Positions 1-64,000 of a stretch of DNA of 64,000 bases are shown piece after piece (the stretch's first letter is position 1; each line of letters begins with the position of its first letter). Made by a program: the position numbers and the translations under genes. The notes beneath the pieces are model-generated. The model worked only from the letters and a program-made list of their open reading frames with translations, did not search any database and had not been told where the DNA came from. Source of the DNA: Heterotrichella gracilis (taxonomy: Eukaryota > Sar > Xanthophyceae > Tribonematales > Xanthonemataceae); assembly GCA_032358255.1 (NCBI GenBank), contig JAULBX010030375.1, positions 1-64,000 of the forward strand, in the 5' to 3' direction.

Positions 1-3000
1 CAGCCCCCCCCGTCCCCCCGCCGCACCCCCCCCCCCCCCGCCCTCCACCACACCCCCCCCCCCTCCACCCCCACCCGACGGCACCCGCACCTCCTCTGAC
101 CGCCCGGGCCAGCCCCCCCGCAACAGCCCCCTCCGACGCTTCTTCAATGATCCTACAGCTCCCCCCCTCCCCCCGCAACTCCACTGAGCGGAAAGAATTG
201 CTGGATGCAGCACAGAGGCGCAGCGAGTTCCTGTCGTCGAGTACCAGCACGCCGCACGATGTACGTCTAGGGTTTAGGCTCGGAGCTTATGGTTTCTACA
301 ATTCAGGGATCAGGGCGCTGGATGCCGCACACTTTGCGGCCAAGGTTGTAGGGTCTCTATTGTCCAGTATCAGCCGCGCCCACAGAGTAGGTTATTACCG
401 CCCAGCAAAAGGAGGTTCTGCATTGTCACTGCCACCTATGTATGTTGTTGAAATTGTCATTTGGACCTAAGAGAAGCATGAGCCATTTTATTTCACCGTG
501 TGAAAACCAACCCAACACCATGAAGCTTTAAAGGTATTTATTTATAAACCTTGAAACCCTCCAGGCTGCGTGGGAGCCCGGCGGCCGCGACTGGACCAAC
601 CAGATCGAGAAGGACCTGCACCGCACCTTCCCCAACCACCCGCTCATGGACAGAAGCGCGCGCAATGCAATGCGGCGGGTGCTGGCGGCATACTCCATGC
701 ACAACCCTTATGTAGGGTACTGCCAGGTGCGCGCACAACCCTTAATCAGGGTTGTACTGGGGTTTGGATGCAACCCTAACGTGGGGTATTTTTCCATGCG
801 CACCACAATGCAGGGAGTGCCAGGGGCGTACTTCAAGCGCAACCCTTGATTAAGTACTGCCAGATGAACTTCAGTACACATGCACCTATTTTAACCCCTT
901 CAGGGCCTTCCCAAGGCATGAACTTCATCGTGGGCGTACTCCATGCGCAGCCCGGCCCTTGACTATAGTACACACACACACACACCCTTGTTATGCTCCT
1001 CTTCCATGTTCCCAGGGCATGAACTTCATTGTGGGCGTGCTCCTGTTCCTGCTTGAGGAGGAGGACAGCTTTTACGCACTGTGCACAATAGTGGAGGAGC
1101 TGCTGCCGGGCTACTTCTCAGTGGCAATGGTCAACCCACAGGTGGGTGGCGGGGGTGGGGTGAATATGGGGATGGGGGTGGGGATGTACTTGTGCATGCA
1201 GAAGAGTCTGCTCACAAGCAGTTGCTGTGGTTTACTCCTGCGCCGCTACATTGGCACCAGCGGGTTCTGCAGCCTTGCCACCCCTACCCCTCATCAACCG
1301 CAGTGTGTCACGCCACTCACACAGTGTGCCCCATCCCATTCACCCATCCCTCGCCTCCACACATCGTTACCAACACACCCACACATCGATGGCGGTGTGG
1401 CCGGCCACTCTGCCCACCAATGGTTTCAACCTCCCACCCCACAGATTGACGGCAGCGTGTTCCGGCACCTAGTGCGCACACACTTCCCCCGCCTGTCAGC
1501 CCACCTGGACTCCCTGGGCTGCGACATATCGGGCATAACCACCCAGTGGTTCCTGTGCTGCTTTGTGAACAGCCTGCCCCTGGAGAGCTGCCTGCGCGTG
1601 TGGGATTTGTTGTTTTATGAGTGCTCCATTGGGGTGCTGTTCCGCGTGGCGCTGGCAATGGTGGACATGAACTCACAGGTAGGCGGATTGGAGGGTTTTC
1701 TTGGTAGCCTGGGTAGGGTTCTGTGAGGGAACTAGGTTTTGTGGTAGGGTTTCTGGTGACACGCCATGTGTGAGGAGCTTGCTGTTGTACAAGTGCTGGA
1801 TCGGGGATGGGATGGAGGGTGCACCTGCAGCACAGTAGGGTTCCTTGTGGCTATTAGGGTTTGCCTCTGGTGTGCAGCTTAAGCTGTGAAGTAAAGGTCT
1901 TTGCATGTGAAAACGGCTGGTCGCTGATTGCTCCATGACGGGTAGTACCAAATGGTGCACGTGCTCCCACCACCCCCGCAAGCCCTGGTTACCATGACTT
2001 ACTCCAATTGCAATTTCACGGTCCTCCATGCCATTATGTATCCCCCCAACAATTACCCCATCCCCGCAGGCCCTGCTCACCATGACCGACTCCATCGATG
2101 CCTTCACAGTCCTCCAGGCCATGGCGCCCCGCTCCTTTGATGCCTGGCACCTCATACACCTGTCATGCCTGGCGTATGCGCCTGTGGACCAGGAATGCGT
2201 GCACACCATACGGGAGCAGTACCGAACCGCGGCCCTGTCGTCGTTCCAGGTAAGGCCAGCTAGTTTTGTTGCAGGCTGCGATGAATGCCTGTAAATAATA
2301 TTATTATGATTACCGTTATTATTACTTGCAATTCCGGACAGCGGCCCTGTCATCGTTCTAGGTGCGGCCAGCTGGTTTTTGTGACAGGCAGTGATGAATA
2401 ATTGTAGTTGTCGTTATAGTTATGATTACGATTGGTATTACTTGCAATTCCGTGGCCAGCTAATTTGTTACTCGCTGCAATTGAAGTAGGGAATGCGGCT
2501 CAATAACGCTTACGGATGACAACGGAAAAGCGGGTGGGGAAGGGTTATTGGTACGAGGGTGCGGGTGGGACAGCGCGGGTGGAAGCCTCGCATACCATAC
2601 AGGACATGATGATATATACAGTATAATGTGCTACCAACATTGCAACATTTTTTATGGGAACCCTTTGTTGGAGTTTGAAGTAGGGATTTGGGTTTTGTAA
2701 ATTTCAGTGCTGCTTACCCATGCGCAGGCGATGATGGTTGGCGTGGGCGAGGGGGAGTCGGACGACGAGGACGATGAGGGGAGGTCACCAAGCCGCATGA
2801 GGGGGGGGATCGCAGGGCCTGCGTCTGCGTCACCCAAGGGGGGTAACATCACTGCGCAAGGGGATGACAAGGTGCTCCTGCGGGCGCTGGCGCATGCCTC
2901 TGCACAGGACCTGGATGCACTGGTGAACAGCCCAGGAAAGGATCAAGCGGTGAGTGGAAACTTTAATAGAGTCAACAGGGAGGCCTTACCAACTACGGGC

Positions 3001-6000
3001 ATTCCAACAGTATAGCCAAATTAGCAGAACTGGGCAACCTGACGGGGTAACATAGGGCGCATGATTCTAGAGGGGTGTGCGTTGCGCCGTTGGATACGTG
3101 TGGAAACTTCTGTGTGGATGCTGGCGCAAGCACTGGTGCGCGCTTCTGCACAGGATCTTGTGAGCAGCCCAAGGTGGCAAGTGGAGACCCTGATGGGGTT
3201 TGGGGTGTTTTGGCTGCAGTGTGATGATCAAGGCGATTACAAACAAGGATGACAGAATGGACAAGTATTCACTGTGCCTCTAGCCAACCATAGGCAGCAC
3301 GCATTGCTGCATTGAAGGTGATGTCAAATCCCTGTGTTCTGCAGGGGACGTCCCAGGGCACATCCCCGCATGCGGCGGCTCGGCCCCGGCCCAGGGGAAG
3401 CGCGTCATGGCGCACCTCTCGGGCTTCACCCACCCACCAATCAGAGGACAACTCACCAGGAGGGGCAGGTACGGACCTTAATGCATGGTGCTGACCCACC
3501 AGCTTTACCGCTCTGATGACTTGGCGATACCCTGCTAGGGTTTTCCACCCTGGTGGCATGTTCCCTACACCCTGCTTTTCGACATGCTGGCTGCTGATAG
3601 GGCTCAGGTATCATCTCTCCATATACCCAGTTGACCAGCTGTTTCACCCATGGTGTATTCCATGCTGCAGCCCTGCTGTTACAGCACACTGTTGAAGCGG
3701 CGCTTCACCAGGGTTTCGCAGTGCCGACTGTATGGGGTTCAGGGTGCAGCAAATGAACCCTTGTAGTTTGGCATGCTGTTTTTCCACCCATGCTGATGTG
3801 GCGCCGCAGGTCCCCGGGACTCAAATGCCCGCTCCCCTTCCGAGGATGGCAGCCCGGTGACGGCAGGGGGGCGGGGGCGGGGGGCAGGGGAGGAGGCAGA
3901 CCTGGGGGGTTCACCACAGGTGCGGGGCCTGACTGTGCACGCCAGGGCGTTGCTTAGGGTTTTGTTCAAGGTTTTGCATAAGGGTACTGCATAAGGGTTT
4001 GTAGGGGAGAAGGGAGACCTGGGGGATTCCCGCAGGTACGGGGGCTTATTGTGCATCCCAAGGTGCTGCCTAGGGTGTTAAGGGTTCTTTGGGAGTGGAG
4101 GTGCACTTTCAATGCACACCAGGAGTGCGATAGCTGACTGTGCAGGCCTCATCATTTTTATCATCGTTCTCTCTCCACTAGTCAACTAGTAACTAATGAC
4201 AATACCGCAGGTCACCCCCGCCTCCTCCAAGCCCTTCCCCCGGCGGTCCCCTCCCTCCAAACTCCATGCAGCCGCTTTCCCCCTGGATGGATCGGACAGC
4301 GACCACGATGACCTCCCCTCCTTCTTGATACCCACAGTGCGCTCTCCCCTTGATGGGGCCCCCTTGGACCCTGCACGGGATGGGGGTGGGGCCGGGGACG
4401 GGGATGGGGACGGGGTGGCGGTTGTGAAAAAGGGGTCTGGGGCGAGTGGGCGGGGTAGCTCGGTATTTACTCAAAGCCAGCTGCTGCGCAAGAAAGGTGG
4501 GTACATAAAAATGGTGCACTTATCGTTTATACACTTGTGTGTATATTTGTGTATGTACAGTGTACACAGTGTGTACTCATAATCCAATGTAATGGAAAAT
4601 GTCATGTGGGGCTGGGAGGGGGGGAGGGGAAGGAGGGAGGGAGGCCTACCACCACCACCACCACCACCTCAGCTCCAAGCGCACATCACTCCCGCCCTTT
4701 GCCCACCCCCTCACCCTTACCGCCTCCAGGCCTTGGCACCCGGCAGGAGCTTGAGCAGGGTCTGGCTGAGCTGACCCAGGAGCTGCATGCCACTGTGGAG
4801 CAGGCTACCACTGCAGAGGGGGAGGCGGCACGACTGGAGAAACTGGTGGAGCAGGTGGGTGAGGGGAAGAGTGCGGGGTTGGTTTATAGTCAATTGCCCA
4901 CTCTAGAGCAACATAAGGGATGATGCATGCTACAAGGTTTGTTGGCAGCTACAGTGACAGTACAGACATTTCTAGCCGTCGTCGCCTCATGCCCTGTTTG
5001 GCAGTTACATGTAATTATTTAAAAGCATATAACCTTTCCATGGCGTTTACTTTTTGCAGGTGCGGGCCCGCCTCACCGAGGTCCAATCCCAGCTGGCCGA
5101 CAAGCAATCCCTGGTGACCGCCCTGACCCACAAGGTGCGCCAGGTCAGCGCTGATCTGGCGGAGCTGGACGGTGCGCTGGCCAGTCAGCAGGCGGTGGCG
5201 GAGGGGGTGGGTGCGGAGCGGGCGGCGGTGGAGCGCCAGCTGGCGGACAGGCAGGCGCAGGTGGCGGGGCTGCAGAGGAAGCTGGCGCAGGTGGGGTTGG
5301 GACTGGGGCAGGGGGTGGGGGTGGGGGGTGCCGTAAGGGGCAAGGGTATAATGGATAGGGGTATAGTTATTCTATTACCCTTGGTAGGGGGTGAGGGATG
5401 GGATGGCATGCAGTGATGGGCTGCTGCTGTTATGAACATGGAAGATTGGATTAGGATTATTGCATTTATTTAGCGCGGGTGCTACGCAGCTCATTGGCAC
5501 GCCTACACCCTCTCCTCCTGACTTGCAGGCCCTAACTTGCAAGGGCAAGCCATCCATTTGCCATTATTCATCTCATATAATGCAATCGCTTGGTGCTCGA
5601 TGATATCAAAAGCGTCATGGATAGAGGACCAACGTGTCGTACTCATGTCGTGAAGTGTCTTCTTTCTTGTGAGAGCCCAGCAATTGCATGCAACACTCCG
5701 ACCTCGTATATAACCTGCAGCCTTCATCCTGAATTGTCCACCCCATCCTGACCTGCAGGCCCTAACTTGCAAGGCCAAGCCATCCATCTCATACTATTCC
5801 CCTTTACTCATATAGTGCAGTCGTTGTGTGCTCGATGATATCAATGCAATCATGGATAGAGGACCAATGTATTGGTACTCATGTCGTGAAGTGTCTTCTT
5901 TCTTATGAGAGCCCAGCAATCGCATGCAACACTCCGACCCCCTGACTTTCCCCATCCCCGTATATAACCTGCAGCCCTCATCCTGTATTGCCCACCCCAT

Positions 6001-7041
6001 CCTGACTTGAAAGGGCAAGCCATGTATTCCCCATTAATCCATCATCTCATTTATTGCAGTCGTTTTGTGCTCAATGATATCAATGCAATCGTGAATAGAG
6101 GACCAACGTGTTTGGTACTCATGTCGTGAAATGTCTTCTTTCTTATGAGAGCCCAGCAATTGAATGCAACTCCCTGACTTCCCCCAACCCCGTTATTGAC
6201 CTACAGCCATCATTCTCAATTGCCCATCCCATCCTGAATTACGGGCCTCAATTGCAACGGCAAGCCATCTATTCCATTATTTCCCATCATTCATCATCCC
6301 ATTTATTGCTGTCGGTTTGTGCTCGATGATATCAATGCAATCATGGATAGAGGACCAACGTGTTTGGTACTCATGTCGTGAAGTGTCTTCTTTCTTATGA
6401 GAGCCCAGCAGTCGCACGCAACACTCCATGGCATGCCAGCAGCATCTGAACCTCACAATCCCTGGAGTCAACCCACCCATCCCAACCTGCACCCCTTGCC
6501 CCAACATGCACACAGCCCACCCAATCTGACAGTACCCCGCGCCCACCCTCACCTGCCCTCAGTTGCCACAAGGCCTGCACGCACAGCTTTTGCTCTCAGT
6601 GCCGCCCTTCCAGCCCTACGCGCTTGTACATGCACTGCAAAAGCTTTGCACACTGTGCGTGTGTTGTGTGCCTGCAGGGGCCTGACGCACGCCATACAGT
6701 ACACACACGCATATGCAACAACCCCTTGCATGCACCCACTTACCACCAACCCTGACCTGTACCCTTTGCAGGGCGACAGCTCCGGCCTGAGCTCCCTTTT
6801 CAAAAACCTGGCGCTGCCATCGTGGTCCCCAGCCACCAGCCCAACCCCCTCCGGCGCCCTCCCCTCACTATCGCAGCCCCCCTCCCTCGCCACCAGCCCG
6901 GCACCCTCCGGCACCCTCCCCTCGCTACTGCACCCCCCCTCCCCCTTGAGTATGGCGGGTGTCCCTGGCGGCGCATCAGGGGGGGAAGAGGAGGAGGAGG
7001 AAGAAGGGGAGGAGGAGGTGACCAGCCCAGGGGGACGATGA
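1..7041 (+). CDS. TBC-domain Rab GTPase-activating protein with coiled-coil tail (5' partial)
   Basis: Stimulates GTP hydrolysis by Rab GTPases in membrane traffic (family knowledge). Exons joined in phase: (open from 3)..260, 565-726, 1016-1141, 1445-1678, 2070-2249, 2728-2949, 3345-3468, 3810-3919, 4211-4496, 4730-4854, 5060-5290, 6772-7041; about 775 residues in the window. Exons 2-5 carry the TBC domain. The Arg-finger motif IEKDLHRTFP (IxxDxxR form) and the Gln-finger motif GYCQGMNF are both intact, as is the WFLCCFVNSLPLES segment, so GAP activity is expected. Exon 6 is acidic, exons 7-9 are Ser/Pro/Gly-rich and probably disordered, exons 10-11 are a coiled coil (LEQGLAELTQEL and following), and the last exon has Pro/Ser repeats and a Glu run. 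Upstream sequence stays open and Pro-rich to the window edge, so the start is not visible. The exon-phase agreement is direct; the Rab partner is unknown. Confidence 0.9.
697..966 (+). repeat. Decayed copies of the 3' edge of TBC exon 2
   Basis: The true exon-2 end (ACAACCCTTATGTAGGGTAC, then TGCCAG and donor GTGCGC) lies at 700-732. Related fragments follow at about 728-765, 767-800, 833-866 and 944-966. Each keeps parts of the pattern GCGCACAACCCTTA...GTACTG. They sit inside the intron and do not extend the reading frame. Confidence 0.6.
910..942 (+). repeat. Decayed upstream copy of TBC exon 3 start
   Basis: GGCATGAACTTCATCGTGGG at 915 repeats the first bases of true exon 3 at 1016 (GGCATGAACTTCATTGTGGG). 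The copy has CCAAG instead of CCCAG before it and diverges after about 28 bases, so it is an intronic pseudo-exon fragment. Confidence 0.8.
2231..2490 (+). repeat. Three tandem copies of TBC exon 5 end plus intron
   Basis: The segment starting in exon 5 (CGGCCCTGTCGTCGTTCCAG then GTAAGG) and running through TACTTGCAATTCCG is repeated once almost whole at 2342-2452 with a changed donor (GTTCTAG/GTGCGG). A short third piece follows at 2453-2487. The period is about 112 bp. The duplication clearly crosses the exon/intron border. Confidence 0.85.
3105..3175 (+). repeat. Decayed copy of TBC exon 6 end
   Basis: CTGGCGCAAGCACTGGTGCG followed by CTTCTGCACAGGATCTTGTG repeats the exon-6 segment at 2885-2940 (GCCTCTGCACAGGACCTGGA). 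It contains a short deletion and lies in the next intron. Confidence 0.7.
3888..4070 (+). repeat. Tandem copy of TBC exon 8 end
   Basis: The end of exon 8 and its donor (about 3888-3962) are repeated at about 3996-4070. The copy has GGAGACCTGGGGGATTCCCG then CAG/GTACGG. The period is 108 bp. The copy keeps a plausible donor but has no acceptor before it. Confidence 0.75.
5505..6430. repeat. Four-copy ~240-bp tandem repeat in the last TBC intron
   Basis: A unit containing GCTCGATGATATCAATGCAA, GGATAGAGGACCAACGTGT and TCATGTCGTGAAGTGTCTTC begins near 5573, 5810, 6049 and 6298 (spacing 237, 239 and 249 bp). Units also share ACTTGCAAGGCCAAGCCATC and TATATAACCTGCAGCC. It sits inside the 1.48-kb intron between 5290 and 6772. 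It resembles a small intronic satellite; I see no protein signal in either strand. Confidence 0.9.
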
Positions 7042-8655
7042 TGCAAGTATAATTGGTGCATCATGCCGCCCTGATCAGCCCTGAAGCGCCGCTGCATGTA
7101 CTGCTGAAGGGGCACGTGAGGGGCGGCAATGGAAAAGGGAAATGACGAGGAATGAATAGCAGCTGCTGTAACAATCGGCGAGGGGGAGGAATGGGGCTTG
7201 GAAACCATTTTTGTTGGGGTGGGACAGGGTTGGGTTTACCCTGTTAGGGTTCTTTCTCGGGTGGGCTGGTCTAGCAGGCGCTTATTTGCCATCATGAACA
7301 CGCTTTCGAGTAGGGAAATTTGGCACTGAAACATACTGACAATAAATGACATGGTACACAGCCTGCTTGGGTATGTTGAGCAGGAGGGGATGCGAGTGGG
7401 GGAGGGCTGGCACCTCACCCACAGCCCTACCATCCATGGTTTCTGCAGTACATTTGCGCCGCTGTGGCCACACTTGTACGACAATGAATGCAGTTCATTT
7501 GTACTGCGTGATATAATAGGTTTTGCAAGTCTAAGGTGAATATATCTATGTCATATATCGGTGCTCCAACTTGCACTTTGTACCGCATATTGGGTTGTGG
7601 GTGGCAAGGGGTGCACTGCGTGACTAACTACCAAAGTGACTCTGACCAATTGCCGGGTGTCCCATGGGGCCCCCATGGGACACACTCGTTGTGTTGCGCC
7701 CTTTTTTGTTTAAGCCTTGAGGAACACTGAGTGGGCACTATTAATACTGGGTAGCCTCACATACCCAGTGAGTGGGTAACTGTTTAACTTGTGACCTGGT
7801 CCCCACAAATTTGTGACCTGGTCCCCACATACTGATATGCTATTCTCGTGTTATTCCTCCTTGCGCGTCACCCTTTCGGGAACCGCTCCACACTACCGCG
7901 CAGACTGCTTCCCAGCTATCCTCACAAGCTTGAAAACAATTGTGAAATGGCTCAAGTCCCATTGCCGTGGCTTTTCGGGCTTATTATGAAACTCCAAGTT
8001 CAGTGTGCCTACGCAGTGCCATGCCAAGATGCCGCAAACTTTGCCAACCGGCTTTTAAAGCCACGCGAAACAGGCTGTGAGTGCATTCATCGGTGGAGTT
8101 GACATCGCGGTCAAAAGGAACAGGGCGAGCTTGCAAAATAGGTAGGCCCACCTAGGAAGCGAGTTGATCATCAGTGTGCATGTACAGGACTGTCAATTGG
8201 TTGATGGGAATGTTTAGTGGCACTATTGCCTATTGCCGGTCACCACGCAAGCAGCACAAAACAAAGTACGGCCGCTATGTTTCGTGCAACTCCTGCCCCC
8301 CTTGCTAATGCTTGCTTGTCCCGTCATCCGATAGCAGTGTGCCCACTTGGACCTGGGTTGAGGTTGCATGCAGTCAAGCTGTGTACACAGACTGTTTCAG
8401 AAGAACAGGGTTATAACGAAAGCCTTCCATTACATTGCTGTTTGAAGCTTGTTCCAAGGATTGCCTTGAACAACTAGCAAAGCAAGCGTGTAAAGGTGTT
8501 TCTTGGTGCGCTCATGCGCTGATCAGTGCAACATGCTCCTGGTATCTTCATTAGCGCTCAACATCCACAAAACTGCTCGTTTGGTTTTGAACGGACTCTC
8601 CCACCGCTCTGCAGGTGTCACCCATTAGCTCAACCTGAACCAGCCTTCAGGAGCC
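7042..8655. other. Gene-free interval between the TBC gene and the F-box array
   Basis: I see no recognisable gene. It holds the palindrome at 7657-7683, an 8-bp inverted repeat near 7757-7780 (ACTGGGTA/TACCCAGT), and a direct duplication of TTGTGACCTGGTCCCCACA at about 7790-7829. The first part is the TBC 3' UTR and the last part probably the promoter of the first F-box gene. Confidence 0.6.
7657..7683. repeat. Perfect 13-bp-arm palindrome
   Basis: GTGTCCCATGGGG, one central C, then CCCCATGGGACAC. The arms are perfectly complementary. No flanking target duplication is evident. Confidence 0.9.
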
Positions 8656-10037
8656 TTGGCCAGCAGCTGCAACCTAGCGATGCAAGCCAAGAAGCTTGAG
8701 GGTTGCCCCATGCACTCACTCCCAGATGAATTGCTGCACCGGGTTTTCTGGGCACTGCCAAACCTCACAGAGGAACTCGACAATGTGCAAGAACTCAAGC
8801 ACAAGGCACAGCTGCAACTGGTGTGCAAGCGCTGGCGCCAGGCCCTGTCAGGGCCAAGCGAGGCATGGAAGAGCATCTGCTGTCCGCCCCTCAGCAAGCC
8901 TGTCGTCGACTGGCTGTGCCCCAGGCTGGGAGCCACCAAGTTCATCGAATTCCAAAGTGGTGAGCCACAGGAGGTGCTTCTTTTGCTCAACAGCCTCAAC
9001 CCAGCTTGTCTCGCGTCGCTCAGTATCGTGGGTCCTTGCAATGCACACAGTGGGCCCAACGTTGGGCAGCTGCTTGAGGCCACCTTCCGCCTCACCTCCC
9101 TGACCTTCTTGGATTTGCGCCTGGATTGCACCCCAGAGCAGGTGGCGCCCTGCATGCCTGCCATGTCAGCACTGGTCAACCTGGAGGAGCTTGGCTTGGA
9201 TGTCAGCAGCCCAGCAGGGCCCAGCAGCCAGCACTGGTGGCCAGCGCCATGCCTTCCAAGTTTGGACACGGCATATGTGATGTTGAACGGGGCAGAGTTT
9301 GTCCCTATGTTCTTCCACCAGCCTGAGCTCACAAATTTGGATTTAAACGGCGACCGGGTAGGGGCCACACCAGTCAGCACCTCCTTGAGGCAGCTCACCC
9401 AGCTGGGAAATTGCTCATGGATAACTGTCGGCATCAGGACATACCGCCGTGCAGCTTCCCCACGTTGCTACACACCCTCCACATGAGCAACTGCCGTGAT
9501 GATTCCGTTGCTTTGGATGCCATGGCGCTCCTCCCAGAGCTGGTCCACCTGACATCGCTATCCATGGACCGCACTGGGGTACAACACTTCACCCCTGCCC
9601 TGGCCAGCCTCACAAACCTTCAGATTCTGCACGTTGGTGGCATGGCCGAGCTGCTGGTGCTGCCCATCATGCCCAGCCTCACTTTGCTGAAGGGATGGTT
9701 TGGGTGTGGTGTGCAGCTGCAGCTGCCAATCGACCCCAACCTGCGCATACTGCCGCATGAAGGTTGGCATGCCGCAACACATGGCGAAGGGGTGAGCATC
9801 AAGGGGCGGCATGGGGAGTACAGCATGGCTGTGGATGAGGATGACTGCGTTGTGGTGCAGACAGTGCAGCGCCTGCCCATGGATGCTCTACCAGATGCTG
9901 ACCGAGCACTGGAGGCAAGGGAGGAGCAGGAGCGGTATTGTGCGTGGCTGCGCACTGCCGCAGCATGGCAGGGGAGTCTAGATGAGTATGAGGACTGTGA
10001 CTCATCCTCTGAAGACGATGAACAAGAGGGCAACTGA
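8656..10037 (+). pseudogene. F-box/LRR gene 1 of tandem array, frame broken
   Basis: F-box proteins recruit substrates to SCF ubiquitin ligases, with LRRs as the usual binding surface (family knowledge). The N-terminus has an F-box (LPDELLHRVF...LVCKRWRQAL); degenerate leucine-rich repeats follow (FRLTSLTFLDLRL, LVHLTSLSMD, ALASLTNLQILHV), and the tail is acidic. Two lesions are visible by comparison with the siblings. The sibling start ATGGCAAGCAGC is TTGGCCAGCAGC here at 8656, so the first usable ATG is at 8680. One base is missing near 9405 (CTGGGAAATTGC), which moves the frame before the second LRR half and leaves a stop at 9484-9486. The second half is open from about 9406 to the stop at 10037. 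It is either a decaying gene or an assembly error. Confidence 0.7.
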
Positions 10038-11121
10038 CATTTCGCATCATGTTCATGTATGAGCCAGGAACCTGCATGGCATGAAGTCACTGCCGCAACA
10101 TCACGCGGCTGTCCTAGCACCATTTGTAAGTGTGTCATGCACACGCCGACGATTATCACTGACAATGACCTGACTTACCCAAGTTTACAAGCTGTGCAGT
10201 GAACCACGGAGTCATGTTCACTTGCACTGCATGTGCGCACTGAACAGTCTGCATCCTACAGGTATATGGAGACTATGCAGTGGGTCACGTTTTGGTGTTG
10301 TCTATGTGCAAGACTCGGTGACACATTCGTGGTAATGTCTTTATGCCATCCATTTGACACGATATTTTGCAACGCATTTTTATTTACAAGATGATTTTCA
10401 TGAAAACCTAGGTTGGGGTGCCTGTGACAAAACCGTTTCTGCAGAGTCAACAAGTATATGTAAATTGTATACGGAGTCAACAACTGGTTGGAAGTTTCAG
10501 TTGATCGTCATCCGACGTTGGTGGGCAACAGCGCGAGGTGGGTGGCATATGCATGCATGCATCTGCTGCAACGTTGCGTGCAAACGTATGCCGTGTTGGT
10601 GGGACTTGGAACCTTTAAGCCTCGTCCGTTATGCCTTTTTCTATCTTCTAGCAGTGTGAAGCAGCTGGCAAAGCCGCTTTGCTTGGCAATATGACCTTCA
10701 TATGCATGCATGTGCTGCTGTTAACTTGCTCGTCCCGAAGGCAGTGTGGTCCAGTTTGACAGGACGGTGTTGTCTTGGCAAAAATTTGCCATTTGCAAGC
10801 AATAGAGCTGCATGGATGGAGAGCCACTGGTGGAATTCCTGTCGGGTTTGAACGGTGCTCCGTGGCTAGTGGATGTTTGGTTGCACAACACCCATAGTTG
10901 GAGCTATTCTGGTGAAGATAAAAAGGCATCCTGCTAGCTGGGTAATGGGCGCTATATAAATTTACGTGTAGCAGACAGTACAGGGCAGTTGGATACATTT
11001 TTGGGTCTCACATGTGTCACTGTTGGGGCGCTTTTGTTACTGATTGGTTGGCTGCTCCCTGCAGGTTTTACACTACAAGTAGCAATTACATCAGCTAAGT
11101 CAGAAACAGCCTTTAGTAGCC
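10038..11121. other. Spacer 1 of the F-box array
   Basis: No gene seen. The segment 10515-10690 (GTGGGTGGCATATGCATGCA, ...GCAGTGTGAAGCAGCTGGCA) has diverged relatives in the later spacers at about 13140-13230 and 15780-15960. The duplicated unit is therefore gene plus spacer, about 2.5 kb. A CCTGCAGG-type motif shortly before each gene is also shared. Confidence 0.65.
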
Positions 11122-12482
11122 ATGGACAGCAGCTGTGGCGACCCAGCGGGGCAAGCGCAGCAGTGTGAGGCCTGCCCCATACACGCCCTTCCCGACCACC
11201 TGCTGCAGCGCATATTTGGGGCCCTGAAAGTGGACTACAACGTCAGGGCAGCTACCCAGTGCAAGGTGCAGCTCAGCTGGTGTGCAAGCGCTGGCGCCAG
11301 GCCCTCGCATGCCCAAGTGCAGCATTGGAAGACGTGTATTGCCCGCCCCTCAGCGAGCCGGTCGTTGACTGGCTGTGCCCCAGGCTGGGAGCCACCAAGT
11401 ACTTTGAAGATGTGGATGGCGATCCGCAAGATGTCCTGGTCCTGCTCCTCAGCCACAACCCAGCGTGCCTCACCTATGTCGGGGGTCTGGGCGACTGCTA
11501 CATTGAAAGCGGGGCCTGCGTCGGTCACCTGCTTGCGGCCCCCTTCCGCCTCACCTCCCTGACGTTCTTGGACCTGAGCCTGCGCTGCACACAGGAGTAT
11601 GTGGCGCCCTACATGCCCGCCATGTCAGCACTGGTCAACCTGGAGGAGCTGCACTTGGATGTCCACTACCACCACTGGTGGCCAGAGCTCCCATGCCTAC
11701 CCATTTTGAGGACGGCAAGGGTGCGCATGAATGAGGCAGACTTTGTCCCGATGCTGGCCCACCAGCCTGTGCTCACCCGCCTGGAGGTAGTGGATGATTG
11801 GAGAGAGGGGGCAGCCCCCGCCCCCTCCTTGCGTCAGCTCACCCAGCTGATGAGGTTGGCTTTAAGTGACTGCAGCCGGTATATCCCGCCTGGCACCTTC
11901 CCAACATTGCTACAAAGCCTCCGCGTGCAGCAACACCACAATAATGCTCTTGCCCTGGAGGCCATGGCGCTCCTCCCAGAGCTGGTCCACCTGACATCGC
12001 TCACCTTGGACTGCACTGGCGTACAGCACTTGCCACTTGCCCTGGAAAAGCTCACCAACCTGTGGCAACTCTTTGTCGATGAGTTGCCACAGCCGCTGGT
12101 GCTGCCCCCCATGAAAACCCTAAACCCTAAACCCAAACCCTAAACCGCTGCCCCCCATGCCCAGCCTCACATGGCTGGAGGTCTGGCTTGGGCATCGCGT
12201 GCAGCTGGAGTTGCCACTCAACCCCTATTCGGAGATTGCGCCTGTCAATGGATGGCTGGAGGCGACACATGGCGAAGGGGTGAGCATCAAGGTATGAGCA
12301 TCAAGGTATGGCGACACGGGGAGTACAGCATGGCCGCGGATGAGGAGGATTGCGTGCTGGTGCAGGCATCGCAGGGCCTGCCCCGGTATGCTGTCTTAGA
12401 TGCTGACCTGGCGCTTGAGGCGGAGGAGGAGCAGGAGTGGTGTTGTGCGTGGCTGCGCAATGCCGCAACATGGGGTCCCTAG
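11122..12482 (+). pseudogene. F-box/LRR gene 2 of tandem array, broken by a telomere-repeat insertion
   Basis: Starts MDSSCGDPAG; the F-box is at residues about 16-60. A single missing base near 11273 (CAGCTCAGCTGG against CAGCTGCAGCTGG in the siblings) splits the F-box between two frames. The LRR part is open from about 11259 to 12143. There it is interrupted by a 46-bp insertion made of CCCTAAA-like repeats plus a duplicated target. A 14-bp tandem duplication (GAGCATCAAGGTAT) near 12281-12308 adds a second frame change, so the insertions total +60 and the C-terminal block (HGEYSMAADEEDCVLVQ) returns to the LRR frame. A stop at 12141-12143 still truncates the protein. Almost certainly a pseudogene. 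Confidence 0.8.
12101..12159 (+). repeat. Interstitial telomere-like insertion with 13-bp flanking duplication
   Basis: Four degenerate CCCTAAA units occupy 12114-12146. They are bracketed by perfect copies of GCTGCCCCCCATG at 12101-12113 and 12147-12159. The three sibling genes have this coding target only once, so the insertion and its target duplication are directly visible. Confidence 0.95.
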
Positions 12483-13554
12483 CAAGGGGACCTTGCACAT
12501 ACCAGCGTTTTTTTTTTTTTTTTAAATGCCTCTCTCGCAAGTCATGCATCGGTTGTGTGCTAGCTATACTCTTAGCTAACAGCGTTGACTGGGCCCCACT
12601 GCTTGCTGCGGAGTGTTGCATACTTTGTTTGACAGTAAATTTTTGATAGCATTAATACCTGGACGATAACTGCAGTTTTGCATCCAGCATGGTGCTTGCC
12701 TGAAACAACGACGGCAACATTACGGAACGTGTTACACATGAGCGGAAGATGAATGGCACGAGTGTTTCCTCTCCAGCAGTTACTCAACTCGTTTTGATTG
12801 ACGACACTTTGTGACAGTGGTGGTAAACATCCTTTGTGGCGTTGTCTTTGTGCACAACTTGGCAGGTCCTACGAGGGCTGGCGTATTGTATCCACCTAGC
12901 AGACATCTCTCGTCGTTTTTGTATTGGAGTTGAAACTGGAACAATGTTTTGTGACTAGGCAGGACTAGGTAATTCTTTTTTGTGTGTGTTTAATTGATGC
13001 TATTTCTTGAGAACTTCCAGAGGATATAACCCGTGACTAGTTCAAGGTTTGCCTTTCTACCCGTCACACCCTGCAGGATCATCAGTAACCGTTTGGAGCA
13101 ACTTGTTAATCACCGCACCAGGGCCTCGGTGTTGTCGTTTGGTGGGCAGCAGCGTGACGTGGGTGGCATATGCATACATGTGCGTTAACAGCAGGCAGAA
13201 GGGCAGGGCCGTCGTAACGAGAGTGCGAAGGTATGGTTGCGTGATTGTGTGAATACTTACTTAGTACACTTTTACGTACTTAAACGCGTGACCGGGTTGG
13301 GCATGCATGCATGCATTGTGCAGCTGTGTGTCCTGGTTTTGTTCCAGGTGAACACAGTACTAGTGGAAGCTGTCCTGCCAGGCTGGTAGGTGGCTCAAGT
13401 ATTGGCTTGAGTTGAACACCATAGAAAGCTTGGTATGGGCAGGTGTATAGTCAGCATGACCACCATAAACACAAACCCTTGGCGGTCGTGACTGGACTGA
13501 CTGACTATGCCCTGCAGTGTCCCTACCCGTATCAGCACCCAGTCGTCAGTCGCT
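12483..13554. other. Spacer 2 of the F-box array
   Basis: No gene seen. It contains a T run near 12509-12523 and, at 13130-13230, a diverged relative of spacer 1 (GTGGGCAGCAGCGTGACGTG, GTGGCATATGCATACATGTG). Confidence 0.6.
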
Positions 13555-14919
13555 ATGGCCAGCAGCCCAGAGGTGCAAGCGCAGCGGCGTGAGGCCTGCC
13601 CCATACAGTCCCTCCCAGACGACCTGCTGCAGCGCGTTGTTGGGGCACTGTCAAGCCCCACGAGGAAAACAACACCAGGCAAGTGACCAAGCACAAGGCA
13701 CAGCTGCAGCTGGTGTGCAAGCGCTGGCGCCAGGCCCTGGCAGGCCCAAGCGCGGCATGGGAAGACGTCTACTGCCCCGACTTGACTAAAGTCTGTTGGC
13801 GCCGGCACCGCAACAAGCCCATTGTCAACTGGCTGTGCTTCAGGCTGGGAGCCACCAGGTCCATCAGAGGTTTGAGGGGCCAGGGTCAGTTGGTGCTGCA
13901 CCTGCTCAACAGCCTCAACCCAGCTCGCCTCACGTCCCTCGCAGGCGGGGAGAAGTCCTGCTTCGTATACAGGAGGCGCGAGGGCGCTCAGCTGTTTTGA
14001 GGCCACCCTCCGCCTCACCTCCCTGACGCGCTTGGATCTGCGCACCCCGGAGCAGGTGGCGCCCCACATGCCTGCCATGTCAGCACTGGTCGACCTGGAG
14101 GACCTGCACTTTGATGTCAGGAGCCCACCGCCTGGCGGTCAGCACTGGTGGCCAGACCTCCCAAGCCTCCCCAAGCTGGGGATGGTGACACTCATAGTGA
14201 ACGGGGTGGACTTTGTCCCGATGCTGGCCCACCAGCCTGCGCTCACCAGCCTGGAAGTAGAAGGCGATGCAAGGCTGGAGGGGCCATCAGTCGGCACCTC
14301 CTTGCGCCAGCTCACCCAGCTGAAGACCTTGACTTTGTACTGCTGCAGCCTGGATGTAGCGCCTCACAGCTTTCCCACGTCGCTACAAAACCTTGACATC
14401 ATGGATGTCATCGAGTTACATGCGGGTGCCATGGCGCTCCTCCCAGAGCTTGTCCACCTGATATCGCTCTACCTGGACGGTGAATTCAACCAACACAGCT
14501 TACCGCGCTTGACCACAGCCCTGGCCAGCCTCACCAACCTTGAGGAGTTGTTGGTCCACAACCTGTCAAAACCGCTGGTGCTGCCCGCCATGCCCAGCCT
14601 CGCAATTCTGGAGTCATGGTCAGTCCCTGCGGTGCAGCTGGGGGTGCCGTTCAATCCCAAGCTGCGCATAGTGTTGTGTGAAGAGGGTGAAAGTGGAGCG
14701 CTTGGTAAGCTGGTGAGTGTCAAGGGGCGGCACGGGCATTACGCCATGGTAGTTGGTGCGGAGAACTGCATGGTGGCGCAGCTCCCACCCCTGGATGCTC
14801 CTCCAATGGGGGTGGAGGGCCCTGACCGCGCTCAGGAGGCAAGGGAAGAGGGGGAGATGTGCTGTGCATGGCTGCGCACTGCTGCAGCATGGCGCGTTGG
14901 GCACCTTGAACAAGAGTAG
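13555..14919 (+). pseudogene. F-box/LRR gene 3 of tandem array, two compensating frame shifts
   Basis: Starts MASSPEVQAQRREACPIQ. The F-box is LPDDLLQRVV...LVCKRWRQALAGPSAAW, and LRR-like repeats continue to the stop at 14919. One base is lost near 13660 (CCCCACGAGG against CCCCACAGAGG in gene 4). One T is gained near 13993 (CAGCTGTTTTGAGG against CAGCTGCTTGAGG in gene 1), giving a TGA at 13998-14000. The two changes cancel, so about 335 bases in between are out of frame with the start and end. From 14001 to the stop the frame is clean. Confidence 0.72.
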
Positions 14920-16210
14920 TTGTGATGTGTTGCAGTGTTAGTTTGCTCTGTAGCAATACAGCAAAGGTTAGCTACCAGCCCTATATGCCTTGTGCTAACC
15001 AGCCCTGCGCTCTTCAAATGCTGCCAGGTGCACGAGGAGTGGTGTTGTGCGTGGCTAAACGTTGCTGCAGCATGGGCCCTATCACCACATGCTCCGGCAC
15101 ATGCCTTCGTTATCTTTGTCAATGACACGACAAGCCATTACTGCAGGTTAGGATATGCAACTTTTTTCTGTTGGTTTGTGTGGACATTGGCACGCAGAAA
15201 GGTGAAATGCATTTTCTTTTCGATCGTCCTCTTGTGGACATCAGAGAACAACGTCAGAGCACATTAGTTGACATTCAAAGTAGTTTCTTTAGTATCTTGA
15301 GATGGAGCCTTTGTGGCCTGATCAATTCACAGCTAGGTTTTTAGTAAGCGCGTGAATTCTTGCAACCACACGTCCAACAGTGAGTGAGCCGGGGTTGCCT
15401 CCCTCGTGACTCAGGCGGTCTCAAAGTACCTGTAAACTAACCACTTTTTACCCAGCCTGGTGCTTCTCTGGAGACGCTTCACAATGTTGTCATGTTACGC
15501 ATAGCTAGCTGTGAAAGGCTTTTGAAAACTGGGTCCAATGCCACATTGACAATGGCCAGACTCAGCTTTCTTAAAAATAAAGCCTTTATACACTTTTTAT
15601 TCGTTTAAACAAATTTGGCTTGATTTTATAGGGTTTCCCAGGGTTTCCCATTCACTTTGGCGAACATTGACTATATAGCAGTGGCAGGATCAACAACAGG
15701 TTTCACAAGCAAGTTGACCATCTCGCACTAACTTGGTCATAAGCAAGTTGACCACCTCGCATTAAGTCGGCCTGCTGCAATGTGAGGTTGTGTTGACATA
15801 TGCATGCATGTGCGTCATAACGTTCATAAGTTCATAACGCTGTTTGCGAGAGTGAGAAAGTATGGCCTTGTTGGTGTGACTTGAATCTGTCCACCTGTTT
15901 TATGGCTGTTTCTGTTTTGATAGCAGTTTGAACCAGTTGGGAAACCGCGTGGACCTGGCTTTGCATAGTCGAGCTGTGTGCACATATTGTCGTGCACGAC
16001 ACAATATTAGTGAAGGCCTGCCAGGTTAAAATAGGTTTACCTATCAATTTGGAAGGAACTTTGTATATTTGATGAGCTGGGTTATACCCAATGGGCAGCA
16101 TCTATATCAGTGCATAGGACTCAGCCTACAGTAGCAAACTCCTCCTCATTACTGACAGTACCCTACAGGCATCATTCCACCAGTTGTGCCTGGGCTAGTC
16201 TGCAGTAGCC
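14920..16210. other. Spacer 3 of the F-box array with a C-terminal gene fragment
   Basis: Positions about 15027-15085 encode a short relic of the F-box gene C-terminus (HEEWCCAWLNVAAAW, compare EEQEWCCAWLNTAAGW in gene 4). No upstream part of that copy remains. A relative of the common spacer lies at 15780-15960. A direct repeat (GGGTTTCCCAGGGTTTCCCA) is at 15631-15650. Confidence 0.6.
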
Positions 16211-17576
16211 ATGGCAAGCAGCTGCAACCTTTTGCTGCCAGCCCAGGAGCAGGAGGGTTGCCCCATACACTCCCTCCCCGACCACCTACTGCAGCGCATT
16301 GTTGGGGCACTGTCAAACCCCACAGAGGAAAAGAACACCGCGCAAGTGACCAAGCACAAGGCACAGCTGCAGCTGGTGTGCAAGCGCTGGCGCCAGGCCC
16401 TGGCAGGACCAAGCGCGGCATGGAAAAACATCTGTTGCTGGCACCTCAGCAAGTCAGAAATTAAGTGGCTGTGCCCCAGGCTGGGAGCAACCAGGTCCAT
16501 TACTAACCTGAATGGGAACCCTAGGAACGTGCAGCTTCTGCTCAACAGCCTCAACCTAGCTCGCTTCACTTCCCTCACTGAGAGCTTTCTGTACAGCGGG
16601 GGCCACGGGGGGAAGAGAGCCGGTCAGCTGCTCAAGGCCACCTTCCGCCTCACCTCTTTGACATCTTTGGACCTGTGCATCGAGTCCACTCCGGAGCGGG
16701 TGGCTCCCTACATGCCTGCCATGTCAGCTCTGGTCAATTTGGAGGATCTCGTCCTTGATGTCAGGAGCTCGGTAAGTGGGGTCAAGCGCTGGTGGCCAGA
16801 GATCCCAGACCTGCCCAAGCTGAGCAATGTTTGGGTGGTGGTGAATGGGGGAGACTTCATCCCAATGATCGTCCACCAGCCTGCACTTACCGAGTTGGAA
16901 ATAGTAGGCGATGCATACATGGTGCAGGAGTATGAGAGAACAACTATTGGCACCTCTCTGCAGCAGCTCTCGCAGCTGAAGGCCTTGCAAATTAAGAACC
17001 TCTACAGCAACATGTCTCTGGCGCCTTGGAGCCTCCCCGCATCGCTGCAAAGCCTTGCAATCACCGTCAGTTCTGAACAGCCTCCAGCGCCGGTGAATGC
17101 CATGGCGCTCCTCCCACAGCTGGCCCACCTGACATCGCTCTACGGACTTGCCTGCCATACAGAGCTTGACCCCTGCCCTGGCCAGCCTCCCCAAGCTCCA
17201 GCACGTGGTGTTGCACTGCCATCCAGAGCTGCTGGTGCTGCCCCCCATGCCCAGCCTCACACTGCTGGAGATGTGGCGCGGGCATGGTGTGGTGCTGGAG
17301 ATGCCATTTAACCCCAATCTGCACATTGACAAGTTTCATGAGTGGGATGAACCAGTGGTTGGCAAGGGGATCGGCATCAAGGGGCGACATGGGGAGTACA
17401 GTTTGGATGTGGATGACTCCATTGTGGTGCAGTACCAGCCCGTGGATGCATCACTAAGGCTGGACGCTGAATGGACGCATGAGGCGAGGGAAGAGCAGGA
17501 GTGGTGCTGTGCGTGGCTGAACACTGCCGCAGGATGGTGGTCGGGCCTTGGGCCAACAGGCAACATCACAGCATGA
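16211..17576 (+). pseudogene. F-box/LRR gene 4 of tandem array, nearly intact
   Basis: The best-preserved member. ATG at 16211 (MASSCNLLLPAQEQEGCP); the F-box runs LPDHLLQRIVGAL to LVCKRWRQALAGPSAAW. LRR-like segments (FRLTSLTSLDLCI, LVNLEDLVLDV, QLSQLKALQIKNL) continue in one frame to about 17145. Two bases are then missing compared with genes 1 and 2 (SLY-GLPAIQSL), and the C-terminal block (LLVLPPMPSLTLLEMW ... EEQEWCCAWLNTAAGW) is in the +1 frame to the stop at 17576. If functional it would be a C-terminally altered protein ending at 17311. Confidence 0.72.
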
Positions 17577-18758
17577 CTATTGGAGTATCATATGTCGTCA
17601 GTGATAGCCGCTGAGCGTGGCATGATGCGGCATCTAAAATTGCTTCAATGCATATCATCATTTTGGAGAAAAGTATTTGCATGGTGCCCTATACCGGTAG
17701 TAACAAGTACACTCTACTTGACTTTTGAAAATCTTCATCGACGTTAGTGAATGCGGCGCAGAGCAATTGACATACCATGGCAATTGAGGTGACTGCGTGT
17801 CTATCTCACACTCCACTTGTAGTAAATTTAGGTCATTTACAAGTCTTAGAGGTATTGCCACATAGAATGGGTGCAAATGTCACACAATAGTGTTATGGTT
17901 ACCGTAAGCGAGATTGCAATTACAATCATTATGAGTATGTTTGCATTAGTATATGTACAGTCTATACTATATGGCATATTGTGATATACAGTCAGCAGTG
18001 CCACACGCTTGAGCTCAGCCTGGCAGTGCCAGTGTAATGATCATGAAATTGCAGTGCCAGCAGATTATTAGTGATCAAATGACAAAATTTAATATGCGCG
18101 CCCCAGACACTAGGCCACAGTGGGCAGGATCTGATGAACAATATTATATTTTATGGGAAGCATTATGCTGAGTAACTCCACAATGATAATGATTGCAAAA
18201 GAAGGTCACAGGCAGCAGTTCCTATTCCAGTGGAACAGGGTCGCATGGTCAATAACGCAGTGGCCATTGGTATGCAATAGATGGCGACGCGGCCATAGAG
18301 ATTGCATGGAGCTGCATGTCACCCACATGGCAAGTGCTATACAGTACTGAGTGGCAAGTGGTATACTCAAAGTAGTCACAGTCATCAACATGGCCATGGC
18401 CCTGAGCATGTCACATCTTGACTCCAACAGCGGCTTTTCACCACTGTGGCAGCCAGGTGCGGTCACCACCATGGTGTGGCACCAACCCGAGGCCTGTGGA
18501 ACTTGCAAATCCCCATGATGGTCCTAGGCAATGCCACATGGCGCCAGGTGGAGATAGACGACACTCTTGGCTGGCGCACCACCTGTGCGCCAGGGTCAAT
18601 GTGCAGCTCCGCTGTCAGATCGCGCCAGTCGGGCGGCATGATGCCACTGGGCTCTCAGGGCTGTGAGCTACCTCCCACATCCCACGCATGCCCACGCTGC
18701 CCTCAGGGGGCCACAAGGGGCGTGAAGTGGGAGAAACCCAAACTCATTCCCCCCTTGC
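17577..18758. other. Intergenic interval with a decayed copy of the CPAP last exon
   Basis: AT-richer than its surroundings and without a recognised gene from 17577 to 18400. From about 18555 to 18620, CTTGGCTGGCGCACCACCTG, ...CAGCTCCGCTGTCAGATCGC repeats the end of the CPAP terminal exon (CTTGGGCTGGCGCACCGCCT ... CTCCGCAACCAGCTCCCG at 18776-18831). It lies beyond the stop codon and carries no open frame. Confidence 0.6.
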
Positions 18759-21700
18759 TCACAGCACCGCCAGGGGCTTGGGCTGGCGCACCGCCTGCGA
18801 CAGGGTGTGTGGCTCCGCAACCAGCTCCCGACCATCTGGCAGCAGCCTGCGTGCAGGTCGGCCAGGCAGCAGCACCTCCTTGACGCCGCCCGCGTGGTGT
18901 GCCTCTGTCTGGCCCGAGGGGAAGTAAAACACCTCGATGCCTGCGGGGAGGGTGGTGTGCCACGTGTCCACCTCGGAGTAGTAGTAGTCGATGCGGCCTG
19001 GGGAGGGGAGGAAATAGTCAGGGGTGAGGGTCATGTGGTCGGGGTACCAACCACAAATGCGATTACTACCGTAGCAGGCAATGCGGTTTGAAGAGGGGAG
19101 CCCAATGTCATGTTATATGCAGGCAGGGTGGCATTGCTTCAAACCATGCCAACCCTGGAACTGCACCAAACTTTCCAACTCTGATTCTACCATGCACATG
19201 AAAGTCAGAAGAGCAATTGGTAAGGTATGAAACAATCGCGTGTACTCTGCAAGCGCACCATCAGGGAAGGTCTTCTTGACGTCCCCGTTCTTGAAGCGCA
19301 CCAGGCTACCCCCACCCCCCCTGGTCTCCTTCAGGGTGCCGTTGGGGAAGTGCCAGCAGGTGCGCCCGTCGCTCCACGCCTGCTCCCGCCGCCCGTCCCC
19401 GTGCACAACGTCGCGCAGCAACTTGGCTGGGGGTGGGGCAGGCGCCACCACATGAGGTGCCGCATGCGCCGCACCCCGCATGGCCTCCGGTGCGGAGTTG
19501 CACCATTGCCTGCCATCTCCGGGCCCTGCTGGCGCAGTTGGTGTCATTTAGTAAAATGCATACAGCTAGTTTAGCAGGCCGGATGTAGCAGTCAGCATCA
19601 CATGTGTGACTTGGAACCAATTGGACCTGAAAGAAAGTTTATACGGTACCTGATGCGTGGAGGGTGGCGGGTGGGGCTGGCCCGCCATTGAGCGTGGTCC
19701 CTGGCGCTTGCGGTAACCAGTGGGCGACGGTGCTGGCAGATCCGCTGGATAATGCGGGCACACCCTCGTGCACGTGTGCATGATGCCCACCGCTGCTGCC
19801 TGGCGGGTGGGCCTGGGTACCTGAGGTAGCACACGCCGCGCACAACTGAATATGCGGCCAACTTATTGATCTTGTCAGAAAACAATGTACTATCTTGCCG
19901 CCTGTCCTGGCACCAGCGCAACGTCTATCTGAAATACGTTCAGACATACAAAATAAATAGATGTCCAAAATGCCTGTGCATAGATAGGCCACGCCTACAC
20001 TACTATGTTGATTGGATTAATCATATTTGTTTCCCCACATGTTTGTTTGCGCCCTTTAGGTTAGCTGGGTACCTGAGCTGTATTGATGTGAGCCCATCGG
20101 CGGTCCATGCGCAGCCTGGTTGCCACCCTGTTGTCGGCTCATGGGGGTGGGGTGCCCCGCCAGCTGCCCTGCCAGCTGTTGCATGGTCATTGGCCGCGCG
20201 GGGAGCACACCGGCAGTCATGTGGTCATGCGAGGCCCCGCCATGTGGCGCCACATGGGAGCCACCAGGAGGCGTGTGTGCGAGTCCTGCGCATACAGCCA
20301 CTCATTACATGGACGCACCAACTAGCCGCCGAAGCATTAAGGAAGTGTATGATTCAATATTCTTTTTGGATTAAGATAAATTATGCAGGGCGATAAACTA
20401 TGCAGGGCGATAAACTATGCAGGGCGATTCACTTTCTAATAATTTATATAATAATTTAAATTCCATCAACAGAACGATCTTCCAACTGGATAGATGGAAG
20501 CGTCCAGCCAAGAGTGGACAATCAGCGCAGCAGCCCATTTTTGCGCAGATGCCCGCATCACCATGACCACACCTTCTCACGCATACCACATACCTGGCCG
20601 CAGTGGTCCGCCTGCGTGCATCATGCTGTGGTTGGTCACGTTGCTCAGCGCGGCGCCATGCGGGCTGAGGGCCAGGGACTTGTGCCTGCACACAACAAGC
20701 ACCACCCCTTTGATGCTTGATTGAAGTCACCTTATATGCCCAGGCCAAAACCTGTATGATGTCATGTGCATGCATGCTGCACAGCTTGTCACAACCTACA
20801 TGCTGCAAAATATCGGTGCGCCCATGCATGTGTCAGGCATGTCACCCAGGTACTTGCCACAATTGCCACTGGGACATACGCACATGCACTTGCTCATGCC
20901 ATCCACCCATCCATCCGCACAGGCACCGTACCCCACCCGTCACCTACCAGTCACTCCTGCCGGCGGCCTGCGGTGCACCCGCCGTGGGGTATCCCCCACC
21001 CGCACCCCCCGCCCACCCAAACCGGTGGTGCTGCTGGTGCTGGTGCTGTTGCTGTGCTGGTGGATGTGGAGGGGCGCCTGGGAGGGCTCCCCTGGCGCTG
21101 GTGGGGGGTGGGGTGGGTGTGCGGGTGGGTGGGTGGGTCCCCAATGCGCTGCGCGTGCGCCTCAGCTCTTGTAATGTGCCCGCCAGCTGGCGTAGGGAGG
21201 CTGACTCGGCGGGGGACACCCCCTCCTCCTCCTCGCCCTCATCATCATTCCCCTGCAGCACACATGGAGTTTGCATTAGGGTCCACCGACGTGCTGTACT
21301 GAGATCAGTGAAACTAGATGGTAACAAAAGATGATGAAAACAAATGCATACAAGGTGAGCAAAGTAGGGTGTACAGGCACACAGAAGGTCAATAGTCATA
21401 AAACAGTTAGAAAATTGACTACCTATACATTACACAATGAAATAATCAGCCAAACCTGTTGCAATGCGCCATCGCCATTGCCCATCACATGCGTGCGCCC
21501 TGCCCCGCCCCCACCCAGCATCAGCCGCTCGACCACAGGCTGTGCACCGCCCCCATAGCTTTGCTGCTGAGATTCATGTGATATGAGTCGCTGGTCACGG
21601 GCCTGCATGTGGGCCTGTGACCCGTACTGGTGGTGCGCATGGCTGGGCACGACCTGCATGTCGCCTTGAAAGTGCGGGTGGTGGTGGGTCTGGTGCAGCC

Positions 21701-24700
21701 CCTGGTGGCTGTGTGGTGGCGCGTGACTGGGGGCAGCATGCGCATCCCCTGGCACTTGATGGGGCCAATGCTGTGTCCCCCCCCCGCTGCTGATCGTCAC
21801 CCTCACCCCTTGTCCACCAGCCGGCGCCTCCCCCCCACCCACCCCCTGCCACCCCCCACCATGTGGAGCAGCCCCACCCACCCCCTGCCCCCTCCCGTCA
21901 CGCCCCACCGCCGGCTGGAAATCGATTGAACGCTGCGTCGCCCCCCCGGCCCCTTCCCCCTCGTCGAACAACAAGTTGTGGTGGTGGCTCAGGTATTCAT
22001 CCAGTGACATAACCCCACCACCCTCCCCACCACCCTCCCCACCAGCCCCATGCACACCACCCCCTGCCCGCATCATGCCCAGCACCCCACTGTGGGGCCC
22101 ATGGGAGGCTCCACCCCCACCTCCATCCCCCACCGCAGCGGCGGCACCATCCGACCGCTGCTGGGTGGCTGGCGGTGGTTGAGTCTGGTGGGTATTGGTG
22201 GTGGCTGTGCCAGGTGGCGCTTGCTGCTTGGCTGCCCTCTTGGCCGCCACCTGAGCCTGTTTGAGCTGTGCCTTGGTTTCCTCCAGCTCTGCCCACAGCT
22301 GCAGGCGCTGCTGCTCGATGCAGGTGACCTCCCCTTTCAGCTCCTTGTTCTTCTCCTGGGGCAAGGCGGTAAGGGGTGGAGGGGTGGGTGTGGCTGGGTG
22401 ATGATGTTGGGATTCACACATGATGGTGGGAATACCGTAGTACCATTAGCGGTGGTGAGACCGTAATGCCGCTGGGTAGCGGTGGGAGTAATGCAGGACC
22501 CCGTCCCCCCTTCCCATCCCATCGCCTTGCACCACCCACTCACCGCCATCTCCCCCATCTGGCGCTGCAGGCGCTCCACAGTCAGCTTGTGACGCGCCTC
22601 CCTTGCGCGCGCTGCACCTCGCTCACCCTCCAGCACCTCCTCAAGGGCAGCGACCTGGGGCAGGGGTTCGGTGGGCCAGGGTCTAGCGATGCCATGATAG
22701 GTTTTCCCAAGAGGGCTGCCTAGTCAGCAATCCACACCTAGCCAAACAACATATTGCCCCGCCTCAATCGCAACCAAGTGCCTGCGGCATCATGATGATT
22801 TCATCACGGCATCCCAGTTTGTTCACTGCCCTACCCACACCCGCCGCTCACCTCCGCTCTTTCGGCAGAGGCATGTAGGGTTTTGTAGGGCTGTTATGTA
22901 AGTGTAAGGTTTAGGGTTTAGGGTCCATGTTCACCTCCGCCTTCTCCCTGCGCGTGGGCAGCTTGAGCAGCGCCTTTGACTGCTGGTCAAGCACGCGCCG
23001 CTCCCGCTTGAGCTTGCGCACCTCCTCCTCGCGGGACTGCTCTAGGCGCTGAAGAGTGGCACCCTGCATTTCAAGAATATAAATAATCAAGTCAATAATA
23101 ACATATATAAAATTGTTCTGGCCAGAAATCCTCGCGAGACTGTTCAAGACGCTGCACCGTGATGTGACAGAAGCTGTGATTAAAATCTATTGATGCCATC
23201 TGAAAGCCGCGAACCATGGCAAGCGTGCATTGCATGGTTAGCCCCCTCACCTTTGACTCCTCAAACTCCTTTTTCTGTTTGTCCAGCTCAGCAGCTTTCT
23301 GCTCCAGCTGGCGCTTCATTGAGGCAATGAGGCCACGCTCCTCCTGGAATTTGGCAATCTCCTCATCCAATGCCTGCAGCCGAACGAGCTCCTGATCCGA
23401 CAGCTGGCCCATGGATGCACCAGGAGCAGCCGATGGCTGTGGCTGCAGCTGTGGGTGCTGGTATGGGGGGATGGGATGGTGGTGGCGGTGGAGATGTGTG
23501 GGAGGGTGGTGGCTGGTGGTGTGGGCTGACTGGTGCGGCTGTTGGGAGGATCTGGCGCTGGTTGTTTGGGGTGCGATCACGGGGTGGAAATCATCGTCTT
23601 CGGCAAAGGGGTCCTCAATGAAGGGGTCAACAAACTGCACCTGCGATTGGGTGCGTTGTTAGCCAGCTGCAAAAAATTGCCCAGGGAATTTTCAGGCAAG
23701 GAAATGCTGCTAGTGAGCGTGTACAGTTGCAGCGCAGAGTCCTTCTTGGGGTTGCGTTAGGGTTTAGGCTCACCTCCTTCTTGGAAATTGTGGTTGGGGT
23801 TCCTTCCTTCTGGAGCCACATTAGGGTTTAGGTTCAAAAACGCCTGGGTTTGGGTCTGGCAATACCTTCTTCTTGGGGCTTAAGTGCTGTCCAATCGTGC
23901 TCCTCTGCGCTGCATTGGGCCCATGCACCACCTGTGCCTGTGCCCCCTGCCAATGGTGGTCGCCATGCGCCGCCATCTTGTTATGTTCTTCGTTTGCATC
24001 GTCCACATACTCCCACAGAGGCGAGTGCTGCTGCTCATGCTGCGCTCCTGCACCGTAATCCACATCCAGCGATTCCTCGTCTTCCTGCTCATACCTGTTG
24101 TGCACGTATGTCCTCCCCAGCTGGGCGAGGCCAAGGATCGAGCCACTGTGCAGGTTGTTGGGGCCTTGGCCGGGCATGTGTGAGGATATTGCTGCAAGCT
24201 GCTGATCCCTGCTGGCTGGCCGGGGAGGGGCTGTGCTGGTGTTGCCCAGCTCGTTCAGGATGCTCTTCTCCAGTGCCTGGAACTCTTGGAGTTCCAACGC
24301 CTGCAGATGCAAGTGGTGACTCAACCTGGGTGCACAAGTGACAAGTTGTTCTGAAAGAACAACAGCAGGACCTGTGCAGGCTTCAGCCAGCTGTTTATCA
24401 CTGAGCAGCTGAACATATTGGCATACCTCCTCCTCCTGTAGGGCATTCCACTCAGTGGAGTTTCGCAGCCTGACCCCAGGTGTGCCCCTGTCACTGCCAG
24501 CGGTGGAGGATGGAGGAGGGTTTCTGGTGCTGACCAGAAACTCATTTGAACGGGTTGCAGCATGCTGAGTAGCTTGTGGGAAGTGGGGCTCGTGTTGCTG
24601 GTGGTGCAAGGAGGGAGGCTGGCGGTTGGGTCCACCCACAGAAGTCCCGTTTGGCCCGTTTTGCACATAGGATGTTTCACAGTGCAGCTGCTCATATCCC

Positions 24701-24948
24701 CCGCCACTACTTCCTGTGCGTTCCCTATTGCTGGTGTCCTGAAACGCAGGTTGTTGCACGTTGGGGAGTGCTTGTGAAGCCTTGCCCTGCAAGAGGAGGT
24801 CAAATTCTACTGCCTGGGCCGTCTGTGGGACGGGCTCTGGTGGCCTGTCACGCTTTTCCCTTGCGTACTGTATCCGCTTGGCCCAGGTTTGGCCTCTTTT
24901 CAGGAAAGGCTTGGATCCTGAAGACCCCTTAGACCCTTCGTCAGGCAT
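18759..24948 (-). CDS. SAS-4/CPAP-like centriole assembly protein (TCP10/G-box C-terminus)
   Basis: SAS-4/CPAP proteins build the centriolar microtubule wall and bind partners through a C-terminal G-box of beta-strand repeats (family knowledge). Twelve exons keep phase: 24948-24427, 24300-23866, 23640-23251, 23063-22935, 22654-22544, 22355-21456, 21252-20948, 20685-20594, 20285-20073, 19820-19650, 19525-19259, 18997-18759, giving 1257 residues. The N-terminus has SGSKPFLKRGQ at residues 11-21. An acidic DPFIEDPFAEDDDF segment starts exon 3, coiled coils follow (about residues 390-570), then a long Gly/Pro/His-rich region, then the diagnostic C-terminus: HFPNGTLKE, VRFKNGDVKKTFPDG, IDYYYSEVDTWHTTLPAG, EVFYFPSGQTEAHHAGG. 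The centriole protein implies a lineage with basal bodies or flagella. The 126-bp first intron is free of stops and in frame, so it may be retained in some transcripts. Confidence 0.92.
23117..23162 (-). repeat. Decayed copy of CPAP coiled-coil exon 4
   Basis: On the minus strand this reads VQRLEQSREDFWPEQF, a copy of exon 4's LQRLEQSREEEVRK (23063-22935). It lies upstream in transcription, inside intron 3, and diverges after SRE. Confidence 0.75.
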
Positions 24949-25413
24949 GATGTTCCAGCTGTTTGTAGCCTCAACTAGAGTTGCTAACGGGTAGTGCTCA
25001 AACTGTGCAGCAAGCAGCGATGGGGCATTTTGTTACATAATGCGTATCACCATTCATGGCTCGGGTTTTGACAAGCCACTGTTGCTGTCGAGAAACATAA
25101 TTCTGATAGAAAATTCGTTTGCAGCGACATGCCGTTCAAAATAGTTCAAAAACACTTGGGGTTGGTTCAACAATTTCAATCCCAAAAGCTGGGTTACTGT
25201 CCCCAACAAAGGCCTACTGCATTGGCGCTCTACTCTATAAGAAACCGCTGATCACGGTATGCGAAAGCAAGTTGGAACTCTACTGGAAAACCATATATCA
25301 GCTGCTGCTGCCAGACCACTGCAGACAAATACAACACAAGATGCGTTCAACTTTGCCACACTGGCACCTAGCAATCAACAACAAGGGACAGACGTGCCAA
25401 TCTCAACCTATTC
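24949..25413. promoter_or_regulatory. Interval between the two minus-strand genes
   Basis: It contains the 5' flank of the CPAP gene and the 3' flank of the next gene upstream. No consensus element stands out to me and I see no gene. Confidence 0.4.
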
Positions 25414-28212
25414 TCAACCTACAGTCTTGAAACTACACCTTTTACCAGGCCAACTATGCGCGCCTCTTCTTGCTACCATCCCTCCCAAGGGCACTGCTTG
25501 CCTTCCAACCCAGCCGAGCCAGCACCAGTGGAGCTGTACCGGCAGCGCCACCAGGCTGAACAGGTGCACCAGGAGGCAGCAGGCAAGCACTGCAAGCTGC
25601 AGCAACAGCCACACACCGCTCTGCCACTCAGTCAGGCCAGGTGCGCCACCCAGCAGCCTTCCACGGCCCAGCACACCGATGCTGGCTGGTGCCAAGTCTG
25701 GTGGAGCCGCATCCCACCCGCTGCGCATGTACACCGGCGCCTGGAGCTCTGGCAGCCTGGGGAAGCAGTGCTGCTGCCAGGAGGGTGGTGGAGAAGGCTG
25801 CTGTGGCGTCTTTTCCGAGTTCGCCTGTTGGAACAGGTCCACCAGCACACCACGCTCCACACGGCCGACACCACTGGGGACCCTCACCAGCTGCTTGCCG
25901 CCACGCATCCTGTGAAATGCTTGTGCTGCCCCAGTTGCGCCACCACTCTGAGGCAGCAGAAAGGCATCCAGCGGATGCGCCCTTGCTGTGTGCAGCTGCT
26001 GCTGCACTGCTGGGAGGTCTACAGACGGATCGCGGGACTTGAGGCTGTTGTACCTTGCACAGGTGGACACAGGTGTAGGGGTCAGGACCGCAGGCAGGAG
26101 CTGACTGCTGTACCTGGCAAAGGGGAACACAGCTCTAGGGATTAGGGTTTAGGGTTTAGGTCCACAGGAAGAATGCTGCACTCGAGGATGTCAGCAAATG
26201 AGCACGGCGCAAAGGTGAACACAGCTTTAGGGTTTACTGGTAGGGTTTAGGTCCACAAGTGGAGTACACTACGTTGCTGTACCTTGGGTAGATGGGCACC
26301 GGTCCCGCTGCAGCTGACTCAAACAGCTTGTTGCAGTGCGCCAGGTTGGTGAAGGCTGCGTCGATGTCTGAATCCCCGGTCCTCGGGGTGGGGACGCTCT
26401 TGCTGCTGCTGGGATCTGTGCTGTCATACAGGTCGTTGGGGCTGAAGGTCTGGGGGGTGGTATGCAGCGCTCGCAGCATAGGCGGCGAGGGCATGTCGTT
26501 GGGATCAGGAAGGGTCTTGGAGGCCAGCAGGATGGTCAGCGCTGCAGTGAAATGGAATGCTTCTGAGGCAGGGGGGTCGGCGCACGCAGCAAATGTTTCT
26601 GTTTGACGGTCCAAGTTGGACCAGGGTTTTGGGAGAGGGCGCACCAGTCGTGTCCAATTCTGTTGCATAAACTGCTGAGATCGGGGGGTCGGTTGATGCC
26701 CATGCAGCAATTGCCACAGGTGAAGACCCAAATTGTGCCAGGGTTTTGGAGGAGGGCGCATCAGGCTTGGCTGCTGAGAAAACTTCTGAGGCTGCGGGGT
26801 TGGCGGGTGCATCAGTTGCCGCAGGCAGGAGGAGGCCACATGCTGCGAGGGTCTTCGAGGAGGGCGCATCTGAACTGTCAAGTGTTTCTGTGAAACCTTC
26901 TGAGGTTGCAGAGTTGAAGGGGGCTAACGCATCATCTGCCATAGGTAGGAGGCTACGCCGCTGTATTGGCTGTATAGCAGAACCGACGTCAACTGTGACT
27001 GGATCCTCAATAGGTGTGACTGCAAGGGTTTTGGAGGGGGAGGCATCTGGCGTGAACAGGATGTCCCATTTCAAGCTATTGCGATGCGCTTGGTCTTCTG
27101 CCTGAACCTCCTCCTCGACGGCATGCTTTCTCTCCTGCGGGGAGTGGCAAAACAGAGTTGGGACAGGGTTGCTTGTGTGCATACCCTAATGCAAATACAC
27201 ATTTCACATGCATTTTTCAAACAGTGAGTCTCCAGTGTTATTAACTTAGCAGACTGGCCCAGAGATCACAACAATGTGCAGCAACTGCTATTGCAAATAG
27301 TGGGACTGTGTCATACCTCTAGCAGTTTGATGTCCTGTAGCAGTTGCAGTTGCAGCTTCTTCAGCCTGTGGCTGTGGCCTTCCAGTATCCAGGAGATGTA
27401 GCTCTCGTTCTCTTGTGCCAGCGTCTGTGCAGGCAAGCCCTGTGCCACTGGTGCAGCGCTGCTAGCGGTGCTGTCGCAGGAGGCTGGGCAAGGTGGGGTG
27501 AAGATTCCAGTGGCAGAAGAGGAAGGTTGCCTCTGTAAGGACAGCCTGTGTGTGATGGTAGAAGCCTGCGAGGAGTAGATCCGAGGTTATTAAAGCATCT
27601 TCAAAGAGAGGTGGTGGTCCCGGAAACAGGGGTTGTGTTGGTCTTGCATATGCATGCACTGAAATTTCCTGTCAACGTTGTACTGTTCGTCTGCTGTTGC
27701 TGTGCCAAACAATGGTTTGGACGCCCTTAGAATATGGATGTCCACAGATGCCCTACCTTTGACTGCCTTTTGTTTACAAGTCTTCCTGTTTGTGGTTCAG
27801 CTCCCTTTGGCATGGCCTCTGTCTCGGTGTTGAGGAGGGACTTCATGTCTGTGACCAACTGGCTGCTTTCCTGGAACTTCTCGATCTGCACCTGCATTCC
27901 TCGCATGCCTAGGGAGGTTGGTGACTTGGACGTCCTGACATCGGAAAGCCGCGGGGTCTTCTGTCCTCTTGGCGTTCCTGGCTGATAGGCCTCGCTAGGG
28001 TTGACGTTGCGTGCCCTCTTTGCCAGGGACTTGGGGCGACGTTCAGGCTTGGAACCGCCTTGAGAAGTGAGCCACGAACGTTCGTCCCTTGTGTTCACCT
28101 TCTCCTTCTCCTTTTGCTCCTTTGGAACCTCTGCTTGCTTGACCTTCGTTGCTGTCCCCTCGCCCTTCTTGAGGAAAGGCTTGGTAGGAGAGGGAGTTGG
28201 CTGGCGATGCAT
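25414..28212 (-). CDS. Unrecognised protein with KPFLKKG motif, SKTLA repeats and a C-terminal membrane helix; one frame break
   Basis: I do not recognise the family. Exons: 28212-27757, 27565-27317, 27134-26283, 26053-25414 (an alternative in-frame acceptor gives 26113). Exon 1 starts MHRQPTPSPTKPFLKKGEG and is Lys/Arg-rich. Exon 2 ends in an amphipathic helix (HRLKKLQLQLLQDIKLLE). Exon 3 has four to five degenerate repeats, each around [PS]SKTLA. The last exon ends with a hydrophobic stretch near VWLLLQLAVLACCLLVHLFS, a possible tail membrane anchor. In exon 3 near 26615 the frame must shift: aligned with the preceding repeat there is one extra base, and without it the total would be divisible by three. 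It is either an assembly error or a lesion. The N-terminal motif resembles that of the adjacent CPAP gene. Confidence 0.55.
26053..26283 (-). repeat. Triplicated splice edge GTACARCAR before the last exon
   Basis: AAG/GTACAGCAACG (donor of exon 3, 26283), CCAG/GTACAGCAGTC (26113) and CAAG/GTACAACAGCC (26053) are related. They are separated by AACACAGCTYTAGGG and telomere-like GGGTTTAGGG blocks. The last two are both usable acceptors exactly 60 bp apart, so they differ by 20 residues in frame. Confidence 0.65.
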
Positions 28213-30369
28213 GTTGCGAAGTGGCAGCACAATAGTTAAACTTTAGGTAAGCTATTCGATTAAGGTGCTTATATATCCTGCAAATGCTCGTGTACCTGCC
28301 GCTGCGGTTGACTGTGCACGCTTCTGAAGCGGCTTCACCTTCTCATCGATGCATAGCGCGGGAGCACATGTGGGAACTTGAACAAGTGCAAAGGAGTCAT
28401 TTATGATAAGAACCTCGGCAGCTATATGTGTAACTCAAGTAGAGCGCATGCACGGTCTTCTTTTGCAGAAGTCGTTTCAACTGTGAAACCGCTGCATGCA
28501 TTGATATTCCCCGTTTCAGCTCTCCCCACTTTCACCCCCTGCCAGGTGTGGGCGCCACAGGGTTTTAGGGCATCCGCGGCATTTTGCAGGCGATGAACGC
28601 CTACTTACACCTCCCAACAGCCCCAGAACGCGGCTATCTGCACCATGGCATCTCCATATCTCTGGCGGCTGCAACCAGAGCCACTTGTGACTGGCGGTTG
28701 CTTAAGATAGCTTGGTACCTTCGCGCCCAGGTATCAATTGAAACAGTCTCAAACATCACCACACAGACTGGCGAACCTCAGCCAATTGCTTGCTCCTGCG
28801 TCTGGTTGACACTAACGACTACCTACTGCGCTTATTGGCGATAGGAGCTGCTGGCGAAGTGGTCTATTCTTAGCGCTGAGAGACTTTTCAGGTGAGGGGG
28901 TGGAACCGTTCAGCCCGGGCTTTCGCCTGGGCCTTACTGAACCCCACACATCTGGGCATCGCACGCAACACCCACAACCCACAGTACACAGCATACTGCA
29001 GCAACGTACCATGCTACAATTTTTTGGGTCAGTGGGTAATTAGTTGGTGGTGGGTTTGGGACACATTTGACACGCGTCGCTGGTACGATCCGCCAGGCTA
29101 GCTAGTCAAATAGCGGACGTGGTGGACGGACATGCAGATGCCACCAACACCCTGCACTGCCTTTTCCGTCCGCATCGAACCTCCTGCCGAGTTGCATCGC
29201 ACTGCTTTGCCTTTGTATGGGTGCCGATTGGCGTGCTGCTGTTCGTTTTCCAAGCACATCTGAAGGATTAGGCATGAGAGTGTAGACTCAGAAATCCCGT
29301 CTTTTCTTCCAAACGGGTTGAGCGCAGTTAAGCTGTTGTTCGTGACCGATAGTATACTGTTTAATTTTCTACACGTTGTTCCAAAGTGTGCCATTCCCGT
29401 TGGAAAGGTATGGACCACGGGACCGACAGGGGACTAGCATAGTACCGTCCATGTCTCCAGGGGGGCAGTGTGGTTACAAATCAGATTGTGCAGCCCCTTT
29501 TTTCGAACATCGCTCCTCTACACCGGCGTGAGTTTCCACGCTGTGCAAGGTTTGTGGTTTCATCTGTGGTGGTGGGCGGTATCCATCTTGTAACTCCAAA
29601 CGACAGCTGGCAACCCATCTCACTGGTATCCACACAAGAACCCACTTCCAATGTAGTGGGAGCACGCTTGAGGCTACCCCTGCAACAACGACACAGTCCA
29701 TGCACCGTATCAATACCCTGTCGTTTGCCAGCCCTGTGGGGGGCCATGTCAGCCCAATTTCATCCAAGACCCTAGGTCCACCTGAAACCCTCTAGCCCAT
29801 TAGTCACTGTTGCCCCATCACGCATCCAAACCCACCCACCTTGCTGCTTGGCATTCCCTGTGCATTGCACTATCCAGTGCACCCTCAAGCATGAAAAACC
29901 ACCCAGCAACTTCGTCGACCTCATGCAATTCTGGTATCCATGTGCGCATGTAAGGCAAGCTTTATTGCTATTAAAGCTGCTTTTGTGTTGCTTTTTGGAG
30001 CTAACAATGGGCATGCTGCATGCTAGTGCCTCTCTGGCGCACTTTTTCACCTCTTCGTGGTGCAATTCTGCTGCTTTTTGGGTATCCATGTGGTTGTTTG
30101 GGGGTGCATGGCTTCGTTCCCCACTAGTCCTTGCCTGTGCTCTTCCACCCAAGCCATGCAATCTCTTCTTGCCTGAATTAACCCAATGACAATCACAAAC
30201 CCTGCACTGACGTGCGCCGCATCTGCAGCCCCTTGATCCACCACCCATGCCGTGACACACAACAACTCCCAACCAACCCGTCAGCCCCTGCAAGCATCTC
30301 ACGCAAACCTAGCGCAAATCATGTCCATTTCCACGCCTCACAGGCCCTCACACCCAGGCGCGGGCCGCC
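28213..30369. other. Gene-free interval, divergent 5' flanks
   Basis: It lies between the minus-strand KPFLKKG gene and the plus-strand GH9 gene. Several reading frames of 60-176 codons occur, but none shows a family motif, repeat or signal peptide I trust. Promoters for both genes must lie here; no specific element is identified. Confidence 0.4.
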
Positions 30370-33300
30370 ATGGCGCCTCCCATGCGGCACCAGCTGCGGC
30401 TGGCACTCACATGCCTGCTGTTGCTGGGAGGTTCGCTACACTCAAATGGGGTACTGGGGGAGCAAGGGGATTTAAACGGGGAGGAGGAGGGGTTGGGGAG
30501 CAAGGGGCGGCGCCTGGCTCATGTGAAGAAGAAGTCAGGTGAGGGGGGCGGGCCCGTAGGGTTTCGGGTAGGGTTTTGCGGGGCTGCTGGGGCAGTAGGG
30601 TTTGTGGTAGGGTTTTGGATGGGCAGGAATACCTGGCCAGTGTGAAAAAACTCAAAATGCAGATGGGCTGCAGGGTGTGTGGCAGCTATGGTGGGTGGGT
30701 GAGTAAGTGGGTGGGTGATGGCGGATGCAAGGTTCTCGTATTTGGGCATAACTGAAGTCGATTGGGGTGCATTCCGTCATGTAGCATATCTATTGGTGGC
30801 GCGTGTGGGATAACTCTGGCAACAACATTGCTGTGTGGCCAGAAGGGTCTGCAGAGGTTATGGCAGATTGCTTTCACTAGGTCATTGGCCTAGCATTGCA
30901 CCACCACAGGTTCTTGATGGCAGAATGCACGTATGGCAGGCATGGTTTTGGGCTAGCATGTTATGCATGCTGGTCACATGTTGGCATGCTGGGCCAAAAC
31001 ACGTTGGTCAATGTGCCTCCAAGGTTCCATGATGGCACAAATTTTGTAAGGCATGCTGGCTCAAAGGACCCTTGGTCAGCCTGCTGGTCTGGCTGTGTTG
31101 TTGGAATGCATTTGACTAAGTACTCAAAGGTTGCAGATTTGCCTGCATGCACCAGGGTTTAGGGTTTTAGGGTCCATCGGTGGATGCAATGCCAGGATTG
31201 GATTCATTCAGATGCTAGCGCCACCAGAGATATGTGGGTAAATGGGATGATGCCAGGGTTACATGGGGGATGTGTTTTGGTTAGTGCCTGTACATTTATT
31301 GGTTGCATGGTGAGGCCTATCAGGAAAACCAATAGCTGGCAAAGATAAAACCAACCGGGGATAAGTGGGGAATGCATCATGGCCTTTGGTTGTGGCTTCA
31401 GTCCCCATGGATACCTTCCCCACATGCCTTGGTGGCCAGCTTCAGCGCCCTCATTAATGAATATCTGGATTCAAATGCCCATGCTCAGGATAGCTGGCTA
31501 GGATGCTAGGATCAGTGCCTGCAACGTGACGCTGTGTAACCCCCTTGCAGGCCATGTGTCAGCCAAGAAGAGCCCACCCCCACAGAGGTCCACCTTGTCT
31601 ACCAAGAAATCCCCGCCACCACACAAGAAATCCCCACCACCACACAAGAAATCCCCGCCTCCCAAGAAAATGTCCCCGCCTCCCAAGAAAACGTCCCCGC
31701 CTCCCAAGAAACGCTCCCCGCCACCACACAAGAAATCCCCACCCCCCAAGGCGAAATCTCCACCCCCCTCCACAGTTACTGGTAGTGCCCCTACTTCCCT
31801 TTTATTGAACCCCCCTTCCCCTTCCCCACCCCCATCCCCATTCCCACCACCGCCCCCATCCCCACCCACAAAGTCCCCATCACCACCGCCAGCACCACCA
31901 TCACCATTGCCACCATCGCCAAAACCACCATCACCAAAACCGCCAGCACCAAAACCGCCATCGCCCAAGCCACCGTCACCCAAACCGCCATCCCCCAAGC
32001 CACCGTCACCCAAACCGCCATCCCCCAAGCCGCCGTCGCCCAAGCCGCCGCCACCAAAGCCGCCATCACCACCACCACCGTCCCCTCTATCACCGCCACC
32101 ATCACCACCACCTCCATCCCCTCAGCCACCGCCACCTAAGCCGCCACCACCCTCCCCTCAGCCACCATCTTCCCAGCCGCCCCCTTCCCCGTCGCCATCA
32201 CCACCACCACCAAGCCCAGACAGCCCGCCCCCCGAGGGTACACACCGCCCCAGCCCACACCATGCCGCATTCACACACACTCACGTGCACACACACACAC
32301 ACACACCTGTCCCCCCCACCCACATGTGGCATACACCACCCACTCACCCACTGCCAACACCCCCACCGCCCACCCTGTCATACAGCAGCACAATCCTGCC
32401 TGTCACAAAACCCTCCCCACCTGGTTCCCTCCCCAGGCTCCCCCTGTACCACCACGCGCGCTGTCCACCATACATGTGCCTATCACAATGACGCCTCTGC
32501 ACACAGCATACTCCTGCGTGTCACGAAACCCCTACCCTCCCCACGTGCTCCTCTCCCTCCTCCCCACACCAACCCCTCCTGCGCCTCCGCCCCCCATGCC
32601 CTGTTTTGCCAACAAACATGTGCCAATCATCGTTCACCTGCACACACTACACACCCCCGCCTGCCGTCCCACCCACACCCACACCCTTTCCTCCTCCCCT
32701 CCTCCCAAATACCAACACCCCCCTCCCCTTCCCTCCCCAGGCCCCCTGTCAGCCCTTCTCAACGCTTCCCTGCTCTACTTTGAAGCCCAGCGGTCCGGTG
32801 TCCTCCCCAGCAATAAAAGGATCCCCTGGAGGGGGGATGCAATCACAGCTGAGGCCACCTCCGATGGGAAGAATTTGGTGGGGGGGTACCACAACGGGGG
32901 GGAAACCGAGTATCTGAAGATCACGGGCCACACGGCACTGGTGGTGACACAGGTGGCCTGGGCCATGCTGGAGTTCCCAAAGGTGGGTAGGGTTTTGGGC
33001 GAGGGTTTCTGCTAGGGTTTTTTCTACGGTTTGAGGAGGGCTTGGGTTGGAGGGTACCACTCCAACGGAAGACGATTTCGTGTAATCGAGTTCAAAAAGC
33101 CTACCAGCCACACAGCTTCTGGTGGTGACTCAAGTCGCGTGGGCGATGCTGAATTTCATAGGTGGGTGGGGTTTGGCTAGGGTATTGTCTAGGGTTTAGT
33201 AGGGTTTATCTAAGGATGATGGCCAGGGATGACCAGTGACCTGGGCACTGCTGAATTTCCATGGGTGCGTTTGTAGGGATTCTAAATGAATACCACCCCT

Positions 33301-36300
33301 ATCTCACGGCATTTCTGCTCTTCCCATTTGCAGGGTTTCAGTGACGCTGGCCAGACCGTGTACGCGCGCGACATGGTGCGGTGGGGAGCTGACTACCTCA
33401 TCAAGGCGCACATCAACGACTCATCGCTGGTGGTGCAGGTAAGGGTGAAATCCTACAAACCCTTGCTCGGTCCTAGACAACCCTAACAAAATACTGGCAC
33501 AACTCCTTGCTGGTGGTGCAGGTAACAAGAAACCCTAAATGAACCCCAACAAACCCGAACACACCTGGCAAATCCCTAAGAAGCCCTGGCGAGGCGCACC
33601 CCATGTACTTTTCGCTGCTGTGCCCAAGTGGTCAGTTGAGGTGGGGAAAGCCATGCCAAACCTAGCTTAACCCTATAAACTAAAAGGGGAGTACCTTACC
33701 CATCCTGACACCAAATCCATCCCCACCCGCGGGCAGGCACCCACATAATGGAGTTTCAGCTGCTGCCTGGAGAGCGCAGATCCCTGCGCCCGATGCACCC
33801 ACACACCACCTGCAGCAACTGCAATATACCTTACAGAAAGCAAACCAGTAAAGCTTGCAAAACCTCCCCACCCCGCAGGCTGGCGACCAGAACGTGGAGT
33901 GGAGCTACTGCTGCCGCCCTGAGGGCGCCGTCTCCCCTCGCAAAGTGACCGTTGCAAGCACCGCCCTCCCCGCCAGCGATGCAGCGGGTCTCACCGCAGC
34001 GGCCTTTGCAGCTACCTCCATGGTGTTTGCTGGGGTGGACACGGTGTATGCCACAGGCCTGCTCAACAGGGCAAAGAAGTTGTACACGTGCGTAACCAGC
34101 CTAATTCTACCCTACACATAATAAACCTTGAACCTACCCCTAGACCCTGATCCTCAGCCTGAACCTAAATGCCCTCCCTATGCTCCCTTTCCCCACTCGC
34201 CTTGCCCCACTTCTCCCCTCCCCGCCTTTCCGCCCTCTTCTCCTTAGAGTTTAGGGCTTAGGGCAAAGATCTTTGCTACCCCCTCCTCACCCGTCCCCTC
34301 CCCTCACCCCTACCTCAGATTTGCTATCACCTACCCTGGCTCCACCGCCACCCTCGATACGACCTAGGGTTCCAGGCAAAACCCTAAACATCCCCCCCCT
34401 TCCCTTCCCGGCCCCCAGATTTGCCATCACCTCCCCTGGCTCCTCCGCCACCACATTCAACTACGGCCTGAGGTACAACAGCCAGAGCTACTGGGACGAC
34501 GTGGTGTGGGCAGCGGCTTGGCTATACAAGGCCACGGGGGATGCATCCTACCTGGATGATGTAAACACCTACTACAACACTGCCATCACCTCGGGAGGGT
34601 GCGTGCTGGGAGGGTAGTGTTGAGGGTGGCGGTGATTAGGGTGATGACGTGAAGGTGCATTAGGATTTGTGACAAGGAAGGGTTTGCTGGGTGTTTGCAT
34701 GGCTATACAAGGCCACAGGGGATGCGTCCTACCTGGATGACGTCGACACCTACTACAACACAGCCATCACCTCCGGAGGGTGCGTGCTGGGTGACGGTGC
34801 TTAGGGCGACTGTGTTTAGGACAACTCAGGTTCACGTGTCAACAGCCTAAAGACGACCCATTTTCGAAATGCTTTATATACACGTGTTTCAAATGTTCTT
34901 GGAATGTTGTGAATTTTTTTTAAACGAGTTATATTTTGGGTTAAATATTGCCCAAAATGAATTCACGTTGAGAGCCTAGCTACTTCAGATGCGCAGTGTA
35001 TGCACAGCTACAAAAAGCAAGGGGGTTATATCCTCCCACCCTGCCCCTGCACCGTCCCGCACACCCTTACCTCCCCTTTTCCCGCCTCACAGCGTCCCCC
35101 AAGCTGCCTGGAACTGGGACAACCAGCTTTGGGCAGGGGCTATGCTTGTGGCCACCATCCCCAACGCAGACCCTACCGGGGTTTTCACAGGGGCGGCCAG
35201 GGAGTTCTTCAGCAGGTGGCTGTCTGGGACAAATGGGCCCAGCTACACGCCAGGGGTGAGTGGAAAAACCCTTGGGAAGGGTATTTGAATAGATTGTGGG
35301 ATCTGGGGCTGGGGCCGTGGTCAGGTTTTCATTGTTTATGCCATCATTGCCAGCAAACTCCCCTTCGTCCGATTGTCTGCCCAAGTTAATAGGGTGTGTT
35401 ACTTTGGATCCGTCAACCTATTACCTACACTCAAATGGACCCGCGCGCCGTCCCGTGTGGCGTGCATCCACCACCTACACACCAACTCGCTCATGCCCCG
35501 CCCACACACAACCACTTGCACGTGCCTCACACACCTAATGAACCACACATGCCAATGCCCCATTCTCCCCCACCCTTTGCTCAAACGTCCACCCCTGTTT
35601 CCCTCCCCACAGAAGCTTGCCTTCCTCGCGCCCCAAAATGATGGAGGCGCGCTGCGCAACACAATCAACGCAGCGTTTTTGGCGCAAGTGTTTGCAAAAT
35701 ACACCGATGGCGCCACAGGCAACGCCATTCGCTGCTGGGCGCGCAACCAGGTGAAAATCATATGCTTAAATCAAAATCCTGACCCCTTAAACCCTACACC
35801 ATTGGTGGTTTGTGGCCTCTAAACCCCACGCTTCCCACCAACAATCCAAACCTGAAACGAGAATTTCCCAACCCTAAACATGAAAATCTTGTCGTACAAT
35901 CGCACCAGTACACCCCTACATCGCAATATCCAACCCTAAACCCTAATCCTAACCCCATTCCCTGCCCCACAGCTTTCCTACATCACCGGCGCCAACCCCC
36001 GTGGCATATCCTACATCGCGGGCGTGGGCCCCACATTCCCGCAGTACGTGAATTTCAAGGGGGCACGGTGCAGCCCCAACCTCTCGGTGACCTGCGATTG
36101 GACCAGCTTTGGCGCCAATAACGTGAACCCTATTGTGTTCACTGGGGCAGTGGTTGGAGGGCCATCGAGTACGGATGCGTATACCGACAGCATGGATTCG
36201 CTGCACCAGGCGTCGGCGGATGCGAATTTGGATTTCGTGGGTGGCGTGCCAGGTGGGTAGGGTGCAGAGGGGCAAAAGTTTGGTTTGCTAACCATATGAT

Positions 36301-39300
36301 ATGATCGAAATGGGTGCGTTGTCAAACCCATGGGTCCAAAATGAAGTGTGTAATTTTATCCAAGCAAATTGCAAACCAGGTCTACAGGTATATGGGATGT
36401 CATGCTGTTTGTGGGTCGAGCCATCTTCATGCGCATGTGCATGTGCTGACTGCGCATCGGCATGTGCTGACATGCGCATCTTCATGCGCATATGCATGTG
36501 CTGATTGCGCATCTTCATCCGCATGTGCTGACTGCCATGTGCGACCCATGTGCAGGTCTGGCAGCGGGTCTCCTGCAGTTCTCATCCTCCATGCAGTGCC
36601 AAGGGAATTTGGCCACCCCAGGCCCAATCAGCCTCCCCCCACCAGGGCCATTGGGCCCCGGCCCACCCTCCCCACCACCGCGCCCCCCCCTGCCCCCCTC
36701 CCCTCCACCACCGCCACCAGTCCCCCTGGGAACCAAGAGCCCACCACCACCTGTCCAATCCCCACCATCGCCCGTATCGGGACCCGTCAACAGCCCCTCC
36801 CCCCCACCACGCCCCCCCAGCCCGCCACCCAAGCCACCACCGCCACCCACCCCACCAGCCCCGCCGCCACTCCCCCTCTCTGCGCGTACGTTCCCGCCCT
36901 TAATACCCTGCAAGCCCTGGACGTTAATACCCTTCCCTCCTTCCGTGCATGTACCGCAGTGTCTCCCCATGACCACACCCTGTGCATCGGACCCAGCATG
37001 CCAGCAAACACCCTAATGGTGTGCTCAGATACCCTAAGAACCTGCAAGTGTGCCTGAAATTCCAAAACTCCTCTTACCCTTCAACACCTCATCTCTGTGC
37101 ACCGCAAGACCCTCGGCTCCACCATCTAGGGCACAGCGCTAAATCCACACGCCAACCCCTTGCGCTTGCCACGACTCATAAGGTGTCCAAAACACTCGAT
37201 TCCTGTCTTCAAAGCCCTAATTCCTGTGTCACCAACCCTTATATGTGTGCTCTCCAAACCCTGAACCCACCTCGTCTTCATGCAGTGTACCGAGACACCC
37301 TCAGCGCCACCCTCTACTTTATGAGGCGCAGCGCTGAGGAGACCTGGCCAGCGCCCTGATCGCCAACTCTTAAATCTGTGCCAAAACCCTATTGACATGC
37401 CCAGAAACCATCCTGTTGGTGCTAGACAAACTGCCCACCGCACAACCCCTCCTAACCCTGAAAACCCTATTCTTCGTGCAGTGTACCGCGACACCCTCAG
37501 CGCCACCCTGTACTTCTACGATGCGCAGCGCTCCGGAGACCTGCCTGCCAATAACCGCGTGTCCTGGCGGGGCGACTCTGGCCTGTACGACAACGTGACC
37601 TTTAATGGCAAGCTGTACAAGCTGGATGGGGGCTACTACGATGCAGGAGGTGGGGCCTAGGGGTTTGACTGGGGTTTAAAGGCTGATTTGCGCGAACGGG
37701 GTTTGGGCGGTGCGGTGTAGGGTATGTGCTGGGGACAACATAGCGTAACACCCAACGTAACACCCATGCCACCCGCCCCTCAACCCCGCCCCATGCCCCT
37801 TGCCCAAACTCTCCCACCCCTTGTCCCCTCCCCTGCAGACATGCTCAAGTGCACCTTCCCCCTCGCCCTGGCGCTCTCCCAAGTGGCGCCGGCGGTGCTA
37901 AAATACCCCCTCCACATGGCATAAACTCTCATGCTAGGTGTTTACAAACCCACCCACCCACCACCACCCACATACATGCACATACAGCCCTCCCTCAACC
38001 CACCCACCACCACCTCTGTTCCCTCCCCTGCAGACATGCTCAAGTGCACCTTCCCCCTTGCCCTGGCCCTCTCCCAAGTGGCGCTGGCGGTGCAAGAGTT
38101 CCCCGCTGCCTTCATCGACACCTCCAACATGGGCTACGTAACACAAATGCTCAAGTGGGGAGGCGACTGGCTCATGAAGGCGCACTTTGCCCCTGATAAG
38201 CTGGTGGTGCAAATGGGCCACTCCCAGGATGACCACAACCACTGGACCCGCCCCGAGGACATGGATTGGACCAGGCCTGCCTTCTATGTACGCCGAAAAA
38301 CCCTAACAAAATGTTTTTTACCCTAGCTGGCCATTACCAAAATCCTGCCATATGCATGGGCCCGTATTACTTAGTAGTAATGTTGGAATCACTCGTTGCC
38401 ATCACATGATCTTACATTGTGGTCACTTGGCCACATCGCGGTGCTGCAATTTGCCCACCAACTCCAAATTTACCGACCCCCATAAATGACCCCATCAATG
38501 CCTTTTGCCTGCATACATGACCCCCTAAATAGCCCGCACATGGGCCCCTGCTTGACTCTCCCCTCCCCTCCGACCCAGGTTGACAACCAGAAGACTGGTG
38601 CTGACGTAGCGGGCGCCACCTGCGCCGCCATGGCCTCCATTGCATCCATATGGAAGAAGATCAACAGCACCTATGCCAACGAGCTGGTCACACACGCCAC
38701 ACAGCTGTACAGGTGGGACGGACGACGTGATGACATCGTGAAATTCGTTTAGATTAATAAAAATAGAAATAGAAATAGAAAATAAAACAGTGGGATTTTG
38801 TCCTATGGGCACACGCATTGCAGTGGTACAGGTGTGAGGGGAAACAAGGGATCATAGTTCACAATACTAAATCCATTGTTACTGTTTACTTTTATCCAAT
38901 TTCTGCTGCAAGTTCAACCCCGTCTGTACATCTCTCACATGTGCCCATGCAAACTTCACACCTGACCTCCCAACCCCTAACCCTAAAACCCTTACCCTCC
39001 TCCGCAGCTACGCCATCAACAACCGAGGGGTGCACACCAAGTGGTTCTCCTACTACGACGTCATCGCCTATGCCCCCTCCACCAACGACCTTGATGACAT
39101 CTGGTACTGCGCTGCATGGCTGTACAAGGCCACTGGGGATGATGCGTGGAAGACCAAGGCGCAGGCGCACCAACAAGCGTTCGGGTGAGCAACTGACTAC
39201 GTGAACAAAAATTAGAAGTAGTGTGAGGGAGAGCGTGACAGTAAAGGAGGGATGTACCGTATCCAATTAATCCATCCCATGATCCAAAATTAAGGATGAG

Positions 39301-41280
39301 ATGTGCGGGATCATAGCTCCCTTCCCTCATGATCATATTTAATCATGATCACATATAAATCCTATTTTGCATTCCCCCTGCTGCTCTCCTCGTCGCCCCT
39401 CATGATTGCATTTGTTTCTTTTTCCTTAATTCCGTGATCCCCATGCGCAGCCCCGCGATGTACACCTGGCAGGTGTGGGGATGGGACAACAACGCCTGGG
39501 GAGCATCACTGCTGTCTGCCATTACCCCGGGACTGGACTACAACAGCTTGGGGGCGGCGGATATCACCGAATTCTCAAAGCGCTGGGTCCTAGGTAAGGG
39601 TTTTTGGTTGGCGCTTTGGTAGGGTCTTGATTACGGTGGGCCCAGGGGTTGAAAATCATCCCAGATATGCTGATGTGACCCTTAAATGCGGGTAGGATGG
39701 AGGCGCTGGAAACAGCAACGCGCTGAGTTTCAGTAGGGTGCAGGGGTTGGAAGCGTCTCATGGCCGTGCTTCAAGGTGGGGTTAGGGTGCTCGTTTTGGT
39801 AGGGTTCTGACACAACTGCCCTCATCCACCTCCAACCACCCCCCCACTCCCGCACCCCCTTGCCTGGACACCGTCCCCCCACAGGGGTTGATGAAGGTGT
39901 TAGGGTTTAGGGTTTTATTCATCTTATTCACTGTTTCCCCATTTATTAATTGTTATCCCCCCCTTTTTGCAGGCCAAGGTGTGGACACCGTGACCCCAGG
40001 GGGGTTAATGAAGGTGGGCGACTGGGGGGTGCTTCGCTACAGCTCCACCGCCGCATTTGTGGCCCTCATTTGGAGCAAATACTACGGGGACGCGGGGGTG
40101 AAAACCACCTACCGGTGCTGGGCAAGGGGACAGGTGGGTACTGTACTCAGTGCATTTCTACCACCTGGAAACAATGAAAGAAACAACTACAGAAAGCAAA
40201 AGTAAGCGTGCCAAGAAACATGGGAAAGAGGGACGCCCATAATGCGCCCCAATCGACCTCTTGACCAACCCTGAATACTGTAGTGGGAATCAAGGGTCCA
40301 TGGCCCGTCGCCAGTTCCACAACCATCACCTCGCAGCCTGAATGACCACAAATAATATGACCTGAATTACAGAGAAATGAACAGCAAATTACCGTATCTA
40401 AACACCTAAAAAAAAATTCTGCAGATCAACTATGCGCTGGGCAACAACCCTCTGAAGAACAGCTACGTGGTGGGCATCAAGGGGCCCTGGGCATCCGTGG
40501 TGACATCCCACGAGCACCACCGCGCCGCCTCCTGCCCCGACAGGCCCGCGCCATGCGACTGGAACGCTTTCAACAACCCCGGGCCCAATCCCCAGCTCTT
40601 GAAGGGCGCCCTGGCGGGAGGGCCGGGCAACAACGATGATTACCAGGATGTGAGGAGCGATTATATGAAGAATGAAGTGGCGCTAGACTTCAATGCTGGG
40701 TTCACAGGTAGGGGGGAGGATAGGAGTATGGATGGCTTTCAAATTGACCTGGTCCACATGTGGGGAATGGATTTGAGTAGGGTTCTTTGTAGACCTATAG
40801 GGTTTGCGCTGGGCTCCAGTAGCTCCATGGTGGTGGCTTCATTGGTAGAATGAAGTTGGTATTGAATGTATTGCCACATTATCATATGATTTATATTATA
40901 TATGATTATAATATATCATATCATATTATGATATGATATCAACTTATCATAATACATACAATTCAAGCCATGTAGAATTGTTGGCTACATTGATGATAAG
41001 TTGGTGGTAATTGTTTTGAATGTATTATGATGGAATCATTGTCATTTATTAATTGTTTGCTGCTTGCATTGCAGGTGCCGTAGCCGGGCTGGTTGACTTG
41101 TATGATGAAACCACCTGCACCTCAGACAACCCTGGGCGCTACACCTTCCCGCCCACCAAGACCACGCAGAGCATCGGCACTGCCCAGCCATTCGTGGAGC
41201 CCGACCTGTGCCCTGTGCAGATGTGCAGCAAGCCTTACTGGGCATATGGCTATGACGAAATTCTGGCCAAGCATGGTTGA
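30370..41280 (+). CDS. Secreted tandem GH9 cellulase (two GH9 domains joined by extensin-like linkers)
   Basis: GH9 enzymes cleave beta-1,4-glucans. Eighteen exons keep phase: 30370-30538, 31551-32237, 32741-32982, 33334-33438, 33879-34087, 34419-34598, 35093-35255, 35613-35750, 35973-36252, 36556-36885, 37482-37649, 38034-38287, 38579-38712, 39008-39184, 39451-39593, 39973-40133, 40425-40707, 41075-41280, giving 1342 residues. A signal peptide ([18 protein letters not shown]) is followed by a (K)SPPP-rich region to about residue 285, GH9 domain 1 (about 286-745), a second Pro-rich linker (745-834), and GH9 domain 2 (835-1320). Domain 2 has the full active site: DAGD at about 888-891, HEHHR, and [11 protein letters not shown] with the proton-donor Glu near 1264. 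In domain 1 these are NGGE (about 337-340), NFKGA, and ADANLDF, so its catalysis is doubtful. The Ser-Pro blocks suggest hydroxyproline glycosylation and a cell-wall location (inference). Confidence 0.95.
31551..32237 (+). repeat. Extensin-like (K)SPPP / KPPSP repeat exon
   Basis: The 229 codons of GH9-gene exon 2 are almost all Ser, Pro and Lys. The first third repeats KKSPPPHKK / KKSPPPKK with period about 24 bases; the rest repeats [10 protein letters not shown] and SPPPPSP. Such SPPP blocks are typical of volvocine and other chlorophyte wall glycoproteins. Confidence 0.9.
33048..33266 (+). repeat. Two decayed copies of GH9 exon 3 end
   Basis: 33048-33166 repeats exon 3 from the GGGGTACC...AACGG region through TGGTGGTGACTCAAGTCGCG and GGGCGATGCTGAATTTC to the donor GTGGGTGG. 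A second, shorter piece at 33216-33266 has GTGACCTGGGCACTGCTGAA then TTTCC. Both lie in intron 3. Confidence 0.85.
33500..33527 (+). repeat. Copy of GH9 exon 4 donor edge
   Basis: CTCCTTGCTGGTGGTGCAG/GTAAC repeats the exon-4 end CTCATCGCTGGTGGTGCAG/GTAAG (33420-33443), including the donor. Confidence 0.8.
34313..34375 (+). repeat. Upstream copy of GH9 exon 6 acceptor edge
   Basis: CCTCAG/ATTTGCTATCACCTACCC then TGGCTCCACCGCCACC repeats the exon-6 start at 34413-34455. It keeps an AG acceptor and then diverges into CTAGGGTT sequence. Confidence 0.85.
34694..34795 (+). repeat. Downstream copy of GH9 exon 6 end
   Basis: GGCTATACAAGGCCACAGGG through ACCTCCGGAGGGTGCGTGCTGGG repeats 34516-34612 at over 90 percent by eye, donor included. 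No acceptor precedes it, so it is not a complete exon. Confidence 0.9.
36425..36555 (+). repeat. Intronic minisatellite CATGTGCTGA(C/T)TGCGCATC
   Basis: About five units of TGCGCATCTTCATGCGCATG and CATGTGCTGACTGCGCATC precede the acceptor of GH9 exon 10. Units vary from 20 to 36 bp. Confidence 0.8.
37283..37360 (+). repeat. Upstream copy of GH9 exon 11 start
   Basis: TGCAG/TGTACCGAGACACCCTCAGC ... CTCTACTTTATGAGGCGCAG repeats the acceptor and first 60 bases of exon 11 (37476-37545). The copy has shifts and a TGA. A second acceptor is therefore present about 195 bp upstream of the real one. Confidence 0.9.
37828..37925 (+). repeat. Upstream copy of GH9 exon 12 start
   Basis: CCCCTGCAG/ACATGCTCAAGTGCACC through CCAAGTGGCG repeats the acceptor and first 60 bases of exon 12 (38025-38095). 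It then runs into a TAA. The copy still encodes the catalytic Asp and [15 protein letters not shown], but has no donor. Confidence 0.92.
39870..39915 (+). repeat. Fragment copy of GH9 exon 16
   Basis: CACAGGGGTTGATGAAGGTG precedes TTAGGGTTTAGGG and resembles GGGGGGTTAATGAAGGTGGG of exon 16 (40001-40020). Short, so less certain. Confidence 0.5.
40862..40945. repeat. AT-rich palindromic tract in the last GH9 intron
   Basis: Repeated ATATCATATGATTTATAT, TATAATATATCATATCATAT and ATGATATGATATCAACTTATCAT form overlapping inverted repeats. No gene content. Confidence 0.7.
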
Positions 41281-41340
41281 CAGGATCAGGGGTATACTAA
41301 AATACTAATGTTAGTATAGGTGGTATACCCCTGACAGGAT
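41280..41340. mobile_element. 47-bp MITE-like insertion at the GH9 stop codon
   Basis: Perfect 11-bp terminal inverted repeats CAGGGGTATAC (41287-41297) and GTATACCCCTG (41323-41333) are flanked by identical 7-bp direct repeats ACAGGAT (41280-41286 and 41334-41340). An inner palindrome ATACTAATGTTAGTAT adds more folding. The CAGGG terminus resembles hAT elements, although hAT target duplications are usually 8 bp. The first target base is the last base of the GH9 TGA, so the 3' UTR starts inside it. Confidence 0.8.
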
Positions 41341-43177
41341 TGTTCAAAGCAAAGCAGCTTTGCCAGCTGGAAAAGGATTGGCAACGCTTCAAGTTTCAGG
41401 CACCAAAGGAGCTTCTTAATGCGGCCTCTGGAATGAATAATTGCACACTGGTTGTCCCTCTACGCAAGCCCCGAGATGTGGAGGGGGCTGCGTAATCAAT
41501 GGCAAATTGGTGTCCACACCATGCAGGAATTGTCAGCAGCAGCATAACAGAAACCCTCAGTCAAAGATGCAATCAGCTTCCAAGCCCCTTTGTAGCCAAG
41601 CTCCTCAGCCTATCGCAGCGCATTCGTTGCTTTATCCAAGCCAACACACACACACCGTAATCAGCGGGTATTATACACACATCTACTTGAACGCAACCCA
41701 TATGATATTACACCCTTTTGAACACACCTCTGTTGAGAATTGTCTGCAAATTTGCTCCTTGACAAGCAGCACTTCTTTTCACAGCGGCTGCCGCTGAAAT
41801 CATTGATACAACATTTCTAAATTGATAGCTAGCGCCATGATCGTGAATCATGATTAGGTTTGCCAGCAATGAGGGTGGGTTCTATTTCTGGCGCTACCGC
41901 TGAAATGATTATTGCAAGGTTTGACATTTGGCAAGACTTTGACATCGAGCATGGACTGTAGTTATGGTTTCAAACCATAACTACAAAATCTGGGACAAGT
42001 CGATGCATGCAGTCAGTGCTGCATGCAAGTTTGCTCCATTTGCAATTAGCCCTATCCTGACTGCTAAATTAGATTAAATTAGATTAAATCTGGCTCAGCC
42101 AGGCTGGCTTTATACTATACTACGCTTTTAGCTGGAAGGCATGTAAGTAAATATCAAGACATAATAAAACTTCCGGGAAAAAAATGCCAAAGGCACACTT
42201 TATTAAGAATGGCGCCGGAAATTTGCCCAAGTTGTGACACACTATGACAATGTTCTGACAGAGGCACTGCATGGCATTGCCTCTGGTTTGGAGCAAAGCG
42301 TCACTCCATCTGCCAACCGGGTTCACTCGTCATCACGTTTGCACTATACGCACACGGAAAAGCTAGGCAAAAGGAAAAGATTTTCACACAAAAAAGGAAG
42401 ACATGGACGATATGAAAACCCGAGGGTTCTTGCTAACCCAAACCCTTACCAACCACCTCAAGCTCAACTAATAGAATGCACTTCCAAGTTTGCAACACTG
42501 CTTCCAAGAACAACTATAGCGTATACCCTTTTGCATGCTCTGCCTGCTGGCATTGGCTAAGCCTGTGCTTGACCAGCGGCTGCTGTTATGGCTGGTCGGT
42601 GCCCTGGCGCAAGCCAGGGGGGCCCTAAGTTAGACTACGCCTTTGTGCGTCCTTTTTTTTTATATATATACGTGCATCAAAGGCAAATGTGGCAGCATCA
42701 GCACATATGTAATATTCTGCAGGCCCCACTGCGCCGCCTGAAAGAAAACGTGGGAGAGGAAAAGATAATCTGAAGAAATACCACCTCTGTACTCACTGTA
42801 CTCACATGCTCTACCGCACACTCGGTGTATGCTGTGAAAAGTATGCTGGATCTCTCTCACTCTGACTTTTCCTCAACCCACGCCCTCAACTTGACGCATG
42901 ATGAGGAGCGTAGTTATTTATTCATTCATTTGTGATATATTATTGCAAGTAAACGTTCATGCAGCTCCTTGCCTGCCGTGCCCTGTCCACCGCCTCCGCC
43001 CCATCACCACCACCACCACCTCCGCCTTGCAGTGTAGCGCTTGCTACTCACAAGCCCACAACCACCAACATCACCATTACCACCTCCACCACCACCACCA
43101 TAATCACCTCCACCACCACCACCACCGCCGCCGCCGCCACCGCCACACCGCCACCCCAGCGCCGCCCAGGCTACTAC
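41341..43177. other. Gene-free interval between convergent genes
   Basis: Holds the 3' UTRs of the GH9 and FkbM genes. Contains the palindrome at 41957-41985, a short AGATTAAATT repeat near 42068-42090, a T/TA run near 42652-42668, and a CCACCA-type microsatellite from about 43003 to 43150 just beyond the FkbM stop. No gene recognised. Confidence 0.5.
41957..41985. repeat. Perfect 14-bp-arm palindrome
   Basis: TGTAGTTATGGTTT, one C, AAACCATAACTACA. It could fold into a stable hairpin in the GH9 3' region. The arms match perfectly; no function is inferred. Confidence 0.9.
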
Positions 43178-43289
43178 TCAACCGCTGGGCTGCACTTTGG
43201 CGTAGCATCTTTGGCCTTCCAGATGAGGTTGCACTGCCCATACTTGGTCTCCTTGCATACCTGCAGGATCTCCTGAGGGTCATGGCTTA

Positions 43290-43740
43290 GGTTAAACTTA
43301 TCCACTGCTGAGGACACCCGCCTGCACCACAAGAGATTGGTCTTAGGGCTTGGGTCATAGGGCTACAGGTTCAAGGTCGCTGTCAGACTGGTTTTGCAGC
43401 AAAGCCACCGCCGTGGCCACTGCGGATTAGACTTAAGGTTTAGGTTGCAGGGTTTGGACAAGGGGCATGGCTGTTTTTGAACTGATCCACAGCAGAGGCC
43501 ACCCTTCCGCACCAAACTGGTTTGGTCATACGATGCAATTGGTCATAGGGGTTGATTTGAAGCATAGGGTTGATTTGAAGCATAGGGTTGAAGTCGTCAT
43601 TAAATCTTCCATAGCAGGGGCCATTTGCCAGCGCCTGGGATTGGCTTTAGGGCATAGGTACCAATAGTACAACAATTTATTCAGGCACAGGGTCTAGATC
43701 ATCAACAATAGAGGCCATATGCCTGCGCCACATGATTAGT
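43290..43740 (-). repeat. Five degenerate ~100-bp units in the FkbM 3' region
   Basis: The theme TCCAC(A/T)GC(A/T)GAGG(A/C)CAC followed by TTGGTCATAGGG and GGTTTAGGTT recurs near 43300, 43395, 43480, 43605 and 43695. They look like decayed copies of one exon edge with TAGGGTT-type filler; the parent exon is not clear. Confidence 0.5.
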
Positions 43741-43837
43741 TTAGCCTAGGGGTTAGGGTTCACGGTTATGTAAACCCTAACCCGAAACCCTAAACATGTA
43801 AAGCATGTGGCAATACCACGCATTTCCATGTGTTTCC

Positions 43838-44460
43838 CTTACGTGCGTTGCTCGGGCTTCCCTTTCCTCTCCATGAGGTCCTCTGTTATTTCCACTCTGT
43901 GGGTCTTGGCCAGCCCCCGCAGCATGTCTGCGTTGCTGAGGTGCAGCCCCCGGAAGTTGACCGACACCTCCATGTAGATCATGTACACGGTGCAGCGGGA
44001 GATGAGCCCCTGCGCGCCCCGAATGACCGCTGGCTGTGGCCCTCCACATTAACCTACGCCAGAACGAGCATTTCAGCACGGATTGCAGTTTTAGGAAAGG
44101 GGGGAGTGTGGTTCATTTGTGCTGTGTGCAATTTGCAAAAAGTTGGCTGAGGTCTGTATGTAAACCATGTAGCGGGAGATACGCGGGAGATAAGAGATAT
44201 GCTCCTGCGTGCCCTGCATGACTGCTGACTCGAAGAACCTCCACATCAACCTACGCCAGAATGAGCACTTCAACGCGCATTGCAGTTTCAGAAGGGGGAA
44301 ATGTGGTGCATTTTTGCTGTGTGCAATGTGGAAAAAGTTGGCTGAGGTCTGTATGTATATGATGTAGACTGTGCAACGGGAGTTAGTTCCTGCGCGTCCC
44401 GGATAACCGCTGGCTCGTGCCCCTATACATCAACCTACACCGGAACGAGCACTTCAGCAC
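43838..44460 (-). repeat. Three damaged copies of the FkbM VDVEG exon
   Basis: In transcription order. Copy C (about 44460-44345) reads VDV-stop-GHEPAVIRDA. Copy B (about 44290-44160) has lost a base after VDVE. Copy A (about 44060-43838) reads NVEGH, then needs one added base to give EPAVIRGAQGLISRCTVYM and the long tail ending in KGKPEQRT. All three share CCTACGCCAGAAYGAGCACT-type flanks. The acidic motif VEG-x-E is the FkbM family hallmark, so no copy can supply it cleanly. Confidence 0.75.
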
Positions 44461-44564
44461 TGCTCGTGACAAATTCTGGTTTAAAATTAATGGGGGGATT
44501 GTGGTACATTTTGCTGAGTGCAATGCAAATGACTTGCAAAATATTGGCTGAGGTTTGTATGTAT

Positions 44565-45130
44565 ATCATGTAAAATGTGCACATGGTGGGTGGCATGCAG
44601 GTTGGACATAGGCGGACCGCCAGGATTGTACATAGCTTTCTTTCCTTTTTTCTCACCTTTCCTACTGCCAGTATCACCGGGGATTCAATACTAATAATTG
44701 AATTGAATTAGTTTTCAACAGCTGGACCAGCCACGTCACCGAGCTCCCGCCCAATTTCCGCAATATAATCTTATTTCCCCGTGCCAACTCGCCACCGCAC
44801 ACATACTAGGAATTGGTCCTCATTATACCTTCATGGCCAGCACATCATGCAGTTCCTCCCAAAGCTCCAGATCAATGGTGGTCACTGGGGTGGCATGCAG
44901 GTTGGCCAGGCGGACCACCAGGATTGCAGGTAGCTTTTCTTTCCTTTTTCCCTTTCCTTTCCTACTACGGTGTCGGTATATACCACCGGGAATTTAAATA
45001 CTAATACAAGTAATTAGTCCTTGACCCATACCTTCATGGCCAGCACATCATGCAGCTCCTCCCCAAGCTCCAGGTCAATGTTGGTCATGGGGGTGGCATG
45101 CAGCTTGGACATAGGCGGACCGCCAGGATT
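44565..45130 (-). repeat. Three copies of FkbM exon 5 end
   Basis: The exon end IDLELGEDLHDVLAMK plus donor GTATGAG (45228) is repeated at about 45128-45022 (IDLELGEELHDVLAMK), 44936-44815 (IDLELWEELHDVLAMK) and, more decayed, 44632-44575. Each is followed by GGGAAT...ACTA-type intron sequence, with a period of about 205 bp. Donors are conserved; acceptors are not. Confidence 0.9.
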
Positions 45131-46234
45131 ATAGATAGCTTACCTTTTCTCTTTTGTTTTCGTCCCTTTCCCTCAGTCAGTAACACCGGGAATCTTGTAC
45201 CAATACTAGTCATATCTGAACTCATACCTTCATGGCCAGCACATCATGCAGATCCTCTCCAAGCTCCAGGTCAATGGTGGGCACTGGGGTGACATGCAGG
45301 TGGGCCAGGCGCGAAATGTTGTCTTTAGGGGCCTTAGGGTTGTGCAGCCGCGCACCCCCGGATTGCCTGTCCACCCTAGGTGTGCGCTTCCTGGCTGGTC
45401 CGCCACCGCCTTGGGCACCACGTGCACTCGCCCACAGAAGCGGTTGACTGCCACTGACTGGCACAGCCGCTTCTGGTTGCTTGAGTTGAGGGGAGCGGGT
45501 TTCAGAGTTTAGGCAATTTTTTGGTGTCCCTTTTGGATTTTGTCTGTTCACCCTAGCTGTTGTGGTAGGAAACTTCCACATTTTGAAACATCACACGTAT
45601 ATTGAAGTCCTCCTGGTTATTTACATAGTCGTAGGCTAATGCAAGTCATTGCAAGTACCCCTGGGGCCAGATGTAAAACTTATCATTTATTTTATTAATA
45701 CTTATTTGTCCTCCCTGAGGTTCCCGTGTATGGGGATCACTAGTTCACGTCACCTGGATTTGGCTCAAAAGCATAGACTGTGTTGCCCATGGCGGCGGCA
45801 TACAGCCCAAACCAGCCAATGTTGGAGCCCACATCTAGCACAACCCCCGGCGCCCTCCCTTGCAGAAACCTCGCCGCAGCATCTGTCATAAAGGAAAGGA
45901 AAGGAGGTTTAGGAAGGAGTCCCAGTCAATTCCAGAGTACACAGGGGGGTTAAGAGGCCGACAGTCCGACAGACATCCCCAGTAATCCTAACCCAAGGTG
46001 GTAACTTTGTAGGCAGACGCCTCGTTCATACAACATTTGCCAGGGGCCTAAACCCTAAACCCTAAACCCTAAATCAGGGGCACCACAGGGCCAGCGAGAT
46101 CCGACCCTAGCCCTAAGCATTCACTCCTTCATTCCTAGACGCTGTATCCAATTCCTACACATTGAGCCCTTTCAATCTTGAGTTACATACCCTACACCCT
46201 AGGTCCTCAGAGTAGTACACTGTATTACACTATT

Positions 46235-46312
46235 TGCCAGTCACCTCTGCTTGCTAGTAGAGGGGCGCGTCGCAGATGTGCCACCGGGCCGTAAATTACC
46301 CTACACACTACA
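46235..46312 (-). repeat. Decayed copy of FkbM exon 3 end
   Basis: GTAGAGGGGCGCGTCGCAGA, TGTGCCACCGGGCCGTAAA resembles GTACAGGCGCGTGCCTCGGATCGGCCACCGGTTTGGGTCGTA of exon 3 (46366-46407). Lies in intron 3. Confidence 0.6.
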
Positions 46313-46340
46313 CCCTAACCCTACTCCAAAGACCCTACTC

Positions 46341-46350
46341 CTTGCCTGTC
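46341..46350 (-). other. GC-type 5' splice site
   Basis: The FkbM exon 3 ends ACAG/GCAAGG on the minus strand. No GT donor fits the phase here, while the AG/GCAAG context matches the known GC-AG donor consensus. Confidence 0.6.
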
Positions 46351-47762
46351 AGGCCTGTTTCGTAGTACAGGCGCGTGCCTCGGATCGGCCACCGGTTTGG
46401 GTCGTAGCTTTTGGCGTGGATCGAGATGATGAAGCTGGGGCGAGTCAGCGTCAGCACAAGGTTGACAGTATCAAACCCGCCCCCTGATGGCAGCTGAGTG
46501 ACGTTCACGCCCGGACACACCTACAAAGCGAGAATCTAGCTTTAGGGTTTAGGGTGTAGAGTTTCTGATACAGGTTGGGCCAGGGAGCCCTTGAAGCCCT
46601 TTGAGGTCCCTTTGAAGTATGGGCTAAGGGTTAAAGTGTGAGCTTCACATGCGGACACCAAGTGAGCCCCGGAAAGCAAAGTTGATACATCAGTGCACCA
46701 CATGGAGCGCAGTAAAAAGGAAACTCACTGAATAGAACGCACTGACATGAAAAACTAACTAGAGCAGTCCCTAGCTAGACCCTAGAACCCTACACGCACC
46801 GCTGCCAGGAAGTCGAGTGCCGGCGGCTGCGGCTTCCCATCCAGAGGCTCCAGTGTGTCCCTTATGGTGCTGTCAGGCATGCCGTTGAATACCTCGCACC
46901 CCGGGCTTGTGGCGGAAACTGCAACGGGGAGGCGGCATGCGCAGGGGTCAGTGAAATTTTGTAAAGTGCCATAGTTGCAAGGGGTGTGTGACGGATGATG
47001 CGACTGTGGGGAGGGGATGCATATATATGGGTGGTGAGGGGGTGGGGGGGGGTGAGGGGTCCATATGGGGGGTGGTGGGTGGAGCAGGAAGTCAAATCCG
47101 GCCCAAACGTGATAGGGACCCTATCATAAGGTGTGCTGGCAAGGGGCAGTTGGAGTAGGCAAGCAGTCCAGGCGTGAGTTTGCTGCGGCAAGCTTGAGTG
47201 CATGGGTGGTGGTTTGTTACTACATGTGCAGATATCGTTGTGGGCGGTTACAGGGGAAATTTCACCCCCTTTTAAAAGGGGGTAGGTAAGCCTAGCTAAG
47301 CAGGTTGACGCTGTCCCAGCAGATCCTCAGACCTGCGCGCAACGGGGTGTGCCAGGATCGAACTGCGCTGCATGTGCAAGACAGGCCGCTAATCTGGCCG
47401 TGGTACTGCAGTAGGTGCTTACTAGGTAAGTGAGTAACTGAGTACCAAGGGTCTAGACCAGATTTGCACTAGCTTTAGTAATCAGACCCCAATTTCGTTT
47501 GAACCAGGACTATACCAGTGCATGCATACAAGCCAGAGCCGCCTCCCTGTGGCCACGCATGCAAGCCAGAGCCAAACGCGCACCAGTAGGTATCAATGGC
47601 TATTGCACGTGCACCTATAGGTGCCAGTAGGACGTTACCAGTGCCAGTCAATGTCAGCAGAAAGCAGGAGGCCAGGGCAAACAGAGTTGGCATCCAGGGC
47701 GAGGGTTTCCGACCCGAGGGTGTGGGGCTATCGCGCGCTTTGTACACAAGCGTAGAGCCCAT

Positions 47763-49853
47763 GGTGCAGGACACCAGCGCCTGGAGATACTGGATATTGA
47801 GGTGTGCCTGTCGTGTGTCTGTCGTGCATGCATGCATGTGTTTTGATAGCCCGCGGGCCCGTCTTCATATAGGCTCACTTCGCAGGCTATAAAGGGCTAC
47901 TTGCTTTACGCAATTAACTCAATCCCTTCACGCTGTTATGTAAGTGCTCGAATTGCTGCCAAGTATGCCAAGTAGCCAACTATAGTTCCCGACTTGGCGT
48001 CACTATAGTCACGACGGGAAGGTGTGCTTGTGTACCCAGAGAAATGTCTGTCGCTCTCCCGCGCAAGCTTCTCCCGCAGAAACCTCGAGTTTTTGCGCGA
48101 ACACTAGTACTCTCGAAAGCTGAAGGGAACGAAGGACCCCCCGCAGGTTGTCTGCGAGGACACTCCCGCGCAAACACTCCCGCACAAACCTCGAGAGAAA
48201 CGGAGAACCTCCAGCAGGATTCCGCTGCGGACAGGCCCTGAGTCAGACCGTCACAACGGAAACGCACGTTTCAAACTTGCACAAAGCTTCGAACGCTGAT
48301 ACTTCGACCGAACGAAAGGGCCTTCACCGTTGCTTACGAATGGGAGCAAAGCGCGGGAAAGCGACAGAAAATTCTCCCTCTGCCCAAGCACGGCTTCCCG
48401 TAGGAACGGCTTTTGGGCAGGGAGATCCACAGGCTTTCTCTCAGTCAGTGTCTGTCTCAACCCACGGGGTCGTACACATAATCAACGGTAAATGCCCCGG
48501 CTCGCCTCCCCCACCCCCCGTGGCCCAATGGGTACCCCCCACCCCCCACCCCACGAGTCCGGTTTCTGCGATTATTAACAGTGCGGAACAGGTGATGAAA
48601 ATGCTTCGCTAGTCGAAACTACAACGCTACTTGCACCCGCTTTGCACACCCCTTGCCTGACCCCAAAATTGGGCGGGGAAGGGTAGCCGGGGGGGGCCCA
48701 TGGGGACTAGCAAGTGTAGCATCCCCTATCTGGTTATCGTACAAAGCTTCTGTCCCCTACAAGAGTGTTGGGGAGGGTGACGTATGAGCCATGCGTGTTC
48801 TAAGCCAACACACCAGCATACTTGCTGAAGCTATTGCAATTGAGTGGCGTATGCATGCATGCATATGTATGCATGGTTGGTGTTGTGCAAAGCTGCTGTT
48901 CACATGACCTTAAGGTGGGGTCGAACCCAATAGTATCTGTGGCGGACTCAACCAATCCTAATGTTGAAGGAAACACAAAGCATCCTCTCGCTGATTGCAT
49001 AGCATTACTGTGTCTAGGGTTTTACGGAAATCGGTAGGGTTTTGATGGGCTAGAGGCTGGAGCCGCCGCCGAGAGGGCTAAGCCTCAGCGAAAGCACTAC
49101 TTGATACGCTGGTGCGAGGCCACTACACCCACTCCTCACCACAACGCCACGGTTATCACCGACAGCAGGTAAGCACCTAACCCTCGCCCTGGATCTGTGA
49201 AATCACTGACACCCCGCATCACACATGCCAAGAGGTCTTAAGTCTGCTGGGTTTAGCGAAGCCTGTCACTGCCATGCTTTTGGGGAGTGATCTTTCATCC
49301 ATGAGCGGTGATTCGCCTTAGGCAGGTCGATTGTGGTTGAATACGTGGGTATCGTTTTCTGTCACGTTTGTGTGGAGAAGGAATATAAGTTGTCACGGAA
49401 CATTCAACATCCTTTTCAACGTGCACTCTGGGTTGATTGGATATGGGTGTTTTAATCTTCTATCTGGCGCAGCATTGGGGAACCTTGGAGGCTTGCATCC
49501 TTTTTTTTGCCACACCTTGCCGCAAATGCATGTGTTGGTGAACGGACACTTGGCAATGTCCTCTTGCAGCCCAACATGGACTCTTTTCACACCCACTTGC
49601 TCAGTTTTCTGTCATTGTTGTAAGCTTTTAACATATCCACATAGACGTGAACAGAAATGGAACATGACGATGTAGTCACACATACGATGTAGTCATGCTG
49701 TAGCCACTTGTCAATGGCATCCTTTGGGCAATAAAGAACCTTTGGCAATGACAGCGAAGAAGGGTAACTGTTTGAACAAGGACCCCCTCGTCCAAACAGT
49801 CCTACCCTCTGCGCAGATCAAACCCCCCACCCAACCACCCAACACCAGCAGCC
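47763..49853. other. Gene-free interval with an unusual 48.0-48.5 kb block
   Basis: The block 48030-48480 has a different texture, without TAGGGTTT or GCATGC motifs. It repeats CTCCCGCGCAAA / CTCCCGCACAAACCTCGAGA near 48057-48090 and 48165-48195. An inverted pair TCTGCCCAAG / TTTTGGGCAGGGAGA brackets 48380-48424. An open frame of 154 codons (48148-48612) spans it but shows no family features. The stretch 49190-49853 is the NDK promoter side, which contains no element I can name. Confidence 0.45.
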
Positions 49854-50821
49854 ATGGCCATGGAGCAGTCCTTCATCATGATCAAGCCCGATGGGGTGCA
49901 GCGGGGCCTGGTGGGCGAGGTGATCAAGCGCTTTGAGCAGAAGGGCTACTACCTGCGCGGCTTGAAGATGGTGAACGTGGAGCGGGCACTGGCTGAGGAG
50001 CACTACTGCGACCTGTCCAGCAAGCCCTTCTTCGCAGGTGGGTTGCATGCATCTCTGCCACATAGCAAGGTTGGCAGCGAGCGCTGTACACATGCGTCAG
50101 GCAGATCTGTCCTTGACACAAGTTTCTACCGTTTCTGGAGCGCTGGTGGGCACGCGCGTTGCTAAGGCATCATCCTCCGCGTTTTAGTGTCACTTCTAGC
50201 TACGTTGCCTTTTGCAGGCCTGCTTGAACTCTTCCTGTGCAGGCCTGTGCTGGCAATGGATTTGGACAGGCTTGCATGTTGGCCTCAGCATGGCTGCCGC
50301 AGTATGCAACTCAACTAATAAGGGTTTAGGGTTTTCTTACCTCGTGCGTTCCAGCGGATAAAGCCAGATTTGCAGTCAGTCCTGCATGTCTTGCGCCAGC
50401 GAGCCCTGTCCTGACACTGCTTAAACCAGCTCTGCACTGGTGGTTTCAACGCAGCGAAATCACGTAACGCAAGGTCAGCCCATCTGGCTCTGGGCCTCCC
50501 CAGGGGCATGGGGTTAGTATTTGTTCCTCTAATTTTCTTTTCACCGCAGGCCTGGTCGAGTACATCCTGTCCGGCCCCGTGGTGGCCATGGTGTGGGAGG
50601 GCAAGGGCGTGGTGCTGACCGGCAGGAAGCTGGTGGGCGCCACCAACCCCCTGGCCTCCGAGCCCGGCTCCATCCGCGGCGACTTCTGCATCGACGTGGG
50701 CAGGAACGTCATCCACGGGTCCGACGCCGTGGAGAGCGCGCAGCGCGAGATTGGGCTGTGGTTTCCCGAGGGCCTGGCTGACAACAAGCCCCACATGCTG
50801 CCATGGGTGTACGAGATGTAA
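49854..50821 (+). CDS. Nucleoside diphosphate kinase
   Basis: Transfers the gamma-phosphate between nucleoside triphosphates through a phosphohistidine intermediate. Exons 49854-50037 and 50550-50821 give 151 residues, the normal size. [20 protein letters not shown] at the start, [20 protein letters not shown] in the middle, and the active-site motif [12 protein letters not shown] with the catalytic His are all intact. The start ATG is preceded by CAGCC and needs no targeting peptide, so a cytosolic form is likely. The single 512-bp intron shows no exon-edge copies, unlike most introns here. One of the few compact, undamaged genes in the window; useful as an internal check on sequence accuracy. 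Confidence 0.98.
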
Positions 50822-52370
50822 GTTGTGATCCCACAGGAAAACATGGATTCCAGCCAAGATTGAATTTCAGCGAAATGGATGCCAGCCGCTCCCGGGCATT
50901 GGGGCCTTGGTGGGACGCCAGCTCTTGAATAGTAGTCGATCGACATGCACAGCTAGGAGCAGCAAACAGCCATTCCAGCCAGCCATGCATGGGCCAAACG
51001 GTTCATCATCATAGGTGGACTCATAGCAACACCGATGTTTGTGCCTACATCCGTTTTCCATCATGGTGGTGCACCGAGCTGCGATAGCGAACATGTGTTT
51101 TGTGTTCCAGTATTTGCTAACAACTATAGCCGAGGTTGTTCTTCAGCAGTTTTTCAATTGAGCAGGTGTGGAGCAGGCTAGGCCCTGTCAGCGTTAGGTA
51201 GTGCACAAAATGTTACAGCTGTCAATTGGTTTAGCTTGGCAGTGCCTCAAGTACAAGGCTCTGGCTGGCAATGTGCTGTATTTATGGCATGCATGTGCTG
51301 GCGCTGCGGCAGCCACTTATGCTGTACTGGGTTCACACAGTCTGTGTAATACACATAAACCGGGGCGTTGCACATGATGTGTCCGATGCATGCATATATA
51401 TTGGTGATGCAATTAAATTTTGATGCCCTCCGGAATCCTCCAATGGCATGACACATTGTCTAGTGTGCACACAATGATTGTCAATGCCATTGTGACACTG
51501 TTGTCGCATGGTTTAAAAATATGTCGCATCGATGGATCGGATCGATGGATTCCATATTTACTTACTATTGCCATCATGACATGGCACCAAATGCGTGCAA
51601 TATGCTGGTGCAGCAGCAGCTGCATGTCCCTTGCAATTGCTTATAAGCTGGGGCACACACTAGCATCATGCACACTGCGCACGGTAACACCACCGTGGCC
51701 CGTGTGCGACATTTCTACTGCGCAGTAAATGTGCATGGTTGAAACTCCCGAGTGGGAACCAGATTCAGCCTGATTCAGAAGTGGGATCGGTTGCGCTAAA
51801 CCAGGCTCAAAAGTCTGAAGGCCCATCAGAATCTGCTGCCTAACTCCGCATTGCACGTACCCTTTCTTTATTGAAATACCATGCATACCTACTAGATAGA
51901 TTCAGAACTCAGTCCCATGTACCATATCAAAGGCTTGGCAAGGTCAATAGTTGTATTATAAAAGTTGTATTGTACTCAACAGCGCATCGACATTTGATAG
52001 TGCATCGATTGATCAACAAATTTGTGCTTGCAACAAAAGCAACACTAGTACTCTTCTTCTTGAAATAAAATCCTTGCATTCAACACATGGTACCGAGCAC
52101 AGCGGTTGCTGCTGCTGGGCCAAGGGGTCTCATTGAGAGCACAAAACTCCAAAACATTATCTATCATTCATCAAATTATGAAGTGTCAAAATTTATGAGG
52201 CAATGGCACACAGGCCCCCCCTCATTGGTTCACCGCCCAGGCGGCCATCGCGAATTGTGCCGATCGAGCCGCAGCAGACTGCCTTACACCCTTTGACCCT
52301 ACACCCTCGTGTTCACCATCTTCAAAATTCAGCCCATGGTTGCCGGCGGCTGGCCAGCTGTCTGCACATG
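50822..52370. other. Gene-free interval between convergent NDK and USP genes
   Basis: Contains the NDK 3' UTR and the 3' flank of the USP gene. AT-richer from 51400 to 52180. I see no gene or clear repeat. Confidence 0.5.
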
Positions 52371-55300
52371 TCAGTAGGTTGCGATGCTGTTTGTGTTGCT
52401 TGTTGTGGTGAGCGAGGCCAGGCCCCTGCCCTTGAGGTCCACGTGCGCCTGCGCCTGGTCAAGGTGGAGGCGGTGCACCTGCAAGATGAGGGAGGGCAGG
52501 GTGGGGTGAGCGGGTCCATGGTAATGCCAAAGGGTGGTGCACCTGGGGGAAAGAGGCACTAAGGCTTTCTTGACCCTTTACCCTCACACCAAACTTGTAT
52601 GCAAGCGCCCCAATGTCAGCCCTGTACAGAAAACAACCGTAAAATCACACCCCTTGACGCCCAGTACACACACCTGCATGCGCCACTATCTCAACTCTTA
52701 AGCCCTAAGTCTACAAATTATACCCCCACCTGCATGCGCAGCGCAGCTATCTCTGCATCCTTCTCCTCCAGCTGGCGCTGCAGCACCGCCAGCAGGTCCA
52801 AGGGGGTGGAGTGGCTTTCTATACCCTAAACCCTTAGCACGAGCCCACCTGTCTAAACCTTAAGAGGAAAAAAACACAGTATACCGCACGACCTGAAGCC
52901 CTAGGCCCCCACCTGCATGCGCAGCGCAGCTATCTCTGCATCCTTCTCCTCCAGCTGGCGCTGCAGCACCGCCAGCAGGTCGGAGGGGGTGGAGTGGCCG
53001 GGGGGGCGGTGGGGGGCGCCGGGGGGGGAGGAGGGGGGGGACACGGGCGCGGCAAAGGCGTTGTTGGTGGTGGTGGGTTCGGAGGGGTCGTGGAGGGAGA
53101 AGTGGACCTGCAGAGGGGTGTGTGGAAAGGGGGGGTAAAACATGGGTTGCCACCACAGGAGGGTTTAAATTTCTGGAACAGGCTGGACCTGATGTACATC
53201 ACCAGGACCACTAATTGACCAACTTGGAATAAGGAAAGGCGCAAAAGATGCAGGAATTGCACGCAGAAAAAGAGGCAAGCATGCCGGCAAGATGCACATA
53301 CTGCACGCAAACAGAGTCTCTTCACAATGCGCCCGCCAAAAAGGCCCTAATCCCCTAAAAGAGGCACAAAACACATGTCATAAGCCGCCAAAGCGCACGC
53401 ACCCTGACCACCGGCTGCGTCCGCTGGCCCGTCTCCAGCGTGTGGTACTTGCGCCCCATCTCCCCAAATAGGTCGGACACCAGGGGGCGGGGCGCGGCCA
53501 GCTCGGCGTCGTAGGCCGCGTTGCGTGCAGCTGCCGCGCCGCACATGGAGGCAAACGCGTTGGCGGCGGCGGCCTGCGGGAAAACAAATTTCAACATAAT
53601 AAGGGGGGGAGTTTATTGGGTTATTAGATGGCTGCGTTTGCACATGGGGGCAAACGCATTGGCGGCGGCGGCCTGCGGGAAAAACCAACTTCAAAACAGA
53701 GGGACAGCTACACCAATGAAGCTCTGATCAAGCAAACCGATCAACTGGCACCCTCCAAAGCCGTCCATGACCAGTATCCCACCACTGCCACACTGTCCAC
53801 CTGAGCAACTAGCACCCTTCAAAAGCAACCCCAAGACATTCAGCACCCCTCCATCGCAGCCGCCCATCCCCATCACTCACCCCTGCTTGGGATCTGGGAG
53901 TCCCCACCAGTGGGGTGGGAGGTGGTGGCAGGTCGGCCGACGACGCCTGCGTTAGTGCTGAGGGGGGGGAGGGGGTGCCAAACTGGAGGGGGGTGGAGGT
54001 GCCGCTGGCCGATATTGAGCGGTTCATACCATAGATGGCATCGCCCATGTCCTGTGGGGGGGAGGAGGGTCCTCGTTAGGGTTTTGCATTGTTGCAGCGC
54101 CAGGTCACCAGGGAGGGTCTAGGGTCAGGACTAGGGTACAGGGTCAAAGGGTCAGGGCCAGGTTAGGGTACCAAGGCACACATCCAACCCATCCCACTAT
54201 CAGGGAGCCGGGCTAGCGCTGTGCGCCCCTCCCAGAGCCCGCCGCATGCACACCAGTGCATGCATGGGATGGGAGTGTATCAGCAAAGAGCAATATGCAC
54301 TTGTGCATTTGGAGCCAGGGCCTGTAAAAGGTCAGGGTTAGCCTAGGGTAAAAAGACACGGTATCCAATCCATTCTACAACTAGATAAACTCGGCCCAGG
54401 GGCTGTGCGTACCTCCCCAGACGCGCGCCGCATGCACTCCAATGCGTGGTCAAGGTTGGGCGTTGCGTCCGCCATGAGCGACCCGCACTTGTGCAGTGAG
54501 GGTGAGTCGGGTGACCCGTCAGGCTGCGCCCACATGGCCCCCTTGAGCGGCACCAGCAGCACGGGGCAGGGGGAGTGGTTGAGCAGGTGGGACTCGGGGT
54601 TGCCGGTGCCTGCGGGTGTGTGTGTGTTTTGGGGGGGTATAAGGCGCGGGTGGGGTGAGTGCGTGGATACTGTTGCCTGCAATGCTACGCCATGCGGAAT
54701 GACATGGGTGGCACCTGAGAGCCCTTGCCATGCATATGGCTGCTGAGCAAAAGGCCGCCATGGGGCATGCACTTGAGTAGAAGCGGACACACTAGGCTGC
54801 CATGCCATCCCATACCATGCCATGCAACACCATGTCATGCAATTGCCAGGGGCCTGTCCCAAAAAGGGTTGTTTTAACATGACTGCAACGCAGCGCCATG
54901 CTGCGCCACGCCATGCAACGCCATGCGCCAGTACCTGAGAATGCGCGCATGAATATTGGCTGCTGCACGCCACTGTGGCCAATGATGAGCAGGTCGATGC
55001 CCTCGTCGGAGCAAAACTCAGACAGGGCCTCGCGGGGGTTGCCCTGTAAATAGGTGAAACCGGGGTGGTGGGTGGCGGGTGATATGAAGGGGATGCAACA
55101 GCGGTGACATGGTGGGAAGAGGTGCAACAGATGTGGCATGGGTGCATTTGGCACTACCAAGGGTGCTGCAATATCTTAAGATGTTTAGGATTTTGCAGCA
55201 CCCTCAGTAGGTACAGTACTGCGGTGCACCTGTGCTGCTCAGGGCTTTGCACCTTAGGGTTTCAAGGGCTTGTAGTTGAGGGTTTATGGTGTGTGCACAC

Positions 55301-58300
55301 CCCTGCGTAGCATGCCCAGCACTGCATTGGACCCGTGCAGCCCAGGGTGTTGCAGCCTAGGGGGTAGGGTTTTGAAAAGCAGGTTTTCAGGTGTGCGCGC
55401 ACCCTGAGTGGCACGTCCAGTATTGTGTCAGAGCCTTGCAGCTCAGGGTTTTACAGCTTAGGGTTTAGGGTTTGCGTTGCAGGGTTTAGGGTGTGCGCGC
55501 ACCCTCAGTGGCACATCCAGAATTGCGTTGTAGCCGTTCAGCTCGTCTGCCCCAAACTGCGTGATGTCAACTTCTGGTGGCGGTGGTGGCTCGCGGGGTG
55601 AGGTGCGGGTGCCGATGCTCAGGCGCCGGCTGGGGGTGGGGGCGGGGGGTGTCAGGTGTGGCGGGCAGGAGGGGAGGAGGTGGGTGGGTGGGGGGCGCAA
55701 CTTGCAAGGCATTATGCACAAAGAATGAAAGAAATTAACATGAATAAGAAGAATTAAAACGTGCTCCGGGCAACGCACCATGCACAGGTTACAATACTAT
55801 ATCTCTGAAGTTACAATATTACATCTTTAAAGTTATTCAGATAACAACAATAATGCATCTGTGTGTCATGACATTCTGATGGCTCCTGTGTACGTGATTT
55901 CAGAACAAAAAAAATGCCTGCCTGTATTGCACCCATCCTGCGCATGGCCACCAACATTGAGCTCTGCGCCTCCTTGGGTTCTTGGCAATGCGTATATATA
56001 TGCATGTGCATGTGCACAGTATATGTATATGCAGTATGTAATGCAGGATGAGATGCGGTTGTTTTCCCCATTTAGACCCTAATCACCCTAAAGGAAGTGA
56101 CTGTTCAGGCTTGGTGGGGATCATGTACTTTGTTATAGTTTTATTGCAGGTGGAAGTTCTAGGATTTAGCGGCCAGCAGGCAAGACCGATGCGCTTGAAC
56201 GTGCTCCAGTGCTAGGCAGGGGTGTCCTAACCCTAAGGGTAATCTAAGATAGGTATTGTCGTCCCCCTAGCAACACAACATGCCCTCCAGCTCCCTTGCA
56301 ACTCCAGGAACCTCCGGCAATCGCAGCTATTGTTTTTTTTCGGGTTTCCCCCCCCCCTTCCACCTCTCATCGCTGCTATTGTTGGTGCCTGGGGCCTGCC
56401 AATGCTGCGTTGCTGATCCGTCTTCTTCTGTTGGGTGTTTAAGAAGGGCCTGGTGGAGCCTCGAGGAGTCAGCAGTATTGTCTGAATACCTGTCAAGACC
56501 TTGAGGCTTCATCGGGCCTGTCTTAACACCCAACAGGCGGCCACGACTCAACATCGAGCGTAAGCAGGTCCCAGGCACCAACAATAGCAACGGCAGCATT
56601 TGCAAGTGACTACATGGCCGGCCAGGGTGTGGGCTGCACTGGTGTGCATGACTTGTACATGCATGGGAAACTTTATACAGGGAGCGATCACAGTAGTGGG
56701 TGAAAATACCACAAACTACATAGTTGAAAGACTAGTATTACGCCGCTGACCCTGAAATACTAGTAATACATGGTGCAACATAGTATCACAGTCCCCCTGG
56801 CAAACATTTGCATAGTAGTCCCCCGGCTTTCCTATTTGCAGCTCATTTAAAGTTGACGGTTTCTAGGGTCAGTGGCGCACCCCAGGCTGCGCATGGGCGC
56901 CAGCACCGACTGCTGCGCTGCCTCCGGGTCCTGGCAGTGCACCACGTAGATGCAGTCGGTGGATATCACACACTCATACCACTGCACTTTTCAAGCAAAT
57001 TCCCACTGTTTCCCACCGTCTTCCAGAGTTGTTAGGGTTTCTAGGGTCAGCGGCGCACCCCAGGCTGCGCATGGGTGCCAGCACCGACTGCTGCGCTACT
57101 TCCGGGTCCTGGCAGTGCACCACGTAGATGCAGTCGGTGGGGATGACACAGTAGGCGCGGGCCCAGCGGATGAGCTGCCTGCCCGCATCCGGCGTGTCGA
57201 ATGCGATCACCACCTTGCGCTCCTGGCAGCCAAAGCCCACGATCTCGTTGCCGGCCAGGGCGGTCAGCTCGCCCACGTCGCCATCCTGTAGGTGAAGCAG
57301 GGGTGGGAGGTCAACGCTGCAACGTATTCCACAGAATAGGGGGGGGGCGCGGTGGGAAGCTGTTTTTTGCCTTTTTAATGCCCACAATCCCGTTGCCAGC
57401 CAGGGCGGTGAATTTTCCCATGTCGCCATCCTGTAGGAGCAGATTTTGGGGTCCATGGTGCGATCAATTCCACAAACATAGGGGGGAGGGATGATGGGGG
57501 GTGGTTTTTTGGCCTTCGAATGCCATCACCACCTTGCACACCTGGCATCAAAGGCCCACAATCTGATTGCTGCCTAATGCAGTGAGCTTGCACACGTTGC
57601 CATCCTGCAGGTGTGCACGTAGTTGCGAGTGTGGTGTGGATGTGCGTGTGTGTGGGGGGGTGTTGCACGCATCGCCGGTGCACCCACTGACTTGATGTGC
57701 ATCTCGTTTAGGGTCAGGGTTGGAGTTAATGGGTGCAGGGTGTAGGGCACGTACCGGTGGCGCCAGGTATGCCGTCAGGTCCTGCACCGACTTGATGCGC
57801 ATCTTGTCGCTGCGGCCCACTTGCTGCAGGGGTGCACACACAGGCAGGTTAGGGTTTAGGGAGTGGGTTTAGGGTTTAAGATTGTGGTGAAGCGTTAGAC
57901 GATGTAGGCAGGTTGGGGTTCCAGGTTTGGCTCCAAAAACAGGTCAAATTGAAGTCCCCCAAGGATGTGGGCTACGCTCCAGGGTGCACACACGGACGGG
58001 AGGGACAGGATCAGCACACTGCAGTAGGATTGCAACCCACAGTGGACCTGGAGAGCATGTAGCGCATGATGCACACCCAGATGATTCAGCATTCTGGTTT
58101 GGTCCAGCATTTGTCACTACTCCCACCTCTGGCCTCACCACCATGAACGGTACTGCCAAAATTGGCCCCAGGAAATGGGTGGTGCTTAGGGTTTCAGGCA
58201 CTCGGCTTAGGGTTGGGGCTACTAGGGTTAAGGTTTTACATGTAGGGTATATCTCCAGCACGTACCTCTGGCCGCACCACCACGAAGGGTATTGCCGACT

Positions 58301-59869
58301 TTGCCCGCAGGAACTCTGTGGTGCTGCCCATCCTGGCCAGGCTGCCCTTGCCCTTGGTGGCTGCGGGTGGGGGGTGGGGGGTGGGGTGGGAAACAGGTGG
58401 GGGTGGGGTTAGGGTTGGGGGGGGGGGGATGTGTGCTGCGTGCGGCTGTTGTGGAGGATTGAGTGTCAAGACTAGCTGTTGTGAGATGCCCTGGGGTGCA
58501 ATGTGTGTGGCACGTGCTGGGTGCTCCCTACATAACTGTGTAGGGCTTAGGGTGTAGGGTTTGAGGATCAGGGTGTAGCAACAGGTGGCAGGTGCAGCCA
58601 TGCGGTGTCACGTACCGACAATGGCCACGTCGATATCCTCCATCACCAGGAACTCCAGCAGGGTGGTGTGGGTGGGGCCCTGGGAACCACGGGGCAGTTG
58701 ACTTTGTCATTGTACAGGTGACAGTGTGCTTTCAAGCAACAAAGCGCAGCAACGCTGGTTGATAGCGGGAACAAAGAGGCTATCCAGGTTCCCGTTCAGG
58801 GCTTATTTGAGTTGAAGTGCGGGTGTGCGTCAAGTCACTGAGATGCACACTTTATGAGCAAACCCGTCCCTGCAGCAGTGGTTTGACGCACATCCAGCGT
58901 TCAACTCAAACGAGCCCTGTATGGGAAACTGAACAGTACAGGAAATGGGCTCTCGTACTGGCCGTGTCTTGTATGCAAACTATGCCCGCCCCACACTTGT
59001 CCAACCATGGCCCCACCAGGGCATGCCCGGTGTCTTTCAGTGGCAGCAACCAGTACTGGCCCATACTGCAAGCTATGCCCGCCCAAACAGCGCCATGGTG
59101 TAACCAGGTCAGTTGCCACTGAAGCCTTGTATGCAACTCAGTGCCCGCTATGACACCTGTTATGCTTGACACTTGGCATGTTTATGGCACCAGTGCATTG
59201 GGTAGACCCAGTTGGTGGGTGACTCACCTCCAGCTCCACGACAATGTGTGGGTACTCTATCAACGCCTGCTCTAGGTCGGGGATGACAGGCCCGCCACAG
59301 TCCCAGCGGGGGCCCTTGCCTTGCTGCTCTTTCTTGTTGCTGACGTGGACTATGTAGAGCTTCTCATGGCTGCAAAGCAAGCGGGTTCATGTGCAGCTGT
59401 GGGTCGTGACGAGCAGCAAACGTGATTTGCTGTAGCACTCATTGGCCACATGAACAGCGCCTCTCATCGCGGTACAAAGGGTTGCTCATGGCCAGCCTTG
59501 GCCAACAAATGTAAGGGAGATGGGTGATTGACTCACCTGCAAAGCTTGCCCGCATCCGTCTCGTACTTCTTCTTCTGCAAGGCGCAAGTCGGTGTTATAT
59601 TGGAACAACCACACATAGGAACATGTTGAGCAGTAGAAAGGAATTCCTTTGGAGATAGGTGATGTATCGTAAGGACTTGGACCGAAAGTACAGCAGTGCA
59701 CACAATTCCGTCTCCAAACCCTGCAGCGTACCCTCAAAAAGTACTGCTTGGTCCATAACCACGCGTGCACGGCCTCCTCCGACTGCCAGTTGGAGACACA
59801 CAGCGCGACCTTCCTCTCCAGAACTGCAGCCGAGGCTGACATCGGATTGGAGCCGTGGCTATCCAACAT
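52371..59869 (-). CDS. Double universal-stress-protein domain protein with coiled-coil tail
   Basis: USP domains are nucleotide-binding alpha/beta folds used in stress signalling. Fourteen exons keep phase: 59869-59732, 59574-59537, 59369-59228, 58679-58616, 58360-58266, 57823-57755, 57285-57059, 55629-55503, 55043-54935, 54609-54413, 54051-53881, 53573-53403, 53107-52913, 52478-52371, giving 616 residues. USP-1 (about 14-160) has RKVALCVSNWQSEEAVHAWL, EKLYIVHVSNK, and the loop ATKGKGSLARMGSTTEF with FVVVRPE after it. USP-2 (about 195-365) has RKVVIAFDTPDAGRQLIRWA, CIYVVHC, LLIIGHSGVQQP and PCPVLLVPLKG. A Ser/Pro region follows, then a short coiled coil (LLAVLQRQLEEKDAEIAALR). In the G-2X-G-9X-G(S/T) ATP motif, USP-1 has Ala in place of the first Gly. 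The start at 59869 follows an in-frame stop. Confidence 0.92.
52730..52803 (-). repeat. Copy of USP-gene exon 13 end
   Basis: The 60 bases encoding LLAVLQRQLEEKDAEIAALRMQ and the donor are present twice almost unchanged (52733-52800 and 52913-52981). The downstream copy lacks a good acceptor because it begins within the exon. Confidence 0.95.
53628..53688 (-). repeat. Upstream copy of USP-gene exon 12 start
   Basis: CCCGCAG/GCCGCCGCCGCCAATGC with CCCCCATGTGC repeats the acceptor and first 35 bases of exon 12 (53580-53535). It lies 5' in transcription, so two acceptors compete. Confidence 0.9.
55200..55505 (-). repeat. Four-copy repeat of USP-gene exon 8 end
   Basis: The exon-8 end with its donor (GTGCGCGCACCCTCAGTGGC on the plus strand at 55493-55512, then ACATCCAGAATTGCGTTGTA) recurs at 55390-55430, 55285-55325 and about 55198-55235. 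Units are 95-105 bp and are linked by TTAGGGTTTAGGGTTT-like sequence. Confidence 0.8.
55925..55985 (-). repeat. Distant decayed copy of USP-gene exon 7 end
   Basis: The minus strand reads EPKEAQSSMLVAMRRMGA, related to DPEVAQQSVLAPMRSLGC of exon 7 but about 1.1 kb downstream. Confidence 0.7.
56857..56968 (-). repeat. Near-identical copy of USP-gene exon 7 3' half
   Basis: 56857-56968 matches 57035-57148 with few changes, from TTTCTAGGGTCAGYGGCGCA through CAGTCGGTGG. It includes the exon-7 donor. It encodes the segment ending VAQQSVLAPMRSLG. Confidence 0.93.
57370..57615 (-). repeat. Two upstream copies of USP-gene exon 7 5' half
   Basis: 57372-57440 and 57515-57612 each repeat the exon-7 acceptor and start (minus strand CAG/GATGGCGACGTGGGCGAG in the real exon at 57286). 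The second copy extends back to GGTGGTGATGGCATT. Both have altered codons and open into GGGGGG-rich filler. Confidence 0.9.
58112..58192 (-). repeat. Decayed copy of USP-gene exon 5 end
   Basis: CCTCTGGCCTCACCACCATG, AACGGTACTGCCAAAATTGG, ...TGGTGGTGCTT parallels CCTCTGGCCGCACCACCACG, AAGGGTATTGCCGACTTTGC of exon 5 (58264-58330). It follows the real exon in transcription. Confidence 0.85.
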
Positions 59870-60460
59870 GGCCCCGATGATGGCGCGCAGGTTGGTGGAT
59901 GGCCCCTCCCTGAACGTCTCCGATCAAATAGGACGGTACTGTGGGCCAATGTGCGGGTTGCAGCGGTGGTTTGCGGCCACGTACAGGATATAGGGCACGT
60001 AGCACGCGTCGTCAGGGTATGAGGGGGTTCCTTCCGGAAGTGAATTGCACAGACTTGACGAGTTGCTTACTTGTGACGATGTACGGGAAATTGTGGATAC
60101 TTTCTCGACGCTCTCGGTGGGAGTTAGGAGGCAATAAGGTCGTGGTATCGCTCTTCCACAGGTTTATGTGGAGTTTGGTGACGCATGCATTATGTCTCGG
60201 AAATACGCCTCCACGTGTCCTTTCCACAAGCCTTGTCCTACAAGACAACGCATGCAAAGGTGCCCACATCGCACATGTTGGTCTTTTAAAGGGCACTCGG
60301 TTTCTATAACTACACAGACGCCCCAGTTTGCTTATCATAGGCCCATCTGGTGTGTCCTAGCTCACTGCATTGCTAAGTACAGGTGGACACCAAGGCCCCA
60401 CACCCACCCTGCCAATACAAGCGGAGTCTTTAATAAGGCAGGCCAACCCTACGCAACACA
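59870..60460. promoter_or_regulatory. Divergent intergenic region USP / DUF952
   Basis: The two genes start 592 bp apart on opposite strands, so this interval must hold both promoters. I see no TATA-like box that I would defend. No gene recognised. Confidence 0.5.
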
Positions 60461-62184
60461 ATGGCTTCAGACAGCCCTGCAGCATCCGTGCTATACCACA
60501 TGCTACCCTTGCAGACGTGGGAGGAGTGCCAAGCAAAGGGCGAGCCCTACTACCCAGCGACCTACAAGCAGGCAAGGGCTGGGGCTATGGCTAGCCACAC
60601 AAACATCTCAACAGTATGGCATGCATGTGGGGCCAAATGTATTGGGCTCACGCACTGCAGGGACCTCTTTGTTTTGCGGAGATAGGGTCTTCAGAGGAGT
60701 GAGCAGTTGGTTGTAAAGAATGCCCTCTGCCACACACACCACATACGCGCCCGTATGCATGCGAAGCAAACGATCATTGCAGCACCTGTCGCGGCGCAGC
60801 CCTGCACCCATAGGGTGCTCCTGCTTTACCCCATGTTGCAACCACAGCCAGCAGGCGCTACGTAAGTGCCTTTGGGTCGTTTGCCCCAAAACCCTTATTT
60901 AGGGTTTGTCAACCAGCCACTTCCCGCCTTGCCCCTCCAACAGGACCGCGTGACCCACCTCAGCTCTGACACCTCCTGCTGCTGGCCGTTGGCAATAATT
61001 AATCTAAGTCTACGGGTGTATATCTCCCTCCCCTCCCCTCCCCTTCCTGCCACCCATTGTACAGTTCCCTCCCCTCCCTTGCGCACCCCACCCCCTACCC
61101 CTCCCCACTGGCAAATAACCCTTGCAAACAAGCACCATACCCAGCTCACCCCTCCAACCTCCCTTCCTTTCTCACAGGACGGCTTCACCCACCTGAGCTC
61201 GGACACCTCCTTGCTGCTGTCCATCGGCAACCACTTTTACATTACGATAACCCTGTGAAGTGGACAAATTTTCCCTCCCTGCAAAGCAGCTCCAACCCAT
61301 TCCTTGCCCGCTCCCCTCCCCTCCCAGTTCCCACTGAACTCCCCTTTCCATCCACAGGACGGCTTCACCCACCTGAGCTCGGACACCTCCTTGCTGCTGT
61401 CCATCGGCAACCACTTCTACAAGGGCTCACAGGGCCAGTGGGTGGTGCTGGAGCTGGACACAGCCAAGCTCACGCACAAGGTGAGAGGCAAATCCTAGCA
61501 AAACCATACAAACCTTAGACCTTTTGTGGATCCTATGCCGTTTGTGGTACTGGAGCTAGACGCAGTCAAGGTGTGGGGGACCCTACTTGTACATTCTACA
61601 TGCAAACGTAGGTATCACACTGGGATAGGGCGGGGCTGTCACTGCAGGACCTGTGCCTTCTATGAACTCCTCACAAAGGACTCAAGAGGATTAGGAACGA
61701 TATCACACGCTGCATGCATGAGGCAGCGACCTACTATACTAATGCTCAAACTTTGAGTCAAAGCCTGTACAGCATGGTCATGGTTATCATCGCGTCCTTG
61801 GTTCTGATGTCTCATGAACTCGAGATCCTGTGCAAAGTGGATGCAACATGAACGTCCTCGCCATACCTCTAACCAGTGCATTAGAAATAACCACCCTGAA
61901 TTAATTTCTGCCATCGGTGTCACAACCCCACCGTATGCCTGCAGGTGATATTTGAACCCGCAGCTCCTGTGGGCACCACCCCACCCACCACATTCACCCC
62001 CTCTTCCTCGGATGGTGCCGCTACCACCACGACCAGCCAGCCGCCAGCTGGCGAGCCCCTGTTCCCCCACCTGTATGGGCCCATTGATCTGGCGGCGGTG
62101 GCGGGGGTGCACGCCATTGAGCGGCGGGAGGAGGATGGCGCCTTCCTAGCCATTCCTGTGCTGGGACTGGGGGCAGAGGCGTAG
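60461..62184 (+). CDS. DUF952-family protein
   Basis: Small proteins of unknown reaction; the family is widespread in bacteria and plants. Exons 60461-60571, 61358-61480, 61945-62184 give 157 residues. Family features: YHMLPLQTWEECQAKGEPYY, DGFTHLSSDTSLLLSIGNHF (the conserved DGFIHxS-like block), WVVLELDTAKL, VIFEPAAP, and LFPHLYGPIDLAAVAGV. The first intron starts with GC (AAGCAG/GCAAGGG), because no GT donor fits the phase. A Thr/Ser-rich insert (TTPPTTFTPSSSDGAATTTT) separates VIFEPAAP from LFPHLYGP. Exon 2 has two dead copies in the preceding intron. No targeting peptide is obvious. Confidence 0.9.
60936..61250 (+). repeat. Two upstream copies of DUF952 exon 2 start
   Basis: 60936-60995 (CAG/GACCGCGTGACCCACCTCAG, ...GACACCTCCTGCTGCTGGCC) is the more decayed one. 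61172-61245 (CAG/GACGGCTTCACCCACCTGAG through GGCAACCACTTTTACATTAC) is nearly identical to the real exon start at 61355. Both keep AG acceptors; the second hits TGA after ITITL. Confidence 0.95.
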
Positions 62185-63022
62185 GAAGTAATTTTGAGTT
62201 GGTGTTTGTATGATATGTACATGACATTGAAGGGGCGCCCGGCTTTGTGTGGGGTTACACGTCCATATCTTGGATAGTATGGCCAGGAAATCATAATCAA
62301 TGCCCAATTCAGAAAACAGTATGATAGAGTAGGCTGGGCGGGACAAATGCCATGTAGTTGATGAAGTTTGCAACATTTTTCACCAACAATGTATTCAAAA
62401 TATTGTCAATTGCCAGCCACCCACATACCCGCATTGCAGTTTTATTCCAAAACCAATGTCAATATTGGTGCAAGGTACAGACTGTTCAACAAAGTATGAT
62501 GAAACCGATTAGAAGGGAATTGGTATGGCTAGGACTCCTCTCCGAGATCCCATTCCATAGCCAACGGGTTAACCTGGCATAGCAGGATCTAGGCGGTGTA
62601 GCATCAACAAATAGGATAAAGAATGTGATGAATAGGACTGCTCTAAAGCTAACTAGCGCCGCTGAGGATTGTATAAGGCTGACTGGTGTCCCGGCAGTAT
62701 TGCTGGACTGGACTGGACTGTGCTAACTATGTTTTCAGCGTACAAATTGTGCCTGCTCCAAAGCCTTGCAGAGAAAATTTAGTGGAAAATGCCAGATAGG
62801 TACCTTGCCATGGCCAGTCAAGTACGTTTCCTAATCACCCCTGGCGCGCCAATGTCGTCACCTGGCGCGACGGTGAGCGCATGCATCCGCTGCACAGCCA
62901 TGTCATGCAGTGCTGCTGGCAGATCCGTGCCAAGGCCACCGCCAGATGCTCCACCGCAATGCCAGACGGCGCCACCGACATGAGGCCCAGGGGGAGTAAC
63001 ATTTAGCCCCTCCATCATAACT
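62185..63022. other. Interval between convergent DUF952 and PfkB genes
   Basis: 3' flanks of both genes. It includes the PfkB terminal-exon copy at 62838-62985. A short CTGGACTGGACTGGACTG repeat lies at 62704-62721. No other gene seen. Confidence 0.5.
62838..62985 (-). repeat. Decayed copy of the PfkB last exon beyond its stop
   Basis: GTCACCTGGCGCGACGGTGA, GCGCATGCATCCGCTGCACA, GCCATGTCATGCAGTGCTGC repeats 63030-63110 of the terminal exon. Diverged about 20 percent by eye, with no long open frame. Confidence 0.85.
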
Positions 63023-63882
63023 TCATCCCGTCACATGGCGCTGCGCCGAGCCCGCGGCGATCGCATGCACCCGCTGCGCCGCGTCGTCATGCAGCGCCGC
63101 CGGCGGGTCCCGGGGCACCGCCTGGTACTCCGCCATGATGCTGGCTGCGGCGCAACCCCACTCCCCCGCGCGCCGTATGCCCTCCCCCGCCTGGAGCGCG
63201 GCCAGGAACGCCCCGCAGAAGGCGTTGCCGCAGCCTGTGGTGGGTGGTAAGGAGAGTGGGCAGCGCGATTAACAGCGTGGTCCGACGTTCAGAATCAGGT
63301 GGCTAATGGGAAACAGGAAAATGCTGATATCAACAGTGGATGTTGGAATCGCCGGACTCTGCTCGGAGCAGGGCTATATGGGCCTTTACCATGGGTGCAC
63401 GTGGGAAAGGAGCCTGCAGACATGCGGCGAGTGTTAAAGGGGGTGGACAAGCGAAGCACCCTTCTAATATACAGTAGCCATGCAGATGTGTGACGTTGCA
63501 TGGGGTGAAGAGTAGCTCGCTCTTAACGCACAGCGCCATGCGCTGCACACATGCGCAGACCTCAGACATGCCCACTCATCCCCACCCATCGTACCCGTCA
63601 CATCCACCACCTGAGTGAGAGGGTACGCAGGCACATGCCAAACCTCCCCACCCTCCCTGCTCGCCACCAGCACCCCCTGGGCCCCCATGCGCAGCGCAAC
63701 CACCTCCCCTCCCGCACCCATCATCTTTTCCACCTGATCCCAGGGGTCGGCACTGGGCCCCAGCAGGGATGCAGCCTCGTGCTCATTGGGAGAAAACACA
63801 TGGCAGGCGGAGAGCAGGGTGTGTAATTGTGAGGGGGTGAGCTGGCGCTCTGCTGCTGTGAAGGGCTCTATAGACAGCCTGC
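63023..63882 (-). CDS. PfkB-family kinase, C-terminal part (5' end outside window)
   Basis: PfkB/ribokinase-family proteins phosphorylate sugars or nucleosides. Exons 63882-63595 and 63234-63023 are visible; the acceptor at 63883 (TGGTGCAG) shows that earlier exons lie beyond the window. Motifs: LLSACHVFSPNEHEAASLLG (NxxE substrate-side motif), VALRMGAQGVLVASREGG (the MGAxG strand), and the anion-hole signature DVTGCGNAFCGAFLAAL, split by the intron. The usual G-A-G-D has become G-C-G-N. Asn at this position also occurs, to my knowledge, in the MAK32-like branch, so this may be lineage type rather than damage. Which substrate it uses cannot be told. Confidence 0.82.
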
Positions 63883-64000
63883 CTGCACCATTTTTTTGCA
63901 ATTTTCATTAGTCCCAATCAATTATGCTTTTTTCTTATATTCTGGGGTTTGCATTTCATATTCCCAAAGCAGCCACTGGTTTTGGCAGGGGTGAGCTTGA
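63883..64000. other. PfkB intron at the window edge
   Basis: T-rich on the plus strand, so the minus strand carries an A-rich stretch before the TGGTGCAG acceptor. No exon recognised. Confidence 0.5.

Follow-up and report, generated by a model that had tools for sequence, protein, structure and literature searches.

Copies of exon edges within introns of Heterotrichella gracilis and their probable origin in small local tandem duplications

The window, by which we mean the whole stretch of DNA under study, comprises bases 1-64000 of contig C783 from an assembly of 68.5 Mb in 903 contigs. With a GC content of ~55%, it contains Pfam matches to TBC, GH9 (two stretches), USP, DUF952 and PfkB together with a Tcp10_C (CPAP) gene at 18759-19481. 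All gene models are ab initio and stem from a purpose-written gene finder trained on the sampled DNA, according to which 5' and 3' splice sites read CAG/GTGRGT and TGCAG/G (slash, junction). Long proline-rich linkers precede the GH9 stretches at 31551-32237 and around 36556-36885, four tandem genes (~69% identical, 2.4-2.7 kb apart and F-box/LRR-like by eye) occupy 8623-17546, and a minisatellite with ~4 units of 230-252 bp (5516-6427) lies beside the predicted gene 2734-5435. Scans of the window with Rfam (gathering thresholds) and for tRNA gave no match, nor did a comparison of 9000-12000 with a phage collection.

By eye, 21 pairs were seen in alignments of the window in which the edge of an exon recurs a short distance away. 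Copies recorded in the window (decoys in the following, where they carry an exon edge) include these, the one at 798..863 coming from an intron search:

798..863, + strand: decoy of the 3' edge of TBC exon 565-726, in intron 727-1015
915..942, + strand: decoy of the 5' edge of TBC exon 1016-1141, spacing 101
1970..2034, + strand: decoy of the 5' edge of TBC exon 2070-2294, spacing 88
2328..2452, + strand: 3' part of TBC exon 2070-2294 and sequence after it, spacing 112
26209..26257, - strand: decoy from predicted exon 25617-26134 (5' edge), accompanied by telomere-like sequence, spacing 92
33107..33197, + strand: decoy of the 3' edge of GH9 exon 32741-32982, spacing 180
34295..34352, + strand: decoy of the 5' edge of GH9 exon 34419-34598, spacing 101
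34697..34820, + strand: decoy of the 3' edge of GH9 exon 34419-34598, GT included, spacing 181
37252..37346, + strand: decoy of the 5' edge of GH9 exon 37482-37649, spacing 197
37814..37909, + strand: decoy from the GH9 exon that ends at 38287 (5' edge, preceded by AG and the end of the intron), spacing 196
39865..39899, + strand: short repeat of a GH9 exon piece, then GT and a telomere-like tract, spacing 117
52723..52815, - strand: decoy (97.8%) of the 3' edge and 5' splice site of exon 52913-53107, USP-region gene, spacing 183
53640..53694, - strand: decoy of the 5' edge of exon 53403-53573, spacing 99
54146..54307, - strand: decoy of the 3' edge of exon 54413-54609, spacing 180
55214..55544, - strand: array of ~3 units with the edge of exon 55503-55629 and telomere-like tracts, spacing 103 bp
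56858..56972, - strand: decoy (93.9%) of the exon edge at 57036-57150, spacing 178
57377..57613, - strand: exon 57059-57285 copied twice at its 5' edge, spacings 145 and 319
58125..58186, - strand: decoy of the 3' edge of USP exon 58266-58360, spacing 139
60940..60995, + strand: older decoy of the 5' edge of DUF952 exon 61358-61480, spacing 414
61173..61241, + strand: recent decoy (98.6%) of the 5' edge of DUF952 exon 61358-61480, spacing 180
62871..62926, - strand: copy of segment 63055-63110 from PfkB exon 63023-63234, spacing 184

A separate search of the window returned 18 fragments in 16 of 70 predicted introns; 7 of these fragments are additional to the 21 pairs seen by eye, and the resulting ~28 come near, yet do not reach, the more than 30 fragments counted by a sequence-only reading that preceded our analysis. 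Full alignments of the strongest pairs repeatedly show what this reading had described: the edge of an exon recurs in the adjacent intron along with its splice site and a few to some tens of intron bases. Among the genes it had named as carrying copies, TBC, GH9, USP, DUF952 and PfkB are confirmed by Pfam, while two entries were not confirmed: self-BLAST, alignments and the intron search revealed no copies at the Tcp10_C gene or the model 20944-24948, and the fragment tested for the FkbM assignment lacks a Pfam match. The region so assigned (43999-45311) holds two arrays with units of ~195 and 200 bp, ~three each, in which by eye exon tails are repeated on the minus strand, each ending in a 5' splice site; these arrays (43999-44581 and 44825-45311) may add a few exon-edge fragments to the ~28.

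Exon-edge copies in introns are genuine and far more frequent than expected by chance. In total, we analysed 282 kb of the 68.5 Mb (0.4% of the genome), with 65% of the sample coming from one contig. When predicted introns of at least 100 bp were compared with their flanking exons (score 30), 70 of 235 contained a direct copy of their own flanking exon and none an inverted one, against 0.40 introns expected from non-adjacent exons. Upstream and downstream exons served as source 42 and 36 times, respectively, and 45 of the 53 stronger copies (score 40) extend to the splice junction, i.e. end within 5 bp of it. Since the gene finder might have learned telomere words (see below) as 'intron', it was retrained on sequence with these words swapped for random bases; the masked models so obtained have own-edge copies in 42 of 170 introns and 0 inverted (control, 4/1307), so the share of sampled introns of at least 100 bp with such a copy is 25-30%. 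In 234 kb (the C1 and C100 pieces being left out, and 48 kb added afterwards, with the gene finder then retrained), 305 direct 14-mer events compare with 7.2 per shuffled replicate. In the window alone, self-BLAST found 41 direct repeats up to 3 kb apart, gene paralogues and minisatellites included, as opposed to 2 inverted repeats at any distance, only one of them local. The short spacing described before holds up as well, with 196 of 238 events at 40-260 bp. Introns with copies have a median of 326 bp (n=70) and those without 240 bp (n=165), which fits growth by duplication, yet longer introns also give copies more room. Of 46 young events (identity at least 88%), 19 belong to the edge classes, so part of the edge excess may be better-retained similarity.

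As for the shape of the events, 59 of 238 non-redundant ones are full tandem duplications (aligned over at least 0.9 of their spacing) and 179 fall below 0.9, a split obtained by BLAST with a low-complexity filter, which shortens alignments. Full arrays of exon tail and intron head occur at C783:161370-161635 (three units, 104 bp) and C300:14112. What qualifies the earlier reading is that several of the most similar pairs match over far less than their spacing: pair 61173/61353 (98.6% identity) matches over 69 of 180 bp and pair 52723/52906 (97.8%) over 93 of 183 bp, both with poorly matching spacers, and in the 61173, 52723 and 56858 pairs the aligned part is only 38-65% of the spacing. Spacers were single-copy in the genome in 8/8 cases tested, using a search that skips simple repeats. 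Short matches and unique spacers therefore mean that plain tandem duplication does not suffice for these pairs; sequence may have been deleted, the template switched a second time, filler inserted, or the spacer rapidly eroded by indels. Spacer and flank are similar at z>3 in 29 of 77 pairs, a figure inflated by multi-copy arrays and telomere words, and from this similarity some of the incompletely aligned events may be decayed duplications. Intron parts beside real and decoy splice sites resemble each other beyond a permuted null, clearly so for copies of upstream exons, whereas for downstream-exon copies the similarity is weak and gone at 50-80 nt.

By spacing, the edge events (n=98) divide into 56 at 50-125 bp, 9 at 126-160, 26 at 161-205 and 7 above. 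This distribution is bimodal (~50-125 and ~160-205 bp): unimodality is rejected at p=0.0025, and a model with two modes is accepted; with intron-only and intergenic pairs, which are fewer (n=50), a single mode is not rejected (p=0.115). The preferred sizes are thus ~100 and ~190 bp; the long class has the size of a nucleosome repeat, and a nucleosomal cause is our guess. The option that long spacings represent two short steps around a decayed middle copy found weak backing (mean z 0.98 over 12, two above 2). At C783 151500-151839 (L011), an N run adjoins identical 77-bp copies spaced by 101 bp and is perhaps a collapsed array.

Telomere-like DNA at the junctions was, like the two spacing classes, absent from the sequence-only reading. 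The interstitial motif is the species' own telomere repeat, with CCCTAAA arrays found in the first 100 bases of contigs C70, C140, C526, C609, C717, C770 and C824. (Telomeres of Edaphochlamys debaryana are given as TTTAGGG in PMC8226300.) Taken by themselves, the arrays at contig starts and the GH9 and Tcp10_C genes would suggest a green alga with centrioles. Genome-wide, exact AACCCTAAACCCTAAA occurs 3695 times and a reversed control word 0 times. In 35 of 47 decoys a telomere 7-mer is present no more than 40 bp from the exon-side junction, vs 270 of 946 windows elsewhere in the same introns, and with masked models in 12/26 vs 56/341 background windows. The short class accounts for most of this (26/31; middle 3/3, long 6/13; short vs long, Fisher p=0.023), also with masked models (short 10/16, long 1/9). 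Measured from the join, the nearest tract lies within 3 bp in 10 of the 47 decoys, at 4-10 bp in 12, at 11-25 in 11, at 26-45 in 3 and further away in 2; in 9 it is absent. Given that tracts often reside inside the duplicated unit rather than at the join (e.g. in the C300:14112 array) and that the decoy's other flank is enriched too, albeit less so (23/47, p=0.003), the tract may be carried along instead of being causal. Introns read in gene sense favour CCCTAAA over TTTAGGG (1658 vs 600 7-mers, 241 vs 104 clusters; masked models, 642 vs 264), and this excess could come from strand-specific breaks or from avoidance of TTTAG/G acceptors. A seemingly strong intron preference of telomere words (31.9 vs 3.8 per kb in intergenic DNA) proved largely circular because the gene finder had learned these words; masked training leaves a modest contrast of 19.1 per kb in introns, 10.4 in intergenic DNA and 2.4 in exons. 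An excess of telomere words in the shortest introns was set aside over the same doubt about circularity.

Could the copies serve as alternative or mutually exclusive exons in mRNA? GT or AG is kept by 33 of 47 decoys and some copies are predicted as exons with lengths divisible by three (57386-57430, 57560-57604). At the divergence of the exon parts, 37.7 intact sites would be expected (p=0.10), so there is no clear selection keeping or destroying decoy splice sites; nor is there much of an excess of AG just before decoy starts (14/26 vs 10.7) or GT just after decoy ends (7/21 vs 6.1). Over 70 copies, mismatches between exon and copy at codon positions 1, 2 and 3 number 90, 87 and 163, the pattern expected from one unconstrained and one coding copy, and 25 of the 70 have gaps: decoys drift without coding constraint. 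Moreover, copies are partial, with the exon exceeding its copy by >30 bp in 48 of 53 cases, which agrees with the earlier remark that whole exons are almost never copied. For NOG2 and NOP2, PDB homologues align across predicted introns and lack the repeated peptides that the predicted proteins gain wherever the gene finder took a decoy for coding sequence. In ATP sulfurylase, a homologue aligns on both sides of an unmatched stretch and inside that stretch lies such a repeat. Based on the unconstrained drift and the NOG2/NOP2 homologues, use as alternative exons seems highly improbable to us.

A different origin would be intron gain by tandem duplication within an exon (the AGGT model), which makes the intron exactly the duplicated unit. 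While direct tandem duplications of about intron size are common here, our copies bear an edge of an existing intron and their spacing equals intron length in 0 of 47 splice-anchored cases, a set picked for edge reach. We have rejected the model for these copies on that ground and regard it as very unlikely. An introner-like or transposable element family, or else an assembly artefact, might be suggested by the regular sizes across several contigs and by one N run inside a 101-bp array. Introner elements are recurrent small insertions that affect introns and, in some lineages, are nucleosome-sized; they are copies shared across genes, whereas the present ones are local and gene-specific. They match their own gene and not others (the cross-gene control quoted above), have no related copies in unrelated genes, and all tested spacers are unique, so mobile elements, as the sequence-only reading had argued for introners, can be rejected. 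A median identity of ~0.90 among anchored copies is unlike that of assembly duplicates, and this whole group of explanations strikes us as barely credible.

Local tandem duplication with a breakpoint in the exon, as proposed before, remains the best-fitting account of the direct-only orientation, the adjacency, the resemblance of intron parts (clear for upstream-exon copies), the arrays, the drift and the longer introns, and we consider it likely that edge copies are scars of frequent small direct tandem duplications across exon-intron boundaries. The duplicated unit would be bounded by a breakpoint tens of bases inside the exon and by a second one within the intron. Splicing would go on using the copy that adjoins the rest of the gene, leaving the protein unchanged, and such duplications would be tolerated because the extra copy gets spliced out. 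Its surplus exon edge and splice site would turn into intron sequence and decay neutrally, with the intron being longer by one unit. Selection would mostly eliminate duplications that stay inside an exon or take in an entire one, a possible reason for the prominence of edge copies. How the duplications form we infer separately for the two classes. The short one (~50-125 bp) may start at interstitial telomere tracts, either by a fork stalling on the G-rich repeat so that the new strand slips back into the exon, or by a staggered break that is filled in and touched by telomerase. For the long one (~160-205 bp), back-slippage by one nucleosome or long staggered breaks may be envisaged. Taken further, interstitial telomere tracts might be fragile seeds in genes, where forks or breaks copy the nearest exon edge ~100 bp back, a second route does so at ~190, and introns grow in fixed steps. 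This we offer as a tentative idea that is possible though by no means probable; if true, intron length would be set by telomere-linked mutation, not transposons, and introns would fill with telomere DNA and decoys.

The observations on telomere words could alternatively mean that the copies derive from interstitial telomeric insertion. Apart from the arrays at contig starts, the abundance of the exact motif and the 7-mers adjoining short-class junctions, there is precedent: in horse, interstitial telomeric insertions are described with direct duplication of the flanks at a few loci, as arises when a staggered break receives a telomeric insertion (PMC7215372), and for plant telo boxes telomerase action at transcription-linked ends has been proposed (PMC3022908). 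Such an origin nevertheless appears unlikely, as a tract within 3 bp of the join is confined to the 10 decoys noted above, the tract and its neighbours belong to the duplicated unit in arrays of the C300:14112 type, and the long class has a tract less often with either set of models. Our motif is like the interstitial telomere sequences of human and horse or Arabidopsis and rice in that a species' own telomere repeat is scattered within chromosomes and telomerase at breaks has been proposed; it differs in adjoining duplicated exon edges in introns. The intronic share of such sequences in human is reported to be compatible with random insertion (PMC7215372), and Arabidopsis is said to have a lower telo-box frequency in coding sequence and introns (PMC3022908).

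Tandem duplication is a known source of new introns, described for a potato RdRp gene (PMC4974935) and for Drosophila (PMC2891723); in the potato case an existing intron-exon structure was duplicated and the first intron has an 83-bp tandem duplication (PMC4974935). Like these intron gains, the copies reported here are small direct tandem duplications with exon sequence and splice signals, but they differ in that an old intron usually lengthens and the exon edge is left unused. The event itself is thus ordinary, while its density, the two-size pattern and the telomere association are out of the ordinary.

Intron lengthening without transposons is, to our knowledge, poorly documented. The best matches in open papers (titles and abstract openings) included none that describes introns in which copies of the adjoining exon edges are widespread. 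Reportedly, Schiml and colleagues (2016) obtained local direct duplications of tens to ~100 bp from paired nicks (staggered single-strand breaks) in plants, and ours are likewise local and direct; theirs was a system of experimental breaks that is not known to involve a telomere tract or a splice-site context. Since the genome keeps a graded series of scars, from near-identical down to the detection limit, these could be dated and counted, and the copies could be used to test how splicing bypasses many intact-looking decoys beside real sites. If causal, the telomere link would tie interstitial telomere DNA to gene architecture.

The extent of edge copying may vary across the genome. Counting introns of any length, copies are present in 55/220 on C783, 15/42 on C300 and 1/7, 2/15 and 2/9 on other contigs; short samples from three further contigs gave 0/5, 0/2 and 0/12 predicted introns (0/19 together), with direct repeats being detected by self-BLAST in two of these three. 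One locus (L022 on C700) has 12 copy-free introns and few telomere words, unlike C783 and C300. In the bacterial-looking pieces (30 kb), self-BLAST found no direct repeats at 50-330 bp spacing. These come from C1 and C100 (L013, L014, L016), which are low in GC (36-37%), and on 10 kb of C1 the long, densely packed ORFs have, by eye, a bacterial appearance, so a bacterial companion seems to be included in the assembly.
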